This document shows, in pieces, positions 1 to 64,000 of a stretch of DNA of 64,000 bases; positions within the stretch are counted from its first letter, which is position 1, and every line of letters begins with the position of its first letter. The notes beneath the pieces are model-generated. The model worked only from the letters and a program-made list of their open reading frames with translations. It was not told the origin of the DNA and searched no databases. The stretch spans positions 62,001-126,000 of the IMG/VR virus record IMGVR_UViG_3300031576_000001; one strand, given 5' to 3'. This DNA comes from a virus. The position numbers and the translations under genes were made by a program.

Positions 1-52
1 GTACTCAACCAACTTCTTCGTGGACTTGCCCGTAACCTTGGTGGTAACATGA
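1..52 (+). CDS. 3' end of an upstream gene (partial)
   Basis: The second reading frame is open from base 2 to a TGA at 50-52 and encodes a hydrophobic, beta-like tail ending in VTLVVT. The TGA overlaps the ATG at 49 in an ATGA junction, the usual sign of translational coupling in this genome. Too little of the protein is present to say what it is. The frame of the next gene is also open back to base 1, so that gene could instead start outside the window. Confidence 0.45.
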   Translation, partial: YSTNFFVDLPVTLVVT

Positions 53-399
53 CAACCAACACCTTCAGCATTGATTACGCCGCGCTAGAAAAGTCTGTGG
101 CCGGTTCTCCCTCTGACTTTGACCTGTCCACCATGGAGGTTGCCTCCTCCTCGGGTACGGATGCTTTTCTGGGGCGCCGTACCCCCAAGACTGCCTCGTC
201 GCACAGGCTACGTGTTGCTTCTATAGATCAACTCAAGGGGTTTATGCGGCTGTCACAGGAGTCTTTGGTACACATGAGCACGCAAGACCTTTGGTTTGCT
301 CGCCGCGAGGGTGACGAGCTTGTACTAGAGCGCCTCTTTGATGACAACGGTAGCCCCTTGAAGGTTTTACCCCGTGAGACAGCGAACCGCCAGAGCTGA
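49..399 (+). CDS. hypothetical protein, about 106-116 aa
   Basis: Small soluble protein of unknown function with no signal peptide or membrane segment. It starts with ATG in an ATGA overlap with the gene before it. In-frame TTA at 367-369 lies 30 bases before the TGA. If TTA ends translation, the protein is 106 residues and the overlap with the next gene (GTG at 374) disappears. The residues after the TTA (PRETANRQS) look like random read-through. Its place at the head of the virion block suggests a minor structural or assembly role, which is inference only. Confidence 0.6.
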   Translation: MTTNTFSIDYAALEKSVAGSPSDFDLSTMEVASSSGTDAFLGRRTPKTASSHRLRVASIDQLKGFMRLSQESLVHMSTQDLWFARREGDELVLERLFDDNGSPLKVLPRETANRQS

Positions 400-3300
400 G
401 AGCTTTCTACCCGCCCCGCCCCAAGAGGAGGGGGCAGGTTTTGGTGCGCCCGTCTCTGCGGGTGAGCGCAAGATACCGAAGAACTTCCCGTTTGACCCCA
501 AGGCATTGCAGCCTCTAGCCAGGACCGTGTGGGCGTCGTCGGTAGCCTTGGGTCATGCTCTCACGGCGTACCGCAACTTCAACAGGGTAAAATCCTCTTC
601 GGTGTCCCCGGACGGCTTGCTAGGCGGGCGTGGTTACGTGCTCAAGGTCACGGACCTACGCACTCGACTCTTTCGAGCCTGTGAGGAGCTATCGTCGGTG
701 ATTGACACGTTGCACGACGAGATAAATGCGCCTCACTGGCAGCCCAAGCTAGCGGACCTGGACGCTAACTCGGCTGAGGACATCCTTCATCTTCTCGACG
801 AAGCCGATTCAACCATGAAAGACCCCGAGGAGGAAGCCGATGAGAAGATCGACGACCTGGAGTCTGAAAATGACGGTCCTGGGGGCACGTCTACCAAGGA
901 GCGCTTTGGTGATAAGGAGACCCCTGGCTCGGATCTGCCCAAGGGGGGCAACGCTGACGAGCTAACCAAGACGCCGGGTAGCTCACGCAACAAGCTAGCC
1001 TCTTGGGACTATCAGCCCGCGACCAACCCCAAGGACACCTGGACGAACATCCCCGGTGGACCCCGTGTGCCTTCTCTGGACAGGAATCTGATTGAAAACT
1101 CCCCTGGGGGCTCGGCTAACGTGGGCGAACCCTCTTCGGAGCGCAACAGGGAGCGCACCCGCGAAGAGACCGACGAGAACAAAGGTATCAAGTTTTACGC
1201 TGCCGTAGCCTACTCGGTACTACCAGACGGCTCCCTTGAGCCCCAAAACACGGTAGACGACTTCGGGCTTGGGTACGGCGCCAAGGGTCCAAACTACAAC
1301 CCCCCTCAGTCTGACGGCAAGGGTATTACCGGACCCACAAGCGGTCTACCCGCTGGACCCCCGGCAAGCAAGGTCAGTCCTTGGGATTCGGACTCGACCC
1401 TGGTAACGGAGCGCCAGGTAAATGACACCACGCGCCACGGACAGTCCAAGCTGCCCCAGCCCCCGCTGAACGTGTCCCCTGTCGCCAGGTCTGACTATTA
1501 CGAGGACAAGGGGCTCCAACCCCTTACCGCAGAGAGCACCCTACCCCAACCCCAGGACGCCATGACGCCAACCGATACCGATCTTCCTGGGGCGAGTGCC
1601 ATGTTTGACCCGCGCGATACCGGCTACCGTAGGTGGGACGTTATACCCGTGGTCAAGCCCGACCCCCTTACCAGTCGAAAGTTACCCATGGGTGATCTAG
1701 GAAATCTTGCAGACTTTTTCGAGGAAACCGCTGGACCCGTGGATCATGAGTGGCTTGCGGTAGACCCCTCCGAGTACGGAGCGTCAGAGGCGCTCCCCCA
1801 GCAAAACCTGGACATGGTTCCTGACCTGAAGGCGCTGTGGAGTCATGCCGACCGTGACCCTTCGGTCTACGCGGTGCCTAACCGGGGGATGCTAGAGAAC
1901 TTCGGGGACGCCAGCCTACGCCATGCAGAGCCCCCTGCGTCACTTACCAAGGAGGCGATGACTCGCGCGGCTCGCCAGATTCTCTTGGTGAACCAGGAAC
2001 CCGCCGCATTCTTTGACGCGCTGCGGCGTAACCATGACCTCTCGACGCTTCGGGCGCACAAGGGGGTACTGGCAAGTGTACTGGCAGAGAGGGGTCTCCT
2101 GGGTCCGTTCTACCTGGACTCCTTGGATTTCCCGGGGTGTAACAAGCGTGAGGGTGTAGCCCTTGCGCATCAATGGTACGCCTCTACGCCCTACGTTCTC
2201 GCCAAGCCTGACTGCGGTGGCTGTGTCTTTGCGAGCAAGGAGCTAGGCAAGGATCACTGCTCGGTTTTTGCCAAGACGCTGGTAGCCACCCCTCCTTATA
2301 CCGAGGCTGAGGCTCTTCGCGTAGAGGGTGCGCAAGCGGCGAGGGGGGTACAAGCCTCACAAGCGAGCACGCCCAAGGAAAGAATTCGTCTTGCCCTTCT
2401 AGCCTCCCCGGTGGTGAGCCAGGCGCTCCCCGAGACCAAGCCGGTCGAGAACACTTCGCGTACCCTCACCCCTGTCAAGCCGGCGCCCGCGGTTACCGTC
2501 GCGGAAGACCTGGCGCTACCCAAGGCAGCGGCGCTGGTGGTACTCACAACCCAGGTTCAGTCTGGCAAGGTCGCCTTTGACCAAGCCGCGCAGTGGCACG
2601 CCAGGATACGGGAAGCCTCTACCTCAGCAACCCTCTCCGGTGTGGTGACTGACCTCACGCAAGCGACACCGCTCGCCAAGAGGGTTTACGAGGCGAACCC
2701 TCAAGCCCCCGTAGCCCCCCTGCCCTCCATGCCCGAGGTGCAGCAAGCCCTGGTTACGGCAGCCAACCTCACGAAGAAGCGTGACGCTGCGTTCAACCTC
2801 AAGGTGGCTCAGGAGAAAGCCAAGCCGGTACTGGCTCTTCTACGCCGGGAAATGCTCAAAGGTCGAAAGCCTGGTCAGCTAGAGCAAGCGTTGCGCGCTT
2901 CTTTTGACGTGACGGATCTGGCGAGCACAAAGCCTTTCTGGGCGCCCCTTGTCAAAGAGGCTGGGCTTTATGGTGAGGTGTACCTACCCCAAGAGGCTTT
3001 TGCTGACTGTCTCCGGGGTGCTGACATTGTAGCCTCGTATCAGCCCACGTTGAAAGTCATTGTCTCTGGGCAGAAGTGCGCGGGCTGTGTGCATAACCGG
3101 GTAGGGTACTGCAACGTGTACCGTCGCCCGCTGGTAGCCGGCAAGGAAGCGGCATTTACGCCCACGGTGGCTCGCTCTGTTTTTGACGACAAGCTAACCA
3201 GGGGCACGCTACCCGCCTCGTCTTGGTCGCGGTACGCCAGCCTCACCCCCCGTGACGCGGTACAGGCCATGTACCGCGAGGAACAGGCGCAACAAGCCAG

Positions 3301-3907
3301 GCGAGCGGACGATCTGTACACCGCATTTGCAGGCGCCTCTCAGGAGTACAGCACGTCAGACCTCACCAAGAGGGACGTGGTAAAGACCGCCCGTCTACAA
3401 CTAAACGAGGGTCTTTACGGGGATGACTTGCTCTCTGCGTTGCGGCTCAGGTTTGACGAGCGTGACCTACGGGCGAGCCTCCCCCTCCTTCGCCCTGTGC
3501 TAGCCGAGCAAGGCTTGCAAGGGATATACTACGTGGACCCCACGGTCTATGACGACTACGGCACGGGGTGTGATACGGCGTCTAGCCTTCACCGGACGAG
3601 GGGCGCCATCAAGTACGCCAAGGTGGGTCCAGCGTGCTTCGGGTGTCTATTCCAGACGCGCCCCGGGGTGTGCTCCAAGCTGGCAAAGACCCTGGTACAG
3701 AACCCCCCCTACACGGACAAGACCGCTCAGCAAAAAGCTATTCTAGCGTCGGGTAGGTCAACAGAGACAGATTATGCCTCTTTGCTGAACAATGGGGCTA
3801 ACGTGGTGGCAGAGTACCACCTACGTAGCCAGGGGGACATTGAGCTAGACCCGGAGAACCCCAACCCAGCCCCGATAGGGGTTCAACTCGGGGGTAACGT
3901 GATATGA
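374..3907 (+). CDS. large virion-type protein with three Cys-rich repeats; possibly two genes
   Basis: The ORF encodes 1177 residues from a GTG preceded by AAGG. Residues 1-436 are acidic, Pro/Gly/Asp-rich and probably disordered. The C-terminal half carries a domain of about 115 residues three times (near 528-645, 812-930 and 1002-1115). Each copy ends in a cysteine motif: CGGC..C near 613, CAGC..C near 902, CFGC..C near 1088, followed by LV and, in copies 1 and 3, PPYT. The motif suggests a repeated metal-binding or disulfide module. In-frame TTA at 1682-1684 (codon 437) falls exactly between the two halves and is followed by ATG at 1688, so the halves may be separate genes. I do not recognise a named family. 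Confidence 0.75.
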   Translation: MRQRTARAESFLPAPPQEEGAGFGAPVSAGERKIPKNFPFDPKALQPLARTVWASSVALGHALTAYRNFNRVKSSSVSPDGLLGGRGYVLKVTDLRTRLFRACEELSSVIDTLHDEINAPHWQPKLADLDANSAEDILHLLDEADSTMKDPEEEADEKIDDLESENDGPGGTSTKERFGDKETPGSDLPKGGNADELTKTPGSSRNKLASWDYQPATNPKDTWTNIPGGPRVPSLDRNLIENSPGGSANVGEPSSERNRERTREETDENKGIKFYAAVAYSVLPDGSLEPQNTVDDFGLGYGAKGPNYNPPQSDGKGITGPTSGLPAGPPASKVSPWDSDSTLVTERQVNDTTRHGQSKLPQPPLNVSPVARSDYYEDKGLQPLTAESTLPQPQDAMTPTDTDLPGASAMFDPRDTGYRRWDVIPVVKPDPLTSRKLPMGDLGNLADFFEETAGPVDHEWLAVDPSEYGASEALPQQNLDMVPDLKALWSHADRDPSVYAVPNRGMLENFGDASLRHAEPPASLTKEAMTRAARQILLVNQEPAAFFDALRRNHDLSTLRAHKGVLASVLAERGLLGPFYLDSLDFPGCNKREGVALAHQWYASTPYVLAKPDCGGCVFASKELGKDHCSVFAKTLVATPPYTEAEALRVEGAQAARGVQASQASTPKERIRLALLASPVVSQALPETKPVENTSRTLTPVKPAPAVTVAEDLALPKAAALVVLTTQVQSGKVAFDQAAQWHARIREASTSATLSGVVTDLTQATPLAKRVYEANPQAPVAPLPSMPEVQQALVTAANLTKKRDAAFNLKVAQEKAKPVLALLRREMLKGRKPGQLEQALRASFDVTDLASTKPFWAPLVKEAGLYGEVYLPQEAFADCLRGADIVASYQPTLKVIVSGQKCAGCVHNRVGYCNVYRRPLVAGKEAAFTPTVARSVFDDKLTRGTLPASSWSRYASLTPRDAVQAMYREEQAQQARRADDLYTAFAGASQEYSTSDLTKRDVVKTARLQLNEGLYGDDLLSALRLRFDERDLRASLPLLRPVLAEQGLQGIYYVDPTVYDDYGTGCDTASSLHRTRGAIKYAKVGPACFGCLFQTRPGVCSKLAKTLVQNPPYTDKTAQQKAILASGRSTETDYASLLNNGANVVAEYHLRSQGDIELDPENPNPAPIGVQLGGNVI

Positions 3908-4293
3908 CGCTCTCTGAGAGGGTAGCCTCTCGGTATCACCAGGTTCTAGCTGACCGTGACAAGGGCGACCGAGCCAACGCCCGCAAGCTCTCTCAGCCTA
4001 TCAACACACCCAAGGGGATCGACCGGGGGGTTGTCAAGGACAATGGGCGAGTGGATCTCTCGCTGGAAGAGTCGGTTTCGCAGTCCAAGACAGACATACA
4101 CCCCAAGGATGTTTTCCCCTCGACCCCTAACAATGTGGGGATGCTCAACCTGGCGGAAACTGGCAAGGATCTGTCAAAGGCGCTAGAAACCAAGGTACCC
4201 AAGGACAAGGGGCACGACGCGGTAAGCAACCTCTCTCAGTACCTCATCGAGACCAAGGGGGGAGGGTCAGCCAAGCCAGCCGGGAGACGCTAA
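3904..4293 (+). CDS. hypothetical protein with N-terminal LSERVASRY motif
   Basis: A 129-residue hydrophilic protein coupled to the preceding gene by an ATGA overlap. Its first residues, MTLSERVASRYHQVL, belong to a short motif (hydrophobic-x-ER-V/I-x-x-RY) also seen at the start of the 31216 gene and the end of the 27637 gene. The rest is rich in Lys, Asp and Ser and looks disordered. By position and shared motif it may be a minor head or core protein; this is inference. It contains no in-frame TTA and ends in TAA. Confidence 0.65.
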   Translation: MTLSERVASRYHQVLADRDKGDRANARKLSQPINTPKGIDRGVVKDNGRVDLSLEESVSQSKTDIHPKDVFPSTPNNVGMLNLAETGKDLSKALETKVPKDKGHDAVSNLSQYLIETKGGGSAKPAGRR

Positions 4294-4304
4294 CGGGAGT
4301 GTAC

Positions 4305-4985
4305 ATGCCACCAGATGAAAATGAACCAAAGACAGAATTGGTCGAGGACAAACGCCCCCCGGTTCTGGTGCCTATGTACCAGAGAACCCGAGCCGACCAC
4401 GTAAGCGCCCTAGTCAGAGCCAAAGATGCTCACGTTCGCACGGACCCTCTGGTCAAGACGGTAGCTGACAAGAGCCCCCCGAAAGACATACTCGACGGGG
4501 TGCTACTTGAGCTAGCCAAAGAGGCTGCCGCGCTGGGGTTCGCAATTCGCGAAGTGGACAAGACCGGGCGGGATAGCTCCAAGCTGTCCAGGTCAAGAGC
4601 GGACGTGCTTGGTAAAATAGCCGTGATTGCCGTAGACCGTAATCGCATGGGTACGGACGAGCTAGACCTCCGGTCAAGCAAGGTCCAACTCCTGTTCAAC
4701 CTCTGGATTACTAACCTGTCCAAGGTCGCCCGCGATACCATGACACGCGAGCAAGCTGACCTGTTCTTCTCCAAGCTGACCGCTGCCATGGCCGGCTGGG
4801 AGAATGAGGCAGAGTCCAACCTGAAAGGCGTATTATGCCCTCTCAGGACAAGCGACCTAACACCCCGTCCATGGCGTCTCTGCTCGCCAAAGCAGGGCGT
4901 GACGTGGTGCAATCCCAGGACGCTGACGTTCCCGTTGCCGACCCCTCGGGACGCCCAGCTACCGCCAGAATCTTCAACATCATAG
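4305..4985 (+). CDS. helical protein upstream of terminase; candidate small terminase subunit
   Basis: ATG at 4305 is preceded by CGGGAG at a 5-base spacing; the GTG at 4299 is a weaker start choice. The first 176 residues are helical and charged. Residues after that are Pro/Arg/Ser/Thr-rich and read the terminase 5' end in a second frame. In-frame TTA at 4833-4835 overlaps the terminase ATG as TTATG. Treating TTA as stop gives a 176-residue protein and removes a 151-base overlap. Its size, helical content and position immediately before the large terminase subunit fit a small terminase subunit, but no motif proves it. Confidence 0.6.
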   Translation: MPPDENEPKTELVEDKRPPVLVPMYQRTRADHVSALVRAKDAHVRTDPLVKTVADKSPPKDILDGVLLELAKEAAALGFAIREVDKTGRDSSKLSRSRADVLGKIAVIAVDRNRMGTDELDLRSSKVQLLFNLWITNLSKVARDTMTREQADLFFSKLTAAMAGWENEAESNLKGVLCPLRTSDLTPRPWRLCSPKQGVTWCNPRTLTFPLPTPRDAQLPPESSTS

Positions 4986-6844
4986 ATTACATTGAGGCTC
5001 CCTGGGGCTTGGATATGAAGGTCTTTCCTGTCCAGCGCTTCATTATCAAGATGTTCTACAATCTCCCGCTAGATGACACGCTACCCGCGGGCGAGACGCA
5101 ACGCATCACGGTAACGGATATGTTCCGTACTAAGACATACCACACATTTACCGAGCGTGAGTATCTGCAATACCTTTATGACGAGGGGCGTTGTAATCTC
5201 TCAGAGCAAGACAACGACCGAAGAGAGCTTATCTTGGTGTGTGGGAGAAGGAGCGGCAAAACCCTCATAGCTGGCATTTTTGCTTCTTATGAGATATATC
5301 GCCTACTCTCTCTAGTGAATCCGCAGAAGTATTACGGACTACCGCAAGGTGACCGTATTCAGATAATCAGCGTAGCTACGGACAAGGAACAGGCGGGCAT
5401 TCTCTTCAACGGAGTCACGGGACACATTACCAAGTGCGACTATTTCACCCCGTACCTGGCACGTAACACACAGAGCAATGTCACGTTCCGCACCCCCTTT
5501 GAGATAGAGAAATACGGGGACACGATACGGCAGGGTGACGGCAAGTTTGTCTCGTACAACGGCAAGGCTAGCCTACGGCTGGCGTTCAAGTCGTGCATCG
5601 CTAAAGGGCTTCGTGGTTCTGGCAACATTGTCATTGTGCTCGACGAGTTTGCACACTTTCAGGTAAAGGGGCAGGCGTCAGCCAAAGAGATATACGACGC
5701 CATCACCCCGTCAAAAGCAGCGTTCTCGCCTAAAGACCCTACAAACCCTATGCGACCAATAGGAGTGGTGGAGTCTCGTGTCATCCTGATTTCCTCTCCG
5801 CTCAACAAGGAGGGTAAGTTCTACGAGCTATTCCACCAAGCCATGGCAAAGGGTCCAGGCTCCGAAAACCTCTTGGCGATTCAGGTGCCGACCTGGGAAA
5901 TGAACCCCACGGTAGAGGCTGGTTACCTCAAAGAGAAGTACTACTCAGACCCGCCCGTGTTCATGGTGGAGCACGGGGCAGAGTTTTCTGACCGCCTCCG
6001 GGGCTGGCTAGAGCGCGAGGAGGACTTGCTTGCTTGCATCGACCCGTTGCACCGCCCCGTGGACCGAGGGGTGCCCCGTGTGCCCTACTTTATGGGTATC
6101 GACGTGGGGCTCATCCATGACGGCACGTCTATCTTCCTCTCGCGCCTCGACGGGGACCGCATTGTGGCGGACTACCACGAGACCTGGCACGCAGGCATCC
6201 CCTGGAAAGAGAGCAACCCTCACCTTCTTAGCCCAGGGACCATGTACGCCAACGGGCTCGACAAGGTAGAACGCCTTGACTTTGACGAGATCGCCAACTG
6301 GATCGTCTCTCTCTGCCAACGGTTCTACGTGGTCGGGGGTCTCTTTGACCGCTGGAATGGTATCCCCTTGGAGCAAGCGCTACACAAGAGGGGTCTCACC
6401 CAGTTTCAGTCTGATTTCTTCTCAAAAGACCAGCGCAGCAAGATGTACCAGGCGGCAAAGATGATGATTTTCGACAAGAAAGTCATCCTGTATGACTGGC
6501 CGCGCCCAGAGGGGGGTAAGGTGGGGAGGTCACCCTTCATTCGTGAGCTTCTCAACCTTCAGGCACACCAGTACACTGCCAATTTGGTGGAGGTCGCCGC
6601 GCCCGCGGTTCCTGGGGCGCACGACGACACGTCAGACGCTTTTACTCGCTCGGTCTGGCTAGCCACGGAGCAGTTGAAAAACAGGAAGATCGTGGCTAGC
6701 CCCTTTGCAGGGGGTGCGCGCCCCACGTCGCCCGGAGCCTCCACGGTGAGCTACGCCGTGCAGAAAGCACGTAACCACGGGCTATTCACGGATAGACTCT
6801 CCCCTAACTCGGCTCTGGGTCGGCGCCTGACGCGGCGTCGCTAA
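4835..6844 (+). CDS. terL: terminase large subunit (DNA packaging ATPase-nuclease)
   Basis: 669 residues, normal for the family. The ATPase domain shows Walker A GRRSGKT near residues 138-144 and Walker B VIVLDEFAHF near 266-275, with the catalytic Glu after the Asp. The RNase H-like nuclease domain shows three acidic clusters: MGIDVGL near 420, GGLFDRWNG near 500 and HDDTSDAF near 596-602. The protein pumps DNA into the prohead at the portal and cuts concatemers. No in-frame TTA occurs in its 669 codons. The portal gene lies 2.3 kb downstream, separated by tandem paralogues of unknown function. Confidence 0.95.
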   Translation: MPSQDKRPNTPSMASLLAKAGRDVVQSQDADVPVADPSGRPATARIFNIIDYIEAPWGLDMKVFPVQRFIIKMFYNLPLDDTLPAGETQRITVTDMFRTKTYHTFTEREYLQYLYDEGRCNLSEQDNDRRELILVCGRRSGKTLIAGIFASYEIYRLLSLVNPQKYYGLPQGDRIQIISVATDKEQAGILFNGVTGHITKCDYFTPYLARNTQSNVTFRTPFEIEKYGDTIRQGDGKFVSYNGKASLRLAFKSCIAKGLRGSGNIVIVLDEFAHFQVKGQASAKEIYDAITPSKAAFSPKDPTNPMRPIGVVESRVILISSPLNKEGKFYELFHQAMAKGPGSENLLAIQVPTWEMNPTVEAGYLKEKYYSDPPVFMVEHGAEFSDRLRGWLEREEDLLACIDPLHRPVDRGVPRVPYFMGIDVGLIHDGTSIFLSRLDGDRIVADYHETWHAGIPWKESNPHLLSPGTMYANGLDKVERLDFDEIANWIVSLCQRFYVVGGLFDRWNGIPLEQALHKRGLTQFQSDFFSKDQRSKMYQAAKMMIFDKKVILYDWPRPEGGKVGRSPFIRELLNLQAHQYTANLVEVAAPAVPGAHDDTSDAFTRSVWLATEQLKNRKIVASPFAGGARPTSPGASTVSYAVQKARNHGLFTDRLSPNSALGRRLTRRR

Positions 6845-6893
6845 GAGACAGGCTCCTACAAACCTCGGTGTGCCTCTACCCGACGCGGCGTCG
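6829..6893 (+). repeat. two copies of the palindrome-like GACGCGGCGTCG
   Basis: The 12-mer at 6829-6840, at the end of the terminase gene, recurs at 6882-6893 in the short gap before the next gene. Each copy can fold as GACGC-G-GCGTC. No T-tract follows, so a terminator is not supported. It may be a protein-binding site or chance. Confidence 0.3.
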
Positions 6894-6922
6894 TTTAGTC
6901 CCCACGCCAGGGGGTACGAACG

Positions 6923-7177
6923 GTGTCTGCCTCTGACCCTGACCCCCTTGTGTTTGCCAACCGCATCCTTCACATGATGCTCAGGAACCTCTTTGCTGAA
7001 AAGTACAAGGTTGCGCCCCCTGACTACTTGCGAATGCGGGTGGTCTTTCGCAAGCTAGGCGGCTCCTGGCAAGACGTGTGGGATGGCGACCCCGACCAAG
7101 TACACCTCTTGCAAAGCATCGTCAAAGCCTGGGGCAACATGCCGGGTCATGCTAACCTGAGCAGTGAGGTTGTTTAG
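6923..7177 (+). CDS. hypothetical protein, 84 aa
   Basis: Small protein starting at GTG with AGGGGG about 8 bases upstream. It is mixed alpha/beta with a charged centre and no membrane segment or cysteine. It ends in TAG three bases before the next ATG. No family is recognised. Its position between terminase and the 7180 paralogue array suggests a virion-assembly role. Confidence 0.55.
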   Translation: MSASDPDPLVFANRILHMMLRNLFAEKYKVAPPDYLRMRVVFRKLGGSWQDVWDGDPDQVHLLQSIVKAWGNMPGHANLSSEVV

Positions 7178-7179
7178 TC

Positions 7180-7773
7180 ATGCCAGACTTCCCCCGTAAC
7201 CGAGACTGTCACGCCCTCTTTCGGGGGGACTCGTTTCCGTCCCTCATTGACAACAATCTTGTCAACGGGGGCTGGAGTGGGGGGTCTGGCGTAGAGTGGA
7301 CCACGCCGTTCAAGGATGAGCCTGTGGTAACCCGTACCGATGGGTACGCTTGCGGGTTCATCCTGTTTGGGTCGAGTGAGTCGTCGGACCAGTACACTGC
7401 CAGTACACACCAGAGCCTCACCTACCGCTACAGTGAGATTTGCTCCGGGGGTTGGCTTATCTCGACCCTCAGTTACGAGAAGTACACCTACGCCTCTCGG
7501 CTCATCCCCCCCTTGGTGCTCATCAATTACCTGCCCACAGACCGGCTGGTATTCTCCCTGAGAGGGTTGTGGACCAAGGAGGACGAGTGGACCCTCTCAG
7601 GTGACCCGAGGGCGCCTAACCAGTACTACGCCGGGGGTGTGGTACAAACACCCACACAAGCCACGTCCTTCTACCTCACCTTGCAGTCCTACCTCTTATG
7701 CCATCTACCTACCCCCCAAGAACCCGAGACTGCGTGGTCTCTTACCGTAGCGTCCGCTACTCGGTCAGGGTAG
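7180..7773 (+). CDS. tandem paralogue 1 of 3, beta-rich virion-type protein
   Basis: First of three adjacent homologous genes. All begin with MP..x.TRDC-like residues and share STTYEKYTYASR-like and SLRGLWTKEDEWTLS blocks. In-frame TTA at 7696-7698 falls exactly where copy 3 has its TAG, and overlaps the ATG of copy 2 (TTATG). The 25 residues after the TTA read copy 2 in another frame and have no counterpart in copy 3. With TTA as stop the protein is 172 residues. The fold looks beta-rich with many Gly, Trp and Tyr, suiting a capsid-surface or fibre protein, but function is unknown. Confidence 0.75.
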   Translation: MPDFPRNRDCHALFRGDSFPSLIDNNLVNGGWSGGSGVEWTTPFKDEPVVTRTDGYACGFILFGSSESSDQYTASTHQSLTYRYSEICSGGWLISTLSYEKYTYASRLIPPLVLINYLPTDRLVFSLRGLWTKEDEWTLSGDPRAPNQYYAGGVVQTPTQATSFYLTLQSYLLCHLPTPQEPETAWSLTVASATRSG

Positions 7774-8300
7774 ACCCTGCGGTCAAGTTCTGGCAGGGGG
7801 GTCAGGGCTTTCGGTGGGACGACTCCCCCCTGGACGAGATCCGGGTTACGTCCACGGACGGCTACGGGGCGGGTTTTGCGCTCTTCGGGTCAGATGAGGT
7901 CCATGACCAGCTAACGGCCATGTCAGGCAACCAGCCGTTGCACGAGTTCTTGACGCTGGGGGTGGGCACCTGGCTTATCTCGACCCGGACTTACGAGAAG
8001 TACACGCTGGCGTCGCGGACCATTCCCCCGCTCATTCCCTTGGTCTACGCGCCCAACGAGCCATTGTACTTCAGCCTGAGAGGGTTGTGGACCAAGGAAG
8101 ACGAGTGGACGCTTTCACTGGACCCGAGGGCGCCCTCCCCGGTGGTGGCTCGCGTACAGATGCCCCCCTCTTTGCTAACCGATGACTACCTCTCCCTTCA
8201 CACGGCGCTTTTATGCCTGAGATCGCTCGCACCCGAGATTGTGTCCTGTTTTACAAGGGCGATGTGTACGCCGTGGAGACCAACCTCACGTTCTGGCTAG
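7698..8300 (+). CDS. tandem paralogue 2 of 3, beta-rich virion-type protein
   Basis: Second copy of the array, with start MPSTYPPRTRDC. It keeps YEKYTLASR and SLRGLWTKEDEWTLSLDPRAP. In-frame TTA at 8211-8213 overlaps the ATG of copy 3 and aligns with the TAG of copy 3. The 29 residues after it are read from copy 3 in the wrong frame. Probable mature length is 171 residues. The three copies arose by tandem duplication and have since diverged outside the conserved block. Confidence 0.75.
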   Translation: MPSTYPPRTRDCVVSYRSVRYSVRVDPAVKFWQGGQGFRWDDSPLDEIRVTSTDGYGAGFALFGSDEVHDQLTAMSGNQPLHEFLTLGVGTWLISTRTYEKYTLASRTIPPLIPLVYAPNEPLYFSLRGLWTKEDEWTLSLDPRAPSPVVARVQMPPSLLTDDYLSLHTALLCLRSLAPEIVSCFTRAMCTPWRPTSRSG

Positions 8301-8716
8301 GAGGTCAGGGCGCCAGGTGGGTACAGTCCCCGGGAGACCACCGTGTAGTCACCACGTCGGACGGTGGTTTTGGGGGGTACTTCCTCTGGGGCAGTGATGA
8401 GGCGTCAGACCAGTACAACGCAATGACCGGGCAGTTCTTGCGGTATGGTTACGCCGTGTTCTCTGCGGGTGGTAGTGTCTTCTCGACCACGACGTATGAA
8501 AAGTACACTTACGCCTCTCGACTCATCCCACCCCTCGTCCCTCTGATTTACAATGCGGGGGAGCCTCTGTACTTCAGCCTGAGAGGGTTGTGGACCAAGG
8601 AAGACGAGTGGACGCTTTCACTGGACCCGCGCGCTCCGGCGTCCGTAGCTGGGTACTGTGTGCAAGTACCCAAGACCGTCAACCGCTTCTTCCTGGGTGT
8701 GTACACCACCCTCTAG
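8213..8716 (+). CDS. tandem paralogue 3 of 3, beta-rich virion-type protein
   Basis: Last copy of the array, 167 residues, and the only one with a canonical stop (TAG) at the homologous C-terminus VYTTL. It therefore defines where the other two copies should end. It shares the SLRGLWTKEDEWTLSLDPRAP block and the RDCVLFYKGD start region. No signal peptide or membrane segment is present. Multicopy, non-enzymatic appearance and location beside head genes suggest a structural or decoration role. Confidence 0.75.
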   Translation: MPEIARTRDCVLFYKGDVYAVETNLTFWLGGQGARWVQSPGDHRVVTTSDGGFGGYFLWGSDEASDQYNAMTGQFLRYGYAVFSAGGSVFSTTTYEKYTYASRLIPPLVPLIYNAGEPLYFSLRGLWTKEDEWTLSLDPRAPASVAGYCVQVPKTVNRFFLGVYTTL

Positions 8717-8725
8717 GCAATCTAC

Positions 8726-9091
8726 ATGAAGACCACGGAAGAACTACACAGGGAGCTGCGGGTTCACCTTGGGATGGTTCAGCATCACAGCAAAGAGGCG
8801 CACATTCTCGCCTCTCAGCTAGGAGAGCTATACACCCAAGAGGCACGGACTCTAGCCTCTCAACAAGGAGACCCCTATGCCCGCGAGCGTACACAGGAAG
8901 CTCGCCAGTCTGCTCGCATGATGCGTACCCTAGCAGACACCGCCAAGGGAGTGTACCTGCGGCTGCGCGCCCTGGCTCGCGTGGAAACCAGGCTAGCGGA
9001 GCGACAACCTGTCAAGCAAGAGCCCCCGAAACCAAAGCCGGCACCCATCGTGCCCTCCTCTGACCCCATGGCAGAGCTAGGCTTCAAATGA
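8726..9091 (+). CDS. coiled-coil protein, 121 aa
   Basis: Begins with ATG nine bases after the previous TAG. Residues 1-95 are almost wholly helical, rich in Glu, Gln, Arg and Ala with heptad-like leucines. The tail is Pro/Lys-rich (EPPKPKPAP). The gene directly precedes the portal gene. A small coiled-coil next to portal could be an assembly or head-completion factor; no family is recognised. Confidence 0.6.
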   Translation: MKTTEELHRELRVHLGMVQHHSKEAHILASQLGELYTQEARTLASQQGDPYARERTQEARQSARMMRTLADTAKGVYLRLRALARVETRLAERQPVKQEPPKPKPAPIVPSSDPMAELGFK

Positions 9092-9106
9092 GCATGAGGT
9101 TACCCT

Positions 9107-10930
9107 ATGCCCCCAGAAACACCGTACTACAACCCCCTCTCACGCACCGCTCCGGTAGTGGAGCGCCCCCGCCCCTACATTTCCAAGCTGGCTGGCGGCA
9201 AAATCTTCCCCCTCACAGAGAAAGAGCGCATCGTTCGCAACGCACAGCGAACCGCTAACTTTGGGGGGTTTGGCTCGTCGGACGGTGGCGGTGGGGGCTA
9301 CGGCGGCTCTTTTGGGGGGAACACTGCGGTATCAGGGCAGGGCGCGTTCTTTAGCCCTCAGCTATCGACTGACTTCCTTGAGCTACCTCAGTCGGCAAGA
9401 GAGCGCAGGGAGGTATACCTGCACTATTACCGTGCAGATCCCATTGTAGGTCAGGCAATAGACCTCCTCAGTGAACTGCCTATCTCCAAGATTAGGCTAG
9501 CCAAGCCAAAGCCCAGGACGTGCCCCGAGGGCTTTGAGTCTCCGTCTGATTACGGAGACTACATCCTGCACTTCTTCAACAAAATGTGCAAGCGTATCAA
9601 GCTCTTTCAGCGCTTGCTCATGCTCTCGCACCACACCTTCCTTGACGGCAGTGTGTTTCCGTTCTGTGAGGATTCCGAGGTCGAAGTACCCTCTAACATC
9701 ACACACAAGCGAGTGATGAAGAAGGAAGCCTATCTCTCCGAGGAGGGTGAGCCTATTACCAGGGACGCCCCCTCAGAGGAGCCGTACCCTGACGCCGATG
9801 AGCGCCAGGACGCTTATTTCAAGAAGCACTACCAGGGCTGGTCCAAGATGCTGGTCCTTCCCTTTGACCAGATCAAGCTCACCACGTTTTCGTTTACCGA
9901 CGAGGTGCGTATCGAGCTGATACCCAGCGAGCGTGACCGGCAGATTGTCGAGCTAGCCAAGCAAGGCGACCCGGTAGCCGAGGAAATGTACCAAGCAATA
10001 CCCGCAGAGGTCCGTGAGTACCTCAGCGAGGGGAACCTGATACCTCTGGGCACGGACCCTAACGAGGGCTCATTTGTCTATCACTTCAGCAATCGCAAGA
10101 ACGCTGGCGAGGATATGGGGCACAGCCTTCTCGACCGGAACATTAGGGCGCTCTCGCTGAAGGAGAAGCTACGGCAAGCACAAACGCAAATAGCCTCGCG
10201 TGCAATGACCCCCAAGAGACTAGTGTGGGGTGAGAACCTCTCCGAGGTAGACGTAGAAGACTTGCGTGAGCAAGTCGATATGGCTTTGGTGGACCCTGAC
10301 TACTCCATTGTCACCAACTACGAGGTACACTGGGAAGAAATGGGGTCCGGGGACCGCCTCTTGGACCCTAGCTCGGAATACGAGCAAATTGACAAGGGGC
10401 TCATGACGGGCTTTGGGGTAACGGAGTCTCTTATGAGCGGGGAGTCCCTGTTCTCTGGCGACCGTATCAAGCTAGAGGTACTCAACAACAGGTTCATGCT
10501 CTTCCGCGAGCTAGTTCAAGAATACGTAGAGGAATACGTTTTTCGACCCGTAGCCAGGCGCAAAGGCTTTGTCGAGAAAAACAAGTGGGGCGAAGAGGAG
10601 GAAATCTTTCCGTCGTTGTCCTTTACGCGCCTGGCGCTCAAGGACAATCAAGACCTCTTTGACGCCCTGTTCAACCTCTACCAAAAGGGCAGCATCGACG
10701 TAGGCGTCATCCTTGAGCTGTTCAACATTGACCCTGACTCTACGCGCGAGAAGATTGAGCGGGATATGATGACGGTCAACGATAGCGCGTTCAATGAGAT
10801 TGTCCGAGGGGTCTACGGAGAGGTAGGACGTGGCTTGGCTGAGAAGACGGACATTACCGAGCGGATCGCCAAGTACATGAAGCTGAAGATGGCACCCGCC
10901 CCCGCTGAAGGCGCCGAGGGTCGGTTCTAA
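9107..10930 (+). CDS. portal protein
   Basis: 607 residues. The region around RADPIVGQAIDLLSELP, the helical clip/stem segment and the long C-terminal helix region after GESLFSGDRIKLE match the portal family of large myoviruses. A Gly-rich loop (GGGGGYGGSFGG) near residues 60-75 marks a flexible N-terminus. It would form the dodecameric ring at one head vertex and dock the terminase. Start ATG at 9107 follows a weak GAGGTTACCCT leader. It has no in-frame TTA and ends in TAA. Confidence 0.85.
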   Translation: MPPETPYYNPLSRTAPVVERPRPYISKLAGGKIFPLTEKERIVRNAQRTANFGGFGSSDGGGGGYGGSFGGNTAVSGQGAFFSPQLSTDFLELPQSARERREVYLHYYRADPIVGQAIDLLSELPISKIRLAKPKPRTCPEGFESPSDYGDYILHFFNKMCKRIKLFQRLLMLSHHTFLDGSVFPFCEDSEVEVPSNITHKRVMKKEAYLSEEGEPITRDAPSEEPYPDADERQDAYFKKHYQGWSKMLVLPFDQIKLTTFSFTDEVRIELIPSERDRQIVELAKQGDPVAEEMYQAIPAEVREYLSEGNLIPLGTDPNEGSFVYHFSNRKNAGEDMGHSLLDRNIRALSLKEKLRQAQTQIASRAMTPKRLVWGENLSEVDVEDLREQVDMALVDPDYSIVTNYEVHWEEMGSGDRLLDPSSEYEQIDKGLMTGFGVTESLMSGESLFSGDRIKLEVLNNRFMLFRELVQEYVEEYVFRPVARRKGFVEKNKWGEEEEIFPSLSFTRLALKDNQDLFDALFNLYQKGSIDVGVILELFNIDPDSTREKIERDMMTVNDSAFNEIVRGVYGEVGRGLAEKTDITERIAKYMKLKMAPAPAEGAEGRF

Positions 10931-10969
10931 GTTAGCGTGGCTCTAATCCCTCCCTCTCGGGGGTAGACT

Positions 10970-13900
10970 ATGATGGACGGGAGACTAGCGACCAAAGACA
11001 AGCCCGAGCGTGAAGACGAGGAGGTGGACCGCCTTCATCGCCCCTCGCCTCACGTCAAGCCCCCCCGGCACGACAAGCGCCGTGAGCAAATACAGCCCGA
11101 CGCTGACCCGGACCTGGACGAGTCTGATCCTGACCTCTCCCTCAACCGCCGAGAGGTAGGGGGCTCATCCGTAGCCCAGCGCGTCTTGGCTCGTCTACTG
11201 CAAGCCAAAGGCGCCGAGACGGACAAGGTAACGGTACGTAACACCGAGACGGACAAGGTAGTCCAGGTCAACCCCGAGACCGTTCAAGAGAACCCCGGCA
11301 AGTACGAAGAGGTCAAGGACGACGGCTCCGAGGCAGAAGAGCCCCACCTGACCACGGCGATCCGTGAGAGGCTCAAGTCTGACCCTGGCTTTGCGTCGAT
11401 GGCCAAGGCGCTGTCAGACCCCAAGAGCATGGGGAAGATTGACGATGGGAAGCCCCTGCCGGAGACGCTGGCTAAAGTCTTTCCAGGGCTAAAGACCTTC
11501 GGTGAGGCACGCAAGACGGTTTCCGAGGCTAGTAAAGCTAGCCCGCCCGCCAAGAAGGTGCCTCCGGTCAAGCTACTCGACGACGCCAAGCCAAAGCCTG
11601 TCCACCCCCCGCGCCCTCCCCGCCCTCAGAAGCCAGCCAAGCCGGCGCCCCCGGACGTGCCCAACAAGGACCGCCCCGACAAGGACGCCCCCAGGGATAC
11701 CTACGACGGCAAACCCAAAGAGGAGGGACCAAAGCCACCCTCCAAGCGATACCTTGACGACGAGAAGCTAAAGCCCCCTGGCGCACCGTCACCCGGACCC
11801 AAGCCCGCACCCTCCTCTAAGGATGAGCCTGCCAAGCCGCCAGCGGAACCAGCTAAGCAAGAGGGTCAAGAGAAACCCCCTACCCAAGCGGAACCAACTA
11901 GGCAAGAGGGTCAAGCTAAGCCTACCCCCAAGGCGCAGACCCCTTTTGATGACTGGGTTGCCAAGGGGGGTCTCTCTGACCCTGGCTTTCAAGAGTACCT
12001 GGACAGTGCGCCGGAGAACCTACGGACTCCAGGTACTCCTGTCTTGGTGTGGAACCCCCAGAAGAAGACCCGTGAGCCCTTTGCAGACCTCCCTCCTGAG
12101 CAACAGAAGGCTCACTTTGAGGAGTGGTCCGCAGACACCAAAGCCAAGCAGCAAGAGGCTGAGGCTAAGGCAGAGGAGCAAGCCACCCTACAGCGAGACG
12201 CCCTCTACACGGAAGCCTTCAAGAAGAACCCCAAGGTCGCCAAGCTACTGCAAGCCCTGTCGGACCCTGCCTCTGAGCCGTCCAAAAGACTAGCCGAGCT
12301 AGGTAAGAAGAAGGGTGTGGGGGCTCTTGTGCCCGAGAAAGTATTCCCTGAGCTAGCCGGGCTGCCCACCCTTGAAGTGACCAATGACTTGGACCGCCTT
12401 GCCTCTTTCGCCAAGAGGACCAGGAAGGACTGGGCGCCGGACCCCTACGAGGGCAAGTCTGACCTGAAGGAATTTGTGGACGGGGTAGCCAAGGAGGAAG
12501 AGACCTATTTCCTAGAGTACGCTCTGACCCCGAAGAACAAGCCTCGGATCAAAGTACCCAAGGGTAAAACCCTCAAAGGGTACGTAGCCTCCCTTCCGGT
12601 CGCAGACCAAGAGAAGCTGTTCAACGACTTTGCGAAGCACCTCGACCAAAAGAACCTGAGCACTGACGTGCAAAAGCTGTCTGCCGGCTCCCCAGAGCTA
12701 GCCAAGACTCTGCAAGCCATGTTTGACCCTCGCTCCCCTCTCAGCAAGAAAGCTGCGGAGAATACACAGCTACCCGCTAGTGAACTGCACCCTAAACTAG
12801 CGCACTTCAAGAATGTAACCGTAGGAGAGCTTCTCAAAGCCAGTAAGCCCCTCTTGGTGCCCCCCAAGCTGCCTACGCGCGAAAACTTCACCTACCGACA
12901 GCAGCTAGACGCCCTCAACCTCTTGGACCGCACGTTCCCTGAGAAGACCGCCAAAAGACTCTACGAGCTACACCCAACAGACATTGCCTCGGTCGTAGCC
13001 GCGTACAAGGCTACGCAGTCCAAGGGCGCTACCCTCCCTGAGAAGCTGTTGAAGTCGGGTGGGTTTCAGACTGACATTAATAAGGTGCGACCCCCCTTGA
13101 CGTGGGAGGTCTCAGGTAAGACGGTCCCGTTCTCTAGCCTGGACGAGAAAGCCCAAACTGACGCCTACCTACAGCACAGGGCGATGGTTGTGGCTGCCAG
13201 CCTGCAAGCTGAGGACACACTAGCCTCGACCTGTGAGAAGGGCGGCGTCCCCAAAGAGGCTAGCCGGCTCTTCGCCAGGGTCAGGATGGACACCGTGCCT
13301 GGGGAGTCCCCGGAGGAGCGTACCGAGCGTGCGACGGTCATAGGACGCAAGGCTCACGACCACGCGGTAACCACGGCTGCCCCTGTCATTGAGAACCCCA
13401 AGGAAGCCCTGTCTATCTTCGCCCACGGTAAGCTCAGGGACGAGGCGACCCACAAGATCGCCCTGCAATACAGCAAGGGGGCAGATTATCGCTCCTTTAT
13501 TGACCGGTTCCTGTCACGCAAGGCAAAAGACCCCCTCTCTGAGCACGACACGGTGTCTGGCGCCATGTTCAAGGTCAAAGCCCTCTCCGAAGAGGTAGAC
13601 CGGCGCTCCAAGCAGTACCCCAAGGAAGACCAAGGCTTCTTTCGCACCATGAAGGGTGACCTACGGGCGTTCTTCATGGAAAGGCTAGCCAACCTGAGCC
13701 CCAAGAAGGCGGACCTTCTAAGCGTTGCCCTTGAGGACTCGCGTAGCTCTCCCTGGGCAGAGGGGCTGTTGCCGCCCAAGCCCCAAGCCAAGGGAATCAA
13801 GTCCTGGCTAAGCTCCCACCTGAAACTAGCCTCTTATGCCGGGGCTGTAGGTACACAGTTGACCGAGAGAACTAGTAACTACCGCGGGGTCGCCCCCCTT

Positions 13901-14497
13901 CCTCGCACTCCGTACCCCCCGTGGCTCCCCGTGGACCACGTAACGGAGGGTGACGCTACCCGCCTCTTGGCTGACGCCAGGAAGCGCCTGGACCTCTCCG
14001 TTCCCGGTCGCGTACCGGACAGTGCGTACCGAGAGGCTCTAGACCTCGCGGTCTACACCCTGGATAACGGTGCCTTCTCTCGTGGTCTGCACCCCACCGT
14101 GTACAACGCTCTCCTGGCAAAACTCTCTGGGCAACCTGTAGCCCCTACCGACACCCTCTTGACCGTACAGAAGAAAGCCATGCTCACACAGAAACTCGCC
14201 TCTGACCTTCGCGCCCTGGCTACCAAGGTAGCCGAAGAAGCCCCCCAAGCAGCCTTTGAGATCGTGGAGCTAGCCGAGAAGGTAGCCCAAGACCAAGGCG
14301 AGCAGGATCAAGCTCCCGAGCAGAAACAAGCTCAGGACCAAGAGCAAGGGCAAGGTCAGCAGCAGAAGCAAGCCTACCTTACGCTACGGTCCCTAGTCAT
14401 CAAGACGGCTCATGCCTCTCAGGACAAGGCACCCTTCCTGCCTATACTCCGGCACCTCAAGGCTCAGGGCTTATTTCTATCCCCAGCTTCTCAGTAG
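10970..14497 (+). CDS. very large Lys/Pro/Glu-rich virion-type protein
   Basis: 1175 residues between portal and protease genes. Residues about 180-330 form a Pro/Lys/Glu-rich disordered linker with a duplicated KQEGQ..P / RQEGQ..P unit. The middle is helical and hydrophilic, and the C-terminus has a Gln-rich patch (EQDQAPEQKQAQDQEQ). An SVAQRVLARLL segment near residue 63 resembles the motif shared by other small virion genes here. In-frame TTA at 14471-14473 lies eight codons before the TAG. Large internal or ejected virion proteins are common at this position, so that is the likeliest role. Confidence 0.7.
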   Translation: MMDGRLATKDKPEREDEEVDRLHRPSPHVKPPRHDKRREQIQPDADPDLDESDPDLSLNRREVGGSSVAQRVLARLLQAKGAETDKVTVRNTETDKVVQVNPETVQENPGKYEEVKDDGSEAEEPHLTTAIRERLKSDPGFASMAKALSDPKSMGKIDDGKPLPETLAKVFPGLKTFGEARKTVSEASKASPPAKKVPPVKLLDDAKPKPVHPPRPPRPQKPAKPAPPDVPNKDRPDKDAPRDTYDGKPKEEGPKPPSKRYLDDEKLKPPGAPSPGPKPAPSSKDEPAKPPAEPAKQEGQEKPPTQAEPTRQEGQAKPTPKAQTPFDDWVAKGGLSDPGFQEYLDSAPENLRTPGTPVLVWNPQKKTREPFADLPPEQQKAHFEEWSADTKAKQQEAEAKAEEQATLQRDALYTEAFKKNPKVAKLLQALSDPASEPSKRLAELGKKKGVGALVPEKVFPELAGLPTLEVTNDLDRLASFAKRTRKDWAPDPYEGKSDLKEFVDGVAKEEETYFLEYALTPKNKPRIKVPKGKTLKGYVASLPVADQEKLFNDFAKHLDQKNLSTDVQKLSAGSPELAKTLQAMFDPRSPLSKKAAENTQLPASELHPKLAHFKNVTVGELLKASKPLLVPPKLPTRENFTYRQQLDALNLLDRTFPEKTAKRLYELHPTDIASVVAAYKATQSKGATLPEKLLKSGGFQTDINKVRPPLTWEVSGKTVPFSSLDEKAQTDAYLQHRAMVVAASLQAEDTLASTCEKGGVPKEASRLFARVRMDTVPGESPEERTERATVIGRKAHDHAVTTAAPVIENPKEALSIFAHGKLRDEATHKIALQYSKGADYRSFIDRFLSRKAKDPLSEHDTVSGAMFKVKALSEEVDRRSKQYPKEDQGFFRTMKGDLRAFFMERLANLSPKKADLLSVALEDSRSSPWAEGLLPPKPQAKGIKSWLSSHLKLASYAGAVGTQLTERTSNYRGVAPLPRTPYPPWLPVDHVTEGDATRLLADARKRLDLSVPGRVPDSAYREALDLAVYTLDNGAFSRGLHPTVYNALLAKLSGQPVAPTDTLLTVQKKAMLTQKLASDLRALATKVAEEAPQAAFEIVELAEKVAQDQGEQDQAPEQKQAQDQEQGQGQQQKQAYLTLRSLVIKTAHASQDKAPFLPILRHLKAQGLFLSPASQ

Positions 14498-14514
14498 AGG
14501 ATCACGAAAACACC

Positions 14515-14922
14515 ATGGCTTTCAAGCTAGCAACACAAGACGCAGAGCGTATTCTTTCCAACCTGGACCAGGCGTCACAGGTCATCCAAGCCGGCGTAGA
14601 GGCAGGAACCCTCAAGCTGGCTTTCGAGGATGCCAAGGCGATTGTCAACTCACTGGATCAGATTGCCGACCGTATTGAGTACGGTACGTTTGGCAAGCAG
14701 TCCTTTGAGAAGAGGATGGCAGAGGTCATCAAGCGTGAGCCTGACGAGAAGTACATGGACACGTTCAAGAACCCCATGCAGCCCCACGTCACGGACAAGG
14801 ACGAGCCGTACATGGCCGCCTACTCGGATGACCAGTCCTCTGCCATGATTCACGGCAAGAGCACCACAGGGCGCCCGCTCGCTCCCTTACACGTCTCGAC
14901 CAGGAGGGTAGCCAATTGCTAG
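14515..14922 (+). CDS. hypothetical protein, 124-135 aa
   Basis: Starts with ATG 18 bases after the previous gene. Residues 1-70 are helical (AERILSNLDQASQVIQAG repeats in style with AKAIVNSLDQIADRI), followed by an extended acidic region. In-frame TTA at 14887-14889 sits eleven codons before the TAG. If it is the true end, the coding part no longer overlaps the TTG start at 14916. Its place in the head operon suggests a head-assembly or scaffold helper; the function is unknown. Confidence 0.65.
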   Translation: MAFKLATQDAERILSNLDQASQVIQAGVEAGTLKLAFEDAKAIVNSLDQIADRIEYGTFGKQSFEKRMAEVIKREPDEKYMDTFKNPMQPHVTDKDEPYMAAYSDDQSSAMIHGKSTTGRPLAPLHVSTRRVANC

Positions 14923-15626
14923 ATTACTGGGCACTCGCCAAAGACTTTCACCAGGGGGACGCGGTTCAGAAGATCAACCCCGTCAACGGGAGTCTTGGTC
15001 CCTACGTGGGCGTTATCAAGCACGCTCACCCGGGGCTGGGGGTGCTTGACATTCAGTGGCCCTTTGGTGTCGAGCGCATTCACCCGGACGAGGTAGTCAA
15101 GGTCAACCCTGAGTTGATGTTGCACCTACCGCCCACGCTCAACCAAGTTTACGGTACGTGGGACACCCGGAGGCTGGCGTCCGCGAGAACCTCTTGGTAC
15201 CCCTTCCCGCCGGGCATCTATACGGACATGGCTCAGGCTTGGCACCACGGCAGGGGTGCTGTGGGCGTGTACGACGACCTTTACCGCAAGTACTCGGGGC
15301 TAGACGACCTAGTGCTGAGAGGCGAGGTCAGCAAGTTCTACACTGCCGCCAAGGTCTTTGGTGACTATCGTGTAGCTCACCACGCGGTAAGGACCGCGAG
15401 CTACTGGGTAGCCGAGAACCGGCAGTACAGGGTCACGGCGGACGAGCTAGACGCCCGTAAGCCCAGGTGTCCCAAGTGTGGGACACGGATGCGCAAGACC
15501 ACCTACAAGATGAAGAAGGGTGAGCGTCACCGCTTGCTAGCTTGCCCCAAGGATCTCTTCTTGGTGAAGACCACGGACATGCTTGGACCCGACGGAAAGG
15601 CAGTGGACTGGTTAGCGCCAGCCTGA
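14916..15626 (+). CDS. protein with C-terminal zinc ribbon, 232-236 aa
   Basis: The TTG at 14916 is chosen because GGAGGG lies 8 bases upstream. The N-terminal half resembles a small barrel that starts with a QGDAVQKINPVNG segment. The C-terminus contains CPKCGTRM...ACPKD, a probable zinc ribbon of which three cysteines are visible. In-frame TTA at 15612-15614 lies four codons before the TGA. It is flanked by head genes, so a structural role is likelier than a regulatory one, but neither is shown. Confidence 0.65.
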   Translation: MLDYWALAKDFHQGDAVQKINPVNGSLGPYVGVIKHAHPGLGVLDIQWPFGVERIHPDEVVKVNPELMLHLPPTLNQVYGTWDTRRLASARTSWYPFPPGIYTDMAQAWHHGRGAVGVYDDLYRKYSGLDDLVLRGEVSKFYTAAKVFGDYRVAHHAVRTASYWVAENRQYRVTADELDARKPRCPKCGTRMRKTTYKMKKGERHRLLACPKDLFLVKTTDMLGPDGKAVDWLAPA

Positions 15627-15630
15627 CACC

Positions 15631-18567
15631 ATGGCATTCCTCAAGTACGCCCGCTCCACGGTGCTGAAAAGCGACGTGAACTTCGATTCGTGGAACGATA
15701 GCCACAAGGGCAATGCGTTTCAGAATCGAGAGGCGCGTCGTATTGTGGTGGACCGCGTAAGCTCCAAGGACTACCTGCTTTCGCACTGTACCATTGTCGC
15801 CAGCGCCGACGCAGAAGAGTCAGGACTACCTCTGGGTAGGCACCTTGTTGACGGCTTTGAGGTCAATCGCCAGTTCTCTGACTTCTACGTAAAGCAAGAC
15901 TCTGAACTTTTTTTCAACAACAACCATGATGGGTGGTCTCGTCCGTTGATCCTGGGGACGTACAAAACATTTATAGGCTCCCCCTCATACATTGAGCACT
16001 GTCAAATACCAGAGTACGCTAAGGGTAAAATCCTAGACGCTGTAGCCAGGGATGTTGGCCCCTCAGTTTACGTTGACATTCTTGTGGGTACAGAGCGCAA
16101 GCACAAGCCGCTTATCGCTGCAATTCTGTCGAGAAAGATCAACGCCCTCAGCATGGGGTGTAGCATCCAATTTTCTTGCTGCACGCAATGCGGTAACGTG
16201 GCTGCGGACGAGACCGAGCTTTGTTTTCCTCCTGGGACTAGAGTGCTTAGGTCGGATGGCCTCTACACTCCGATAGAAGAGTTGGTCTCTGGTGATGTGG
16301 TTCTAACACACAAAGGAAACGCGCGTACTATCACTGAGACCACTTCTAGAGACTACTCTGGGGAACTAGTGCAACTCCGTGTTGACGGCGTGCCCACACC
16401 ACTACGATCCACACACTCCCATCCGTATCTTGTTTTCCGCCCGAAGACTGTTTGTGCTTGTGGTTGCGGTCAACCCCTAGCAAGAACGGTAGAGCACAGG
16501 AGAGGAGCCGCTAAGGCATTTGAGAGAATGTATCTTCCTGGGCACAACACTCATGAAGGCATTGCACAACACAAGCTAGTTTCTATCACTCCTGAATTTG
16601 TAGCGGCGCGAGACATAGCGGAAGGAGACTATCTAGCCTTTCCTGTGACTGGGGAGTTCTGCAATACGCCGGATGGCACCGAAGAGAAAGCTAAACTCAT
16701 AGGTTACTTTGCGTCAGAAGGCTCATTTATTAAAAGACGAGGTAAGCGAGTCGGGGTTTCATTTGCTTTTGGGGCTCACGAGTCAGAAACTTTGGTAGCT
16801 GATGTTGTAAAACTTTTGGAGTGCGTCTTTGGTGGGGTTAGAAAGGCGCCCGTTGTGCTCTGGGAGGATGCTGTCCAGAGGGATGGTACACTGCCTGTAA
16901 AACGACGCTCAACTAGCCGGGTGGTCCCTGAAGACCTTACTTGCCCATCGTGCGCAGCGCCCTCTGTGTACTTGAGAAACGCTTCATTCAAAAAAGGATC
17001 TCAGTGCTACCAGTGCAAGGTATGCCACAGGTCTTTTGTACTCGGTGCAGAGCGATATAAGCGGGCGCGTGTGTACCAGAGTGGAAACTCCTGTGACGTG
17101 CGTTTCTTGTGCGACAAGGCCGCCGACTTTTTCTATCGGCACTGCGGCGAATACGCCTCGACGAAGAGACTATCACCCGAGGTGATGTCGTGGCCACAAG
17201 AGCTACAAAGACACGTTTTGTGGACTTGGTTGTGTGGTGACGGCTCCCAAACTTCTGGTGAGGGTGTGAAGGGCACGAGCGTATCCTTTAACTTGATAAG
17301 TCAAATGCACCTCATCGCGGCAAGGTGTGGTCTTTATGCTAGGCGCGCTGTTGTCTTTGGTGGGCGTAGTGTTGCCGTGGGGGATGTCGTAGGGTCAGAT
17401 GGGATTGCAAGATTGCGGGATGCACGGGGGTGGCTGCCTACTTTTGTATTGGTCCTTCCGGCGCCTCAAGACCTCAAAGGAATTCTACGGTTCACAGACA
17501 AAGCACGTAAAACTCTTGCTCGCGTTACGTCGGGATACAAGCGGGTGGGTGATTACCTGCTCTATCGTGTTCGTAAGAAGTCTTGCGTTCCATACTCTGG
17601 TAAAGTTTACAATGTGGAAGTGGCTGATGACCATTCTTATGTGGTTGATGGTGTTGCAGTACACAACTGTAACCATATCAAATTCTTCAAGGGTAACTAC
17701 TTCATTGACCCTTACGGTAAGAGGCGCCGCGTAGGAGAGTTCTGTGGACACGCCTCTGACCTTGAGTCTAACAAATTCGTTGAAGCCTCTTGGGTGGGTA
17801 ACCCCGCTTTCGATGGCGCTGTGCTCAGGAACATCCTCAACGCCAGTGACTTTGATAAGACCGCCTACGGCAACCCCGACACGGTGTTCTCGTTCCCGTC
17901 CGTGTCCTTCGTACCCCCCGCAGGCGTCAAGCTAGCTAATCAGCAAGACGACCCCTTTGCTACGCCCTCTCAGGGTGACGCTGGTGCGGGCGACAGCAAA
18001 GCCAAGACTGAGAAGCCACCCCTAGAGGACGCCGTGAAAGACCTTCACGACACCCTCAAGGAAAAAGTGGTCGAGAATGTGCGCAAAGAGCTAGACGACG
18101 CCACGGGGGACGCCGCGCTCAAAGTCACTCAGTCTCCGCAGAACGAAAACGAGAACCTGATCAAGTCAGCCGCTAGCTCGCCCCTCTGGCGTAAGCGGGT
18201 GGCTTTCCTCTCCCCGTACCTCAAGAGCTACACGCCCTCCTTTAATAGGAGGCTGCTGGCGGGCTTGATTAGGGTACAGGCTTTTGGGTGGGGAAATCTC
18301 AAGACCGCAGGCTACGCACCCGAAGAGGTCTTGGTTCTGTCCTACCTCGTTGACCGAATGAAGGGCAAACCAGCCTTTGCCGGGGAGCGTAGGCTTTACG
18401 CCGCGCTTAGCAAGGCTGACCTGAACGCCCCTTGTCACTCGGTTTCCCTCTCTCTCGGTAGACCGCTGACCGCTACGGAGCAGTCCCTTGTGCTTGAAAA
18501 GTGCAACCTCCTCCAAAAAATACACGCAAACTCACTGATACAATCAACCTTAGAAGAGGCACTCTGA
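15631..18567 (+). CDS. prohead maturation protease interrupted by an intein
   Basis: 978 residues, of which 198-679 are an intein. The spliced protein has about 496 residues. The N-extein carries the serine-protease core: a His in SYIEHCQIPEY and a likely nucleophile Ser in NALSMGC, followed by a zinc-like CTQC. The intein sits just before the third Cys of that cluster (ETEL/CNH), and the C-extein resumes with CNHIKFFKG and EASWVGNPAF, typical of large-phage head proteases. The C-terminal 200 residues are helical and charged. In-frame TTA at 18550-18552 is five codons before TGA. The enzyme would cleave scaffold and head proteins during capsid maturation. Confidence 0.85.
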   Translation: MAFLKYARSTVLKSDVNFDSWNDSHKGNAFQNREARRIVVDRVSSKDYLLSHCTIVASADAEESGLPLGRHLVDGFEVNRQFSDFYVKQDSELFFNNNHDGWSRPLILGTYKTFIGSPSYIEHCQIPEYAKGKILDAVARDVGPSVYVDILVGTERKHKPLIAAILSRKINALSMGCSIQFSCCTQCGNVAADETELCFPPGTRVLRSDGLYTPIEELVSGDVVLTHKGNARTITETTSRDYSGELVQLRVDGVPTPLRSTHSHPYLVFRPKTVCACGCGQPLARTVEHRRGAAKAFERMYLPGHNTHEGIAQHKLVSITPEFVAARDIAEGDYLAFPVTGEFCNTPDGTEEKAKLIGYFASEGSFIKRRGKRVGVSFAFGAHESETLVADVVKLLECVFGGVRKAPVVLWEDAVQRDGTLPVKRRSTSRVVPEDLTCPSCAAPSVYLRNASFKKGSQCYQCKVCHRSFVLGAERYKRARVYQSGNSCDVRFLCDKAADFFYRHCGEYASTKRLSPEVMSWPQELQRHVLWTWLCGDGSQTSGEGVKGTSVSFNLISQMHLIAARCGLYARRAVVFGGRSVAVGDVVGSDGIARLRDARGWLPTFVLVLPAPQDLKGILRFTDKARKTLARVTSGYKRVGDYLLYRVRKKSCVPYSGKVYNVEVADDHSYVVDGVAVHNCNHIKFFKGNYFIDPYGKRRRVGEFCGHASDLESNKFVEASWVGNPAFDGAVLRNILNASDFDKTAYGNPDTVFSFPSVSFVPPAGVKLANQQDDPFATPSQGDAGAGDSKAKTEKPPLEDAVKDLHDTLKEKVVENVRKELDDATGDAALKVTQSPQNENENLIKSAASSPLWRKRVAFLSPYLKSYTPSFNRRLLAGLIRVQAFGWGNLKTAGYAPEEVLVLSYLVDRMKGKPAFAGERRLYAALSKADLNAPCHSVSLSLGRPLTATEQSLVLEKCNLLQKIHANSLIQSTLEEAL
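16222..17667 (+). mobile_element. LAGLIDADG intein in the protease gene (482 aa)
   Basis: The intein begins with Cys (CFPPGTRVL) and ends with VAVHN before Cys+1. Block B is RSTHSHPYL, with the expected Thr-x-x-His. Two LAGLIDADG-type motifs are visible, LIGYFASEGS and WTWLCGDGS, separated by a Cys-rich insertion (CPSC...CYQCKVC) that looks like a zinc finger. The C-terminal splicing block is YNVEVADDHSYVVDGVAVHN. Base composition is more AT-rich than the exteins, consistent with recent transfer, yet none of its 482 codons is TTA. Confidence 0.93.
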
Positions 18568-18569
18568 CC

Positions 18570-19883
18570 ATGACTCGTCGTCGCACTACCTGGGCTGCTT
18601 ACCAAAAGACAGCCGACCCTTACCTCATGAACCAAGATCACGTCAACCAGCAACCCGGTGCGGGCGACTACCTCACGGGTGACCCCTCTTCGTGGAAAGA
18701 GGACGTGAACCCCGAGAACCGTTGGGAAGATGAGTACAAGGGCGACCAAGTAGCCCGTGACGAGATTGGCATGGGCGAGATGCGCTCCGAGACGTTCAAC
18801 CACCCCGAGAAAACTGCTAACATGGATCGTGACTACCTCCTCAAGAAGGCCAGCGTTTGTGAAAAGGTAGCCCGCCGTATGCTGGGCAGGACCGCCTCGG
18901 ACGCGGCTATCGAGGACCAGAGCCTAGCCCTCATGGACCTCTCCGATGCTGACCTCCTCGGCACCTATGACCGCCTTGCCAATGACCAACAGGGTCAGGG
19001 TCAAGAGGAGCAGAAGCAAGCTCAGCAGCAAATGCCCGCTCAAGGGCAACAGCAACAGGGTCAGCAAGCTCAACAGCAGCAAATGACCCAGGCTCAGCAG
19101 CAAGAAATGCAGGCTCAGCAACAGGCAGAGCAAGCCATGCAACAGGCTATGCAAGCCATGGCTCAGGGCGACCAAGTTGTCGCTGACCAAGCCATGCAGC
19201 AAGCTGTTGACGCACAGTCGAAGTGCGCCGGCATGACCGTAGCCAAGGCTGCCTCATTCGTGGCTCGCAAGTTTGCCACCCTCATGGTCAAGGCAAACCA
19301 GGGTCAGCAAATGCCCTTCCAGGGTCAGCAACAAGCTCAGCAGGGGCAACAGCAGCAAATGCCCGCCCAGGGTCAGCAGCAACAGGCGCCCGCGCAAGCC
19401 CAGCAGCAGATGCCTGCTCAGGGTCAGCAGCAGCAAATGCCGGCTCAAGACCAGCAGCAGCAGCAAGGTCAAGACCAGCAAATGCTGGAGTCGATGCTCA
19501 TGGAGGGTGACCCCGAAATGGCAGAATTTGACGTTGAGCTAGAGGCTCCCGAAATGGGTCTCGACGTGATGGACCAAGACCTTTCGATGGTCTTTGCGGG
19601 TCAAGAGGCTCAGGACGCTCAACAGGGTCAGCAAGCTCAAGAGGGTCAAAACAAAGAGGCTCGTGGCAAGACTGCCTCTCGCAAGCCCGTAGCCAAGCTA
19701 GGCGGCGCCCCCTCTTCGCAGACCATGCCGACCGACGTAGGCAACCTCTCTTCCATGTGGAAGTCGGCGCCCGACGTAAGCAAGGTCTTCTTCGGAGGCT
19801 TACCCTCCCCCTGGGCTAGCAAAGCTGAACCCTCTGCTAGCCCGCCAAGTGCAAAACGCACTCAGACACGATTTCTCACATGA
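18570..19883 (+). CDS. Gln-rich protein, candidate capsid scaffold
   Basis: ATG at 18570 is favoured over an upstream in-frame start because AGAAGAGG lies just before it. It encodes 437 residues up to the TGA. Residues about 140-215 and 247-305 are dominated by Gln in QGQQQQ and MPAQGQQ repeats. An ASVCEKVARRML segment recalls the motif in other head-operon proteins. In-frame TTA at 19800-19802 follows VFFGG, and the remaining 27 residues lie over a DNA hairpin, so the true end is probably the TTA. Position between protease and capsid is where myoviruses encode the scaffold, which is the basis of the call. Confidence 0.65.
   Translation: MTRRRTTWAAYQKTADPYLMNQDHVNQQPGAGDYLTGDPSSWKEDVNPENRWEDEYKGDQVARDEIGMGEMRSETFNHPEKTANMDRDYLLKKASVCEKVARRMLGRTASDAAIEDQSLALMDLSDADLLGTYDRLANDQQGQGQEEQKQAQQQMPAQGQQQQGQQAQQQQMTQAQQQEMQAQQQAEQAMQQAMQAMAQGDQVVADQAMQQAVDAQSKCAGMTVAKAASFVARKFATLMVKANQGQQMPFQGQQQAQQGQQQQMPAQGQQQQAPAQAQQQMPAQGQQQQMPAQDQQQQQGQDQQMLESMLMEGDPEMAEFDVELEAPEMGLDVMDQDLSMVFAGQEAQDAQQGQQAQEGQNKEARGKTASRKPVAKLGGAPSSQTMPTDVGNLSSMWKSAPDVSKVFFGGLPSPWASKAEPSASPPSAKRTQTRFLT
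19311..19470 (+). repeat. imperfect tandem repeat encoding MPAQGQQQ units
   Basis: CAG/CAA-rich units of roughly 27-36 bases recur and encode (M)PAQGQQQQ. A second, less regular Gln-rich stretch covers about 18990-19150. Such repeats are prone to slippage and probably vary in length between related phages. Confidence 0.7.
19813..19843 (+). terminator. 9-bp hairpin just after the TTA of the scaffold gene
   Basis: GGGCTAGCA at 19813-19821 pairs perfectly with TGCTAGCCC at 19835-19843 across a 13-base loop. No T-run follows. It lies in the canonical reading frame but 10 bases beyond the in-frame TTA at 19800, so under a TTA stop it becomes a 3'UTR hairpin before the capsid genes. It may be an attenuator or an RNA-processing site that sets capsid mRNA levels. 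Confidence 0.4.
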
Positions 19884-19952
19884 TGCGTTTATCCTAACGA
19901 CAACAGGTGAGATACTAGCAACACCCAGCTAGGAAAAAACTGCGTAGGGTGC

Positions 19953-19958
19953 TTAAAT
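19953..19958 (+). promoter_or_regulatory. possible late-type promoter box before the capsid pair
   Basis: TTAAAT in the AT-rich context GCTTAAATGTG stands out within a GC-rich genome and lies 41 bases before the ATG at 19999. No good -35 box is present at normal spacing, so this is only a candidate. The surrounding region 19884-19998 has no ORF of its own. Confidence 0.2.
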
Positions 19959-19998
19959 GTGAATGAGTTAGTTGCCCCCCGTGGCAAGGAGCGAATTC

Positions 19999-20625
19999 AT
20001 GTCCCTCTTTGGTCAATCGTCGGGTGACTTCAAGGAAACGTCGGGTCGAATCCAACTTTTCCACGTTGTCACTCGCAATTCCATAGGCTCACTGAGCCCG
20101 GATGCCTTTACACAGGCTAACCCTCCCGTCGTCGTAACCGTGGGCAATCTGTCCACCACCCTCTCAGCCTTGAACGGCAAGCGTGGTGTGTTGGGTAGCA
20201 CGGTGGCCTTTACACGTCCTGACATTGGTAACAACTACCTTGGTGGTCCGGTTCTGGTTGGAGGTCTCTACTCCGCTACGATCAAGCCCCTGGGTATGTT
20301 CATCAACGACTCGCTGGGCAACGCATTCGAGAACACCCCCGGGGTAGCCTCGAACCGTGGACCCTACGTGGCGGGCTCGGGTTCGTGTCTCGGTCTGAAG
20401 ATTTACGAGACGAAGCAACAGATCGGTGGCGCTGCCAACTTGGTCTATTCGGCGGGTCAGTGGGTTTACGCCTCGGTCAACGGTCTCATCACCAACCGTA
20501 TCGAGGACGCCTACGAGTACAACGTGGCGGGTCAAGCAGACCCGGACTTCGTAACCGTCATGGGTATCATCAAGCGCGTCCCAGACGCCAGCAACGACAT
20601 CATGGTCATTGACGTGAGGGCTTGA
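19999..20625 (+). CDS. probable head decoration or capsid-associated protein
   Basis: ATG at 19999 is preceded by AAGGAG at 8-base spacing, which decides the start over an upstream TTG. It encodes 208 residues, beta-rich and Gly/Asn/Val-rich, without a signal peptide or membrane span. It sits 12 bases before the capsid gene and presumably shares its mRNA. Decoration or cement proteins are often encoded next to the capsid gene, and composition fits, but no family is recognised. It contains no in-frame TTA and ends in TGA. Confidence 0.6.
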   Translation: MSLFGQSSGDFKETSGRIQLFHVVTRNSIGSLSPDAFTQANPPVVVTVGNLSTTLSALNGKRGVLGSTVAFTRPDIGNNYLGGPVLVGGLYSATIKPLGMFINDSLGNAFENTPGVASNRGPYVAGSGSCLGLKIYETKQQIGGAANLVYSAGQWVYASVNGLITNRIEDAYEYNVAGQADPDFVTVMGIIKRVPDASNDIMVIDVRA

Positions 20626-20637
20626 AAGGAAACTACC

Positions 20638-21534
20638 ATGATACAGCAACAGACCCAAGTATCCAACGCTTACAAGCAAAAGGTCATCGGAGAGCTGATC
20701 AAGACCGCCGCCGGTCGCTCCAAGATCGCAGCCTCCATGATCCAGCCCCTCCGGCTGCGTAGGGACTACACCTCGGTCAACCGCAAGACGTACCTCGTCG
20801 AGCAGCTACCGGACGGCGCTCTGCCGATCTACGACAAAGACCCGGACGTTACCGCCTACGTGGTAGGCGAAGAGGGTGAAAGCATCCTGGCAATCCAGAA
20901 GCCCCGCAGGGTCATCTTCCCCCTGTTCGAGCTAGCCAGCAACCCCGAGATCCCCCTCACCCAGATCAAGGAGCGGCGTTTCGATCTAATCGAGCGCGCC
21001 CAAGACCTCGGTAAGGCTCAGATCCAAGCAGCAGAAGACGAGCGTGGCTTTGCCATTCTCGACAGCATAGCGGTCAACGGGTTTGACACACTGCCCGGCC
21101 AGACCAACCCCGACGTGAACGTGGTTGCCCCTCTGAGCCCCTCGGTGCTGGCAGACGCCTTCGCAGAGATCGAGCGTCACGACCTGCGTGTCGCCCGTAT
21201 CTTCATGAACGCCACGGATTACGCGGATATCCGTAAGTTCGGTCGCGACATTCTCGACATCGAGTCGCAAGCCAACCTGCTCAAGACCGGTCTGCAAGCC
21301 ACCCTCTGGGGAGCCCAGATCATCACCAGCCGCTTGGTCCCGGTGGGCTTTACCTACCTTTGCTGCGAACCGGAATTCTTCGGGCGCATCCCCGTGAGGA
21401 CCGAGCTCTCGGTTATCAGCGCCGACGATCCGAAGGCTCGCACGATAGGCTTCTCTATCTTCGAGAACCTGGGGATTGGGGCATTCAATCCGCGGGGCGA
21501 GTGCCGCATGGTCATCACCCGCGCGTTAGGGTGA
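20638..21534 (+). CDS. major capsid protein, HK97-like
   Basis: 298 residues, a typical length for an HK97-fold shell protein. The N-terminal helix, E-loop region (YLVEQLPDGALPIYDKD), spine-helix segment around EIERHDLRVARIFMN and the P/A-domain stretch LWGAQIITSRLVPVGFTY match the pattern of capsid proteins in large myoviruses. SD GAAAGGAAAC precedes the ATG. In-frame TTA at 21526-21528 lies two codons before TGA (TTA GGG TGA). The gene closes its transcription unit: two hairpins follow directly. Confidence 0.85.
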   Translation: MIQQQTQVSNAYKQKVIGELIKTAAGRSKIAASMIQPLRLRRDYTSVNRKTYLVEQLPDGALPIYDKDPDVTAYVVGEEGESILAIQKPRRVIFPLFELASNPEIPLTQIKERRFDLIERAQDLGKAQIQAAEDERGFAILDSIAVNGFDTLPGQTNPDVNVVAPLSPSVLADAFAEIERHDLRVARIFMNATDYADIRKFGRDILDIESQANLLKTGLQATLWGAQIITSRLVPVGFTYLCCEPEFFGRIPVRTELSVISADDPKARTIGFSIFENLGIGAFNPRGECRMVITRALG

Positions 21535-21540
21535 CCATAG

Positions 21541-21556
21541 CAGCCTGAAAAGGCTG
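21541..21556 (+). terminator. hairpin with GAAA tetraloop behind the capsid gene
   Basis: CAGCCT-GAAA-AGGCTG forms a perfect 6-bp stem with a stable GNRA loop, seven bases after the TGA. It lies immediately before a longer terminator-like hairpin and may protect the abundant capsid mRNA from 3' decay. Confidence 0.6.
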
Positions 21557-21565
21557 TGAAACAAA

Positions 21566-21603
21566 ACGAGGGGGGTGCTTCCGCAAGGGGGTGCCCCCCT
21601 CGT
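21566..21603 (+). terminator. rho-independent terminator of the capsid unit
   Basis: ACGAGGGGGG at 21566-21575 pairs perfectly with CCCCCCTCGT at 21594-21603 across an 18-base loop, followed by CTATTTGT. A 10-bp GC-rich stem with a T-containing tail right behind the capsid gene is the clearest terminator in the window. Confidence 0.8.
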
Positions 21604-21669
21604 CTATTTGTCCAGCCTGATGGTTTTGTAACGTGTAGTAGTCTAGCCCTGACAAGGTTACGAAACCTG

Positions 21670-21698
21670 TTGACAGAGCATCTTGGGCAGTTTACTAC
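21670..21698 (+). promoter_or_regulatory. possible sigma70-type promoter for the LAGLIDADG-methyltransferase gene
   Basis: TTGACA at 21670-21675 is a perfect -35 box; 17 bases downstream is TACTAC at 21693-21698, a weak -10. It lies between the capsid terminator and the ATG at 21709, so the gene may have its own transcript. Confidence 0.4.
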
Positions 21699-21708
21699 AC
21701 ACTCCAAG

Positions 21709-24387
21709 ATGAACACCGAGCACAGTTACGGGCTAACGCGCGAGCGTTTGGTAGACCTTTACGTTACCCAAGGTCTAACGGACGTTGAGATTGGGGAGTC
21801 CCTGGGGGTAAGGTACTCTGCGATCTCCCGGTTGAGGGAGAGGTGGGGGATACGCAACCTGTTGGCGTCGGAGAGGTTGGGGTTGCCTGAGACCCTCACG
21901 GAGAACCAGCAACAGCTTTTGCTGGGCACCATGCTAGGTGATGGTAGGTTGACGGGTTCTGGGTCGGAAACAGCCCTACTTACCGAGTACCATTGCCTCA
22001 AGCAGTCAGACTACCTCATGTGGAAGGTTGCCCAGTGGGGGAGCTTCATCAACAGGGTTTCTGACCGTACCAACGGGGAGTACCGTGGAAAAGTGTACTG
22101 CACTCATGCTAGCAGGGTTTTTCGCCCCTACTGGGAGATGTTTTACCCAGAGGGTAAGGGGCACAAGACCCTGAAACTGCTGGACCCTAAGAGGGTTGGA
22201 CCGTTGGCGTTGGCGGTGTGGTACCTGGATGACGGTAGCAAGAGCAACACGGGTACATTTCGTTTTTCCCTGGGTCCGCCCGACCCGGAGAGTTTCGAGG
22301 TTGCCTTGGGTATTTTCCGCAACCTTGGGATGCACCCCGCACGGTACGGGGAGGCTGGGGACAGCACAATCATTGTGCAGACTCGTAAGGACATCACTCT
22401 CTTTGCAGAGCTAGTGTCCCCACACATTCCAGATTGTATGAGCTACAAGATGGAGTTGAAAGCCAAGCGTGGCGGACCCCCCCCTAGAGACTTGTTGACC
22501 CCGCAAGCCTTGCAGCCTTTGATTGATCGAGACTTGTCAGCCATGGAAATGGCTGAGATTTTCTCAGTTTCTAGGAATAGCGTGGGGCGAGCCTTGGACC
22601 GGATGGGGGTGCCACACCAGCCTACCGGGCGACCCGCGGGTAAGCGTGGTTTTGACTTGGGGGTATCCGAGGCACGCATTCTCAAGATGGACCCTCTCGC
22701 CCCAGACTATCGTGAGAGAGTGTTGGGTGTGCTTTCGATGACGGAGTTCCCTGGTAAAGAGCCCACTACGCTTGAGGCTCGCAAGGACATTGCCTCCTTG
22801 AAAACTTCCCCTGTGCGTGTTCAAGACGGTAAAATTGTGGGAGCGTCCAAGCTGGGTCAGCGGGCGTGCTTGCACTTCTTCGGTTACCGTTTGGATGGCA
22901 CGTACCGTGATAACCTGTCGGCGCGTAGGGGGTGGTACGATACCGAGACTCTTGTGAGGGCGGTGAACTTTCAGATAACCCACCACGACCCCGTGACCCC
23001 TAAGAGGGTCTGGCGGGCGGTGCAAGCCATTCTTCGAGCGCCTTGCAACTTCCGCCCCACAATTGCTAAAGCTCTGGTGGACGCTTTCTGCCCTCCCGGT
23101 GGGGTGGTGTTGGACCCTTGTGCTGGTTACGGGGGTCGAGCCCTGGGCACTCTGGTCACGGGGCGCACCTACGTAGGCGTGGACCCGCACCCCAAAGCAA
23201 AAGAAGCCTACCACGGCTTGTTTGCCTTGTTGGGTGGTAATGCCACGTTTCACCACGCGCCTTATGAGGAGGTAGCCCTGGGGGACTTGCAGGCTGACTT
23301 GGCGTTGACCTCACCCCCATACTTCTCGGTTGAACGGTACTCTGACGCCACTACTCAAAGCTGGGTACGGTACAAGACGTGGATGCTGTGGGTCAACGGT
23401 TTTCTGCGTCCCTTGCTGACCAAAACGTACCAGCACTTGAAGCCGGGCGCTCTTTTCTTGTTGAACGTCAAGGACATTCGCAAGGGTAAGGACACCTACC
23501 CCTTGGTTAGCGAGTCCCGGCGTCTTGCCGAAGAGGCTGGGTTTGTATCTGAGCCAGACCTGTCTTTGCCTCTTGGTAGGCTCGGTCCAAAGGAGAAGAG
23601 TAGTGAGCCTATTCTTGTGCTCAGGAAGCCTGGACCTGGCACCCCTCGACCTGTTGAACGCTCACAGCCTGTGGTCGCTACCCAGATGGCGCCAACGGTT
23701 GCAGAGCCTCCACGCCCGCGCAGGTACGTACACCCTGAGAATGCTGCAAGTAGGGAGGTCGTTTGCAAGGGGTGTGGGGTTACATTCACCGCGCACCGCA
23801 GTGACCGAGAGTTTCACAGCGAAGCCTGTTACGTCAAGTACCGCAGGCGTCAGGCTAGAGAGGAGGTGCCCAACAAGACCTATCGTACCTTCACCTGTGA
23901 GAAGTGTGGGGTCTCTTGGGACACGGAAGCCCTGGGACGCTTTACCCTCTGCGAGGGGTGCAGAGCCACACACACCAGAGAGAGTACAGAGGGTAAGCGT
24001 GAAAAGACGTGCCACTACCGCCACTGCCAGAAGACCTACACGGATACCTCTCGGTTGAACGGCACCAAGTTTTGCTGCGCGGAGCACCAGCGCCGTGAGA
24101 AGCTGTTCAAGTCGGGTCAAGTAACCTCGGAAGACCAGTTCAGAGACCCCAGCAAACCTACGTACCGCACCTGTAAACTGTGTAAGACCCAAGGCACCGA
24201 AGAGGAGATCCTTGGCGGTGTGTGCCTCCTCTGCCGTGCCAAGCTGCGCGAGAAGACGTGCAAGAAATGCAACGCGACCTACACAGACGCCTCTGAGCGA
24301 AACACGAGGCGGTACTGCTTTGCTTGTCGCCCCGACGACACCCTACCCGTGACCCCGCCTCTGGGTATACTGCACGACCTGGACTAG
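21709..24387 (+). CDS. HTH-LAGLIDADG endonuclease-DNA methyltransferase-zinc ribbon fusion
   Basis: ATG at 21709 is preferred over a GTG at 21556, which lies inside the terminator region; it gives 892 residues. Domains in order: a helix-turn-helix (about 6-50); a LAGLIDADG endonuclease with LLLGTMLGDG near 70 and LAVWYLDDGS near 170; a second HTH near 277-300; an amino-methyltransferase with AdoMet motif DPCAGYGG near 470 and catalytic SPPY near 535; then from about 685 a series of Cys-rich zinc ribbons (CKGCG, CEKCG, CKLCK, CKKCN, CFAC). The SPPY motif indicates N4-cytosine or N6-adenine methylation. It may cut target genomes and methylate its own site. None of its 892 codons is TTA. Confidence 0.88.
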   Translation: MNTEHSYGLTRERLVDLYVTQGLTDVEIGESLGVRYSAISRLRERWGIRNLLASERLGLPETLTENQQQLLLGTMLGDGRLTGSGSETALLTEYHCLKQSDYLMWKVAQWGSFINRVSDRTNGEYRGKVYCTHASRVFRPYWEMFYPEGKGHKTLKLLDPKRVGPLALAVWYLDDGSKSNTGTFRFSLGPPDPESFEVALGIFRNLGMHPARYGEAGDSTIIVQTRKDITLFAELVSPHIPDCMSYKMELKAKRGGPPPRDLLTPQALQPLIDRDLSAMEMAEIFSVSRNSVGRALDRMGVPHQPTGRPAGKRGFDLGVSEARILKMDPLAPDYRERVLGVLSMTEFPGKEPTTLEARKDIASLKTSPVRVQDGKIVGASKLGQRACLHFFGYRLDGTYRDNLSARRGWYDTETLVRAVNFQITHHDPVTPKRVWRAVQAILRAPCNFRPTIAKALVDAFCPPGGVVLDPCAGYGGRALGTLVTGRTYVGVDPHPKAKEAYHGLFALLGGNATFHHAPYEEVALGDLQADLALTSPPYFSVERYSDATTQSWVRYKTWMLWVNGFLRPLLTKTYQHLKPGALFLLNVKDIRKGKDTYPLVSESRRLAEEAGFVSEPDLSLPLGRLGPKEKSSEPILVLRKPGPGTPRPVERSQPVVATQMAPTVAEPPRPRRYVHPENAASREVVCKGCGVTFTAHRSDREFHSEACYVKYRRRQAREEVPNKTYRTFTCEKCGVSWDTEALGRFTLCEGCRATHTRESTEGKREKTCHYRHCQKTYTDTSRLNGTKFCCAEHQRREKLFKSGQVTSEDQFRDPSKPTYRTCKLCKTQGTEEEILGGVCLLCRAKLREKTCKKCNATYTDASERNTRRYCFACRPDDTLPVTPPLGILHDLD

Positions 24388-24411
24388 TTTGTGCTACAGT
24401 CACCTTGTACC

Positions 24412-24864
24412 ATGGTTGACGACCGCACTTACCCTAACGTACTTCAAGCCCTGTTGTCTGACATCCTGGCGATCCTACCCGGTGTGGCGGTTCACGTTAC
24501 GGACCACGGTAAGACATGGTGGGCCGAAGCCTCACACGGTAAGCACACGGTAGCCATAGAGGTCTTCCCCCACGGAACACCCACCTACGGTTACAGTGTA
24601 GTCAACAGTGAGACTGTGGCGGGCGTTGGGCACTCCTACGGGTCAGATACCACCCTCTCCGTGGTTTGCGATATAGGAGACCTCTTGGAAGTTCGGGGTG
24701 ACCTCCTCACCCTACTCAACCGTGTACCGGAGGCTCAGCGTGCTTACGAGCGATACGGGGAGTTTGTGGGCTGGAAAAACTACGCGGGGCTACGTATGCC
24801 CTCTTGGGATGAGGTTCCAAGCAAGATCAAGCTGGCGTGGTGCTACTCTCTTGGGTGGGACTGA
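24412..24864 (+). CDS. hypothetical protein, 150 aa
   Basis: Soluble alpha/beta protein with many Trp and Tyr (KTWWAEASHGKHTVAIEVF). No signal peptide, membrane segment or known motif is seen. ATG at 24412 is chosen over an in-frame GTG at 24391; TGCTACAGT, resembling an extended -10 box, ends 11 bases before the ATG, so a short leader is possible. It stands alone behind the endonuclease-methyltransferase gene and may be a small accessory gene rather than part of the virion set. Confidence 0.55.
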   Translation: MVDDRTYPNVLQALLSDILAILPGVAVHVTDHGKTWWAEASHGKHTVAIEVFPHGTPTYGYSVVNSETVAGVGHSYGSDTTLSVVCDIGDLLEVRGDLLTLLNRVPEAQRAYERYGEFVGWKNYAGLRMPSWDEVPSKIKLAWCYSLGWD

Positions 24865-24926
24865 CGGGCTTGTACTAAGAGGCGCACTGGCTTACGGACC
24901 ACGGGTGCGCTAGACTGACGCCAACC

Positions 24927-25181
24927 GTGAACATGAAGATACACCCCCAGACCCTCCAAGAGCTAATCCACCGGTTCTTCAGTTTTCTGTCGGAAGACCC
25001 AAGCGTGAAGAGTGCTCTTCTGCACACCACCCCGCCTCTAAGGGCACAAGCGGTCTTTACCTCCCTGGTCAGTGTGGCAATTGCCGTGGGCAAGCGTACA
25101 GGGCTAACCAAGGAAATGATGATCGAGGCAGTGAGCATCGGTTACGACCGTACCGAGACCACGAACCCCACGTTGAACTGA
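24927..25181 (+). CDS. hypothetical protein, 84 aa
   Basis: Small helical protein starting at GTG (ATG alternative at 24933). A central LRAQAVFTSLVSVAIAVGKR stretch is moderately hydrophobic but too polar for a confident membrane span. No Shine-Dalgarno is evident, and TAGACT about 10 bases upstream could be a -10 box. Function is unknown. Confidence 0.5.
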   Translation: MNMKIHPQTLQELIHRFFSFLSEDPSVKSALLHTTPPLRAQAVFTSLVSVAIAVGKRTGLTKEMMIEAVSIGYDRTETTNPTLN

Positions 25182-25332
25182 CCCCTTAGAGGGTTAGTAG
25201 TAGCCCCAAACTAAGGTACCACCTCCTTAGAGGCTGCCGTACCCGCGAGTTACGCCCTAGCCTTCTATCCAATGGGACTCTCTTGGTGCATCCTTTTCTC
25301 CCCGAAGCTAAGGCTGTTCGAGGAGATAACAG
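25182..25332 (+). other. gap with small hairpin and direct repeat
   Basis: No ORF is supported. CCTTAGAGG occurs twice (near 25185 and 25225), and CTAAGG/CCTTAG (25211-25216 and 25225-25230) can form a 6-bp hairpin. GAGGAG near 25319 is the Shine-Dalgarno of the next gene. A GTTCGAG string resembles a tRNA T-loop but no cloverleaf can be built. Confidence 0.4.
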
Positions 25333-26286
25333 ATGCAAACCATCACGTTCAAGTCGGGTGCTTTCCAAAACTTCGTTGCTGCTCAGAAGTTCCAACTGAA
25401 GTTCGCAGGGTCGGATGTTACCCTGGTACCGGGTGAGCCTTTGCGGTTTGATGGTATGAACGCAGAGATCAACGGGGCGATGGCGCCGTGCCCGACGTTG
25501 AAGGGTGCTCTCAAGTCGGGGTGGATTGTGCCGGAGGGCTCGGAGCAAGAGGTTGTGCGCCCTGTGTCGGGCAACATAGCGTTTCGCCCTACCCAGCAAA
25601 CGGGGAACAGTACGACGCCCCCTCTCAGGCGTCCAGCGGTTACCACGGAGGCTGATGAGCGTGAGGTACTCCGTGTGTCCCCTCGGTCGGCGGCGGTAGC
25701 TCAGAACAACCGAGACAAGCGAGCACAGACCTTTCAGAAGGGGCGCCTAGTCACGGACGAGAACGGTATGGAGGGCGTAGAGGTACGCTCTTTGCTCACG
25801 CCAGCCAAGCAACGCACGGAGCTAACGGCGACCAACGCGGGCTCGCGAATCATGCAGGCAGCAGCCCCCGTGACCGAGGCAGGTAGAGGCGTTTCCGAAG
25901 ATGAAATGCTAGCCCGGATGAGCCCCGAGGCTGCCTCTGTGTACCGTGAGAAGGTGGACGCGGCTCGCCAGCGGGTTGCCGTGAGAGAGGGTATCGAGCT
26001 AGAGGGGGTCCGTTTTTCCACGTCACCCAAGCCCCTCAATCAGAACCCCCTGGCGACCTCGGACCCGAAGATTCTGGCGGCGCGTGCCGCGTGTCCGCAG
26101 TTTCCCACGGACTACCCCCTCCTGGCCTCGGTACGTAAGAGGGTAGCCAGGCTGGTTTCTGACTTTGAGGATGACCACGCGGTTCTACGTGCGGCGCACG
26201 CCATCGAGGATGACGCTGGCAAAGAGGCGTTGGTCAAGGAGTTCCCTGACGTGTTCCCCTCGACTGGCTTCTTAGTGCGAGGCTAG
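25333..26286 (+). CDS. hypothetical virion-type protein, 317 aa
   Basis: Strong SD (GAGGAG) precedes the ATG. Residues 1-75 look like a compact beta domain (FKSGAFQNFVAAQKFQLKFAG...). The middle is charged and low in complexity, and the C-terminal 70 residues form an alpha-helical region (YPLLASVRKRVARLV). In-frame TTA at 26272-26274 is four codons before the TAG. A terminator-like hairpin follows at 26309. Position in the rightward structural block suggests a head or tail protein; no family is recognised. Confidence 0.65.
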   Translation: MQTITFKSGAFQNFVAAQKFQLKFAGSDVTLVPGEPLRFDGMNAEINGAMAPCPTLKGALKSGWIVPEGSEQEVVRPVSGNIAFRPTQQTGNSTTPPLRRPAVTTEADEREVLRVSPRSAAVAQNNRDKRAQTFQKGRLVTDENGMEGVEVRSLLTPAKQRTELTATNAGSRIMQAAAPVTEAGRGVSEDEMLARMSPEAASVYREKVDAARQRVAVREGIELEGVRFSTSPKPLNQNPLATSDPKILAARAACPQFPTDYPLLASVRKRVARLVSDFEDDHAVLRAAHAIEDDAGKEALVKEFPDVFPSTGFLVRG

Positions 26287-26308
26287 AGCCCTCTCGGGTG
26301 GTTTTCTA

Positions 26309-26325
26309 GCTTAGCCTCCCTAAGC
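26309..26325 (+). terminator. weak terminator-like hairpin
   Basis: GCTTAG-CCTCC-CTAAGC forms a 6-bp stem with a 5-base loop, followed by ATTATT. It lies between the 25333 gene and the next start. The stem is short, so termination is probably partial. Confidence 0.4.
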
Positions 26326-26347
26326 ATTATTCCCCGGGGTGCCTTGT

Positions 26348-27640
26348 ATGAGCCACCCCATAGGGCGAATGGTCGTCTACCTCATGGAAGAGTTGGGGGA
26401 CGCACGCCTACGTTGTGAGGACGTGAAGGGCTACGTGGACCGCGCCCGTGTTCTGTGTGACAACAGCACACACAGGGACCACCTTATCGAGGTAGCGGGG
26501 GACATTGTACACGGGCTGCCGGAGGCGTTGCTCAAGCTGGACAAGGCTTTGGCAGCAACGGCAATGGCGGCGGCTCGAATGGATTACGAGATCATGGCTT
26601 CTGAGCTACGCCCGCAGAAGGCGGACGAGCTAGACGCTGTGATGACGGACTTGCGGCAAAAAAGACTACCGAGGAAATCAGCGATCATGAACAAGCACGA
26701 GACAAGCAAGAGACTCAGCGTACTAGCCAAAGTTATCCGGGCGTGCAACTGCATGGCTCCAGCGGGAGCCCTTCTGGCTCACGAGATCAAGGGGCTAGAG
26801 GGTGGCGTGGTAGCCTCTTTGGGTGAAGCGCCGGAAGGTATGCCAGTGGCGTCCAACCCCGAGGTCGCCTCTCAGGTAGTGGAACAGATTGCGGGGACAC
26901 TGGCTAATGACAGCCCTCCTCCTCCCCGTGAGGTAGCGGCTGCTTTGCGTAAGGTTCTCTCGGATAGCCACGATAACCCCTTGAACCGCAGTGCGGCTCG
27001 TCTTTGGAAGCTGGCTACAACCAAGAGCGAGCTAGGCGAGGGTCTAGTCAAGCTGGGGTGTACCGTTGACCAAGCCAAGGTGACGGTACGTGCTCGATTC
27101 CACGCGGGCAAGCCGGCGGACCCCACTAGCCAAATGAGCGAGGAGGATGCTCAGACCTGGCGTGAAATGAACGACAAGTACAAGGATGTTGTCAAAAACA
27201 TGCACCAAGCCTCTGAGGGCTCCAGTCAACAGCAGGCTCAGACTGCACAACCGCAAGAGCAGAAGCAGTCGGGTGCGGGCGAAGAGTTTCAAAAGCACAA
27301 CCCGGGCATTGACGACGAAGAGGCTGCTGAGATTGACCGCCAGCACGAGAAGAACAAGGACGTTGTGAAGGACCAGCACAAAGAGGCTGCCTCGGACGAC
27401 AACGCCTCTTCGCTTGAGAAGATTGAGGCTGACTTGTTCTCTATGGACGTTGCGGTCAAGGCCATGGTCAAAGAGGCTGGTAAGCTCTCTGACGCCTCTG
27501 GTTTGCAGGGTGCGTTGAAGGCACTGAGTAAGTGCTACGCTGACGTAGAGAGCGAGCTAAAGAAGGCTCAGTCTGCCAAGAAGAGCGCCTCTGCACAGCA
27601 GCCTTACCGCTACGGTCGCTTAGCCAGATTACACAGGTGA
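26348..27640 (+). CDS. helical hypothetical protein, about 424-430 aa
   Basis: ATG at 26348 is chosen; a GTG at 26339 is an in-frame alternative. The protein is almost entirely helical. Residues about 200-330 are charged and Gln-rich (QQQAQTAQPQEQKQS), suggesting a flexible linker between two helical bundles. Two in-frame TTA codons at 27620-27622 and 27629-27631 lie within the last seven codons, and the next gene starts at GTG 27637. No enzyme motif is visible. A structural or internal virion role is likely from context. Confidence 0.65.
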   Translation: MSHPIGRMVVYLMEELGDARLRCEDVKGYVDRARVLCDNSTHRDHLIEVAGDIVHGLPEALLKLDKALAATAMAAARMDYEIMASELRPQKADELDAVMTDLRQKRLPRKSAIMNKHETSKRLSVLAKVIRACNCMAPAGALLAHEIKGLEGGVVASLGEAPEGMPVASNPEVASQVVEQIAGTLANDSPPPPREVAAALRKVLSDSHDNPLNRSAARLWKLATTKSELGEGLVKLGCTVDQAKVTVRARFHAGKPADPTSQMSEEDAQTWREMNDKYKDVVKNMHQASEGSSQQQAQTAQPQEQKQSGAGEEFQKHNPGIDDEEAAEIDRQHEKNKDVVKDQHKEAASDDNASSLEKIEADLFSMDVAVKAMVKEAGKLSDASGLQGALKALSKCYADVESELKKAQSAKKSASAQQPYRYGRLARLHR

Positions 27641-28062
27641 CCCAGCCTCTCCGCTCACGACCTGATTACAGCACCGACACCCCCCCGGCGCTACCCCGAG
27701 GGGCTGAGTCCAAGCTACCCGGGGGTAGCCCTGGGGGTAAGGGGCTACCCCTCGACTCCGGGCTCCCTGGCACCCTCACGTTTGCTCAACCCACGGACAA
27801 CCACCGTGAGCCTACGGTAACAGACACGCACCCCTCTAAGGTAGAGAACGCTGACGACCTTCTCAAGGACCGGGGGCGTATTGACGTGAGAGACCTCGGA
27901 GGTGACGTACCCTCGTACTACGGCAAGGGTCCATCTGACGCGGGCAACCCAAAGACCAAGTACCCTTACCGTGACGGTCTGCCCAACGAGAAGAACGCCA
28001 GCCTGACTGAGAGGGTAGCCCGGCGTTACCTCTCTCGCCTCCCGGTGCTACGCTCACGGTAA
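27637..28062 (+). CDS. Pro/Gly-rich protein ending in LTERVARRYL motif
   Basis: 141 residues from GTG. Residues 1-100 are Pro/Gly/Asp-rich and disordered. The last 20 contain ASLTERVARRYLSRL, the same short motif that opens the 3904 and 31216 proteins. The TAA overlaps the next ATG as TAATG. The motif is at the C-terminus here, so it acts as a portable tag rather than part of a fixed fold. By analogy with short core-targeting tags in T4 head proteins it may direct packaging into the prohead, which is inference. Confidence 0.6.
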   Translation: MTQPLRSRPDYSTDTPPALPRGAESKLPGGSPGGKGLPLDSGLPGTLTFAQPTDNHREPTVTDTHPSKVENADDLLKDRGRIDVRDLGGDVPSYYGKGPSDAGNPKTKYPYRDGLPNEKNASLTERVARRYLSRLPVLRSR

Positions 28063-28493
28063 TGCCGACCTACACGATCAACTGTCCCTGCGGCTACCAA
28101 GGCGACCTCCGTATGACTTTCGGGGAGTATCGTCAGTCGATAACCCAGCCCACGGTACCCTGCCCAGACTGCCAGGCTACAGGCTACACGCTGGGGTTTT
28201 CGAGACCGGGTAACCTGGGGTTCATTCTCAAAGAGGGTGATACGGGCGGGTGGGCTTCCAAGGGGATCAAGGAGAACAAGTGGCGAGCCACGCACAACCA
28301 AGAGATAAGCCGGCGCCAGAAAGAGCACGCTGCCCCTCCTACCCGGCTCATCCCTAACTACCAGGGGCAAGAGGCAGACCGGTGGTCCGACGTACAGGAC
28401 CACGTACACACGACCAAGGGTAAAGAGGCTGCCTCTACGTACAACGCTCTTGTATTCAAGGAGAAGGGTGAGTCACCATGCCCCGTAAAGTAA
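28062..28493 (+). CDS. FmdB-type zinc-ribbon protein 1, 143 aa
   Basis: Opens with MPTYTINCPCGYQG and a later CPDC, the pattern of FmdB-like zinc ribbons at a protein N-terminus. The rest is polar and helical. It resembles the 49689 protein in layout: an N-terminal ribbon followed by a charged tail containing a lysine-rich EK..A segment. Start ATG overlaps the previous TAA. The role is unknown; a virion or regulatory zinc protein are both possible. Confidence 0.65.
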   Translation: MPTYTINCPCGYQGDLRMTFGEYRQSITQPTVPCPDCQATGYTLGFSRPGNLGFILKEGDTGGWASKGIKENKWRATHNQEISRRQKEHAAPPTRLIPNYQGQEADRWSDVQDHVHTTKGKEAASTYNALVFKEKGESPCPVK

Positions 28494-29134
28494 CTACAGC
28501 CCGCCGTCGTAACGACCTCTTTGACCTGTTCTTCCAACCCGAGCCCGCCAGTCCTGCCGGCGTGGACACCTACCGGTTTGAATGGGCTACCAACTTTGAC
28601 GCTGCCCCGGTAGCCCTCTTTACTATCCCAAGGTGGGGCTTTTCTGACCCATTGCTGACACCCCTGGAACACTCGGCGCTCTCGGTCTTTAACAACCCAA
28701 ATCAAGCCAGGGTGGCATTCAAGGGGTTTAGCTACTCTATCCCTCAGACCGCCCCGGTGTGGCTACGGGTGGTGTACCTCCTCAATGGGGTAGACACTAC
28801 AACGAGCGGGTGGCAGCTTTTGCCTGCCTATGACACGTCCTATCGCCCGGTTGTCGTGCTGGCGGGCGTTGTGCCTTCGGCGGCTTCGCTGGCTACTTCT
28901 CTTGAACTGAACCTGCCGTACCAGCTTACGGGCTGGACGGTGACCAACCTCTCAGCGACGGCATTGAAGATGGCTTTTGCACCTGGGGGACCGGAGCTAA
29001 CCGTACCGCCCCTGGCGACTCAGTATCCCACGCAGGGCACGTCGGGCGTGGTTTATGTCCGGGGTGATGGTGCGCCCGTAACGGTGTCGATCCAAGCGGC
29101 GTACCCCTACGGGCTCTTATTCCCAAGCCTCTAA
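28478..29134 (+). CDS. beta-rich structural-type protein, 218 aa
   Basis: ATG at 28478 overlaps the end of the previous gene by 16 bases and has AAGGGTGAG upstream. The protein is rich in Val, Thr, Pro and Tyr with alternating hydrophobic residues, a beta-sandwich pattern common in fibre, baseplate and decoration proteins. It has no cysteine cluster or membrane span. In-frame TTA at 29117-29119 is five codons before the TAA. Confidence 0.65.
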   Translation: MPRKVTTARRRNDLFDLFFQPEPASPAGVDTYRFEWATNFDAAPVALFTIPRWGFSDPLLTPLEHSALSVFNNPNQARVAFKGFSYSIPQTAPVWLRVVYLLNGVDTTTSGWQLLPAYDTSYRPVVVLAGVVPSAASLATSLELNLPYQLTGWTVTNLSATALKMAFAPGGPELTVPPLATQYPTQGTSGVVYVRGDGAPVTVSIQAAYPYGLLFPSL

Positions 29135-29160
29135 CCAAGAGGACGGCATAGAGACAACCA

Positions 29161-29757
29161 ATGCTACGAGTCATTCACAGTCAAACCGTGACGGGCGCCA
29201 TTCTGATCGATGATATCGACGATGGTTTGCCCAACAAGACCGCAAGGCGTCTAGGGGGGACTGCGGACCCCAAGGCTTACGAGCGTGACGGTTACGCCAA
29301 CGCTCGTAAGCAACCTTGCTACGTGAAGAGGGTCAACCCGGCAGACCCCACCGTGGCGGGCTACATTGACGTAGAGGAGACGGCTCGCGTAGCCCTCTCA
29401 GCGGATAAGGGTAAAATCGCGGGCTTTCGTAACGCTGGCTTGGTTACCTTGGTTAGCTTTACGGCTGCTGACGTTGCGGAGCCTACGGTGGCTTCTGCCG
29501 TGCTGGCGGCTTTTCTTAGCATCACGGGGACCAACCTTACCAGCGTGGCACCCAACCTTACCCGGGTGACCCTCACCGGTACGGGCGCGACCACGCTTAC
29601 CCAGACTCAGATCATTCTGGGTGGCGGCACCGTGACCCCCCTGTCTATCACGATCCCTGCGGCCATGGTGCCCGGCGTCGCCGTGGCAACGTCTTTCGTA
29701 ACGGTCACCGCAGACCTTCAAACTTCACCCATCGCCGTAGCGGTCACCTTAGAGTAG
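29161..29757 (+). CDS. Ig-like domain virion protein 1, 198 aa
   Basis: Residues 1-80 form a polar N-terminal domain. Residues 110-198 read as an IPT/Ig-like beta-sandwich (LTRVTLTGTGATTLTQTQI, then SITIPAAMVPGVAVATSFVTV). The next gene ends in a related domain. In-frame TTA at 29749-29751 precedes the TAG by one codon (TTA GAG TAG). Ig-like domains on phage virions usually bind surfaces weakly; location here would be tail or capsid surface. Confidence 0.65.
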   Translation: MLRVIHSQTVTGAILIDDIDDGLPNKTARRLGGTADPKAYERDGYANARKQPCYVKRVNPADPTVAGYIDVEETARVALSADKGKIAGFRNAGLVTLVSFTAADVAEPTVASAVLAAFLSITGTNLTSVAPNLTRVTLTGTGATTLTQTQIILGGGTVTPLSITIPAAMVPGVAVATSFVTVTADLQTSPIAVAVTLE

Positions 29758-29775
29758 GGAGCCTAGAGAAAACCC

Positions 29776-30528
29776 ATGCGTATTGGAGTCATTCGAGCCG
29801 ACATAAGCAAGTCGCTCTTCATCGCGGACGTTGAGCCTACGTCACAGTACAACCCCATGACGGACGCCGAGGGGCAAACGCGCTACGTCTACCGTCCAGA
29901 CCTCGCCCGCATTCAAGCGTATCTCAACGCTCAGGGTCTAGTAGCCTCTGCGGCTGCCCTGATTCTGGCGACCGTTCCTGTGGGTGGACCCGTCAACGTG
30001 TCCTCTGCGGCGATCACGGGCGTAGCTGGTCTGGGTGCAGCAACCGTTGCACAAGTTCGAGCGTTGCAAGACCTCCTAGCCCCTCGCCTGGTAGAGACAC
30101 GGGCAGCACGGGAGAGCTTCTTGGTAGGCAACCTGCGGGGCTTCCTTGCACCCACCTTCAACCCGGACCCTCACCGTATTCCGGCGCTAGCCAACGGTGC
30201 GGCCATCGGGGTTGTAGCGGACGACGGTGTTTCGGCGCTGACCTACACGGCACCGGTACTGGCGCTGGCGGACCTGGGCACCCCCAACGTGGGGGACGTT
30301 ACGCTCACGGGAACGGGCATGTTCTTCGTGGACTCCCCTCTTTTCGTGAAGTTCACGGGCGTTCTGACCAAGAGGCTAGAGCGCAGCACCATCGAGCAAG
30401 CGGGCGGCACCCTCTCGGCTACCAGCACGGTTATACCGGCTGTGCTCTTGCCAGGGGCTACGCTGGCGACGACGAGCGTGCGGGTTCAGGTGGGCTCGCT
30501 CTTGTCCAACTCGCTGGTCTTGACCTGA
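29776..30528 (+). CDS. Ig-like domain virion protein 2, 250 aa
   Basis: The C-terminal 85 residues (VGDVTLTGTGMFFVDSPL ... VIPAVLLPGATLATTSVRV) are homologous in pattern to those of the preceding gene. The N-terminal 90 residues form an Ala-rich helical domain around QVRALQDLLAPRLV. Start ATG has a purine-rich leader. It contains no in-frame TTA and ends in TGA. The pair probably arose by duplication and encodes surface or tail-associated virion proteins. Confidence 0.65.
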   Translation: MRIGVIRADISKSLFIADVEPTSQYNPMTDAEGQTRYVYRPDLARIQAYLNAQGLVASAAALILATVPVGGPVNVSSAAITGVAGLGAATVAQVRALQDLLAPRLVETRAARESFLVGNLRGFLAPTFNPDPHRIPALANGAAIGVVADDGVSALTYTAPVLALADLGTPNVGDVTLTGTGMFFVDSPLFVKFTGVLTKRLERSTIEQAGGTLSATSTVIPAVLLPGATLATTSVRVQVGSLLSNSLVLT

Positions 30529-30547
30529 GCGAGATTAGGGACCACCC

Positions 30548-30790
30548 ATGGCTAAAGATGAAAATGAATACAAGACCCCTGACCTGTACTTCGCCGCCTA
30601 TCTCAAGGTGGCGGGGTGTCCCATGCCCAAGACAGACAGGGTGGGCAAGCGGGTCTTCTTCTGCTTTGACGTGGGTGTGTCCAACGTAGAAGAGCTAAAA
30701 CGGGGCTACTTCTCAGGTCAGTCCAAGGTGCCCGCCCTTGGTTACGCTAACGAGATCAAGACCCTCAAAGCGTTGTGCCACATGGAGTGA
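30548..30790 (+). CDS. small phage protein, DUF5659-like
   Basis: 80 residues. The layout DLYFAAYLKVAGCPM...GKRVFFCFD...LKRGYFSGQSKV...EIKTLKALCH resembles the small DUF5659 phage family as I remember it; a profile search would be needed to be sure. The leader is GATTAGGGACCACCC before ATG. The product is soluble. No function is established for that family. Confidence 0.55.
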   Translation: MAKDENEYKTPDLYFAAYLKVAGCPMPKTDRVGKRVFFCFDVGVSNVEELKRGYFSGQSKVPALGYANEIKTLKALCHME

Positions 30791-30821
30791 CCTCCCTGAG
30801 AGGTAGCCACGCCTAGTCACC

Positions 30822-31208
30822 ATGCCTTACTACCTCTCAGCCCATACCGTTGCACCGTCTACGCTCGTACAGGAGCAAGTGGACGTGTTTGCCGTGGATG
30901 GCTTTACCCGAGTACCCGCCCTGGTACCGGGTTTGGTGACGCTGAGGTTGACGTACAACAACACGGTGCTGGCGTGGTCCTTGGTTTCAGGTATCGGGGT
31001 AACGGATACCTCCGTGGTCGCGGGCTCTGTCTTCTGGGATGAGGTCTCTCCAGGGTACTACCGAGTGCGGTTCTTCCCCAACGCGCCCGGGGCTTGGCGC
31101 CTGGAGTTTGTCTACCCTCCCTCTGGGCAGAGAACCGTGCTTGTTTACGACGTGACTCCCCCAGCCCCGACACCAACCCTAGGTCTACACGCCTCATTCA
31201 CCGGATAA
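30822..31208 (+). CDS. beta-sandwich structural protein, 128 aa
   Basis: The core (VTLRLTYNN..VLAW, PGYYRVRFFPNAPGAWRLEFVYP, RTVLVYDV) is an Ig-like beta-sandwich. The pattern of G-x-Y-x-V-x-F/W followed by an aromatic-rich strand is shared with the 32468 and 37683 proteins, suggesting a small family of tail or baseplate domains. Ends in TAA with the next gene eight bases downstream. Confidence 0.6.
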   Translation: MPYYLSAHTVAPSTLVQEQVDVFAVDGFTRVPALVPGLVTLRLTYNNTVLAWSLVSGIGVTDTSVVAGSVFWDEVSPGYYRVRFFPNAPGAWRLEFVYPPSGQRTVLVYDVTPPAPTPTLGLHASFTG

Positions 31209-31215
31209 AGTACCC

Positions 31216-31848
31216 ATGTTGACAGAACGCATCGTTACCCGTTACCTCACCGCTGCAAAGAAGTCCGTAGACACCAAAGCTATGCGGGCTCTTCTGATCG
31301 ACAAGATGGACGAAGCGCGAGACTTGCAGAGCAAGACCTACGCTGAGGGTTTCAAGCCGCTCCTTGAGATGCGCAATTGGGCTCAAAAGGCTTTCGACCA
31401 AGTGTACGCTACGGCTAACGAAACCCCCAAGATCGACTGGGCTGCGGGTGAGAAGATCGCCCAGGAAGCTCTCAGTGTAATGCCGGTTTGGCAGTCACAC
31501 TTGAAGGGGGTGGCTGCCCTGGCAAAAGCCCTGTCTGCTGTGGATAAGGACCAGCGGGTAGTGTCCAAGCCCGACGTTGAGAGCACCAAAGAGAGTGTCG
31601 AGGCTATCAAGGTGCTGGTCACCCGGCTAAAGGGGGACTGGGACATTTGCAAGGACATCAAGAAGTGGAACCTCAAGCAAAAGAAGACTGAGGACCAGAC
31701 CAGGGAACGGCACGACGCAATTGAGAGCCTCGACGAACTGCGTAAGGTGACACACGACGCCTGGGAAGCCGCCTATAACATTCGCCCTGCCCTGGTTCAA
31801 GGACTCACGTCTGAAATCGACTCGGCGCTCAAGTTCACTTACAAGTGA
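31216..31848 (+). CDS. helical protein with N-terminal LTERIVTRYL motif
   Basis: 210 residues, almost all alpha-helical and rich in Lys, Glu and Asp. It starts with MLTERIVTRYLTAAKKS, the same tag seen in the 3904 and 27637 proteins. No enzymatic motif or membrane span is present. It is the last rightward gene before the leftward accessory island. The function is unknown; an internal head or core protein is possible. Confidence 0.65.
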   Translation: MLTERIVTRYLTAAKKSVDTKAMRALLIDKMDEARDLQSKTYAEGFKPLLEMRNWAQKAFDQVYATANETPKIDWAAGEKIAQEALSVMPVWQSHLKGVAALAKALSAVDKDQRVVSKPDVESTKESVEAIKVLVTRLKGDWDICKDIKKWNLKQKKTEDQTRERHDAIESLDELRKVTHDAWEAAYNIRPALVQGLTSEIDSALKFTYK

Positions 31849-31880
31849 CCGTGTAGTGCTCCCCGTAACCCCGGAGAGTG

Positions 31881-32213
31881 CTACACACCTCTCGGGCGGG
31901 CTGACGGGCGGGGCGCTCGCTTAGGTCGCAGGGCGTGTGCTTTCTCTTGCCAGGCGGGCTGTAGGTCGCCATCGTTCACGTAAGTCTGCCCACACTCCTC
32001 GATCTGAGCGATAGCCTCACGGAGGGCGTGCAGGATGTACGCCGCGTCCCCCTCCAGGTGAATGTCCTCCGGCGCCTTGGTGAAAACGTCCTCGGTCAGG
32101 AAGGTCAGGCGCACCTTCATGCTGCGCGCCATGTGCTCCCCCCTCCGCACGGGCGTCAATGAAGCCCCCAGGCAAACCTCAGCCTTGCTATTGATGTCGT
32201 GTACGATCCTCAT
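31881..32213 (-). CDS. hypothetical protein, 110 aa
   Basis: ATG at 32213 (leftward) has AAGAGG eight bases upstream, which decides the start against two earlier in-frame codons. The product is alpha/beta with an acidic region EDIHLEGDAAYILHALREAI and an Arg/Pro-rich C-terminus. A GTTTCCATATAG element facing left lies about 55-66 bases upstream. It converges with the 31216 gene. Confidence 0.55.
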   Translation of the reverse strand: MRIVHDINSKAEVCLGASLTPVRRGEHMARSMKVRLTFLTEDVFTKAPEDIHLEGDAAYILHALREAIAQIEECGQTYVNDGDLQPAWQEKAHALRPKRAPRPSARPRGV

Positions 32214-32267
32214 GGTGCCTCTTAGTACACCGGGGCAGCTAGACGCACCCAAAACTACCCCCTCAAC

Positions 32268-32279
32268 CTATATGGAAAC
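32268..32279 (-). promoter_or_regulatory. leftward GTTTCCATATAG element
   Basis: Reading leftward, GTTTCCATATAG is followed by GTTGAG. An identical 12-mer faces right at 32357-32368. The pair forms a 12-bp inverted repeat around an AT-rich 77-base spacer between divergent genes. Two outward-facing copies of the same box suggest divergent phage promoters; ATATAG could be a -10 box. Confidence 0.45.
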
Positions 32280-32356
32280 CAGGAGCGTTCAATAGTGCCA
32301 ATTTGAGGATTTCTCGATGTTTTTGATCATCCAGCCCCAGGGGCGGATCGACCCTC

Positions 32357-32368
32357 GTTTCCATATAG
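32357..32368 (+). promoter_or_regulatory. rightward GTTTCCATATAG element
   Basis: Same 12-mer as the leftward copy, followed by TTCAATAAGAG, and pointing at the 32468 gene about 100 bases downstream. GTTCAATA also occurs directly after the first arm, at 32285-32292. No other copy was seen in the window. Confidence 0.45.
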
Positions 32369-32467
32369 TTCAATAAGAGTGTAGGGCTCCTCCATACACA
32401 AAGAGGGTGGGTCACCCAAGACCCTCCAAGGGGTCCGGTTTTAGTTTCACTCCCCGGGGCTTCTGGC

Positions 32468-32884
32468 ATGGCGTGTACTTGTTCGTGCAACCCGACGTAT
32501 CCCGGGGGTTTTGCGCCTGCGGTGTCCCCTGGGGTTTTCGTAGTGTGTGCCGTGTTTTCGCGGGGCGACTTGCCGATCTTCTTCAAGGACAGCAGCGGTA
32601 ACCCTACCAGTCCGTACCTGGTGGCGTACAGTCTGTACCAGCAAGGCGCGTGTGGGGCTGTCTTGGTGGGGTGTGCAGACAGGACGCCCGTAGAGGCTGC
32701 TGTGGGGGAGTATTACGTCTCGGGGGTCGCGGCTTCGCCTGGGCAATGGTTCGTGGAATGGACCTACCAGGAGACCAGTACCTCTCCGCTAACCGGGGTC
32801 ATCTTTGCGTTCACGGTGTTTGACCCGGCTCGCTACTGCCCCAAGTGTTGCGGCTCCCCCTGTCTCTGTCCCTCTGGGTGGTAG
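32468..32884 (+). CDS. beta-sandwich structural protein with terminal cysteine clusters, 138 aa
   Basis: The middle is paralogous to the 37683 protein: both contain GEYY.S, a W-x-x-E-T-x-x-SPL segment and a final beta strand (FAFTVFD / QEFQVID). The N-terminus has CTCSC and the C-terminus CPKCCGSPCLCP, a likely zinc- or disulfide-bonded knob not found in the paralogue. It is a lone rightward gene inside a leftward island and may be served by the GTTTCCATATAG element upstream. Probably a tail or baseplate component. Confidence 0.65.
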   Translation: MACTCSCNPTYPGGFAPAVSPGVFVVCAVFSRGDLPIFFKDSSGNPTSPYLVAYSLYQQGACGAVLVGCADRTPVEAAVGEYYVSGVAASPGQWFVEWTYQETSTSPLTGVIFAFTVFDPARYCPKCCGSPCLCPSGW

Positions 32885-33103
32885 CTAGCGGTAGTGTCTT
32901 AAGGGCGTCTCGCGCCAGAGAATGAGAGCCGCCTTGGTGATGAGGAAAGCCTCCTCGGGGCTGACGCCCTTTGCTGCCAGGTACGCCGGCAAGTCCTGCG
33001 GGTCCACGCCGTAGTCCAGAGCCATCCTGGCGCGGCGCATGAGCCTCTCGGTGTCCCCATTGTCTTCGTGAGCGAGGGGGCACGGGGAAATTTTGAGGTA
33101 CAT
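32885..33103 (-). CDS. hypothetical protein, 72 aa
   Basis: ATG at 33103 has AGAGG nine bases upstream; a GTG at 33133 is an alternative. The product is helical, with an EDNGDTERLMRRARMALDYG segment. In-frame TTA (plus-strand 32900-32902) lies five codons before the TAG. Its stop abuts the TAG of the convergent 32468 gene. The role is unknown. Confidence 0.5.
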   Translation of the reverse strand: MYLKISPCPLAHEDNGDTERLMRRARMALDYGVDPQDLPAYLAAKGVSPEEAFLITKAALILWRETPLRHYR

Positions 33104-33107
33104 CGGG

Positions 33108-33311
33108 TCAAACCTCTTCGAGGAGATCCGCACGGAGGGGGTAGGCCACGCACTCGGGACTCAGCGTGACCGAAAACTCGGCGCGCTTGGGTGTGGTGGG
33201 GTGGTGGTAGACTTCAAGCACCGTGACCACAGAGCCCACAGGGAGGCAACACACCCCCGTGACTTTGAGGGTGGCGCCGCGCTTGACTAGGAGAGACTGA
33301 GAGGGAGTCAT
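33108..33311 (-). CDS. small SH3-like/KOW-type protein, 67 aa
   Basis: ATG at 33311 carries the conserved leader CGTGAATC-N14-ACGTAAGAG. The sequence KRGATLKVTGVCCLPVGSVVTVLEVYHHP reads as a small beta-barrel of the KOW or SH3 sort. The 37388 protein (KGEVLEVYKSQGKVYLTL) is similar and has the same leader. Its stop lies just upstream of the 33103 start. It may bind RNA or protein; unproven. Confidence 0.55.
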   Translation of the reverse strand: MTPSQSLLVKRGATLKVTGVCCLPVGSVVTVLEVYHHPTTPKRAEFSVTLSPECVAYPLRADLLEEV

Positions 33312-33316
33312 AACCC

Positions 33317-33347
33317 CTCTTACGTACAACCCTCCCCGGGATTCACG
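33317..33347 (-). promoter_or_regulatory. conserved leader element, copy A
   Basis: Leftward CGTGAATC, 14 bases, ACGTAAGAG, 5 bases, then ATG at 33311. The AAGAG half can act as Shine-Dalgarno; the CGTGAATC half lies further upstream than a Shine-Dalgarno needs, so it may be a promoter box. Confidence 0.6.
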
Positions 33348-33352
33348 ACATT

Positions 33353-34009
33353 TCAGAGGATGCCCCTCCCCGTCACCTGTAACCAAGGGGGCTCCTGGGG
33401 CTCTTGGTTTTTCTTGCTTCGCCGGGCGGGCTTCTCCGTCACGACCCAGGCAGCACAACCGAGGGGGCTCCGCTGTTGCAAATCCTGGTAGACACGCTCG
33501 CCGGCTTGCTCAGCCTCGCTCCCCTTGCCGTAATCGTACAGAGCGTCCATCTGACGCACCGAGAGGTGGTTGGGGTAGCGCCTCTCCTCGTCCTTCTGGT
33601 TAAGCCACTCTTCGATCTGCGCCTTGATGCTCTTCTTGAAGTCGCCCCGGGGGTTGGTACGCATACAGCCCCAGCACAGGGCGTACAACTCCTCGAAAGG
33701 CAGCGTGAAGAGGGAGCGCTGCCAGTGCTCGCTCCAAGAGGGCATGACGCCAGCCGACCACGCGAAGTGCCAGGACGAGGCATTCTCAACCCACTCCTCC
33801 ACGGAGAGCCACGCGGGCAGCGTGACGGGCAGAACCTCGTAAACCTTCTTCTCGACGAGACGGTCAGCACAGGGGATCGTGACCGTCTCGTCGAGGTTGA
33901 CTTCGCCCTCGACGTAGACCCCCATGGGGCTGCGGGGGGTAGAGGCGTTCTCCCCGTGGGCACGGAAGATGACTTGGTGGGTAGCGAAGAGGTTTTCGGA
34001 TGTGGACAT
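33353..34009 (-). CDS. hypothetical protein, about 209-218 aa
   Basis: ATG at 34009 follows conserved leader element B. The protein is mixed alpha/beta with many Trp (AWLSVEEWVENASSWHFAWS) and a lysine-rich C-terminus. No catalytic motif is recognised. In-frame TTA (plus-strand 33380-33382) lies nine codons before the TGA. An opposite-strand ORF covers the same span but has no ribosome binding site and lower-complexity residues, so this strand is preferred. Confidence 0.6.
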   Translation of the reverse strand: MSTSENLFATHQVIFRAHGENASTPRSPMGVYVEGEVNLDETVTIPCADRLVEKKVYEVLPVTLPAWLSVEEWVENASSWHFAWSAGVMPSWSEHWQRSLFTLPFEELYALCWGCMRTNPRGDFKKSIKAQIEEWLNQKDEERRYPNHLSVRQMDALYDYGKGSEAEQAGERVYQDLQQRSPLGCAAWVVTEKPARRSKKNQEPQEPPWLQVTGRGIL

Positions 34010-34015
34010 ACCAAT

Positions 34016-34046
34016 CTCTTACGCACAACCTCGCCCACGATTCACG
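34016..34046 (-). promoter_or_regulatory. conserved leader element, copy B
   Basis: Leftward CGTGAATC, 14 bases, GCGTAAGAG, 6 bases, ATG at 34009. The 14-base spacer shares GAGGTTGT-like residues with copy A. Confidence 0.6.
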
Positions 34047-34054
34047 AAAATCTG

Positions 34055-34357
34055 TTAGGGCTTCTCCAGCCTGGCTTTGGTGTCCAGGTTCTTAGCTACC
34101 CGTTGTAGGACAAGGTAGCCAAGCAAGTCAAGCTCAGCATCTTCGTTGTCCGGGCTCCCTGACTCCGTGGCATGTTTGATGCGTGAGAGCTTGTCGTCCA
34201 TCCTGACCTTGATTTGATCGGTGGGTGAGGCGGACGAGAACACGCGAAGAGGGTCAATGGCTGCGTTACCGTACCGTTGGTTCTTCTCGGTCAGCAGCTT
34301 AGCTACCTCTTCGCAGACAACCCGGATCTCGGCTTGAACTTCGCTTAGTGTGGGCAT
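34055..34357 (-). CDS. MazG/DUF1599-like helical protein, 100 aa
   Basis: ATG at 34357 has AAAAGG eight bases upstream. The pattern LLTEKNQRYGNAA...DQIKVRMDDKLSRI...EDAELDLLGYLVLQ resembles all-alpha NTP pyrophosphatase-like families (MazG superfamily, DUF1599), where acidic residues bind magnesium. Such proteins can act on nucleotides or in nucleotide modification. The assignment rests on motif spacing only. TAA stop, no TTA. Confidence 0.55.
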   Translation of the reverse strand: MPTLSEVQAEIRVVCEEVAKLLTEKNQRYGNAAIDPLRVFSSASPTDQIKVRMDDKLSRIKHATESGSPDNEDAELDLLGYLVLQRVAKNLDTKARLEKP

Positions 34358-34370
34358 GGCGTACACCTTT

Positions 34371-34709
34371 TCAGGGGTTTAGAGGGCAACCGAGGGTCGT
34401 GGCAGTCTTGGCAACCTCTTCGGGTGTGGGGGTACCAGCCCTCCAAAGCCAAAGGGTCGTGTTGACGTGCCAGTCCCTTACCCCAACGATACTCACGGGG
34501 TCACCCCCGCTGACCTTACAGTAGTTCACCTTGTCGGGCGTGGTGAGGTGTTTGTAGGAGCACCACGACCCAAAGGCTAGCAGGGTAAGGGCTACCGCCA
34601 GACTCCAGAAAGCCCAGGCGTCACCATCGTACAGGACAACCGAGGTTGTGTGGGGCAAACCGTCGTGCTCACAGTGGGGGCATTTGGCTGTGGTTTTCTG
34701 TACTTGCAT
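34371..34709 (-). CDS. single-span membrane protein with C-terminal Cys (family member 1), 112 aa
   Basis: ATG at 34709; a longer in-frame start at 34811 lacks support. The protein has CPHC near residue 10, a hydrophobic span (WSLAVALTLLAFGSWCSY), then a globular part with Cys in NYCKVSGGD and the ending KTATTLGCPLN. The second-half layout (Cys, beta strands, helix, x-x-GC, short tail) recurs in four other small leftward genes at 41.7-42.9 kb. Probably anchored in the inner membrane with the Cys pair outside. Confidence 0.6.
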   Translation of the reverse strand: MQVQKTTAKCPHCEHDGLPHTTSVVLYDGDAWAFWSLAVALTLLAFGSWCSYKHLTTPDKVNYCKVSGGDPVSIVGVRDWHVNTTLWLWRAGTPTPEEVAKTATTLGCPLNP

Positions 34710-34902
34710 GGTACGAGAGTACACCGAAAGCCACCGCGTAAGCAGCCTCTTCCCAGAGAGCGTCATAGCCCCTCGCCACGCACAGTGCCTTCTCGGTCCC
34801 CTTTGCGTCAACCGCTACGACCATGAGCCCTCTTCGGAAAAGAGCGTAGCCCAGCGTCAGGGCAGTCTTTATTGCAGCCTCTTTGGCTTGCTGAGAGGTC
34901 AT
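34669..34902 (-). CDS. hypothetical protein, 77 aa
   Basis: Small alpha/beta protein with a basic-hydrophobic centre (ALFRRGLMVVAVDAKG). ATG at 34902; the 3' end overlaps the 34709 start by 41 bases. No strong Shine-Dalgarno is seen. It is short and has few distinguishing marks, so it is only moderately supported by codon pattern and packing between neighbours. Confidence 0.45.
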   Translation of the reverse strand: MTSQQAKEAAIKTALTLGYALFRRGLMVVAVDAKGTEKALCVARGYDALWEEAAYAVAFGVLSYHASTENHSQMPPL

Positions 34903-34927
34903 ACAAGGGCTCAGCCTTCCAAGGTTA

Positions 34928-36175
34928 TCAGGCTAAAGATAACCAGGAACCGTCCCGTATACCCTCGGGTTTCGTAGCCACGGGCGCGCTCGCCCCGGGG
35001 GACAGCCTTTGGTTGTCCGTGATCAGGTGCCACCCCTTTTGAAAGCCTAGCTCGGTCAGGGTTTGCAGGTTGGCTAGCAGCACGGAGCCCTCCAACGCCT
35101 TGCTGTTCTCTTGGTAGTGCTCGAACCAGCGGACCCCGTACTTGCCATACACAGAGGCAGGCGTGGGGGTGTAGGGTGGCTTCTCGCCCGTGACAATCTG
35201 ATAGCCCAAAGAGTTACACAGGTGGACGTAGACCCTCTCCGAGTTTTCCGTGTCCCACACGTCCAAACCAAACTCGTCCTCTTCGATAGCCTGGGTCATC
35301 TGACCCCCAGCCGCCATCCCCATGTCCACGTTGAGCGACGCCAGCATGAAAGCACTGGTCTCTTCTGTGCCCCGCTCCATGTCGCAGTTGAGCCTGGTGT
35401 CCAGGGTGTAGTCACTGAGAGCTATCGCCCCCTTGGTCACGTTCTCCCCCCAGGCGCACCCAATGGGTACCGTGCTCGACTCGAAAGCGCTGTAGTTCAC
35501 GGTCATGCCCCCGCTACTCTCTGAAATGGTTGTGATGCCACCCTCGAAGGACTGACCCGTACCCCCCCCCTTGCGACTCCTGGTAAAGCCCCGGAAAGTC
35601 TGAGCCATGACAGGGAAGCGAGCCTCGTAGACTTCGCGCTTCATGGGGAAGACTTCGATCTGAAGACCCCCGAAGCTCTCTTTGCCCGAGAGTTGAGACT
35701 CCACCGTCCAGCCTTGACCCAAAGGCGCCGCTACGAACTGGCGGATCTTCCCCTTCTCTACGCAGAAGCCGTCAATCCAGGGCTGCTTGGGGGCGACCAT
35801 GTAGTCCTTCTCACGCAGCCCCGCGGACCACTCTTCCCCGGTCACGGCTGACCTCATACCCGCCGCCACCTTGATCGCAAAGGGGTAGTGCGCCCTGCGG
35901 TCACCCGCGTACCCTGCCTTGAAAGCGATGTAGAGCGCCTCCGCTTGGTACATGGGTAGGAAGATACCCCCGTGTTTGTTCCACTCGGGGGGTACGCGGT
36001 CCTTGTAGCGGTCAACCTCCCTGAGAGGGAAGGCGCCCAGCCCGGGAGGTAGCCGGTGGGTCTCGTCGTTGTCGGGGAGCCTCAGCGTGCGTTGAAAATC
36101 CAGGGTGAGGTTTGCGTTTGCGTGCCCGACCTTACCGGAGAGGTCAAAAACAAGGGTTTCATTGTGTATCCTCAT
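34928..36175 (-). CDS. conserved uncharacterised protein, 415 aa
   Basis: The N-terminal half (TLRLPDNDETHRLPPGLGAFPL, GGIFLPMYQAEALYIAF, MVAPKQPWIDGFCVEKGKI, FVAAPLGQGWTVESQLSG) matches an uncharacterised bacterial family I recognise from cellular genomes but cannot name. The C-terminal half is probably beta-rich. TAGGGT lies ten bases before the ATG and may be a -10 box for a short leader. Two in-frame TTA codons (plus-strand 34940-34942 and 34934-34936) lie in the last four codons. It is by far the largest gene of the island and looks host-derived. Confidence 0.7.
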   Translation of the reverse strand: MRIHNETLVFDLSGKVGHANANLTLDFQRTLRLPDNDETHRLPPGLGAFPLREVDRYKDRVPPEWNKHGGIFLPMYQAEALYIAFKAGYAGDRRAHYPFAIKVAAGMRSAVTGEEWSAGLREKDYMVAPKQPWIDGFCVEKGKIRQFVAAPLGQGWTVESQLSGKESFGGLQIEVFPMKREVYEARFPVMAQTFRGFTRSRKGGGTGQSFEGGITTISESSGGMTVNYSAFESSTVPIGCAWGENVTKGAIALSDYTLDTRLNCDMERGTEETSAFMLASLNVDMGMAAGGQMTQAIEEDEFGLDVWDTENSERVYVHLCNSLGYQIVTGEKPPYTPTPASVYGKYGVRWFEHYQENSKALEGSVLLANLQTLTELGFQKGWHLITDNQRLSPGASAPVATKPEGIRDGSWLSLA

Positions 36176-36229
36176 CTTGGGGGCTACCCTACCATGGAAC
36201 CCACCCCTTGTCTAGCCTGTCAACCCTCC

Positions 36230-36433
36230 TCACCACGACGTTACACCAGAGTCCCCCGGGCTTAGAGTGTGCTCGATCCTAGCCCGGAGGGCATAGGCAC
36301 GGTCAGCCTCTTGGTGTCGCTCTGGAGTCAAATTTGGGGCACCCAGGTTGATCCGGTTCAGGATGAACGCTGAGAGGGACTGAACGAGAAGTTGACCCTC
36401 ATCGGGCGAGAGGGTGATGGTGATGCTTAGCAT
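36230..36433 (-). CDS. hypothetical protein, 67 aa
   Basis: Starts MLSITITLSPDEGQLLVQSLSAF and is otherwise helical. GGAAGGTAGAG just upstream of the ATG is a plausible ribosome binding site. Small, soluble and unrecognised. Confidence 0.5.
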   Translation of the reverse strand: MLSITITLSPDEGQLLVQSLSAFILNRINLGAPNLTPERHQEADRAYALRARIEHTLSPGDSGVTSW

Positions 36434-36447
36434 GGTGCTCTACCTTC

Positions 36448-36768
36448 CTAGGCGGGCCTTCCGCCCTTGAACTTGAGTTTCAGGTCGTTGTGCTGCAACA
36501 CAACCTTGTCGTGGTCGCTGTAGCCTAGCTGAACCCACTCCAAGAGTTGAAGCTGTACACCCTTGCCAGAGGTGCTCACCTTGCGTGTAGGTCCACGTAG
36601 GCTGTTGATGACCAACAGCGCACACCAACCCTCTTTGCCAGGCTGCCGCAGGTACCGGTGTGCTGCTCGGCGGGCGCTAGTCTTGCTACGCCAGTTACCC
36701 AGGACAGCGCTACCGACCCAAGTGTCAGCCCGGCAGCCTATCACGGCGTACCAGTAAACGTGTTGCAT
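36448..36768 (-). CDS. basic hypothetical protein, 106 aa
   Basis: Rich in Lys, Arg, Trp and Tyr (SKTSARRAAHRYLRQPGK), so nucleic acid binding is possible. GTGTAACGG stands six bases before the ATG, similar to GTGTAC strings before neighbouring starts. It ends 15 bases before the 36433 start. No named family is recognised. Confidence 0.5.
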   Translation of the reverse strand: MQHVYWYAVIGCRADTWVGSAVLGNWRSKTSARRAAHRYLRQPGKEGWCALLVINSLRGPTRKVSTSGKGVQLQLLEWVQLGYSDHDKVVLQHNDLKLKFKGGRPA

Positions 36769-36794
36769 GAGGCTCCGTTACACCGTGGCAAAAA

Positions 36795-37172
36795 TTACCG
36801 TCCCTTGGTGCCAGGGATACTGATCTCGTGGAGGCAGCGTGCAGCGGTACTCACCGCAAGGTAAAACTGCGACACGGCAAAGGCGCGCTCACCAGGGATG
36901 GTAGTCGGGCTGAGATCGATCACGGTTTGGACCCCCCCGTGTGAGGGCAACAGGTTGATCGTAGCCGTAGCCCAGTCAGGGATACCGGCGGCGGGCGAGT
37001 AGCCAAAGGTAAGGGAGGTCTTCTCACCCCTCTTTAGCCGGGCTTCGCAGAGAACAGCCAACTCCTCTGCGAAAGGAGCCCCCTCAAGGTACAGGTTGTA
37101 CCCCAAGTCAAGGAGGTCAAGGGCTTGCGTGGCGATCTGGTTCGCCAACTTGTTGAGTCGAGGTTTTTTCAT
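36795..37172 (-). CDS. hypothetical protein, 125 aa, split from the upstream gene by TTA
   Basis: ATG at 37172 is preceded by AGAAGGAGGGG, the best Shine-Dalgarno in the leftward island. The canonical frame runs on upstream into the 37388 gene, but an in-frame TTA at 37191-37193 lies 18 bases before this ATG. I therefore treat it as a separate gene. The product MKKPRLNKLANQIATQALDLLDLGYN is helical at first, then beta-rich. Function is unknown. Confidence 0.65.
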   Translation of the reverse strand: MKKPRLNKLANQIATQALDLLDLGYNLYLEGAPFAEELAVLCEARLKRGEKTSLTFGYSPAAGIPDWATATINLLPSHGGVQTVIDLSPTTIPGERAFAVSQFYLAVSTAARCLHEISIPGTKGR

Positions 37173-37190
37173 GTGGCCCCTCCTTCTACG

Positions 37191-37388
37191 TAACGAGTAG
37201 ACAGTGACCGGCTGGTCGTACCCCACGGTCACGTCGTAGCGCTTTGTGCCGTCGTGCAGGGTGAGGTACACTTTGCCCTGGCTCTTGTAGACCTCCAAGA
37301 CTTCGCCCTTGGCGACGCCCTCGGGGAGGTACATCTTTACGATCTCAGCCTTGTAGACGTGGGCGGCACAGGTTTCGGTGGTGTTCAT
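37191..37388 (-). CDS. small KOW/SH3-like protein, 65 aa, ending at TTA
   Basis: ATG at 37388 follows leader element C. The sequence GVAKGEVLEVYKSQGKVYLTLHDG is a small beta-barrel pattern like the 33311 protein. Coordinates here end at the in-frame TTA (plus-strand 37191-37193), because the bases after it are a perfect Shine-Dalgarno and a new ATG. Under the standard code the two would form one 197-residue ORF with an improbable SLRRRRGH junction. Confidence 0.65.
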
Positions 37389-37393
37389 AACCC

Positions 37394-37424
37394 CTCTTAC
37401 GCTAGTCCACGCTCAAGATTCACG
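37394..37424 (-). promoter_or_regulatory. conserved leader element, copy C
   Basis: Leftward CGTGAATC, 14 bases, GCGTAAGAG, 5 bases, ATG at 37388. The TGA of the upstream 37638 gene is embedded in CGTGAATC, so the box overlaps that gene's stop. Confidence 0.6.
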
Positions 37425-37638
37425 CCTTATTGAGGGCACCGCAGAGAACCTCTTTGCGACACTTGGGGCACACCCTGTAAGGACTGTACGCCGGGTGTGC
37501 CTCAACGGGGTCAGAGGTGGTTGGCTGTGTGCAGAGCCCGCAAACCTCTGGCAAGGGGGGCAGATGTCCCTCTACTTGTAGCGCCAGATGTAGGATCTCG
37601 TCCGCCACCGTCCTGAGAATCTGAGCGAACCTACGCAT
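37420..37638 (-). CDS. small zinc-ribbon protein, 72 aa
   Basis: ATG at 37638 (MRRFAQILRTVADEI). A helical N-terminus is followed by CGLC...CPKC, two CxxC pairs spaced about 20 residues apart, a classic zinc ribbon. It may be a nucleic acid or protein-binding regulator. It is the first gene of the leftward run; the rightward 37683 gene begins 45 bases away on the other strand. Confidence 0.6.
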   Translation of the reverse strand: MRRFAQILRTVADEILHLALQVEGHLPPLPEVCGLCTQPTTSDPVEAHPAYSPYRVCPKCRKEVLCGALNKA

Positions 37639-37682
37639 GACGCGGGCACTACACCCTTTGCTCCCCTCTCTTAGCAAGAACC

Positions 37683-38189
37683 ATGTCAGGGGTACTTTTT
37701 TACCGCGGTCAGCAGCTAGGGCGTAACGACCTCAACCTCTTCTTGACCAACGCCAGCGACCACCCCACGCAAGCCGCTGAGATTTGGTACGCCCTCTATG
37801 ATTTCACCACGGGCTTTGAGTGCCTCGTAGGAGACGAGCGCCGTACTCCCCTCATGCCCAGCCTGGGTGAGTACTACGCCTCGGTCGTGATCCCTACGGA
37901 CGCCAGGATCGGGGGCTACAGGGTACGGTGGTTCTTCCGAGAGACCGTGGGCTCACCGCTGCAATCCGTGGTCCAAGAGTTTCAGGTTATCGACAAAAAC
38001 CAGTTCAGTCCGTCCGTATTCAGTGACACCATGACGGATTTGATACGTCGTCTGCGTATTCTGGTCCGAGATAACTGCTTGGATGGGGCAGAAACTATTG
38101 AAATTGTGATTGACCAGGACCAGAAAGAGATTACACTGGAGGATCTCTGGGACGCACTTCATGACCTCTCCCCCCTCCCCCCATCCTGA
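37683..38189 (+). CDS. N-terminal part of a fractured tail/baseplate protein plus N-intein
   Basis: Residues 1-131 are N-extein. They contain a beta-sandwich related to the 32468 protein (GEYYASVVIP, VRWFFRETVGSPLQ) and end in LRILVRDN. Residue 132 is Cys1 of an intein (CLDGAETIEIV), and only 37 intein residues follow before TGA. The C half is encoded at 39066. Splicing would join LVRDN to SPDQNYRFVPP, a junction that reads through naturally in baseplate-type proteins of large phages. Expression of a functional protein therefore requires trans-splicing. Confidence 0.8.
   Translation: MSGVLFYRGQQLGRNDLNLFLTNASDHPTQAAEIWYALYDFTTGFECLVGDERRTPLMPSLGEYYASVVIPTDARIGGYRVRWFFRETVGSPLQSVVQEFQVIDKNQFSPSVFSDTMTDLIRRLRILVRDNCLDGAETIEIVIDQDQKEITLEDLWDALHDLSPLPPS
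38076..38186 (+). mobile_element. split intein, N-terminal half (37 aa)
   Basis: The segment starts with Cys and shows block A (C-L-x-G-x-E-T-I-E-I), then QKEITLEDLWDAL, the start of the usual second strand and helix. At 37 residues it is far shorter than the roughly 90-100 residues of common N-inteins and resembles the atypical split class typified by AceL-TerL. Confidence 0.8.
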
Positions 38190-39075
38190 ACTGGTACCCT
38201 ACTTGGAAAAGCACCAAATTACTTGGGAAGTGTTCTCGAACACACGTCTTAAACCACGTAGCGTGGTAGCTAAGAGACGCGCGATTGTCACTGAGATACA
38301 CGAAACTGGAGCAACCTGGGCGCACATGGTGGCGATTACGTGTTTGAGTCAAGGGTCGATTCAACGCTTGAGTCAAGCTAAAGGTAACCCTCTAGTGAAG
38401 CAACGAAAGCAACAAATTGCAGCAGAGCTTGGACGCCAAGGGAAAGGTGCTAAAAAGCCGTGGTTGACCTTGAAGCTCCAAGCTGATTGGGAATCTGGAA
38501 AGTTCGACTTCCACAAAGGGCGTATTCGTCCACAGTTTGAAGTAGACAAGATTCAAGCGTCTTGGGCGGACCCTGCACGACATGATAACCAAGCTCAAAT
38601 GATGAAGTCTTGCTGGCAAGACCCTAACTTTCGAGACAACCTTCTATCTTTTCACCGATCTGACACAGAACGGGTAAAACGCTCCCAGGCTCAGGCCCAG
38701 CGTATGCTCGATCATCCTGCAACTTACATGGGGGGCCGTGGCGAGTATGTTTCAACACAAAAAGCTACAGTATCTAAAACCTGGGTGCGTAGTTCTTTTG
38801 AGAAGCGGTACGTTGAAATACTAGAACGCGACCCAACTGTTCTTTCTTACGAGTATGAGCCTCTTTATGTTTTGCCGGATGGTAGGCACATCCTTCCTGA
38901 CTTTCTAGTGCGCTATCGGGACGGAAAGCAAGAGCTTGTTGAGGTTAAGGCTAAGTGGGTACTTGCTATGCCTGTCACATATAAAGCACAAGTGCGCCTA
39001 GCACTAGCGCGAGAGCTTGCAAATAGAGAAGCACTTGCCTTTAAAATCGTTACGGAGAATGACCTGTGGCCTTGA
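38161..39075 (+). CDS. free-standing homing endonuclease, PD-(D/E)XK type, inside the split intein
   Basis: ATG at 38161 is preferred; upstream in-frame sequence contains a TTA at 38131. It encodes 304 residues. The N-terminus includes an HTH-like DNA-binding region (WAHMVAITCLSQGSIQRLS), the middle is basic, and the C-terminus has a nuclease core: SSFEKRYVEIL, then LPDFLV and LVEVKAKW, giving the D...E-x-K arrangement. It overlaps the N-intein ORF by 29 bases and the C-intein ORF by 10. A nuclease ORF between split-intein halves is the known fractured-gene layout. Base composition is more AT-rich than its neighbours. Confidence 0.85.
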   Translation: MTSPPSPHPELVPYLEKHQITWEVFSNTRLKPRSVVAKRRAIVTEIHETGATWAHMVAITCLSQGSIQRLSQAKGNPLVKQRKQQIAAELGRQGKGAKKPWLTLKLQADWESGKFDFHKGRIRPQFEVDKIQASWADPARHDNQAQMMKSCWQDPNFRDNLLSFHRSDTERVKRSQAQAQRMLDHPATYMGGRGEYVSTQKATVSKTWVRSSFEKRYVEILERDPTVLSYEYEPLYVLPDGRHILPDFLVRYRDGKQELVEVKAKWVLAMPVTYKAQVRLALARELANREALAFKIVTENDLWP

Positions 39076-39440
39076 CTACTATTGAACGTAACCAAATACG
39101 TGCAGCATACCGGACAGGGCGACTAACCACCTGGGCTGTAAATAAAGAAGGGCAACGAGAGCTTCAACCTATCCAGGCTGTACACCAACACAACTTGCAG
39201 TCTGATGACTTGTACGCCGTTACCACAACACGGGGCACATCGTATATGACTGGGGGTCACCGGGTATTTCGCACCCCCACATTGAAGGTAGAAGCGTGCT
39301 CTTTGACGCAAAACTTCACTGTCCTTGGCGAAACCATCGTGACCTCAAGACTTGTCGGTAAAGCCAGAACGGTCTATGACTTGACTGTAGGTGTGTGGCA
39401 CAACTTCAGGTTGTGCCGTAGTGGGTTGGTGGTGTCAAAC
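39066..39440 (+). mobile_element. split intein, C-terminal half (125 aa)
   Basis: Contains block B (YMTGGHRVF, with Thr-x-x-His), the linker region without any endonuclease domain, and the C-terminal block TVYDLTVGVWHNFRLCRSG ending VVSN before Ser+1. The penultimate residue is Ser rather than the usual His, which may slow splicing. Confidence 0.8.
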
Positions 39441-40004
39441 TCACCGGACCAAAACTACCGCTTCGTCCCCCCCTCTAGGGAGGCTACTATCTCTCAGTTC
39501 AATCGTGTCTTTGGTTTTCTGTGGGAGGATTACGAGATGGACGAGTATATTCAGCGCTCGCTCGACCTGATCATCGCGTCCCCACCTCGTACACCTTTTG
39601 CCAGCGTCGAGCAAATGATAGTGCAGAAGAGGGAATGGACAACACTGTTGCTTACAGGTGCGGCAACATTTGCAATAAGGGCAATGATGCTAAACTGGAT
39701 TGCGAATGAATTTGATTTTTCCGTGGGGGGTATCTCTCTAAACATAGAGAAGTCGTCTAAGTACGAGAGTGCGAAAGGTAACTTTGAAGAGGAGTTTACC
39801 CGCCAGCTAGAACAAAGTAAAAAAACGGTACTGATTATCAGAGGGCTACAGCAGCCCCGTTTCGGAATCGGCGTGAGATCCTCCTTCGGGAGTTTTGTGG
39901 GTAGAAATGTGGTAACCCCTCGTAAATTCATAGGTTTCTTAGCTCTGGTATTGGGGCTATTGCACTTACACTACAGTGGTGCTACCGTACTGGTGTGTCA
40001 ATAA
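39066..40004 (+). CDS. C-intein plus C-terminal part of the fractured tail/baseplate protein
   Basis: GTG at 39066 starts a 125-residue C-intein, followed from Ser+1 (39441) by the C-extein: SPDQNYRFVPPSRE, a helical core, FDFSVGGISLNIEKS, LIIRGLQQPRFGIG and the terminal PRKFIGF. The extein belongs to a structural family of large phages whose members, as I recall, end at this last motif. In-frame TTA at 39939-39941 follows IGF directly; the 20 residues after it contain a second TTA and look random. The 3' end was rebuilt by the endonuclease inserted next to it. Confidence 0.8.
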   Translation: MALTTIERNQIRAAYRTGRLTTWAVNKEGQRELQPIQAVHQHNLQSDDLYAVTTTRGTSYMTGGHRVFRTPTLKVEACSLTQNFTVLGETIVTSRLVGKARTVYDLTVGVWHNFRLCRSGLVVSNSPDQNYRFVPPSREATISQFNRVFGFLWEDYEMDEYIQRSLDLIIASPPRTPFASVEQMIVQKREWTTLLLTGAATFAIRAMMLNWIANEFDFSVGGISLNIEKSSKYESAKGNFEEEFTRQLEQSKKTVLIIRGLQQPRFGIGVRSSFGSFVGRNVVTPRKFIGFLALVLGLLHLHYSGATVLVCQ

Positions 40005-41362
40005 AAGGCTCCTGTTTGTGCCCTTGCTGTGGAAAAGACATGGCACCCCATGCAATACATGGTCACACCGCGGTCTGTGAGGCTTGGAAAGCGTCTCGTG
40101 GGAAACCCTGGCCCCAGTTCAAATACAGTTACAGTCGTGCGAAGTACCTACCTGGCTTGGTGGAGGGTGTAGACTTTCTTCGATGCCACGTTTGCCTAAC
40201 CAATGGTTGGGACTTCAGGTTCAATCGTCTAGTGCAGCACTTGGCAATCCACGGGTTGTCTGAGTCGGAGTACTTGAGCCTATTCCCAAGTAAGCTCGTG
40301 CGTTTGGCACTGACCAACGAGCGTCGCAAGGCTTCTGTTCGTGCGAAGTACGGAGTAGACTTCATCGCGCAAGTCGAGGAATGTAAAGAGAAGTCGAGGA
40401 ACACCATGGTAGAACATTATGGTGTTCCCTCAGCTATGCAGTCCGAAGATGTCCGAGCGAAAGCCACTAAAACCAACCTTGAGCGGTATGGTTCGGAAAA
40501 CCCGTTTGGTTCCAAAGAGGTTCAGAAGAAAATACGAAAGACCCTTTTGTCTAAGTATGGGGTTGCGAATCCCCAACAAGTGTCTGACATACGAACCAGA
40601 ACGCTACAGACTAACAAGGAACGGTACGGGTCGGAGCACTTCTTCCAAACGCCTGATTTTGACACGGTACGAGCGGCAACGTGCCAAGAGCGTTATGGTG
40701 CTCCTCACCATATGCAATCGGTTGAGGGTCGGGCCAACCATGAAGCGGCATTCATTGCAAAGTACGGGGTACCTAACCCATTTCTTATCCCTGAGATACG
40801 GGACCGTGCTTATGCCACTAATGTAGCTAACCATGGGGGCGTACACGCCCTTGCACACCCGGACGTGATTGCAGCACGGAAAAGAAACCTCTTGGCACTC
40901 TACGGCGTGGATAACATATCTAAGGTGCCTGCAATCAAGGACAAAATCATAGCAAAAGTGCGTGCCAGCTTCTCTGGTGCCCCTAAGAGAACTACACCCG
41001 AGCGGATAGTTGAGGGGTTCTCACCTGAATGTGTGGTTTATTCAGGTGATTGGTCCTACTGGGTTACATGGGCTAACGGCTACCATAAGAACCCAGACTT
41101 TGTGATTCTCACCCCGCAACAGTTGGAGGAGTACAAGGCTGGCGCAGTCCTGAATGCCCTCCGTACTAGTAAGGTTATTGAGGTCAATGGGGACTTTTGG
41201 CACACTAAGTACAGAGGTGTGACACGAGAGGAGCGGGAACAACAATTCTTTGAGGGTTACGCTTCCATAGGGGTAACCTGTCTCATTCTTTGGGAGTTGG
41301 ATCTTTACGCTTCAACGTCAGACGCTATACGTGCCAAAGTTGAGGCATTCTGTTGTTCCTAA
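39995..41362 (+). CDS. homing endonuclease, zinc fingers, KYG repeats and Vsr-like nuclease core
   Basis: 455 residues, start GTG or ATG near 39995. The N-terminus holds zinc-finger-like CPCCGK...H...C and CHVC...H...H motifs. The middle contains about nine repeats of the type RYGxxNPxQ (KYGVDFIAQ, RYGSENPFG, KYGVANPQQ, RYGSEHFFQ and others), a DNA-binding module common in such nucleases. The C-terminus has NPDFVIL and VIEVNGDFWH, the catalytic core of the Vsr-like EDxHD family. It was inserted just before the last eight codons of the 39066 gene, which are duplicated beyond its end. No in-frame TTA. Confidence 0.85.
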   Translation: MSIKGSCLCPCCGKDMAPHAIHGHTAVCEAWKASRGKPWPQFKYSYSRAKYLPGLVEGVDFLRCHVCLTNGWDFRFNRLVQHLAIHGLSESEYLSLFPSKLVRLALTNERRKASVRAKYGVDFIAQVEECKEKSRNTMVEHYGVPSAMQSEDVRAKATKTNLERYGSENPFGSKEVQKKIRKTLLSKYGVANPQQVSDIRTRTLQTNKERYGSEHFFQTPDFDTVRAATCQERYGAPHHMQSVEGRANHEAAFIAKYGVPNPFLIPEIRDRAYATNVANHGGVHALAHPDVIAARKRNLLALYGVDNISKVPAIKDKIIAKVRASFSGAPKRTTPERIVEGFSPECVVYSGDWSYWVTWANGYHKNPDFVILTPQQLEEYKAGAVLNALRTSKVIEVNGDFWHTKYRGVTREEREQQFFEGYASIGVTCLILWELDLYASTSDAIRAKVEAFCCS

Positions 41363-41735
41363 GTAAGAGATCCCAAATCGGGCCTCGCAAATTTATAGGT
41401 TTCTTATCTGGTAAGCTGTCAGCTAAGCCTGGTCTGTCAGTGCTAGCCGTCACGGGGCATACCCCGCCTCTACGCAAAGCGTGCTTGGTCTCTCTGCGTA
41501 GCCACCTGTGGGCTTGTCTCTTCAAGAAGCCCTTGGTCTTGCTACCACACCCCCGGCACATTTTGCAGCTACAGCTAACGTAAGCTCTCACGTCCCAAGC
41601 CCCTGTGGATAACTTGAAGCCGTGTGCGCGACGTAGTGCTTGGTACTCAGGTCCATCTTTCAGGGAGCATCCTGTCTGGTCATACGCTCCGGTAACAGAA
41701 GAGTTCACGGCTCTTTTGCTTTCACGGACACACAC
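41325..41735 (-). CDS. possible Cys/Arg-rich protein
   Basis: Leftward ORF of 136 residues with CSCKMCRGCG followed by a strongly basic helix (LKRQAHRWLRRETKHALRRG). A GTG is the only long start. In-frame TTA (plus-strand 41364-41366) would end it 1 base from the convergent endonuclease stop. Its 3' part runs antisense over the displaced relic at 41383-41406, which weakens the case. A small zinc-binding protein is plausible but not secure. Confidence 0.4.
   Translation of the reverse strand: MCVRESKRAVNSSVTGAYDQTGCSLKDGPEYQALRRAHGFKLSTGAWDVRAYVSCSCKMCRGCGSKTKGFLKRQAHRWLRRETKHALRRGGVCPVTASTDRPGLADSLPDKKPINLRGPIWDLLLRNNRMPQLWHV
41383..41406 (+). pseudogene. displaced 3' end of the tail/baseplate gene
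   Basis: Eight codons encoding PRKFIGF followed by TTA are repeated here from 39918-39941. The copies differ at two third-codon positions (CGT/CGC, TTC/TTT) and diverge immediately after the TTA. This is the original gene end, cut off when the endonuclease inserted with its own recoded copy. Confidence 0.75.
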
Positions 41736-41959
41736 CCTTTTACAGTGGAGGCGTACATCGCCCGTACCACGTCTTCCGACCTGGGCACGTTGAAGGTCAT
41801 CACCGGCTTACCTGCTAGGTCAAACTGCACATGACCTACAGGACCACGCCTGTAGGTCATTGTACACACCCCCTCACTTGTAGCCCTCTTGGTGTGCCCT
41901 GAGAGCGATGACAGCGTAGCCCAGAGGGTTACATGGTAGAGGAGGGTACGGGGTGTCAT
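41705..41959 (-). CDS. Cys-pair small protein (family member 2), 84 aa
   Basis: A short, weakly hydrophobic N-terminus (TLLYHVTLWATLSSL) precedes GVCTMTYRRG, beta strands and the ending ASTVKGCVSVKAKEP. Two cysteines at matching places link it to the 34709, 42294, 42579 and 42906 genes. The hydrophobic stretch is marginal, so it could be a signal peptide or short anchor. Its 3' end overlaps the weak 41735 ORF. Confidence 0.5.
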   Translation of the reverse strand: MTPRTLLYHVTLWATLSSLSGHTKRATSEGVCTMTYRRGPVGHVQFDLAGKPVMTFNVPRSEDVVRAMYASTVKGCVSVKAKEP

Positions 41960-41994
41960 CACCAGCTACCCTTAGCCTCTGGGAACAGAAGGGG

Positions 41995-42294
41995 TTACAA
42001 TGCACCTCCCACGAGAACCTCTTTGCAGCCGAGCCGCGTCTTGGCAATCTCGACCACACTGCTAAGCCCTTGGGGGTTCTGCACAGCAAACTCGGCAATC
42101 GTCTGGTCAAGGTAAACGTAGCGGTGGGCGTAGACTGTGAGCCCTCCCCCAGTGTAGACGAGGGTACACACGCCCGTAGAACGTGAGAGGTAGTGTGACA
42201 GACGAACCAGACCGATAAGTGTGCCCACGACGAGGCTGAGGCATACCAGGATGGCGAATAGGTCACGGGCGACGGTAGAGGGGGTGTCTTTCAT
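41995..42294 (-). CDS. Cys-pair membrane protein (family member 3), 99 aa
   Basis: ATG at 42294. A clear hydrophobic span (LFAILVCLSLVVGTLIGLV) near residues 12-30 is followed by GVCTLVYTGG, beta strands and KTRLGCKEV near the end. TACTGT, a possible -10 box, is seven bases upstream of the ATG within GGGTGTACTGT. The likely topology is N-in with the Cys-pair domain outside the cytoplasm. Confidence 0.6.
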   Translation of the reverse strand: MKDTPSTVARDLFAILVCLSLVVGTLIGLVRLSHYLSRSTGVCTLVYTGGGLTVYAHRYVYLDQTIAEFAVQNPQGLSSVVEIAKTRLGCKEVLVGGAL

Positions 42295-42324
42295 GCTTGT
42301 CACAGTACACCCCTGTGCTCTTCG

Positions 42325-42579
42325 TCAGCCTACCTGGCACCCTTGCGCTAGCTCTTCGTAGCTCTTGACGGTTGAGGGTACCCATTTGAAGGCTACCAGC
42401 GTGCTCCCCATGATGATGCACTCCGTGTAGGTTTGCCCTGGTACCATGTGCTTCTTGACCCAACCGTTCGCCCCCGACGTGAGGTAGATCCCGGTGCCAA
42501 GCACGCCAGCGAAGCCATCAGCCTTCCAAGCCTCTTCGGTTTGATCGTCGATACCATTTGTAGGTGCTGGGTTGTCCAT
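42325..42579 (-). CDS. small protein with terminal Cys (family member 4), 84 aa
   Basis: Soluble: lacks a membrane span. It keeps YTECIIMG and the closing EELAQGCQVG, matching the Cys-x-beta and x-x-GC positions of the membrane-bound relatives. ATG at 42579 has TACACT directly upstream. It may be a cytoplasmic partner or a member that lost its anchor. Confidence 0.5.
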   Translation of the reverse strand: MDNPAPTNGIDDQTEEAWKADGFAGVLGTGIYLTSGANGWVKKHMVPGQTYTECIIMGSTLVAFKWVPSTVKSYEELAQGCQVG

Positions 42580-42591
42580 AGTGTATCCCGC

Positions 42592-42906
42592 TCAGAGGGG
42601 GAGCACCGTGCCAGCCGAGAGGGTCACGCAACCCAGCGCCTTAGCGCCCGCTACCACGGACTGTATGTCCCCCAGCGTGCTTGTCTGCGCTGTCAATGGG
42701 TGTATGTAAATAGGCGTCGTCCCGTCCCCCCTGGATGTCGTGACCACGTAGTACGAGCCTGTTGTCCGTAGGACTAGCTCAAGGGTGCATGTGGGTGTAG
42801 CAGGTACCGTTCTCTCAGAAGCCGTGGAGAGTAGTATCGCCAGGTTGGCCGTGCCCAGAGATATGCCAACCCCGAGCCAGACGAACCAGAGGATGAGGCG
42901 TGTCAT
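42592..42906 (-). CDS. Cys-pair membrane protein (family member 5), 104 aa
   Basis: Hydrophobic N-terminus (LILWFVWLGVGISLGTANLAILL) serves as anchor or signal. TCTLELVLRTTG and GAKALGCVTL hold the two conserved cysteines. The ATG at 42906 lies four bases after an in-frame TTA of the upstream gene, the same close packing seen at other TTA ends. Confidence 0.6.
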   Translation of the reverse strand: MTRLILWFVWLGVGISLGTANLAILLSTASERTVPATPTCTLELVLRTTGSYYVVTTSRGDGTTPIYIHPLTAQTSTLGDIQSVVAGAKALGCVTLSAGTVLPL

Positions 42907-43237
42907 GCGCTAACCCCCGTGCCCGCTTCTCAACCGAGCGTCGCTTCTTCCTGCGACGCTCCATCTGGGTCATCTCCACGTCCTCCAGGCGAGCAAAGAG
43001 GGCGTCGTCCACCTTGACCTCCTTGAACCTGTCGGTCTGGTCACCCTTACAGCCGTGCAGAAATACAGCACCACGGTAAAGCGGGTTGAGAAAGAGGTAA
43101 AGGGTGGTATCGGGTTCGTTGTCGGTCCACGCTGCCCAGCGTGATAGCGTCCCTTCGGAGGCGAGGTCTACTTCCATGGCGAGGTCCGGGTGGAGGTTGC
43201 CTGTTAGCACAGCGTCTACTATACCCCGGGACAGCAT
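42815..43237 (-). CDS. hypothetical protein, about 108-140 aa
   Basis: ATG at 43237 or, less likely, 43180. The protein is acidic early (LHPDLAMEVDLASEG), then FKEVKVDDALFARLEDVEMTQ and a basic end MERRRKKRRSVEKRARG. In-frame TTA (plus-strand 42911-42913) follows ARG and sits four bases before the next ATG; using it removes a 92-base overlap. The first base of the start codon overlaps the start of the divergent 43236 gene in CATG. Confidence 0.55.
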   Translation of the reverse strand: MLSRGIVDAVLTGNLHPDLAMEVDLASEGTLSRWAAWTDNEPDTTLYLFLNPLYRGAVFLHGCKGDQTDRFKEVKVDDALFARLEDVEMTQMERRRKKRRSVEKRARGLAHDTPHPLVRLARGWHISGHGQPGDTTLHGF

Positions 43238-43550
43238 GACAGACGACAGCGCACCAAAGGCCCTGCTAACCCCCCTCGACCCGGAAAGCCTCATGGCGCT
43301 ACAGAGGCACCAAGAGATCCGAGCCAAGATCGCCCACGATATGCTTGAGCTTGAGCAAGAGAAGGTCCGTTTGCTTGTCCTAGCCCAGGGCTTCGATAAG
43401 GAGGCACACTCCCTCTTCGCCAAGCTGCTTACCGAGAGGGGGCAGAACGCCGACGCCAAGGTCTACGTAGACTTCAAGGACGGTCTACTCAAGCCTGTAG
43501 GCGAGCCAAACGTCCACTCCTTAGCTAAGCCCCCCTATCCCCCCCTCTAA
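43236..43550 (+). CDS. helical protein, 95-104 aa
   Basis: ATG at 43236 shares CATG with the divergent gene. A possible promoter (TTGCCT, 17 bases, TATACC at 43220-43225) lies just upstream. Residues 20-70 are a long amphipathic helix (RAKIAHDMLELEQEKVRLLVL). In-frame TTA at 43521-43523 is nine codons before TAA. It begins the rightward neck/tail block, so a chaperone or completion role is possible. Confidence 0.55.
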   Translation: MTDDSAPKALLTPLDPESLMALQRHQEIRAKIAHDMLELEQEKVRLLVLAQGFDKEAHSLFAKLLTERGQNADAKVYVDFKDGLLKPVGEPNVHSLAKPPYPPL

Positions 43551-43553
43551 GGC

Positions 43554-44960
43554 GTGGTTTACGCCAGGGACAGAAACCCACCCCCCACCCTAGAGTACCG
43601 AGCTACCCCGTGGCCGCTCCCTCCCCTTGAGGTATTTATGACTGGTGGGGTACCAGGGGTGTATGACCTACACTGGACACCCCCAGCGATACTCACCGGC
43701 AACGGGGGCTTCTGCCTTGTGGGGGTCAACGTCTACCGTAGCTTTGACTCGGAGTATGGCCCGTACCATCGGATAACGGAGCTACCTGTGGGCTCCCTGT
43801 ACTGGCAGGACCGGACGGGTAACGAGCTGGTTATCGAAGAGGACGTGACCGACCGGGTGACCCTCAAGGGTGACGCCGGTTCTTTCCCTCAGAACCCACG
43901 GTGGGCTTTCCAGGTCAGGTACCCTCCCATTGTCCGAGAGGGTAGCCAGGCTACGCCTACCCGCATACCACAGGACGTGAGAGCCTTCGTGGACGGGGTA
44001 GAGACTGCCGTGCTAGCCGTCTGGGGTGACACGGGGGAGGTCGAGATTGACACCCACCTGTACCCTAACGTGACGTACCAGACCCTCGACAAGCCACTAC
44101 TGCCCTCTCCGGGGTCTCGGGTGACCGTGACCTACCGCAGGAACCGTTCTCTCTTGCGGACGGACTTGAACACAAGGGTCTTTTACCGTGTCACCTCGGT
44201 AGCCTACCCGGCTTCTTGCTCCGCGCCTCACCAAGAGGACTTGCTAGAGACCCCTTTGGACCGTGCCCCGATGGCTTCTACACAGGAGACGGAAAAGCTG
44301 GACTGGGTATGGCGCGACGCGATTGAGCGCAACCGGTGGATTCTAGAGCAAGGCGGGGAGCGCGTGAGGGTCTTTATCAAGAAGACCGTGGGCGTGCCGT
44401 GTTTCTGCTTCCAAGAGCCCAGACACAAGCAGCCTCTAGCTGACTGCCGGGACTGTTACGGGTCAGGAATCCTTGGGGGTTACGAGGGACCGTGGGATAT
44501 ACTCATTGCCCCTGACGACGCTGAGCGACGGAAACGACAGAGTGAGAGGGGCAGGACCATTGAGCACAGTTACGAGACCTGGACAGGGCCGTCACCTCAA
44601 CTGGACCAGCGAGATTTCCTGGTCAAGTTGAACGGCAGGCGATACTCGATAGGTGCCGTGCGTACCCCCACAGCAAGGGGGATGGTCTTGCAACAGCACT
44701 TCACAATGAGTCAGCTCGACGAGAAGGACATACGCTACAGCGTCCCTCTAGGTAACCCCGTCAAGCACGTAGCTACGACGTTCACGCCGCTTTTCGCGCC
44801 ACCACCCCCAGACATTACCAACCACCCCACCGTGCCCGAAGAGATTGAGCTAAAAGGGCGCACCCGGGCGTGGGTTAACACCTCGTACTTACGACCGCTG
44901 GCTTATCACTCATTGCGCTTAGAGGCACACCATGGCTTTCCTATCTGGTTTCAAGTTTGA
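43554..44960 (+). CDS. neck/tail structural protein with FnIII-like domain, 445-468 aa
   Basis: GTG at 43554, close after the preceding gene. Residues 35-85 are fibronectin-III-like (GVYDLHWTPPAI ... YWQDRT). The middle is beta-rich, then a Cys cluster CFCF...CRDCYGSG near 285-305 and a conserved-looking block (APDDAERRKRQSERGRT, YSIGAVRTPTARGMVLQQHF) I associate with virion proteins of large phages. In-frame TTA at 44889-44891 follows NTSY, and a second at 44919. Ending at the first removes the 29-base overlap with the next gene. Confidence 0.7.
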   Translation: MVYARDRNPPPTLEYRATPWPLPPLEVFMTGGVPGVYDLHWTPPAILTGNGGFCLVGVNVYRSFDSEYGPYHRITELPVGSLYWQDRTGNELVIEEDVTDRVTLKGDAGSFPQNPRWAFQVRYPPIVREGSQATPTRIPQDVRAFVDGVETAVLAVWGDTGEVEIDTHLYPNVTYQTLDKPLLPSPGSRVTVTYRRNRSLLRTDLNTRVFYRVTSVAYPASCSAPHQEDLLETPLDRAPMASTQETEKLDWVWRDAIERNRWILEQGGERVRVFIKKTVGVPCFCFQEPRHKQPLADCRDCYGSGILGGYEGPWDILIAPDDAERRKRQSERGRTIEHSYETWTGPSPQLDQRDFLVKLNGRRYSIGAVRTPTARGMVLQQHFTMSQLDEKDIRYSVPLGNPVKHVATTFTPLFAPPPPDITNHPTVPEEIELKGRTRAWVNTSYLRPLAYHSLRLEAHHGFPIWFQV

Positions 44961-45381
44961 TCGCACGTTGCACCTCCTACGTAAGGAAATGCAGCGTCAG
45001 CTACGCAAGGCGCTCTTTCGTAAAGCGTTCACGCCACGCGAGCAAAAGACGCTCGCCCGAGCCCTCTCCGTGGAAAGTCGCGGTGGACAGCTACAGGTTG
45101 TCGCCCGCGACCCCAAGTACTTCTACCTTACCAGCAAGCGCAGCCGCACCTCTATGCGGTGGCTCCTTGGTAAGACAATCGCGCTCCGTACCCCATCGGG
45201 GCTAAAGTTTCGCAGGGCGACGGCACGTTCAATTGCCAGGGGCGGGTGGGTCTATCCCGCCAAACCTGCCCGCGATTACGTGCAAACCGCGGCGCTCCAA
45301 GCCAAGAAGATCATTGCCAAGGAGATCAAGGCAGACCTACGAGACATGCTCATGTCCGAGCTAAAGAAGGGCTTTCATTGA
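44932..45381 (+). CDS. basic tail/neck-type protein, 149 aa
   Basis: ATG preceded by TTAGAGG. Strongly basic and helical at both ends with a beta-rich centre (QLQVVARDPKYFYLTSK). The TGA overlaps the next ATG (TGATG). Its size, charge and position between a neck-type protein and tail genes fit a head-tail connector or tail completion protein, but no family is certain. Confidence 0.6.
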   Translation: MAFLSGFKFDRTLHLLRKEMQRQLRKALFRKAFTPREQKTLARALSVESRGGQLQVVARDPKYFYLTSKRSRTSMRWLLGKTIALRTPSGLKFRRATARSIARGGWVYPAKPARDYVQTAALQAKKIIAKEIKADLRDMLMSELKKGFH

Positions 45382-45890
45382 TGAGCGTTACGGTGCTCAA
45401 CATTGACGGCGACGTGGTAGTTGTCCATGACATCGGGGAGTCCCTTGCGCCCGGTAGTCAGGCTACCATTGCCGACGACAAGGCGCTCAGGTCCACCGAC
45501 CTCTGGCGAGCTATCTCTCAGCGGAGGCTCTATCAGCTAAAGACGGAGATTGCGATAGCCCCCTCGCCCACGCCTAACAAGCCGGCGCCCGCGAACCTGC
45601 AAAAACCCCCTAGCCTCTCCGACGTGCTTTCCCGCCTGGATACCATCATTGGGCTACTGAGAGAGCTACCCCTGTCTACCCAGGCGCCCCCCACGCAACC
45701 CAGCCTCCGTAGCCGCACCCCCCGGTCTGAAGAGGAAGCTGCCCCGGCGCCAGCGCCCTTGTTCCTACCTACACTGACCACCCCGGAAAGCTCGCGCGTG
45801 CAAGGGGAAGGTCTAGCCAAAGAGGGTGGGGGCTCGTCCAGTGTCACTGAAAACGCCTCTAGACTGCGCGCCCTCCGAAACCTCCAATGA
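45381..45890 (+). CDS. hypothetical protein with Pro-rich linker, 169 aa
   Basis: Translation-coupled start in TGATG. Residues 1-50 form a small beta domain (VTVLNIDGDVVVVHDIG), 60-110 a Pro/Ala linker with a helical DVLSRLDTIIGLLRELP, and the rest is disordered and Pro/Ser/Glu-rich. It is probably an adaptor or coiled-coil partner of the flanking tail proteins. Confidence 0.55.
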   Translation: MSVTVLNIDGDVVVVHDIGESLAPGSQATIADDKALRSTDLWRAISQRRLYQLKTEIAIAPSPTPNKPAPANLQKPPSLSDVLSRLDTIIGLLRELPLSTQAPPTQPSLRSRTPRSEEEAAPAPAPLFLPTLTTPESSRVQGEGLAKEGGGSSSVTENASRLRALRNLQ

Positions 45891-45900
45891 GACCCCTGAC

Positions 45901-46482
45901 ATGACACACCCGGTATGGAATGACCCTCTAGGTTTTGACCCTATCTTGCACGGACCCCCCTACCTACGGGTCAACAAGCAGCACCCCACGGGAATGTACC
46001 CCAAGGTCGCCTCTTTGCCCCGGGCGCTCAACATGGGGGCGTTGGGCTCCTTGGTCGCGTTCCTGCGGGCGCTGGCGCTGGTCCACCAAGGGCACCACTG
46101 GCTAACCCAGGGGGCGCACTTCTACGCTGACCACCTTCTCTTTGACCGCCTGTACGAGGGCGCAGTCAAGCACGTAGACCCTCTAGCGGAGCGAGCCGTA
46201 GGGGAGGGCGCTGGTGCTTCGCTGTCACCTTTTCTGCAAGCCAACCTCGTCGCTCGCTACCTGGGCTTCTTTTACGGTACGCACCCCATCAATCCCACGC
46301 CGGACCAGATGGTCATGGCCTCTCTTGACGGGGAGGATGCTTTTCTGGCTCACCTGAGAGAGTGTCGCACCCTCTTGCCCAACCTCAGCTCAGGGACGGG
46401 CAACCTCTTGGACGAGACAGCGGACTTGCACGAGAGTCACGTTTACCTCTTGCGCCAGCGCGCCCCCTCCGTGCTAAAGTAA
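45901..46482 (+). CDS. Dps/ferritin-like protein, 193 aa
   Basis: ATG at 45901. The sequence LVHQGHHWLTQGAHFYADHLLFDRLYEGAVKHVDPLAERAVG carries the His/Asp/Glu spacing of the Dps ferroxidase and first-helix region, followed by helices and HESHVYLLRQR. Dps proteins bind iron and protect DNA. Here the gene lies among structural genes, so a virion-associated or DNA-protecting role during infection is possible. It ends in TAA just before the interrupted actin gene. Confidence 0.7.
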   Translation: MTHPVWNDPLGFDPILHGPPYLRVNKQHPTGMYPKVASLPRALNMGALGSLVAFLRALALVHQGHHWLTQGAHFYADHLLFDRLYEGAVKHVDPLAERAVGEGAGASLSPFLQANLVARYLGFFYGTHPINPTPDQMVMASLDGEDAFLAHLRECRTLLPNLSSGTGNLLDETADLHESHVYLLRQRAPSVLK

Positions 46483-46488
46483 ACCAGC

Positions 46489-46545
46489 ATGACAAAGAGC
46501 GAATTTCTTCCGGGCGTTGGGCTGGACATCGGAACCATGCCGTGA
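46489..46545 (+). pseudogene. displaced 5' end of the actin-like gene
   Basis: An 18-codon fragment from ATG encodes VGLDIGTM then hits TGA. The same phosphate-1 motif (AIDIGTMN) opens the intact gene at 47429. The shared 15 bases for DIGTM differ only at three third-codon positions. This is the original gene start, cut off by the endonuclease inserted behind GGAACCATG. Confidence 0.75.
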
Positions 46546-46563
46546 TAGCGTTAGGGAGAAGCT

Positions 46564-47439
46564 ATGCCCAGGCGAGAAATACCAAAATGTGTGTTGGAAG
46601 CAGCACTAGAGTCAAACCCTATGATTACTCTTGTGGGCTTGGCAATTGTCTGTCAGTGCTCTGCGACATCTGTAGCTAGGAACTTGGCGAGACATAGCCT
46701 GCGAACGAAACGCTGGTCCGAGAGGCGACACAGCGACGAAACTAAGCAAAAGATGCGAGATAGTGTACCAGACAGATCGGGTGCTCGTAATCCCAACTTT
46801 GGGGTGAAGGACCGTCCTTGGCTAGAAGGGGATAAGAACGCTTTGCGACAATGGCACAAGGCTAACCCTGATTTCGGAGAGAGGCAAAAGGGAGAAAATA
46901 ACCCTGTACACAAGGTAAAGCATCTCTACAATGATGCCAGCTATGTGCTCCGCATAACGTCTGGGATACGTGCTCATGCTAAAGCTAAAGCCGGGCACAC
47001 TTACGAGGAAACCTACGGTGGGGCGAAAGCAGAAGAATATAAGGAACAACTGCGCCGTGCGTCCCCTGCTAGAATGGCAAAGTTCAAGCGAAAAGTCACG
47101 GCACCTGAAGCAGCCGTAGCGGTTATGCTCCAAAGTCTTGGGGTGTGCTATGTGGAGCAAGCGCCTTTGGGTTACTACACTGTTGACTTCTTGGTTCCTA
47201 ACGTGAAGCTGGTTATCCAAGCTGATGGGGACTTCTGGCACGGACACCCCGATAAGTATACCGTAGAATCGCTTACTCCCACACAAAAGAAACAGAAGCG
47301 TCTGGACTCCTCAACCAACTCTTACCTCGTCTCGCGAGATTATCGCGTGCTACGCCTTTGGGAGAGTGACATCAAAGATAAAGCTGCGGAGTGCCTGGCA
47401 CGTATCAAACAATACCTGGAGGTCACAAATGGAGAATAA
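46564..47439 (+). CDS. homing endonuclease, NUMOD-like motif and Vsr-like core, in the actin gene
   Basis: 291 residues, with GGGAGAAGCT before the ATG. N-terminal HTH-like region (TLVGLAIVCQCSATSVARNL), then GARNPNFG and GENNPVHK, NUMOD3-like DNA-binding motifs. The C-terminus has YTVDFLVPNVKLVIQADGDFWHGHPDK, the Vsr-like/EDxHD nuclease core. It sits inside the 5' end of the actin-like gene and ends by overlapping the rebuilt start at 47429. AT-richer than its hosts, yet no in-frame TTA. Confidence 0.85.
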   Translation: MPRREIPKCVLEAALESNPMITLVGLAIVCQCSATSVARNLARHSLRTKRWSERRHSDETKQKMRDSVPDRSGARNPNFGVKDRPWLEGDKNALRQWHKANPDFGERQKGENNPVHKVKHLYNDASYVLRITSGIRAHAKAKAGHTYEETYGGAKAEEYKEQLRRASPARMAKFKRKVTAPEAAVAVMLQSLGVCYVEQAPLGYYTVDFLVPNVKLVIQADGDFWHGHPDKYTVESLTPTQKKQKRLDSSTNSYLVSRDYRVLRLWESDIKDKAAECLARIKQYLEVTNGE

Positions 47440-48430
47440 CTACAAGCTAGGCTGCGCAATTGATATAGGAACAATGAATTTGGTTTCTGCTAGGCAAAAC
47501 CAGCAAGGAAAGGTGGTTACCAAGAGCATCCGTGACTGCTTTCTCGACCTTGAGCCAGACGCCAAGAAGACCCTCAAGCTCTCCCGCGTACCGTACACGG
47601 AACAAGCCGGGCAACTGGTCGTCCTGGGGGAGGCGGCATTCCGGTTTGCCTCTCTGTTCAAGAGGGAGGTACGGCGCCCCTTGCAGCGTGGGGTGATTGC
47701 AGCCGGCGAGCTAGACGCTCAGAAAATCCTGTCCCTGCTCATCTTTCACGCACTGGACGTGCCGCTCACCGCCGGAGAGGCTTGCCACTACAGCGTGCCC
47801 GCGGCGCCTGTGGACGACACCACACAGGACGTGTTTTACCACCAAGAGGTCTTCCGCAAGATCCTGACTGACCATGGGTACAAACCTACGCCCGTCAACG
47901 AAGCCATGGCTATCCTGTTCTCGCAGTGTGCCCAAGAGAACTTCTCCGGGGTGACGATGAGCTACGGGTCTGGTCAGGTGAATGTGGCTCTTGGTTACCA
48001 GACTATCGAAGGGCTAACCTTTAGCCACACTCATGCCGGTGACTGGGTTGACATTCACGCCGGTAAGGCTGTGGGGCTCACCGCTCAGAGAATGTGTGTC
48101 ATCAAAGAGAAGGGTGTGGACCTCCTCGCCCCGAAAACCAGGGAGGAGGAGGCTTTGGCGCTCTACATGCGAAGCGCCATGGACTACACCCTTTTTCACT
48201 TGAAGCGTGAGTTTGATAAGGTACGGGCCACGCTGGACATCGCTGAGCCCTTGCCGATCATCCTCTCAGGGGGGATGACAAGAGCGGGTAACTTTCTACC
48301 CATCTTCCAAGAGGCTATCAAGGGCGTCGCGCTACCCTTTGAGGTCAGCGAGGTCAGACTAGCCACGGACCCCATGACTTCGGTAGCTGAGGGCTTGCTG
48401 GTTCTGGCTCAACAAGAGGCTGACGGCTGA
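47429..48430 (+). CDS. actin-like ATPase
   Basis: ATG at 47429 is preceded by GGAGG at 7-base spacing; the reading frame upstream belongs to the endonuclease. It has 333 residues. Phosphate-1 motif DIGTMN near residue 12, phosphate-2 region SYGSGQVNVAL, and adenosine motif LSGGMTRAGNF are in actin/ParM/MreB order. Phosphate-2 has SYGSG instead of D-x-G-x-G, so ATP hydrolysis may be altered. Such proteins polymerise to move or segregate DNA or to position phage particles. Its 5' segment was recoded by the endonuclease insertion. Confidence 0.8.
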   Translation: MENNYKLGCAIDIGTMNLVSARQNQQGKVVTKSIRDCFLDLEPDAKKTLKLSRVPYTEQAGQLVVLGEAAFRFASLFKREVRRPLQRGVIAAGELDAQKILSLLIFHALDVPLTAGEACHYSVPAAPVDDTTQDVFYHQEVFRKILTDHGYKPTPVNEAMAILFSQCAQENFSGVTMSYGSGQVNVALGYQTIEGLTFSHTHAGDWVDIHAGKAVGLTAQRMCVIKEKGVDLLAPKTREEEALALYMRSAMDYTLFHLKREFDKVRATLDIAEPLPIILSGGMTRAGNFLPIFQEAIKGVALPFEVSEVRLATDPMTSVAEGLLVLAQQEADG

Positions 48431-48475
48431 GCCTCGCCCTTTCCACCTCTCTTAAAGGAGAAGGCTTAGCCCACC

Positions 48476-49621
48476 ATGTACGCCTACCTCCTCTCCCCCT
48501 TGAAGCGTAGACTCCTCTTGGAGCTTCAAGAGAGCTTCACAAGACACCCGGTCTACCACAAAATAGTCCCCTTTATCCAGAACAGGTTCGCTTTTGATGA
48601 GCGCCCTCAGTACGGGATCGTCATGAAGGGCGGCTCTGTCACCCCGGTTCAGCTAGCGGCAGACCACCATTTGGGGACCGTCGTGAGTCACGTCATGCTG
48701 GCGTACTTCGGTCAACCGGTCTTCCCTCTGGAGTGGGTCAGGGAAGACACGGGGGCAATACGAGCCAACCGCAACGTCATGCCTACCCTCCCGGGCGTGT
48801 ACTACCTGGAGGTTCTACAAGCACCCACCGACCCTCAGCGCCCGGGTCAGTTCATCATTGACCCCTTGTTGACGGTGACCGATGAGTTTCTCTTGCAATT
48901 CGAGACGGGGCTGGAAACCAGCGTCACCCTAAAGCACCCACCCCTCTCAGGGACGCTCCGTGTGTGGGAGAACCGCAGGACTCTTCTCAGAGAGGGGGTG
49001 GACTACACGGTAGACTACCCCACGGGCACCCTTACCCTGTTGACCCCCTACCGAGCCCGAGCGTACCTCACGGCGGACTATCGTTACCCTGTGGCGAGCA
49101 TTGGGCCCGTAGACTTCTATTGGAACCGAGCGGACGTGTCCACGCTCCCCGGCGTGGTCCTGGCTTTTGGCAAGCGTGCCAAGAAGGGTGACAAGGTGGG
49201 CGTGGTTGTCTACCCAGACCGAGTAGACACCGCCAGAGCCTACGGAGGGCGTATCGACGCCAACTTTGACCTCGACGTGATCGCCCGGGACAGTAACCAA
49301 GTCGAAGAGATAGCCGACTACGCCCTCATGGCCTTTTGGTATGAGAAGCGGTCCTCACTGTCTTTTGAGGGTATCGAGGTCATGGAGTGCAGCATTTCCG
49401 GGGAAAGTGAGGACGTGTACGACGAGGCGGGCGATGACTACTATTACCAAGCCTCTCTGTCGCTCAGGGTTCAAGCCGACTGGGAAGTACACGTACCGCT
49501 GCCGCTCACAATTTCTCGCGTCACTCCCGAGCCAAAGCCCCTCGCTGGCGCTGGCTTGTACTTTGCCGCGCACCCCGTGATCGTCGGGCGGAATAACGAC
49601 TACGAGCGCCTATTAGGGTAA
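48476..49621 (+). CDS. neck/tail structural protein, 379-381 aa
   Basis: Strong SD (TTAAAGGAGAAGG) before ATG. N-terminal 70 residues are helical and hydrophobic in patches (YLLSPLKRRLLLELQESF). The rest is beta-rich with repeated YTVDYPTGTLTLLTPYRARAYLTADYRYP, an Ig-like pattern found in phage tail proteins. In-frame TTA at 49613-49615 is one codon before TAA (TTA GGG TAA). Position just before the sheath favours a tail-completion or neck role. Confidence 0.65.
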   Translation: MYAYLLSPLKRRLLLELQESFTRHPVYHKIVPFIQNRFAFDERPQYGIVMKGGSVTPVQLAADHHLGTVVSHVMLAYFGQPVFPLEWVREDTGAIRANRNVMPTLPGVYYLEVLQAPTDPQRPGQFIIDPLLTVTDEFLLQFETGLETSVTLKHPPLSGTLRVWENRRTLLREGVDYTVDYPTGTLTLLTPYRARAYLTADYRYPVASIGPVDFYWNRADVSTLPGVVLAFGKRAKKGDKVGVVVYPDRVDTARAYGGRIDANFDLDVIARDSNQVEEIADYALMAFWYEKRSSLSFEGIEVMECSISGESEDVYDEAGDDYYYQASLSLRVQADWEVHVPLPLTISRVTPEPKPLAGAGLYFAAHPVIVGRNNDYERLLG

Positions 49622-49688
49622 CCTCCCACAGGTGTCCCCTGAAGAGTGCAGACAACCTAGAGACGGTAACTCTGCTACCGTAACCACC

Positions 49689-50132
49689 ATGCCCAAGTAC
49701 ACCTTCGCGTGCCCGGATTGCGAGCTACTCTTTGACCGTACCCTCAAGCTAGCCAGCCACTCAGAGCACCCCTGCCCTCTTTGCAAGAGGCTAGCCCCAC
49801 GCCAGTGGTCAGAGCAAAACTTTGCAGCCTCTTTCGCGGTCCCTGCTAACAAGCCTACAGGGAACACGGGGGTACACGACCTGGATAACCCTACCGCAGA
49901 CAAAGCCGTGGGACGGTCTGCTTTCTCTCGGTGGGAGTCCTACGAGGGGCGCAAGGAAGTCAAGGAAAAGGCTCGCCAAGAGGGCGGTACACACGCACTC
50001 ATCCGTCACGACGACGGGCAACACACCGACTACGAGCCAATGACCGCCCTTGGGCTTGACGCCCATCGTAAGCTCGCCAGGGAAGCCTACAGCAAGGCAA
50101 AGAAATCTTCTATCCTACCCAGCTTAGGGTAG
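49689..50132 (+). CDS. FmdB-type zinc-ribbon protein 2, 145-147 aa
   Basis: ATG at 49689 (MPKYTFACPDCELLF); the open frame upstream starts at 49632 but lacks a Shine-Dalgarno. CPDC...CPLC gives an FmdB-like N-terminal zinc ribbon, followed by a charged helical tail. It is the second protein of this layout, with 28062 the first. In-frame TTA at 50124-50126 is one codon before TAG. Confidence 0.65.
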   Translation: MPKYTFACPDCELLFDRTLKLASHSEHPCPLCKRLAPRQWSEQNFAASFAVPANKPTGNTGVHDLDNPTADKAVGRSAFSRWESYEGRKEVKEKARQEGGTHALIRHDDGQHTDYEPMTALGLDAHRKLAREAYSKAKKSSILPSLG

Positions 50133-50248
50133 AGAGCACGCTGGGCGCCTTCTTTGTGGAATAAACGCGGCCCTGCCTCTCTAGATGTACACCCAAACCC
50201 AAATGATCATGAAGATAACCCACCTTTCCACAAGGGTTACCCAATACC

Positions 50249-53200
50249 ATGGCTTTTGGACCGTTTCCGACCTACGCCCCTCCTGGGGTGTATACTCGCA
50301 CCACCCGCGACGCTAACCTTCAAGGCGTGCTCGCCAACCTCAGAATCCCCTTCGTTATCGGGGTGGGTCAGGAGGAGCTAGAGCAGCTTGACTATGAGCT
50401 AATCCGCGGGTCTAGCTCGACCTCGGACACCCCTGTCTTCAACGAAGACCCCAGTGAGCGTTGGGTTCTGGACGAGATCAACCCTGCTAACCCCACGTTG
50501 GGCGCTCAGACGGGCGCCTTGACCAAGCTCCGGGTCAGAAACTTCCCCATTGTGGACGGTCAGGGGTTCGGTATCACGACCAATGACGCTCGCAAGGTGA
50601 CGGTCAAGGTCAACGGTGTCCCTGTCACGGTGGGAGCGGTACAGGGCAGCACGGGAATGGTCACGTTGCAAGTGCCCACCCAGCCCACGGACGTGGTGAG
50701 GGTGACTTACCAGTTCCACCGGGGGGACACGGCGTTTCAGGATGACGTGTCTGCCCAGGTCACAGCGGACTCGGCGGTACTTCTCAGCCCCGGCGTAGAG
50801 CCGTACAACATTCAGGCTGGCACGTCGGACCAGTTCAAGCTCAAGGTCAACGGGACGAGCCGCACGGTGGTTTTTGTGGCGAACCCCGCAACCACGGCGG
50901 CATCCGTCAAGAGCCAGATTGACGCCGCCATGCTGGGTACGGGGCTATCCACCTCGGTCTTCACGGACAACCAGGGGCTAAAGCACCTACAGCTAAACGC
51001 TCAGGTCTCTCTGGAAATCGAGGACGGCACCGCCAACGGTATCCTGGGTTTCACCCAGGGCAACAAGACGACGCGCAACCAAGTCTTTCAAGTTTTCCAG
51101 CGCCCCGTGGTAGACGGAACCAGCGCCGGTCTGACCACCACGGACCCCTCTAAGGTCGTGGTCAAGGTCAACGGGCTGCAAGTCCTAGCCTCTGCGGTGG
51201 ATGGCACCAATGGCAAGGTTACCCTACCCAGCGCGCCACCCCCAGGGGCGAGCGTGACGGTAGCCTACTTCTCGAACACCTGGCAGGACACCTTTGACTA
51301 CCTCCCCAACACGGCGGTAACCACGGTTCTACGTTCGGGTATCTCTCCCGGGCGTAGTGATTACATCCAGGGCCCTGACTTTGTAGTCAGTAACCCCTCC
51401 CCCGACGTGAGCATCATTCACTGGGGAGCCTCGGTCTCGGTAGCGTCTGACATTCGCACGGCGGGCGCAGAGCTTTTTGACGGCACGCAGGTACTTCCAA
51501 CCCTGGTTGACGAACGGCGCTACCTGGCAGAGTGTGAGCGGTTCACGGATACCACGGTGGTCCCGAGCCAGGTTTCCTCGACCGTGTTCCTCCTGCCCGA
51601 CGTGCCTACGCTGGGTAATGGCAGGGATACCCCTCTCGGTCAGACCCTCTACAACTCGATTTCTAACGCCAGGGCAGCCCTGGACAGCAACCGCCCAGAC
51701 CTTGTAACCGTGTACACCGGCAGAACCCTCTCCGATGCTCTGGGTCGGAGCGCCGCTACGGTCGTTGCTGTGGACGGCGTGACCCGCAAGGTGACGCTGA
51801 AAGACCCTGTACCCCCGGACCACCTGGCGTTTGCTACCTTCTACTACAACCGGCTTGTTGACGACACCTACGTCCTGACCAACAGGGTAGCTGGTCCGGT
51901 AGGCACGGGACAGTATGAGGTTCTCTCGGCTCTCCGGGCGGTGAACCTCTTCCAAGTCAAGTTTGGCACCAAGGTAGGCTTTGCTCAGACCCTCCAGTGG
52001 CCCCGCGGCGTAGAGAACATCCCCGATGCTTTCCACACCGGGGACGGCACCCCCGTGTCGGAAATCGTCACGGTCACCTTTGCCACGGCGCCCGCGACCA
52101 ACGCGGTCTTCACCAACGACGGCGCCGCGCCTTACAACTTCTATGTACCCAGCGCCACCTGGGTAACGAAGCTCAACCTTGTAGACCAGACAACCAACCT
52201 CGTCACCGCAACCCGTGGCGTCATGGTCTCGTCCCGTGTCCCCCTCACGGCGGGCATGATCACGGTCCCCGTAGCGCCAGATAACATTCTGGAACTCACG
52301 GTGGACACGGGCAGCATCACGGGCACAACCAACTCAGAGATCCTCTCCGTGTCGGTAGCGTTGCCCACGGGCGCTCAAACCCCCGTGGCTCTGGTCACCG
52401 CCATCAATGCCGCGATTGACGCCGCGCTGACAGCGGAGCTTGGACCCACGGTGGCTACGCTCTGCTCGACCGTGACCATTGGTACGGACGCCGTGTTCAT
52501 CATCCGGTCGTTCACTACGCCCGCAGCCTTGCCGTCAGGCTTTGACACCAAGAGCACGGTGAGCATTGCACAGGGCACCGCCGAGACCCTTCTAGGCTTC
52601 ACCACCTTCCAAACTGCCTCTGGGTCGCCCCAGTCGATCAACAAGCCCGCCACCTTGGTTGGCTCCCTCGTTGGACCCTACAACATCACGGCTGGGCTCA
52701 ACGACACCTTCAGGGTCCGGGTCAACGGGACAGACTACACGATCTTCCTGCCCACCGGACCCGCCGTGACCACGGCAGCCATGGTCGCCCAGATCAACCT
52801 GTCCACGGCGCTCTCCCTCGCCAGCGTGGGTACGTTGTCCAACCTGGGTAAGGTCCGGCTTACTGCACCTAGCAACACGGACCAAAGCTCCCTGGTCATT
52901 CTGAACGGCTCCAGCAACACCGTACTCGGCGTCACAGAGAACGATACCGCCTCTCAGGTGAGGGTCACCAACCAAGAGGTAGTCAACTCCCTCATGGCTA
53001 CGGCAGGCTTCGCTGCGAGCGCGATTGCCTACCCCCAGACCTTCTCGGGTCAGGGGTCGTTTGTCACCATCGAGACCCTGAGCACGGGCGCGGGCGCAAG
53101 CATTGCCTTTGCAAACTCGGCTAACTCAGCCTTCAACCTCCTGGCGGGCACCGGAATTCGCCCTGGCATTGACGGTGACAACGGAGAGAATGCTCACGAC

Positions 53201-54538
53201 ATTTTCAACGTGACCAGCACCAACGTAGAGGGTTCTGCGGGCACAGGGACACCGGGTCAGACGTACACGGACGTTCAGACCGGGCTACGGTTCAGCGTGC
53301 TACCGGCTAGCTCCGGGGGGTACACGCCCGGCGGCTCGTTTACCCTCTTGGTGAGCCCTACCTTTGACGTGTCCCCCAGCATCCCCTCTTACTCGGTTCC
53401 TGGGTTGGAGCTTCTGGTCACCAACACGGTGGGCGTAGGAGCCAACGACACGGCGAACCTGCTCACGTTTGACCCCAGCGGAGCGGAGCCCAACGTAGGG
53501 GATTTCTACTACATAAGCTACCGCTACCTCAAGCAAGACTTTGACGCCAGGGTCTACCAGACGTTCAAGACCATCGAGGCTAACTTCGGTCGTCTGGGCG
53601 CTGATAGTCCCGTGACGCTGGGCGCTTACCTGGCTCTTCTCAACGGCGCCGTGCTGGTGGGTATCAAGCAGGTTCGTAAGGTGGTCAACACCGCAGAGGG
53701 TTCTACCCAGGACTACATTGACGCGATTGCGGACCTGGCTACGCCCCTCCCCGGCAACATCAAGCCTGACATTCTGCTGTCGCTCAACCCCAACGTGCAG
53801 ATCACGACCTACCAGGCTCAACACTGCGAGGTCATGAGCAACGAGCGTAACCAAAGCGAGCGCATGGGCTTCTTTGGGTTCGCATCCGGCACGGTGCCCA
53901 CGTCAGCGCAAGCGGTAGCCAAGAGCATCCTGTCTACCCGAATGGTGGGCTTCTACCCCGACTCGGCGGTTATCACGCTGACCAACGAGCTAGGAGAGAG
54001 CTTTGAGTCCCAGGTCAACGGCACCTTCCTCGCGGCGGCTGCCATGGGGGCGGTAGTCTCCCCCACCGTGGACGTGGCTACGCCCTACACAAGGCGCCGT
54101 ATCGTTGGCATTACCCGGCTGCCCAGGATTCTGGACCCCGTGGAAATGAACCAAACGGCCGTCTCGGGGCTAACCGTGCTTGAAGACCTGGACCCCATCA
54201 TCAGGATTCGCCACGGTTTGACCACGGACATGAGCAGTATCCTCAACAGGCTGCCCACCGTGACCCAGATTTCTGACCACGTTCAGCAACAAAGCCGGGC
54301 TACGCTGGACCCCTTCGTGGGCACCAAGTTTCTAGAGACACGCGCCAACGAGGTTGAGGTCAGCATGACCTCCCTCTTCCGCGGGTTGAAGCAAGCTGAG
54401 ATCGTAGGAGCCTTCAACGGCTTCTCCGCTTTCACGGACCCTGACGACGTAACGTCGCTCATTTTGGAGGGTTTCTACGCACCCATCTTCCCATTGGAAT
54501 TTTTGCAGCTACGGTTCAATTTGAGAGCCAGGTTGTAA
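50249..54538 (+). CDS. tail sheath protein, unusually long (1429 aa)
   Basis: N-terminus MAFGPFPTYAPPGVYTRTT and the C-terminal 300 residues (GAYLALLNG, GITRLPRILDP, LRFNLRARL) match tail sheath proteins. Typical sheaths have 400-700 residues; this one is enlarged by inserted domains. A unit of about 90 residues with PYNIQAGTSDQFKLKVNG and PYNITAGLNDTFRVRVNG occurs twice. A second unit (VDG..G.TT.D..KV.VKVNG) also occurs twice near the N-terminus. It would polymerise around the tube and contract. It ends in TAA with no in-frame TTA. Confidence 0.88.
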   Translation: MAFGPFPTYAPPGVYTRTTRDANLQGVLANLRIPFVIGVGQEELEQLDYELIRGSSSTSDTPVFNEDPSERWVLDEINPANPTLGAQTGALTKLRVRNFPIVDGQGFGITTNDARKVTVKVNGVPVTVGAVQGSTGMVTLQVPTQPTDVVRVTYQFHRGDTAFQDDVSAQVTADSAVLLSPGVEPYNIQAGTSDQFKLKVNGTSRTVVFVANPATTAASVKSQIDAAMLGTGLSTSVFTDNQGLKHLQLNAQVSLEIEDGTANGILGFTQGNKTTRNQVFQVFQRPVVDGTSAGLTTTDPSKVVVKVNGLQVLASAVDGTNGKVTLPSAPPPGASVTVAYFSNTWQDTFDYLPNTAVTTVLRSGISPGRSDYIQGPDFVVSNPSPDVSIIHWGASVSVASDIRTAGAELFDGTQVLPTLVDERRYLAECERFTDTTVVPSQVSSTVFLLPDVPTLGNGRDTPLGQTLYNSISNARAALDSNRPDLVTVYTGRTLSDALGRSAATVVAVDGVTRKVTLKDPVPPDHLAFATFYYNRLVDDTYVLTNRVAGPVGTGQYEVLSALRAVNLFQVKFGTKVGFAQTLQWPRGVENIPDAFHTGDGTPVSEIVTVTFATAPATNAVFTNDGAAPYNFYVPSATWVTKLNLVDQTTNLVTATRGVMVSSRVPLTAGMITVPVAPDNILELTVDTGSITGTTNSEILSVSVALPTGAQTPVALVTAINAAIDAALTAELGPTVATLCSTVTIGTDAVFIIRSFTTPAALPSGFDTKSTVSIAQGTAETLLGFTTFQTASGSPQSINKPATLVGSLVGPYNITAGLNDTFRVRVNGTDYTIFLPTGPAVTTAAMVAQINLSTALSLASVGTLSNLGKVRLTAPSNTDQSSLVILNGSSNTVLGVTENDTASQVRVTNQEVVNSLMATAGFAASAIAYPQTFSGQGSFVTIETLSTGAGASIAFANSANSAFNLLAGTGIRPGIDGDNGENAHDIFNVTSTNVEGSAGTGTPGQTYTDVQTGLRFSVLPASSGGYTPGGSFTLLVSPTFDVSPSIPSYSVPGLELLVTNTVGVGANDTANLLTFDPSGAEPNVGDFYYISYRYLKQDFDARVYQTFKTIEANFGRLGADSPVTLGAYLALLNGAVLVGIKQVRKVVNTAEGSTQDYIDAIADLATPLPGNIKPDILLSLNPNVQITTYQAQHCEVMSNERNQSERMGFFGFASGTVPTSAQAVAKSILSTRMVGFYPDSAVITLTNELGESFESQVNGTFLAAAAMGAVVSPTVDVATPYTRRRIVGITRLPRILDPVEMNQTAVSGLTVLEDLDPIIRIRHGLTTDMSSILNRLPTVTQISDHVQQQSRATLDPFVGTKFLETRANEVEVSMTSLFRGLKQAEIVGAFNGFSAFTDPDDVTSLILEGFYAPIFPLEFLQLRFNLRARL

Positions 54539-54570
54539 AAAGCCCACGTTTTCGGTGGGGGTGAGCATAG

Positions 54571-54624
54571 TTCCTTGACGTGATTAGAGAAGTGGCGTAG
54601 TGACACTCTAATCACGTCAAGGAA
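54571..54624 (+). promoter_or_regulatory. 19-bp perfect inverted repeat over an endonuclease ribosome binding site
   Basis: TTCCTTGACGTGATTAGAG (54571-54589) pairs with its exact complement at 54606-54624 across a 16-base loop. GGAA at the foot of the right arm, with the adjacent AGAG, is the Shine-Dalgarno for the ATG at 54636. Read-through mRNA from the sheath would fold and hide it. TTGACG within the arm, 17 bases before TAGTGA, could be a promoter that yields unfolded mRNA. A weaker hairpin (CCCAC/GTGGG) follows the sheath stop. Confidence 0.7.
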
Positions 54625-54635
54625 GAGTGCATCGC

Positions 54636-56384
54636 ATGACCACGCCAGAGGATACCTACGCAGACTTCGAGGGTAACGAGTCCTTCAACAGTCTGGTCAA
54701 GAAGCACCACGTAGCTCCCACCACCCTTCGTCAGTGGTGGTTGGCGCACTTTGGGGCAGTTCTTGTAGCTGAGAGGGGTAAGCGTATCCAAAGTGCCAGT
54801 GCCGTGATCACAGGGCGCTCACGTAAGGGCGCTACCCTTGTTTACAAGACGCTCACGGACACTTGCTGCCGCTGCGGGGTGGCTATGACCCTGACTGTAC
54901 TACAGAAGGCGATGACCAAGAGGGTCATCTGTGAGCCTTGTGAAGCTCAAGAGAGGGGCGTGGACCGTTACTGTCCGGTGTGTGGTTTCGGCTGCATCGG
55001 TAACAAGGGCTTGTCTACCCACATGCACCGTCCAGGGGTGACGGACCCAGAGGGTCATAAGCAGTACCTTGAGCAGAAGTCACAAGAAGAGGAGGCTGCT
55101 CGGTTCGAGGGTAAGGAGGAGGGCACGGATTACGTGGTGTGTCGTCTCTGCGGTCAGCGCGACACTTGGCTAGGTCGGCACCTCAAGGCGGCGCACCAGA
55201 TGGGAGCCGAGGACTACCGCATCCAGTTTTCCGGGGCGCTAGTCAGCTCCAAGAGTACCTCCGAGAAGCGTTCCAAGGCTCTTGTGGCTTACAGCCGAGC
55301 GCACCCTACGGCGGGTCAAAAGAAAACTGTACTCTGCTCCTCGTGTGATCTGCCGCATGACGTGGGGTGGTCGTTCTCACTTATTATACACGATAATCGG
55401 TGCGACGACTGTAAGGCGCGCGAGGAGGAGCTTGCAGAAGAGACCTACTGGGAAGGGAAAACGGAGCGTGAGGATTACGCAGTCTGTCAAGTCTGTGGGC
55501 ACAAGGCGAACAACCTCAACTCCCATATTATGTCGGAACACCCGGAGTTGGTGGGTAAGTATGTCGTGGTCTACCCTGGTAGCCTCATCTCCTCGCTCAA
55601 GAGTCCGATCCGTGACAAATCAAAAAACGTAGGTTCGCAGCACACCGCAGAGACCAAGCACTTGATGAGTGTGAACGCTGGACGCTGGAATAAGGGACTC
55701 ACTAAGGAGACGGATGAGCGTGTAGCCTGTGGTGCTGAGGCTCGAAAGGGGTATCCAGGGTGGGCTAAGGGCCTTACCAAGGAAACAGACCCACGGATAG
55801 CAGCACTAGCTGAGAAACTGTCTGCGTTGAGGCTGGGGGTACCACACGAAGCGGCTAGAGTTGTCTTGACTACGGAGGACTTTCTCCCTTACCGGCTAAA
55901 GAATGGTAAGGTGGTGGTAGGTTGGGCGTCAGCGGGTTTGGGCTACAGCGTACCCACAGTCACCCGCGAGGCAAAGCGGCTTGGGTTGCCCACCTATTCC
56001 AAGTGCGTTACGCAGACCGCTCTCGTCGCTCAGTTGGCTATCCTCTTGGGTGGTGCCACCTTTCAGCAAGAGTGGTCCTCCTCATGTTACCGAAATCCTC
56101 CCACGGACCACCCTTTCCGGTTTGATGGTTACTTCCCAGACCACAAGCTCTTGGTGGAATTTGAGGGGTTTTGCCACTATACCTTTCCGTCAGTTTACTT
56201 CCCTCTTGGTCGAGAAGTCGAGTACGCAGCCATGCAAGAGCGTGACCGTGAGAAGGTACGTCAGGTAAAGAAAGCCGGTGAGTTCCAACTCCTTGTCATC
56301 CATGAGTCGGAACCCTTTGCAGACCCCGGGTACCTCACCCAACGTCTACGTGACTTGGGTTTCCAAGTCACGCTCCCCGAGTAA
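54636..56384 (+). CDS. homing endonuclease with zinc fingers and Vsr-like core
   Basis: ATG at 54636 gives 582 residues. Several zinc-finger-like motifs follow an HTH-like start (APTTLRQWW): CCRCG, CPVCGFGC...H, CRLCG...H..H, CSSC...CDDC, CQVCG...H..H. A duplicated WNKGLTKETDERV / WAKGLTKETDPRI is NUMOD-like. The C-terminus has FDGYFPDHKLLVEFEGFCHY, the catalytic core. It lies in the gap behind the sheath gene. The 582 codons include no TTA. Confidence 0.85.
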   Translation: MTTPEDTYADFEGNESFNSLVKKHHVAPTTLRQWWLAHFGAVLVAERGKRIQSASAVITGRSRKGATLVYKTLTDTCCRCGVAMTLTVLQKAMTKRVICEPCEAQERGVDRYCPVCGFGCIGNKGLSTHMHRPGVTDPEGHKQYLEQKSQEEEAARFEGKEEGTDYVVCRLCGQRDTWLGRHLKAAHQMGAEDYRIQFSGALVSSKSTSEKRSKALVAYSRAHPTAGQKKTVLCSSCDLPHDVGWSFSLIIHDNRCDDCKAREEELAEETYWEGKTEREDYAVCQVCGHKANNLNSHIMSEHPELVGKYVVVYPGSLISSLKSPIRDKSKNVGSQHTAETKHLMSVNAGRWNKGLTKETDERVACGAEARKGYPGWAKGLTKETDPRIAALAEKLSALRLGVPHEAARVVLTTEDFLPYRLKNGKVVVGWASAGLGYSVPTVTREAKRLGLPTYSKCVTQTALVAQLAILLGGATFQQEWSSSCYRNPPTDHPFRFDGYFPDHKLLVEFEGFCHYTFPSVYFPLGREVEYAAMQERDREKVRQVKKAGEFQLLVIHESEPFADPGYLTQRLRDLGFQVTLPE

Positions 56385-56402
56385 ACCGCACCTAAACTTT
56401 CG

Positions 56403-56433
56403 CGTGAATCCTGTAGTCCCCTCTACGTAAGAG
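56403..56433 (+). promoter_or_regulatory. conserved leader element, copy D
   Basis: CGTGAATC, 14 bases, ACGTAAGAG, 5 bases, ATG at 56439. This is the only copy on the plus strand and has the same spacing as the three leftward copies near 33-37 kb. Confidence 0.6.
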
Positions 56434-56438
56434 GGTGC

Positions 56439-56699
56439 ATGACTACCAAGGTTTTCAGCATCGAGTTCGAGGTCCACGGGCTCAACCACGTCATCAACGG
56501 CACGGTCGAGGGCACCGCCGTTACGGTCGAGGAGGTTGGTGTCGAGTCGAGGCGCACCAAGACCGACAGGTACGTCTCCTGGTACAACGAGTTCACGAAG
56601 GACGCCTTCGTCGCGGAGTTCTCCGACAAGATCGAGCCGCTGGCGCGCAAAGCTGCCAAGTTACCCGCCCCCCGGTGTACCGTAGGCTCCCATGGCTAA
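56439..56699 (+). CDS. small hypothetical protein, 74-86 aa
   Basis: Carries leader element D. The sequence VFSIEFEVHGLNHVINGTVEGTAVTVEEVGVE is beta-rich, followed by a helix (YNEFTKDAFVAEFSDKIEPLARKAAK). In-frame TTA at 56661-56663 follows KAAK; the eleven residues after it look unrelated. Ending at the TTA removes the overlap with the next ATG at 56692. Probably expressed with the early-type genes that share the leader. Confidence 0.6.
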   Translation: MTTKVFSIEFEVHGLNHVINGTVEGTAVTVEEVGVESRRTKTDRYVSWYNEFTKDAFVAEFSDKIEPLARKAAKLPAPRCTVGSHG

Positions 56700-57339
56700 G
56701 AAGCGCGTCACGGACTGGGCGGAACCCGCCATTGTTCACCTTGACCAGTGCGCGGGGCGACAAGTCATGGGGTACTTTGTGCGCCCCTCGACTACCTTGG
56801 TAGTGACCCGCCAGGAGTGGTGCGTGGTCCCCCAGAGAGGGTGTTACGCCAATTTCCTCATGAAGGACTACGTAGTCCTACACGACATGGGCAACGAGGA
56901 CAGGTCACACCTTACCCCCCTCCTACAGCGAAAGCTGGGTCTCAACCTGAAAGCCTCTTCGCTGGCGGTTCACAAGGAGACGGGGCATGTTTTCCAGTGC
57001 GAGTGGACGCACGAGGGGGACGAGACCTGTTGTGCCTACCTGGACCCTCTACCCTCCAGCCTCATCGTACCCGCCCCATACCGGAAGGGGCTCCTTGTGA
57101 GGGTGGATACCAAGCGACCCTGGGGGTGGTGGTTGCACGAGAGGGAGCTACACGACTTCATGAACCGAGAGATAGGCTACCGTGACCTACGCCGGTCTCT
57201 TGGTGTCAAGCTCTACGTGGACCAGATCACGGTTTGCGTCGAGCCGGTGTACGACGCTCACGAGCGGATCAATTTTCAAACCGTCACGCATGACAGCGCG
57301 GACCAAGGCACGGGCAAAGAGGGCTCTGTATGCCTCTGA
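56692..57339 (+). CDS. hypothetical protein, 215 aa
   Basis: Mixed alpha/beta, Cys- and His-rich (HLDQCAGRQVMGY, QCEWTHEGDETCCAYL), without a recognisable enzyme motif. The ATG follows CCGTAGGCTCCC, a weak ribosome binding site. The 3' end overlaps the next gene by 10 bases. Function unknown. Confidence 0.55.
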   Translation: MAKKRVTDWAEPAIVHLDQCAGRQVMGYFVRPSTTLVVTRQEWCVVPQRGCYANFLMKDYVVLHDMGNEDRSHLTPLLQRKLGLNLKASSLAVHKETGHVFQCEWTHEGDETCCAYLDPLPSSLIVPAPYRKGLLVRVDTKRPWGWWLHERELHDFMNREIGYRDLRRSLGVKLYVDQITVCVEPVYDAHERINFQTVTHDSADQGTGKEGSVCL

Positions 57340-57962
57340 GCCCCTCATTTCTCAAACCAGTGGGCGTAGCGCCCAAGGAGGGTGTAGCCGTGGGTGTTGA
57401 CTTTACAGCCAAGTTGTACGTGGGTTTCATCGTGTACGAGGAGGACTTCTGGACACACGCGACCGGGGAGCCTCACTGTCCCGAAGAGGGTCACCCTACA
57501 CCCAGGGGGGGCGCTATCTTCTGTGACCAGTGCGGGCGCAAGCTCATGCGTACCGTGGGTGCGAGTATACCCACCCCAGGGTTTCAGTATTACCTCTCGC
57601 TAGACGGGTTCAGTGCTGAGGAGGTCTGGCGAGGGTGGGCTACGGTGTCGGACAGTGACCTACACTTTGTTGACGTGCGCTATAGAAATCAGGAGCCTGA
57701 CAAGAGGTACCTGTGCCTCTTGGTGGGGTCCACGACGGCTTTCTACTACGAAAACTCGGGCAACGTGGTACACCCCCGGGACATGGTAGCGGAGGGCTTC
57801 ATGGTGTCGGGGTTGGCTGAGAGGGTGAGAAACCTCTTGGCGTGCCTGGGCAAGCCGGTGAATGACTTGCGGTGGGTCTTGTCGGCGGACGTGCTTTTAC
57901 TTGTGCCTGTAGTCAAGAGCAGGGTAAAAACCCTCTCCATACCCCCCGAGACTGTAAGCTAA
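57330..57962 (+). CDS. zinc-ribbon-containing hypothetical protein, 189-210 aa
   Basis: ATG at 57330, overlapping the previous gene. It contains CPEEGH...FCDQCGRK, a probable zinc knuckle near residues 50-72, and a beta-rich remainder (FQYYLSLDGFSAEEVWRGW). In-frame TTA at 57897-57899 lies 21 codons before TAG. The residues after that TTA look more protein-like than other tails, so this is the least clean TTA case. Function unknown. Confidence 0.55.
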   Translation: MPLSPSFLKPVGVAPKEGVAVGVDFTAKLYVGFIVYEEDFWTHATGEPHCPEEGHPTPRGGAIFCDQCGRKLMRTVGASIPTPGFQYYLSLDGFSAEEVWRGWATVSDSDLHFVDVRYRNQEPDKRYLCLLVGSTTAFYYENSGNVVHPRDMVAEGFMVSGLAERVRNLLACLGKPVNDLRWVLSADVLLLVPVVKSRVKTLSIPPETVS

Positions 57963-57963
57963 C

Positions 57964-60900
57964 ATGACACAACCCTACACTTACAACCGCCGCCGAGAAG
58001 CCGCTGTCGAAGAGCCTACCGAGGAGAACATCGGAGAGGTGGTGGTAGCTGAGTACATTGTATTCCTCTGGGCGGTAGACACTTACCTACGGTACCTGGA
58101 GGAGTCCGCTGGTGGTGTGGCTGACGATATAGCGGGCGCTGGACTGCGCATCCTACGCAGTCTGGAGGGTGCGGTAGCCGAGGGTGTCAAGACGCTCTTG
58201 ACCTCTGGCGTGTCCACCCCTGGGGCAAAGGCACTCCTAGAGGCTGCTTTTGCAAAGGCGGTAACCAACGAGGATGGTGTGTCGGCGCGGGCGTACAAGA
58301 TTCGAGCCGTGATTACCCGTGGCGGCGCTGCCCTCATCAAGCACATTTTTGGTACGAGCCGTAAGGCAGCCAAGGAAGTGTGGGACGGTCTTGCTGCGGT
58401 TCGTCAGGACGACCCTGACATGGCGCTAAGTAAGCTAGACATCATCACGCTACAGAACAAGCGGCTGGACAAGTGGATTAGCGTAGCCTCCGAGAGTGCA
58501 AAGCCTCGGTCGGCGCCGCCCATGAGTGCGGTAGCAGAGGCGGCGGCTGTGGCCACGGAAGCAGCTACGTCTCTCATGGAGAGCAAGCTCAAAGAGACGG
58601 GTTCTGTACCAGGCTCACAGGCTAGTGCGCAAGCTCAGGACGCCCACACCGCCAACGTGAAAGCCGTGGAGGACGACGCAAAGGCCGCCGCGCAAAAGGT
58701 GATGAAGCAAACCGGCGAGGAGGATAAGCCGGTTACCAAGAGTGAGGCGATTGCGATTGCTACTGCGGTGGCAGCGGCTACCAAGGCAGCGCCCGCAATA
58801 CCGGACAACATCCCGAAGGCTTTCACCAATAACGGTCGCCCTCTTGACCCGGAGCAAATGGCGGCTGCGTTGACGGACGGCAAGGTGCTTGTAGCAGCCG
58901 GCGCCGGTAGCGGCAAGTGTGTCCGCGGGGACACACTCATCGGGACATTGGGCGGTACCATCCGTATTGATGGGTGTCAACATAACCCACTGGTGCGCGC
59001 TGTACGCTCGGATTCCCTTAGTGTGGAGGCTAGGGCGGGGCAGTGGCTCGACATGGGAACGGACTTCGTTACCGAGGTAGAAACTCGGAGTGGAATTCGG
59101 ATTCGAGCCACTAAGGAGCACCCTCTTTTGGCGTGGAACGGCGCTGCTACCTGGGTCAAGGTGGGGGACATGCTAGGGGGGGAGCACCTCTTTATTCTTC
59201 CTGGGTACGCCCTCGGGACCGGGGCAGAAACGGTGGACCCCGATGAGGCATATCTTATAGGTCTCTTCATGGGGGATGGGTGTACCTCGAAGTACACCGT
59301 TTCGTGGTCTCGTGGGGGAGAATATCTACCCAAGCACTTTCATGCACTAGCCAGGCAGTTCTGGGGTGTGGATACGATCAAAGTCTACCCGAGGGCGGGT
59401 AGCTTGAGTGTGGAGCACCGTATTTCATCAAAAGACCTCGTGGACCGGCTTGTCGCACAAGGGGTCGCGTATCCCTCTGCGCGTGTGAAGGAGGTACCCT
59501 CTTGGCTCTTGCAAGCAAGTGATGCAGAGCGCATTCGATTCTTGCAAGGGCTCTTTGATACAGACGGGACCGCAGCCGGTTCAAGATGTGTGGAATGGGT
59601 CTCTGCATCCGAGACCCTGGCTCGTCAGGTACATCAAATGCTCATCGGGCTTGGCGTGGTGGGAATGTTGAAACCTAAACACGTTGAGGGGTACGAACAC
59701 ACCTACTGGCGCGTGCTCATTGGCTCTGAACAGATGCGAAACTTCAGAGCTGTAGTGGGTTTCAGGTACGAGTTGTCCAAAGTGGCGGCAGTTGATGACC
59801 TCTGTGACCGAGAGTGTAACCCAAACGTGGATGTTTACCCACACACCGCAGACCTACTTAAGAGAGTGCGGGAGTCGTGGAAGAAGCAAGGGCGCTGGCA
59901 AGGACACTCGCAGTCTCTTTTGATGGATGACCGTTGGGTCGTGGTCAAAGACTACCTGCTAGGGAAGAGGAACCCGTCTCGTCAGAAGCTACTTGATTTG
60001 ATACAAGGCTCTGAGAGCGACGAGGCACATCTTTTGGAGGCTCTGTCCCACTATTACCTGGACGAAGTGGTGACTGTGCGTAGGGACGTAGAGCGGTGCC
60101 AGGTTTATGATTTTCATGTGCCAGAAGCCCACAGTTTCGTGGCAAACGGGATCGTGTCGCACAACACCACCTGTGTGATTAGCCGTATTGCTTATCTCAT
60201 TCAAGACAAGAATGTGCGTCCAAAGCGCATCATAGCAGTAACGTTTGCCAAGAAGGCTGCTGGTGAAATCAAGGAGCGTGTTCACGCCAAGACCGGGCTT
60301 ACGGACAAGACTGGTCCCTTCATGGGGACGCTAAACTCCATGGGGATGCGTTTCATAACAGGCTCTCCTGATGACGGTGTGCCTACCTTCGGCACGCCTG
60401 AAGAGGCTGCCATGATGCGTCGCCCTCGCTTCATTTCGGGGAAGGGGGGGATCAGCCCGTCTGTCTTCACCAAGACCATTACGGGCATCTTCAACGAGTG
60501 TAGCCCTGACGCGCTGTCTAAGCACACCGGTTTCGCCAAGGCTGTCTTTGCTAAGGGTGCTCCCAACGCGAAGAAGATGGGCACGTTCATTAGCAAGTGG
60601 CGTGGTAATCAGATTACCTGGCAGGACGCCCGCGCTCAAGCCACCTCCAAGTCAGAGAGTCAAGCTGCTTTCTGGTACGAGTGTTACATGGGCTTGAAGG
60701 GTGATATTCCCGGGTGGCGTCCTCCCTGTCCGACCAAGCTGCACACCAAGTTCATGGACCGCTACCGTCGAGGTGGTGAGCGTCTAGGGGACATGGACGA
60801 TCAGCTACAGATTTTCCATAACATTCTCAAGAGGGACATTTCAGCACGCAAGCTGGTTCAAGGCATGTTCGATCACGTCATCGTCGATGAGGGTCAGGAC

Positions 60901-62772
60901 ATGAACGTAACCCAGATGGGTGTCTTTGACCTCATGACCGAGCACGTTGGGGATGGTAGTGACGGGCGCTCCGCGTGGGTGGTGGGTGACGCAAATCAGG
61001 CAATCTTCCAATTTCGCGGGAGCAAACCGGAGCAGTTTGAGGGTTTTTACGACAAAGAAACTTGGAAAACTCGGATGATTCAGACCAACTACCGTTGCCA
61101 GCCTGAGATCATCGCAGCCGCGAACAAGCTCATTGCTGACAAGCAGTCTCCGATACCCTTCAAGGCTCGTCCTGCCCCGCACAAGGTCAACGGGGAGGCG
61201 TCTATCACGGTAGACATGCCGGAAGACCTCACGCAAGCGGCTCTGGTTACGATGCGAGGGGTGCGTAAGGACATGGACATGGGCGGTCAGCCCATGGACC
61301 ACGCGGTTCTCTCGCGCACCAACCGTGAGCTAAACGACTTTGAGACCGCGTGCATCATCAACGAGATCCCTTACACAAAGAGGGGGGGTAAGGCGTTTCT
61401 TGACGCCCCTGAGATCCAGGCTGTCCTTGGCTATCTGCGCCTGGAAACGTCAACCTCTTTCGAGGAGCGGAAAAAGTCTCTGGTTGCCATGATGATGAAA
61501 CCCAACCGTGGGTTCTACGGCAAGCCCGAGGAAATTATGAAGGCTGTCGAGGACACCATGGACACCATGGCCAGGATGAAGCGCACCGACGTTAGCCTCA
61601 TCGACCCGGCAGAAATCCTGAAAAACCCTAACTTCAGGTCCATGTTCGCCAGTGCCTACCTCGGACCCAAGAAGGCAGACTTCCTGGTGCAGTACCGCGA
61701 CAACCCTTACAAGGGTGAGGCGGCTTGGAAGTACAAGGTGCAAGACCTTGTGACCAGCATTTCCGCGGTTCCTGGCGACCTGGCAAAGATCAACGCCTTT
61801 GTTCAAACGGAGCCTACTACCGAAGCACTGATGAACTTCGTGCTTGACAACGTAAGCTCGACGCAAAGCGAGTGGGACAAGCAAACACAGCAAAAGGTGT
61901 GGACCAAGACCACCCTGCGTCAGCAAATCAGCAATGACGTTGCTATGTTCTCAGGTGATGACGAAGAGGCTACGGACACTAGTGAGGAGGAGTCCTCGGT
62001 AGAGCTTGGTCCTGATGGTACACCCGTACAGAAAGCACAGGCGGCGGCTGGGTTGGGCTCCGTGGCATTCTTGTTTGAGCTTGCGACACCCAACGCCAAC
62101 GACACCAATGAGGGGCTCAACCCCACCAAGGCCAAGGACTTCTTGACCAAGGTGGATCGTTTTGCGCAGAAGGCTGAAAAGCTCTACATCAACCTGGAGA
62201 AATGGGAGACCGAGCAAAAGCAACTGCCCCCTGACCAGCGTGAAAAGAAGCCAAATTGTGTCACGCTTTCAACTTGTCACTCGGTTAAAGGTCTCGAATG
62301 GAAAAACGTCACGGTGTCCATGCCTACTGGCAAGTTTCCGCTCCCTCTTCGCGTGGACCCGGATGACCCCCCTCCGACCCCTGAGCAAGTGGCAGAGCAC
62401 AACACCGCCGAGCTAAACCTCGCCTACGTAGCCATGACCCGCGCCGCAGAAACCCTGAAGATTGTGTGCCCCATGCACGTTGACGGTAAACCCGCAGGCC
62501 CCTCTGAGTTTGTGTTTCAAGCCGGTCTAGAGAGGGGCGAGAACGTAGCCAAGGTTAGCCAGGGCAGCGCCGAGGACAAGCTGCCCCCGGGCTACTTTGA
62601 AGATACGGAATGGTCTGACACCGACTTTTCCGATACCACCCTCACGGCAAGCGAGGCTGACTACTACGCCCGTATGGAAAGGGAGCACCCTTCTCAGCTA
62701 GCCTGGGATGCCACGCCTGGCGAGCTTGGCGTAGTGGAGCCCACCGTAACCGCTACCAAGTGGGACGCCTGA
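57964..62772 (+). CDS. UvrD-like SF1 helicase with an N-terminal extension and an intein
   Basis: 1602 residues including a 416-residue intein; spliced length about 1186. Residues 1-285 are Ala/Lys-rich and helical. The Walker A motif GAGSGK-TT is split by the intein. Helicase motifs follow: Ia AVTFAKKAAGEI, II IVDEGQD, III VVGDANQAIFQFRG, IV NYRCQPEII, V TCHSVKGLEW, VI AYVAMTRAAETL. All are consistent with UvrD/PcrA-type 3'-5' helicases in replication or repair. The C-terminal 130 residues are acidic. Start ATG follows the preceding TAG directly. It has no in-frame TTA. Confidence 0.9.
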   Translation: MTQPYTYNRRREAAVEEPTEENIGEVVVAEYIVFLWAVDTYLRYLEESAGGVADDIAGAGLRILRSLEGAVAEGVKTLLTSGVSTPGAKALLEAAFAKAVTNEDGVSARAYKIRAVITRGGAALIKHIFGTSRKAAKEVWDGLAAVRQDDPDMALSKLDIITLQNKRLDKWISVASESAKPRSAPPMSAVAEAAAVATEAATSLMESKLKETGSVPGSQASAQAQDAHTANVKAVEDDAKAAAQKVMKQTGEEDKPVTKSEAIAIATAVAAATKAAPAIPDNIPKAFTNNGRPLDPEQMAAALTDGKVLVAAGAGSGKCVRGDTLIGTLGGTIRIDGCQHNPLVRAVRSDSLSVEARAGQWLDMGTDFVTEVETRSGIRIRATKEHPLLAWNGAATWVKVGDMLGGEHLFILPGYALGTGAETVDPDEAYLIGLFMGDGCTSKYTVSWSRGGEYLPKHFHALARQFWGVDTIKVYPRAGSLSVEHRISSKDLVDRLVAQGVAYPSARVKEVPSWLLQASDAERIRFLQGLFDTDGTAAGSRCVEWVSASETLARQVHQMLIGLGVVGMLKPKHVEGYEHTYWRVLIGSEQMRNFRAVVGFRYELSKVAAVDDLCDRECNPNVDVYPHTADLLKRVRESWKKQGRWQGHSQSLLMDDRWVVVKDYLLGKRNPSRQKLLDLIQGSESDEAHLLEALSHYYLDEVVTVRRDVERCQVYDFHVPEAHSFVANGIVSHNTTCVISRIAYLIQDKNVRPKRIIAVTFAKKAAGEIKERVHAKTGLTDKTGPFMGTLNSMGMRFITGSPDDGVPTFGTPEEAAMMRRPRFISGKGGISPSVFTKTITGIFNECSPDALSKHTGFAKAVFAKGAPNAKKMGTFISKWRGNQITWQDARAQATSKSESQAAFWYECYMGLKGDIPGWRPPCPTKLHTKFMDRYRRGGERLGDMDDQLQIFHNILKRDISARKLVQGMFDHVIVDEGQDMNVTQMGVFDLMTEHVGDGSDGRSAWVVGDANQAIFQFRGSKPEQFEGFYDKETWKTRMIQTNYRCQPEIIAAANKLIADKQSPIPFKARPAPHKVNGEASITVDMPEDLTQAALVTMRGVRKDMDMGGQPMDHAVLSRTNRELNDFETACIINEIPYTKRGGKAFLDAPEIQAVLGYLRLETSTSFEERKKSLVAMMMKPNRGFYGKPEEIMKAVEDTMDTMARMKRTDVSLIDPAEILKNPNFRSMFASAYLGPKKADFLVQYRDNPYKGEAAWKYKVQDLVTSISAVPGDLAKINAFVQTEPTTEALMNFVLDNVSSTQSEWDKQTQQKVWTKTTLRQQISNDVAMFSGDDEEATDTSEEESSVELGPDGTPVQKAQAAAGLGSVAFLFELATPNANDTNEGLNPTKAKDFLTKVDRFAQKAEKLYINLEKWETEQKQLPPDQREKKPNCVTLSTCHSVKGLEWKNVTVSMPTGKFPLPLRVDPDDPPPTPEQVAEHNTAELNLAYVAMTRAAETLKIVCPMHVDGKPAGPSEFVFQAGLERGENVAKVSQGSAEDKLPPGYFEDTEWSDTDFSDTTLTASEADYYARMEREHPSQLAWDATPGELGVVEPTVTATKWDA
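58918..60165 (+). mobile_element. LAGLIDADG intein in the helicase Walker A (416 aa)
   Basis: Begins with CVRGDTLIG and ends with IVSHN before Thr+1. Block B is RATKEHPLLAW. LAGLIDADG motifs are LIGLFMGDGC and FLQGLFDTDGT. The closing block is YDFHVPEAHSFVANGIVSHN. The insertion point lies between Lys and Thr of the P-loop, so the unspliced helicase cannot bind ATP. Confidence 0.93.
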
Positions 62773-62786
62773 GAGGAACAGAACCG

Positions 62787-63188
62787 ATGACCACTACAAC
62801 ACCCAAGAAAGCCGCTGCTACATTCGTAGGCTTCACCCTTGAAGAGTTTGACAAGTACATCAAACGCGCCTTCCGGGCCTTCAAGCCTACCCAGGTGAGA
62901 CTAGGCAACGAGTTTGCCTACGTCCTTCACCTCTCAGAGCGGATCAAGATCCTCATCCAGTCGAGTATACACTCCTCGGGGTACGCCGCCGGCTCTGGTA
63001 CGGACCCGATCCGTGTGGGTTTTATGTACGCTGAGTCCAAAGGTGGCTCGCTCAGACCCCTCAAAGGCAAGAGCTTTCCCATTGTCAAGCGCACCGAAAA
63101 CTGGCGCGACAACCTGGAAGACCGCGTGAATGACTACCTAGAGGAGTACGAGTCCAACCGGGGCAACTACAAGGACACGTTTGACTGA
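62787..63188 (+). CDS. hypothetical protein, 133 aa
   Basis: ATG at 62787 with GAGAGG 11 bases upstream; an open frame extends back to 62760 without a start signal. The product is soluble and alpha/beta, with a basic N-terminal helix (FDKYIKRAFRAFKP) and an acidic C-terminus. It follows the helicase closely and may belong to its operon. Function unknown. A 7-bp AGGACAC/GTGTCCT hairpin straddles its stop. Confidence 0.55.
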   Translation: MTTTTPKKAAATFVGFTLEEFDKYIKRAFRAFKPTQVRLGNEFAYVLHLSERIKILIQSSIHSSGYAAGSGTDPIRVGFMYAESKGGSLRPLKGKSFPIVKRTENWRDNLEDRVNDYLEEYESNRGNYKDTFD

Positions 63189-63269
63189 GAGGGTGTCCTA
63201 CTGGGGTGGTTCCGTCTACGCTCCCCCTGAGCGTGCTGAGCTAGCTGCCCCTGTGCTACCCTCCCCAGG

Positions 63270-63989
63270 GTGACACCCTCCTACGCACCCCTCCCCTTGC
63301 ATTTGCGATACGACCCCATTACTCGCCCCTCACCCCAAGAGGCGGACACCGGGGTCGTGGTCTTTTCAACGCTGCCCGCGTTGTACGAGAGCCTCATCCT
63401 CGGTGCGCCCCTACCAAGCACCCTGGTCATCCGGCACTTGACCACGCCCACCCTCTTGGCAGGTACCCTCTTCCTTCACCGGGAAACGCTACTCTCACCC
63501 CTCACGCTGCCCCTGGTTTACGGTCTCGACCTCGCTGAGCGTGAGGGCTTCCCAGCGACGGCTCACCTACCGTCCCTCCCCGAGCTAAGGCTACCCTATG
63601 CCTCTCAGCCCAAGCCAGAAATCACTGCCCGCATAGGGGCTACCGTCGCCACGCTAAGAGACTACCTCGCCTGTCCACCCCCAGAACTACCCAAGGGCGC
63701 CTCTGTGCTTGACGTAGGCTCCAACGGGTTCGTTGTGGCTGAGGGTCTACGCACGCCCCTCCCCCTCTACCAGCAAGGCTACCTGCGGGGTGTCATCTTC
63801 CCCGTAGCCCCCTTCACTACAGTCACCATCTTCAAGAAAAGCCGCCTCGTCCCCATGGACCTTGGCTGCGCGCAACGCTACCTCAAAGCCCTCGACTCTA
63901 GCCTTGGTGTCGCCTTTGACCCCCTCTCCCTCTTGGTGCAAACCCGGCTCACCCGCGAAGAGGTAGTCAAGGTGCTCACCTACTGCTGA
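63270..63989 (+). CDS. hypothetical protein, 239 aa
   Basis: GTG at 63270, with no strong Shine-Dalgarno. The protein is Leu/Pro-rich (LPALYESLILGAPLPSTLVIRHL), alpha/beta and without motifs I recognise. TGTGCTACCCT upstream could be an extended -10 box. Ends in TGA near the window edge. Confidence 0.5.
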   Translation: MTPSYAPLPLHLRYDPITRPSPQEADTGVVVFSTLPALYESLILGAPLPSTLVIRHLTTPTLLAGTLFLHRETLLSPLTLPLVYGLDLAEREGFPATAHLPSLPELRLPYASQPKPEITARIGATVATLRDYLACPPPELPKGASVLDVGSNGFVVAEGLRTPLPLYQQGYLRGVIFPVAPFTTVTIFKKSRLVPMDLGCAQRYLKALDSSLGVAFDPLSLLVQTRLTREEVVKVLTYC

Positions 63990-64000
63990 CCCCCCCCCTG

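Follow-up and report, generated by a model that had tools for sequence, protein, structure and literature searches.

The stretch analysed here, a 64,000-nucleotide window of a 322,633-base IMG/VR giant-phage record, raises the question of whether TTA, a leucine codon in the standard code, acts as a stop codon in this phage. When the window's long ORFs are read with table 11, in-frame TTAs are concentrated in the last ~30 codons, and the original prediction took them for stops. Terminase, portal and capsid are present in the record, which marks it as a tailed phage and not a mitochondrial genome. Its GC content is 58.6%. It is linear and lacks repeats at its ends, and part of the genome could be missing from it.

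TTA at gene ends

An independent gene call over the whole record, which used a codon-usage model, ended 96 of 334 genes (~29%) at TTA, making it the second commonest gene end beside TAA, TAG and TGA. These ends are spread evenly across the whole record and are not limited to one module, and no other of the 61 sense codons is as rare as TTA. Across the record, in-frame TTA accounts for 93 of 9,480 codons lying 30 codons or fewer from an ORF end and for 14 of 44,577 lying more than 200 codons away (odds ratio 31.5, Fisher P 3e-55), and its rate over the final 5 codons is 20 per 1000. A codon-context test of all 64 codons followed the coding signal downstream of strongly coding stretches. After every one of the 60 sense codons besides TTA, coding continues in 60-87% of cases; after TTA it does so in only 8-15%, just as after TGA (9-13%). 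Back-up stops within 5 codons are not in excess at TTA-ended genes (24/88 vs 42/183).

Within the window, the original prediction had listed 28 such TTAs. All 28 lie where it placed them, 27 are gene ends in the independent call, and that call gave no additional TTA end. They are listed here with the capsid and two control genes.

367..369, plus strand: TTA ending gene 49..369 (106 aa); all 24 homologs end no more than 5 residues from it (median offset 0)
1682..1684, plus: TTA ending gene 374..1684; next gene in the same frame, ATG at 1688
4833..4835, plus: TTA ending gene 4299..4835; TTATG overlaps the terminase ATG; 13 homologs, all ending at the TTA, median offset 0
4835..6844, plus: terminase large subunit (control gene); no TTA in 669 codons; relatives at 59-22% identity
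7696..7698, plus: TTA ending gene 7180..7698, TTATG; 41 homologs, 98% ending within 5 residues
8211..8213, plus: TTA ending gene 7698..8213, TTATG; 41 homologs, 100% ending within 5 residues
9107..10930, plus: portal protein (control gene); no TTA in 607 codons; 48.8% identity to LR745208.1
14471..14473, plus: TTA ending gene 10970..14473; 54 homologs, median offset 0
14887..14889, plus: TTA ending gene 14515..14889; 57 homologs, 91% ending within 5 residues
15612..15614, plus: TTA ending gene 14916..15614; 73 homologs, 75% ending within 5 residues
18550..18552, plus: TTA ending intein-containing gene 15631..18552; called gene end; best homolog end 8 residues off
19800..19802, plus: TTA ending gene 18570..19802; called end; median offset of 61 homologs 17 residues, with no alignment running past the TTA
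20638..21528, plus: major capsid protein gene, TTA at 21526; 82% identity to LR745208.1
26272..26274, plus: TTA ending gene 25333..26274; 56 homologs, median offset -3
27620..27622, plus: TTA ending gene 26369..27622; called end; no alignment to its 48 homologs runs past the TTA
29117..29119, plus: TTA ending gene 28478..29119; 30 homologs, 90% ending within 5 residues
29749..29751, plus: TTA ending gene 29161..29751; 13 homologs, median offset 0
32900..32902, minus: TTA ending gene 32900..33103; called end, no homolog; coding signal lost downstream
33380..33382, minus: TTA ending gene 33380..34009; called end, no homolog
34940..34942, minus: TTA ending gene 34940..36175; called end, no homolog
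37191..37193, minus: TTA ending short gene 37191..37388; then in-frame GAAGGAGG and the ATG of the next gene
39939..39941, plus: TTA ending gene 39066..39941; 4 homologs, median offset 0
41364..41366, minus: in-frame TTA, not a called gene end
42911..42913, minus: TTA ending gene 42911..43237; called end, no homolog
43521..43523, plus: TTA ending gene 43236..43523; called end; one weak homolog, offset 30
44889..44891, plus: TTA ending gene 43638..44891; 4 homologs, all ending at the TTA
49613..49615, plus: TTA ending gene 48476..49615; 8 homologs, all ending within 5 residues
50124..50126, plus: TTA ending gene 49689..50126; 4 homologs, all ending within 5 residues
56661..56663, plus: TTA ending gene 56439..56663; called end; downstream coding score -11.2
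57897..57899, plus: TTA ending gene 57330..57899; called end, no homolog

The TTA at 41364 on the minus strand is the only listed one unsupported as an end. At 4833, 7696 and 8211 the TTA shares one base with the next start (TTATG), and a 150-base overlap at 4833 disappears when TTA is read as a stop, as had been claimed for long overlaps. Coding lies on both sides of the TTA at 37191, with a ribosome site and a start in between. At 1682 relatives carry two separate genes, and residue 1 of the second protein of L030/G002 falls on the ATG at 1688. No TTA occurs in the long genes for structural proteins and enzymes (669, 607, 1429, 585 and 1602 aa), again as claimed.

Homologs at and beyond TTA

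Where homology supports the reading, UUA is never used for an amino acid. The 49,824 homology-covered gene-frame codons, 5,049 of them for leucine, include no TTA, and about 42 would be expected at the rates of equal-GC relatives (98/114,686 and 73/85,400 codons; 0.85 per 1000, with no similar clustering at 3' ends). A conserved internal leucine written as TTA, which would have refuted the original prediction, is thus absent from these codons. For the 52 TTA-ended genes with homologs, no alignment runs more than a few end residues past the TTA; nothing homologous continues there, save separate downstream genes. Apparent TTA-crossing alignments fall where relatives have separate genes, further ones are shadow frames, and none remain once alignments are limited to gene frames. 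The best homolog ends within 10 residues of ours for 73% of TTA-ended genes vs 67% of standard-stop genes. Of 90 capsid homologs, 86 terminate close to the same residue and carry TGA, TAG or TAA in place of this phage's TTA.

The rest of the code is unchanged. For 60 of 60 other sense codons the standard residue is both the top and the most enriched in homology columns; TTG aligns with leucine (851 columns) and TCA remains serine. A standard stop inside homologous coding sequence, the mark of stop-to-sense recoding (codes 15 and 4), was not found. General recoding of TAG by a CUA tRNA was ruled out, as only 2 TAG gene ends are crossed by any alignment, one of poor quality, and among the crossings listed, those of TGA and TAA appear to be artefacts of shadow frames or gene ends. 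Misreading of TTAG as a frameshifted TAG was also ruled out, since C or T follows many of the TTAs.

The huge phages LR745208.1, Tunturiibacter phage Tunturi_5 and IMG/VR genomes G001-G004 and G008 belong to the same phage clade, with capsid identity up to 89% in IMG/VR relatives and terminase identity up to 59%. They carry tRNA clusters and several have a tmRNA. Unlike this phage, these close relatives read TTA as leucine under the standard code, and a standard stop closes their tmRNA tags. No clear 3' TTA crowding was seen at ~150 loci from relatives, a few short contigs being too small to judge. An IMG/VR search for the capsid C-terminus followed by TTA gave no match, while a control with TAG gave 19. 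The proposed code is so far known from this one record.

The tmRNA tag

A tmRNA at record positions 30256-30633 scores 52.8 bits vs a gathering score of 47 and spans model positions 1-374 of 374 (Rfam RF00023). Its tag has 14 residues, ANDNVEAAPLALAA, followed by TTA at the tag's stop place. Under the standard code the frame would give 42 residues, and it is short only if TTA is a stop. Tags of relatives are of the ANDN/ANDE type, 10-14 aa long, and end in AA before a standard stop. Among other phages, 8 matches to a tmRNA tag ending in TTA were obtained, none of them a tmRNA when judged by frame, and tag-like DNA was not found elsewhere in IMG/VR. The tag is evidence beyond that of the original prediction.

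tRNAs, release factors and the host

ARAGORN finds ~39 tRNAs in the record, a nearly complete set. The leucine tRNAs have anticodons GAG, UAG, CAG and CAA; tRNA-Leu(UAA), whose presence would have counted against the original prediction, is absent from the record and could sit outside it if the record is incomplete. Relatives G001, G004 and G008 have all five leucine tRNAs, UAA included. A short-loop tRNA-Leu(CAA) pattern had no match in IMG/VR.

Searches of the record turned up neither an RF-1 family gene nor SmpB, and no GGQ motif in a release-factor context. A missing release factor could likewise lie beyond a possibly incomplete record, and a non-homologous phage-encoded one is not excluded. 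Searches of 84,980 species genomes for a host gave no match for the conserved ribosomal protein S11 C-terminus followed by TTA, and two for that of S9, neither accepted: L292 (MarineAlpha3) has TTA inside many genes, and in L291 (a Clostridia MAG) S9 is broken upstream and TTA is a sense codon at 5.5 per 1000.

What reads UUA

We consider it very likely that UUA is a fourth stop beside TAA, TAG and TGA with all other codons standard, that its reader is host-supplied and most plausibly of RF2 type, and that the host shares the code. This assessment is computational only, without proteomic or biochemical data, and the release factor is inferred, not seen. Apart from mass spectrometry, the results that would have refuted a stop reading were sought and none was found. 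That a class-I release factor from the host reads UUA is an inference; it rests on the even spread of TTA stops and on a record in which no gene for such a factor was found. An RF2-type factor with an altered codon-recognition site would be the likeliest reader because UUG stays leucine while UUA alone stops; RF2 takes only A as third base, and RF1 would take UUA and UUG together. The host would be an unidentified bacterium with the same code, and a phage lineage entering it would have lost tRNA-Leu(UAA) and its internal TTAs.

It is possible, if unlikely, that UUA is a stop only during infection, with the phage or an early product altering decoding, through an unknown release factor or removal of the host tRNA-Leu(UAA), in a host of standard code. 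The phage brings much of its own decoding set in its tRNAs and tmRNA, some relatives encode RF-1-family proteins, and the function of most phage genes is unknown. However, the record yielded none of the release-factor genes or motifs sought, nor SmpB, and because TTA ends occur record-wide, the change would already be needed for early genes, at a time when its agent had not yet been made. Hungry-codon stalling with rescue, moreover, could not end the tmRNA's own tag.

That tag also weighs against the suggestion that TTA is merely unassigned, with ribosomes stalling for want of a decoder and rescue producing the apparent 3' ends. The missing cognate tRNA and the tmRNA would suit it, but rescue by tmRNA cannot resolve a tmRNA frame that itself ends in TTA, and with TTA the second commonest gene end, none of the structural proteins, capsid included, would escape tagging or loss; we find this reading very improbable. 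The rarity of TTA in high-GC genomes might suggest that it is just a very seldom used leucine codon which C-termini tolerate. The GC content would suit this, as would the parts of LR745208.1 and Tunturi_5 that were sampled, in which TTA is also the rarest codon, but the idea is already contradicted and has practically no standing left: equal-GC relatives lack comparable 3' crowding, proteins of relatives stop at our TTA, and both the coding signal and the tmRNA tag end there.

Relation to known codes

To our knowledge, known code changes in bacteria and phages turn a stop into an amino acid or swap amino acids, and sense-to-stop changes are confined to organelles. We found no bacterial or phage case of UUA as a sense-to-stop change in the literature, where it is known from organelles, in agreement with the original prediction, which knew of no such precedent. 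The precedent it named was NCBI genetic code 23 of Thraustochytrium/labyrinthulean mitochondria. UUA is indeed a stop there, with other sense codons standard, and to this we add that UUA stops occur in more than one organelle (PMC12574857). By computation alone, the phage matches code 23 in TTA termination and in keeping the other codons of table 11; it is not mitochondrial but a giant tailed phage, unrelated in lineage, which encodes tRNAs and a tmRNA of its own.

The peDinoflagellate plastid code (PMC12574857) shares the leucine-to-stop change of UUA, bacterial-type ribosomes and UUA only at gene 3' ends, but UCA is also a stop there, in an organelle, whereas TCA is serine in the phage. The plastid UUA stop has been tied to an RF2 Ser204 substitution and was termed the first sense-to-stop change outside mitochondria in that 2025 paper (PMC12574857). 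Mitochondria of Marsupiomonadales and Pseudoscourfieldia (PMC12574857, PMC6821328) likewise show leucine-to-stop change with loss of the cognate tRNA, but both UUA and UUG are stops, linked to mtRF1a, whereas TTG is leucine in the phage, with its tRNA-Leu(CAA). Across organelles, UUA stop without UUG stop correlates with RF2 Ser204 changes, and UUA with UUG correlates with mtRF1a changes (PMC12574857). As far as its codons and tRNAs go, the phage fits the altered-RF2 pattern, with UUA a stop, UUG leucine and no UUA-reading tRNA in a record that may be incomplete. Stop-to-sense phages (code 15 crAss-like phages, PMC9523058; PMC11210395) also have a non-standard code, in the opposite direction; here sense became stop and TAA, TAG and TGA were kept.

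Implications

We think it probable that behind this phage stands an undiscovered bacterial lineage whose own code ends genes at UUA by means of an altered RF2, and whose leucine tRNA system is unusual in its short variable loops; this would be the first sense-to-stop code in a cellular genome, and the first in a virus. Codetta, a widely used tool for code inference, is by design blind to sense-to-stop changes (PMC9825746), so that standard gene calls would silently append false tails to such genes and more cases may hide. A phage with hundreds of genes under a UUA stop shows that a large genome can sustain such a code, and implies that the bacterial host shares it. Release-factor specificity also becomes open to direct test, the question being what alteration allows RF2 to recognise a stop codon whose second base is U.

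Results

Codons were counted by position in 316 greedy open reading frames called with the standard bacterial code (table 11) across the whole 322,633-base IMG/VR virus record, which has a GC content of 58.6% and whose bases 62001-126000 are the window. Of all 61 sense codons TTA is the rarest, with 159 occurrences among about 99,700 codons, and its share is 2.0% in the last five codons vs 0.03% at more than 200 codons from the end; the enrichment of the last 30 codons over those beyond 200 has an odds ratio of 31.5 (P = 3e-55). Sixteen TTAs left inside long frames lie in the tRNA cluster, before a likely start or at gene boundaries. The original prediction placed 28 in-frame TTAs in the window, at 3' ends or directly before the next start, with none inside the bodies of genes such as terminase and portal. 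All 28 coordinates are correct, the in-frame TTAs of the table-11 frames do lie near 3' ends and are missing from the long genes, and 27 of the 28 are gene ends in a map drawn with TTA as a stop. This map holds 334 genes in the record (ending in TGA 141, TTA 96, TAA 55, TAG 42) and 69 in the window (TTA 27, TGA 22, TAA 14, TAG 6), with TTA ends in each 20-kb stretch of the record except the last 2.6 kb. There is no surplus of back-up stops within five codons behind TTA ends (24/88 vs 42/183), and six TTATG overlaps are comparable to TAATG or TAGTG at other gene ends; TTA therefore seems to stop well unaided.

Three tandem paralogous genes (window 7180-8716), sharing the motif LWTKEDEWTLSxDPRAP, are linked by TTATG overlaps. 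TGG (Trp) directly precedes the TTA stop in 9/88 genes, far over its codon share, as in those ending at window 15612, 33380 and 34940, and A comes next after the TTA stop in only 2/88. The tetramer TTAA is strongly avoided in the whole record (196 observed vs 580 expected, both strands).

A test that does not presuppose a stop used a codon-usage score trained on frames of at least 300 aa without their last 60 codons. Wherever a strongly coding run of 40 codons led up to a codon, the test asked whether the next 40 in-frame codons look coding. After any one of the 60 other sense codons coding continues about 60-87% of the time; the figures are 8-15% for TTA, 9-13% for TGA and about 20-28% for TAA and TAG. 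The few TTAs inspected with coding on both sides have a new same-frame start within a few bases, often with a ribosome site, as at window 37191, where GAAGGAGGGGCCACATG follows the TTA.

Relatives comprised 68 IMG/VR loci from a terminase search and 80 from a capsid search, plus the huge phages LR745208.1 and Tunturi_5; in none is there convincing 3' crowding of TTA. Their TTA stands opposite phage leucine in 50% of columns, as often as CTA (52%) and TTG (54%), so that TTA in relatives is, judged from these alignments, a leucine codon. Protein alignment at the TTA positions bore out the prediction: standard stops of relatives coincide with them, and no TTA occurs in homology-covered codons. 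Homologs were found for 52 of the 96 TTA-ended genes, and 73% of the best hits have their own standard stop no more than 10 residues from the phage TTA (67% for phage genes with standard stops). Capsid homologs end in GAFNPRG..R.V.TR. followed by TGA, TAG or TAA; the phage capsid ends in GAFNPRGECRMVITRA followed by TTA. Similarity resumes far beyond TTA in five cases, all separate genes in relatives; at window 1682, residue 1 of the relative's second protein falls at the phage ATG at 1688. Homology covers 49,824 gene-frame codons; 5,049 of these are leucine codons other than TTA and none is TTA, with about 42 expected at the rate of same-GC relatives. By residue statistics, each of the 60 other sense codons keeps its standard amino acid.

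Further evidence comes from an RNA gene, and is thus independent of protein-coding arguments:

Record 30256-30633: tmRNA, inside the tRNA cluster (Rfam 52.8 bits, gathering score 47; missed by ARAGORN)

Its tag frame reads GCC AAC GAC AAC GTT GAA GCT GCT CCT CTC GCC CTC GCG GCG TTA, giving the peptide ANDNVEAAPLALAA and then TTA; under the standard code the tag would extend to 42 residues. The tags of relatives (ANDEAVLQAA, ANDNSYASAAIAA, ANDNIEGERMARAA, ANDNSAMPVAA and ANDNSYALTAIAA) are each followed by a standard stop. This set leaves out two further loci, a sixth (L106) whose ARAGORN reading looks unreliable and a seventh (L104) without a reading.

ARAGORN finds 39 tRNAs in the record, 38 within a single cluster. 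Leucine anticodons are GAG, UAG, CAG and CAA; a tRNA-Leu(UAA), which would have counted against the prediction, is absent from the record by the same search, and each of the relatives G001, G004 and G008 has all five leucine tRNAs, UAA included. The four phage genes (5159-5234, 6677-6757, 7112-7185 and 7866-7942 of L002, record 20001-40000) have short variable loops and span no more than 74-81 nt, against mostly 83-89 nt with a long variable arm in relatives and 87-88 nt for the phage's serine tRNAs; the short forms may be a sign that the host's leucyl-tRNA system is unusual. A tRNA-like gene at L002:5064-5150 (record 25064-25150), matched by Rfam and missed by ARAGORN, has about 14 extra anticodon-loop bases with an internal hairpin, GTCCCCAGGGAC; it is possibly an interrupted tRNA, perhaps the otherwise missing Trp(CCA). 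A lone CUA (amber) tRNA lies far from the cluster (L016:7803-7877, minus strand; record 307803-307877). TAG still behaves as a stop despite it, although a single site, record 306081, may be read through.

Discussion

UUA marks gene ends in this phage and encodes nothing in homology-supported sequence. We are nearly certain that it is a termination signal, with the reservation that this comes from one linear, perhaps incomplete record without protein data. The tmRNA weighs against the alternative that TTA ends are sites where ribosomes stall and are rescued rather than terminate. Since the tmRNA tag itself ends in TTA, we infer that such a rescue RNA would stall at its own tag end and would not work.

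By inference, UUA is read by a release factor. The record has no RF-1 family member, no GGQ motif within release-factor-like sequence and no SmpB, and among the families listed by scans of most proteins outside the window, two of these lists stopping at 25 families, there are no translation-termination or synthetase genes. With no release factor found and TTA stops spread across the record, a factor already in the host is favoured, and the host would supply it. Two relatives, LR745208.1 (L127) and G018 (L129), encode RF-1-family proteins; that of G018 has 217 aa, lacks the N-terminal part and carries PPN near the position of the RF1 PxT motif.

The whole genome collection was searched twice for a conserved ribosomal-protein C-terminus with TTA directly behind it, and no credible host emerged. 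This is weak negative evidence, because success requires that the ribosomal-protein gene end in TTA. An S9 gene in a MarineAlpha3 MAG (L292:7630-7674, minus strand) has TTA replacing the stop just before a terminator hairpin; other TTAs in that locus are sense codons, and we attribute this one to mutation of the stop or to faulty assembly.

Outside subscription papers and preprints, which our search did not cover, neither 'UUA stop codon' nor 'TTA as a stop' occurs as a phrase, and the natural examples of sense-to-stop change that we found concern organelles. Codetta is blind to sense-to-stop changes (PMC9825746), and a 250,000-genome screen left stops out of its model (PMC8629427).

The codon itself suggests which factor may be involved. 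Bacterial RF2 accepts only A at the third position and RF1 accepts A or G. As UUA alone is a stop and UUG remains leucine, this rule predicts an RF2-type reader. In organelles, UUA stops without UUG go with a substitution at RF2 Ser204, and UUA plus UUG stops with a changed mtRF1a (PMC12574857; PMC6821328). The altered RF2 of organelles with UUA as the only such stop agrees with the reader predicted for the phage. With the host not identified and proteins still to be observed, we think it likely that an RF2-type factor supplied by the host would read UUA in this phage.

What the first reader, a model, noticed from the sequence alone, without database searches (positions are those of the whole stretch)
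37683..39941. Fractured structural gene rebuilt by a split intein with a very short N half
The N-extein ends LRILVRDN and is followed by a 37-residue N-intein. A PD-(D/E)XK endonuclease ORF comes next, overlapping both sides, then a 125-residue C-intein and the C-extein SPDQNYRFVPP. Fractured genes with split inteins and nucleases are known from marine metagenomes, and short N-inteins are typified by AceL-TerL. The penultimate residue is Ser instead of His. This would be a new natural atypical split intein in a virion gene.
Basis: partly seen in the sequence, partly recalled or inferred. Interest (0 to 1): 0.85.

Follow-up and report, generated by a model that had tools for sequence, protein, structure and literature searches.

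The report
Mobile split intein in connector gene
A virion-connector gene of a giant phage is broken into two pieces by a mobile element whose two protein halves very probably splice the pieces back together; it belongs to a newly traced family of at least 20 such alleles, some of which break the same gene at two places.

Summary
N-half ORF 37683-38189 is a 131-aa extein plus a 37-aa N-intein. A nuclease ORF follows, then C-half ORF 39066-40004, a 125-aa C-intein plus extein. The joined exteins align without a gap to one uninterrupted gene in dozens of jumbo-phage contigs. No intact copy exists in this 322-kb record. C1, TGGH, Asp, HN, terminal Asn and Ser+1 are all present. The penultimate Ser is the commoner state of a previously unlinked family: 20 alleles at this site, all split, 14 Ser-Asn and 6 His-Asn. 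Intein-free alleles carry Asn at +1 (52/61); intein-bearing ones carry Ser or Cys. Presence is scattered on the extein tree (about 14 changes) and the intein and extein trees conflict (AU p about 1e-5 to 4e-4), so the element moves horizontally. The nuclease has a TnsA-like fold, unlike the Vsr-like nucleases I recall for classical fractured genes. Six contigs also carry an intein at a second site; in four both inteins are split, so one protein must be assembled from three polypeptides. Trans-splicing and cleavage are inferred, not shown. Verdict: real; a new variant of the known fractured-gene/split-intein arrangement.

The parts
37683..38075 (+). N-extein (131 aa) of a putative head-tail connector protein, ends RILVRDN
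   Evidence: aligns gaplessly at the junction with uninterrupted relatives
38076..38186 (+). N-intein, 37 aa, Cys1 (block A), followed by stop 38187-38189
   Evidence: aligned with 16 other N-inteins of 30-37 aa at the same site
38161..39075 (+). TnsA-like PD-(D/E)XK nuclease, probable homing endonuclease (open from TTG 38110; homology supports ATG 38161); overlaps N-half by 29 nt and C-half by 10 nt
   Evidence: PF08722 E 5e-8; 9 of 10 aligned members hit PF08722; AF2 pLDDT 82.5, PDB fold match TnsA 1t0f/1f1z prob 1.00; invariant E214, P246-D247, E261-V-K263
39066..39440 (+). C-intein, 125 aa, GTG start; block B TGGH, block F YDLTV..HNF, block G LVVSN (penultimate Ser, terminal Asn)
   Evidence: PF14890 weak match; profile vs PDB inteins E 7e-4; fold search top 39 hits intein or Hint
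39441..39938 (+). C-extein from Ser+1 (SPDQNYRFVPP...) to the native C-terminus PRKFIGF; ORF runs on to 40004
   Evidence: phrog_17327 head-tail connector E 1.4e-4
39918..41409 (+). Separate mobile insert at the 3' end: DUF7487/homing-endonuclease ORF 39995-41362 between two 27-nt direct repeats (39918-39944 and 41383-41409, 89% identical)
   Evidence: PF24308 E 1e-33, phrog_3339 homing endonuclease, repeats. Probably independent of the split intein

Best explanation
The gene for a putative head-tail connector protein of a jumbo phage is fractured at RDN|SPDQNYRF by a naturally split class 1 intein of the atypical (short IntN) type. The two precursors (131-aa extein + 37-aa IntN; 125-aa IntC + about 166-aa extein) are translated from overlapping ORFs. 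IntN supplies Cys1 and the first strands of the Hint fold; IntC supplies the rest (TGGH, Asp, HN, terminal Asn). They associate, Cys1 takes the N-S acyl shift, Ser+1 takes the transesterification, Asn125 cyclises, and the 297-aa connector is made with junction ...RDN-SPDQ.... The TnsA-like nuclease encoded between the halves most likely cuts intein-free alleles at the junction, so that repair copies the whole cassette: homing of a split intein. Shown: anatomy, family, scattered distribution, tree conflict, conserved catalytic residues, low dN/dS in family members. Inferred: trans-splicing, nuclease cleavage site, connector function.
For: Gapless extein junction in uninterrupted relatives. +1 residue is N in 52 of 61 non-redundant intein-free alleles (K5, D2, S1, A1), but S or C in all 20 intein bearers. 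No intact connector copy in this record or in two other records carrying the element. Intein motifs in the correct halves and intein-only profile and fold matches. Same split point in 20 alleles, with IntN 30-37 aa in the 17 tabulated. Purifying selection on IntN where dS is estimable (dN/dS 0.11-0.41 in close pairs). Scattered presence, 14 changes on the extein tree and at least 11 forced by well-supported branches, no clustering against shuffles. Intein versus extein tree conflict, AU p 2.3e-5, 3.6e-5, 3.7e-4. Nuclease fold TnsA, catalytic residues invariant. Split state retained where the nuclease is deleted: L099/L100 flanks 99-100% identical, 771-bp internal deletion.
Against: The penultimate His is Ser and the window's intein is on a long branch (2.64 against median 0.42; 18 of 24 columns invariant in the rest are kept), so this copy could be slow or partly degenerate. 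The AF2 model of the C-half alone is mediocre (pLDDT 62.5). There is no experiment, and no close relative of the window copy for its own dN/dS.
Confidence: 0.93

Rival explanations
1. Decaying copy: the split intein was functional in relatives but this phage's copy no longer splices; the connector works as two non-covalent pieces, or the phage is defective at this locus.
For: Longest branch of the family; six otherwise invariant positions changed, though all lie outside the catalytic motifs.
Against: All catalytic residues and both ORFs are intact; both exteins are well conserved (60% identity); the nuclease ORF and its active-site residues are intact.
Confidence: 0.05
2. The gene is simply split into two genes with a nuclease insertion; the intein-like tails are dimerisation tails without splicing chemistry.
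For: No direct splicing evidence; Pfam intein scores are below the curated cut-off.
Against: Strict conservation of C1, the block B His, D, HN, N and a +1 nucleophile over 20 divergent alleles. The +1 residue switches from Asn to Ser or Cys exactly in intein bearers. The neighbouring site-B family includes contiguous, normally organised inteins (L011, L116, L122).
Confidence: 0.02
3. Assembly artefact, or a nuclease/transposase (TnsA) insertion unrelated to homing.
For: TnsA fold; metagenomic assembly.
Against: The same arrangement occurs in contigs from many independent metagenomes and in LR745208. The split sits at the same codon in all.
Confidence: 0.01

Closest known systems
AceL-TerL / GOS-TerL / CAT-TerL atypically split inteins (S2 split site; natural IntN up to 37 aa; PMC13014065)
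   Same: Short IntN holding block A, long IntC holding blocks B, F and G; phage virion-assembly gene; a split after the first helix is consistent with the IntN lengths here
   Different: Host gene is a putative head-tail connector, not the terminase; penultimate Ser in most members; a TnsA-like nuclease lies in the gap; many alleles and repeated gain or loss could be traced
Fractured genes with split inteins (Dassa et al. 2009, doi 10.1093/nar/gkp095; text not held, recalled)
   Same: Gene broken at a split intein with a free-standing homing endonuclease ORF in the gap
   Different: As recalled, the described gap nucleases are Vsr-like/EDxHD; here they are TnsA-like at site A (with one HNH replacement), while the site-B split inteins of the same gene do carry DUF559/Vsr-related nucleases
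VidaL and PolB16 atypically split inteins (IntN 16 and 15 aa)
   Same: Fold search of the C-half finds VidaL 6vgv at prob 0.99; short IntN
   Different: IntN here is about twice as long and split at a later position; Cys1/Ser+1 (PolB16 is Ser1/Ser+1, PMC10189870)
Two inteins in one gene, e.g. haloarchaeal MCM (PMC10643990)
   Same: Neighbouring insertion sites in one gene, sometimes both occupied
   Different: Those studied are inteins with internal homing-endonuclease domains; here both inteins can be split, so three polypeptides must be joined

Membership tests
Naturally split class 1 intein | Block A nucleophile (Cys/Ser) at intein position 1 directly after the N-extein | tested here: met
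   Cys1 at 38076-38078, conserved in all 17 rows aligned and in the 3 later ones
Naturally split class 1 intein | Block B TxxH and block F D...H in the Hint fold | tested here: met
   TGGHR and YDLTV..HN
Naturally split class 1 intein | Terminal Asn followed by a Cys/Ser/Thr +1 nucleophile | tested here: met
   N125 / Ser+1 at 39438-39443; +1 Ser in 15, Cys in 5 of 20 alleles
Naturally split class 1 intein | Penultimate His (common, not universal) | tested here: not met
   Ser here and in 13 relatives, His in 6. Not a strict criterion: several splicing inteins lack it (PMC7664689)
Naturally split class 1 intein | The two halves are separate polypeptides whose exteins form one protein elsewhere | tested here: met
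Naturally split class 1 intein | Trans-splicing activity | not testable with these tools
   Needs co-expression or virion proteomics
Atypically split subgroup (short IntN) | IntN of about 15-37 aa, block B in the C-half | tested here: met
   37 aa; TGGH in the C-half; published range 15-37 aa (PMC13014065)
Fractured gene with Vsr-like/EDxHD homing endonuclease | Free-standing nuclease ORF between the intein halves | tested here: met
   38161-39075
Fractured gene with Vsr-like/EDxHD homing endonuclease | Nuclease belongs to the Vsr-like/EDxHD family | tested here: not met
   PF08722 TnsA-like and TnsA fold; no Vsr/DUF559 hit. The site-B nuclease does hit DUF559/Vsr
Homing endonuclease | Mobility: patchy distribution and phylogeny discordant with the host gene | tested here: met
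Homing endonuclease | Cuts the intein-free allele at the insertion site | not testable with these tools
   Needs an in vitro cleavage assay
Head-tail connector protein | Sequence or structure match to a characterised connector | tested here: inconclusive
   phrog_17327 E 1.3e-4, 3 of 9 members; Tunturi_5 annotated head-tail connector, 25% identity, E 2e-21

The most novel reading that the evidence does not exclude
TnsA-like nucleases are a homing-endonuclease class, not described in the papers I could search, that mobilises atypically split inteins. The connector gene of these jumbo phages is a hotspot with two intein sites, so some phages (L094, L095, L013/L098, L153) build one virion protein from three polypeptides by two orthogonal trans-splicing reactions in vivo.
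Probability: 0.6. Interest if true: 0.75.

Novelty: new variant of a known kind. Interest (0 to 1): 0.62.

Why it matters
The 2026 paper read here names only five natural short-IntN split inteins. This gives 20 natural alleles at one site, with a built-in comparison of Ser-Asn against His-Asn and Ser+1 against Cys+1, plus a second, distinct Ser1/Ser+1 split family in the same gene. It also gives snapshots of the fractured-gene life cycle: empty site, split with nuclease, nuclease swapped (HNH), nuclease deleted with the split kept, and split intein rejoined. That makes the question of how split inteins arise, spread and persist directly testable. The inteins are candidate tools for protein semisynthesis and three-part ligation.

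Tried and rejected
Single-sequence scans of viral contigs with the window's C-half or nuclease found nothing because this copy is divergent; alignments were needed. Pfam, PHROG and NCBIfam on the raw ORFs gave only weak intein and connector hits. Rfam: no intron or other RNA family in the window, so an RNA intron at this site has no support. Scan of 84,980 bacterial and archaeal genomes with the IntC alignment: two weak partial hits only, so the element looks phage-borne. A search for 3'-end repeats like the window's in relatives found none comparable. The dN/dS script stopped at an identical pair after 12 pairs; dS is saturated for many of them.

Full report
WHAT IS THERE. The window lies in a 322,633-base viral record. 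Three consecutive + strand ORFs, 37683-38189, 38110/38161-39075 and 39066-40004, overlap end to end. The first is a 131-aa extein (ending RILVRDN) plus a 37-aa tail beginning with Cys. The third begins with 125 residues ending LVVSN and continues SPDQNYRFVPP. The middle one is a nuclease.

EXTEINS. The joined exteins match one uninterrupted gene over about 293 residues at 45-63% identity in dozens of jumbo-phage contigs, with no gap at the junction: RDNNPDRNYHF in relatives, RDN+SPDQNYRF here. No intact copy exists in this record, in the L013 contig or in LR745208. The protein is probably a head-tail connector (weak phrog_17327; Tunturi_5 annotation).

INTEIN. Block A (C1) is in the N-half. 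Block B (TGGH), block F (YDLTV..HNF) and block G (..SN|S) are in the C-half. A three-sequence profile of the C-half finds solved inteins in the PDB (best E 7e-4). The top 39 matches of a fold search with the modelled C-half are inteins or Hint domains, including VidaL, although the model is only moderate (pLDDT 62.5).

FAMILY. An alignment-based scan found the same C-intein at the same codon in many contigs, and a second scan added a further group. After removing duplicates there are 20 alleles including the window. All are split; IntN is 30-37 aa and IntC 123-134 aa in the 17 tabulated. Penultimate residue: Ser in 14, His in 6. +1 residue: Ser in 15, Cys in 5. In 61 non-redundant intein-free alleles the +1 position is Asn in 52, Lys 5, Asp 2, Ser 1, Ala 1. 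So a nucleophile appears exactly where an intein needs one. Where dS is not saturated, close pairs show dN/dS of 0.11-0.41 for IntN and 0.11-0.28 for IntC.

MOBILITY. On a tree of 78 exteins the element needs 14 gains or losses, at least 11 forced by well-supported branches, about as many as shuffled labels. Among the 17 first alleles the intein tree groups the three His-Asn inteins (99/96), but their exteins fall into both main clades; the extein data reject that grouping (AU p 2.3e-5). Two other tests conflict likewise (p 3.6e-5 and 3.7e-4).

NUCLEASE. The gap nuclease hits PF08722 (TnsA-like) in 9 of 10 members with invariant E, PD and EVK positions. Its AF2 model (pLDDT 82.5) matches TnsA with probability 1.00 (1t0f, 1f1z). 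It is full length in 12 alleles, shortened in two (L103, L105), decayed or absent in five (L093, L095, L100, L102, L153), and replaced in L101 by an ORF I read as HNH by eye. L099 and L100 are 99-100% identical on both sides of a 771-bp internal deletion that removes the nuclease and leaves the split. So the split state does not depend on a living nuclease.

SECOND SITE. The same gene has another intein site (DEF|DYSIGG; DEF|S...HN|SYSIGG when occupied). Its inteins are Ser1/Ser+1 (rarely Thr+1), mostly split with short IntN and a DUF559/Vsr-related nuclease, sometimes contiguous. Six distinct contigs are occupied at both sites; in four (L094, L095, L013/L098, L153) both inteins are split, so three polypeptides and two trans-splicing reactions are needed. 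L153 against L156 shows the second-site intein split with a nuclease in one and rejoined in frame in the other, with the short repeat AGGAG at the deletion ends. PolB16 has been called the only natural cysteine-less atypically split intein (PMC13014065), so the second-site family is of interest in its own right.

MECHANISM AND LIMITS. Best reading: translation of both halves, association of IntN and IntC, class 1 splicing with Cys1 and Ser+1, and nuclease-driven homing of the whole cassette into empty alleles. Splicing, cleavage and connector function are inferred. The window copy is the most divergent of the family but keeps every catalytic residue and 18 of 24 columns invariant in the others.

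NOVELTY. Fractured genes, atypically split inteins and genes with two inteins are all known kinds. What appears new in the sources I could read is the host gene and site, the TnsA-like nuclease in this role (no held paper links TnsA, homing endonuclease and intein in this sense), the Ser-Asn majority, and double fracture by two split inteins. Dassa et al. 2009 was not held, so its contents are recalled, not checked.

Noticed in passing
L013/L098 (IMGVR 3300009514_000001), L013:1597-5321: The same connector gene is fractured twice: five consecutive ORFs (N-extein-IntN A, TnsA-like nuclease, IntC A-middle extein-IntN B, Vsr-like nuclease, IntC B-C-extein). L094/L123, L095/L130 and L153/L113 also have both sites split.
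   Followed up: partly
L010, L012, L082, L107-L133: Second intein site in the connector gene (DEF|S...HN|SYSIGG): Ser1/Ser+1 inteins, mostly split with IntN of about 31-43 aa; contiguous in L011/L121, L116/L117 and L122.
   Followed up: partly
L099:4120-4890 vs L100:344/345: Near-identical alleles (99-100%) with and without the gap nuclease: exact 771-bp deletion, split retained.
   Followed up: yes
L153:4736-5735 vs L156:4736-4783: Split second-site intein rejoined into one ORF by loss of the nuclease, with the short repeat AGGAG at the deletion ends.
   Followed up: partly
L101:4154-4990: At the site-A gap the TnsA-like nuclease is replaced by an HNH-type ORF (read by eye), a nuclease swap at the same split point.
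   Followed up: no
window 39918-41409: DUF7487/homing-endonuclease ORF (39995-41362) inserted at the 3' end of the connector gene between 27-nt direct repeats (89% identical), beyond which the native stop is lost; other nuclease-like ORFs follow the gene in relatives, without such repeats.
   Followed up: partly
window 15631-18567 and 57964-62772; record position C1:191890-191964: Further, contiguous inteins in the same genome: one in a 978-aa ORF, one with LAGLIDADG in a UvrD-like helicase, and a third intein-like match outside the window.
   Followed up: partly
window 21556-24387, 46564-47439, 54627-56384: More nuclease-like ORFs between structural genes: LAGLIDADG fused to a DNA methylase domain; a Vsr/DUF559 nuclease with NUMOD3; a zinc-finger (ROS_MUCR) protein whose C-terminus looks nuclease-like.
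   Followed up: no
window 7180-7773, 7698-8300, 8213-8716: Three tandem, overlapping paralogous ORFs sharing a YTYASRLIPPLV / FSLRGLWTKEDEWTL motif.
   Followed up: no
window 32468-32884: A shorter ORF resembling the connector's N-terminal domain (E 9.5e-11); similar upstream paralogues occur in several relatives.
   Followed up: no
L101, L105, L106, site B: Ser instead of the usual Asp at site-B +1 in alleles without a site-B intein there; possible footprints of intein loss.
   Followed up: no
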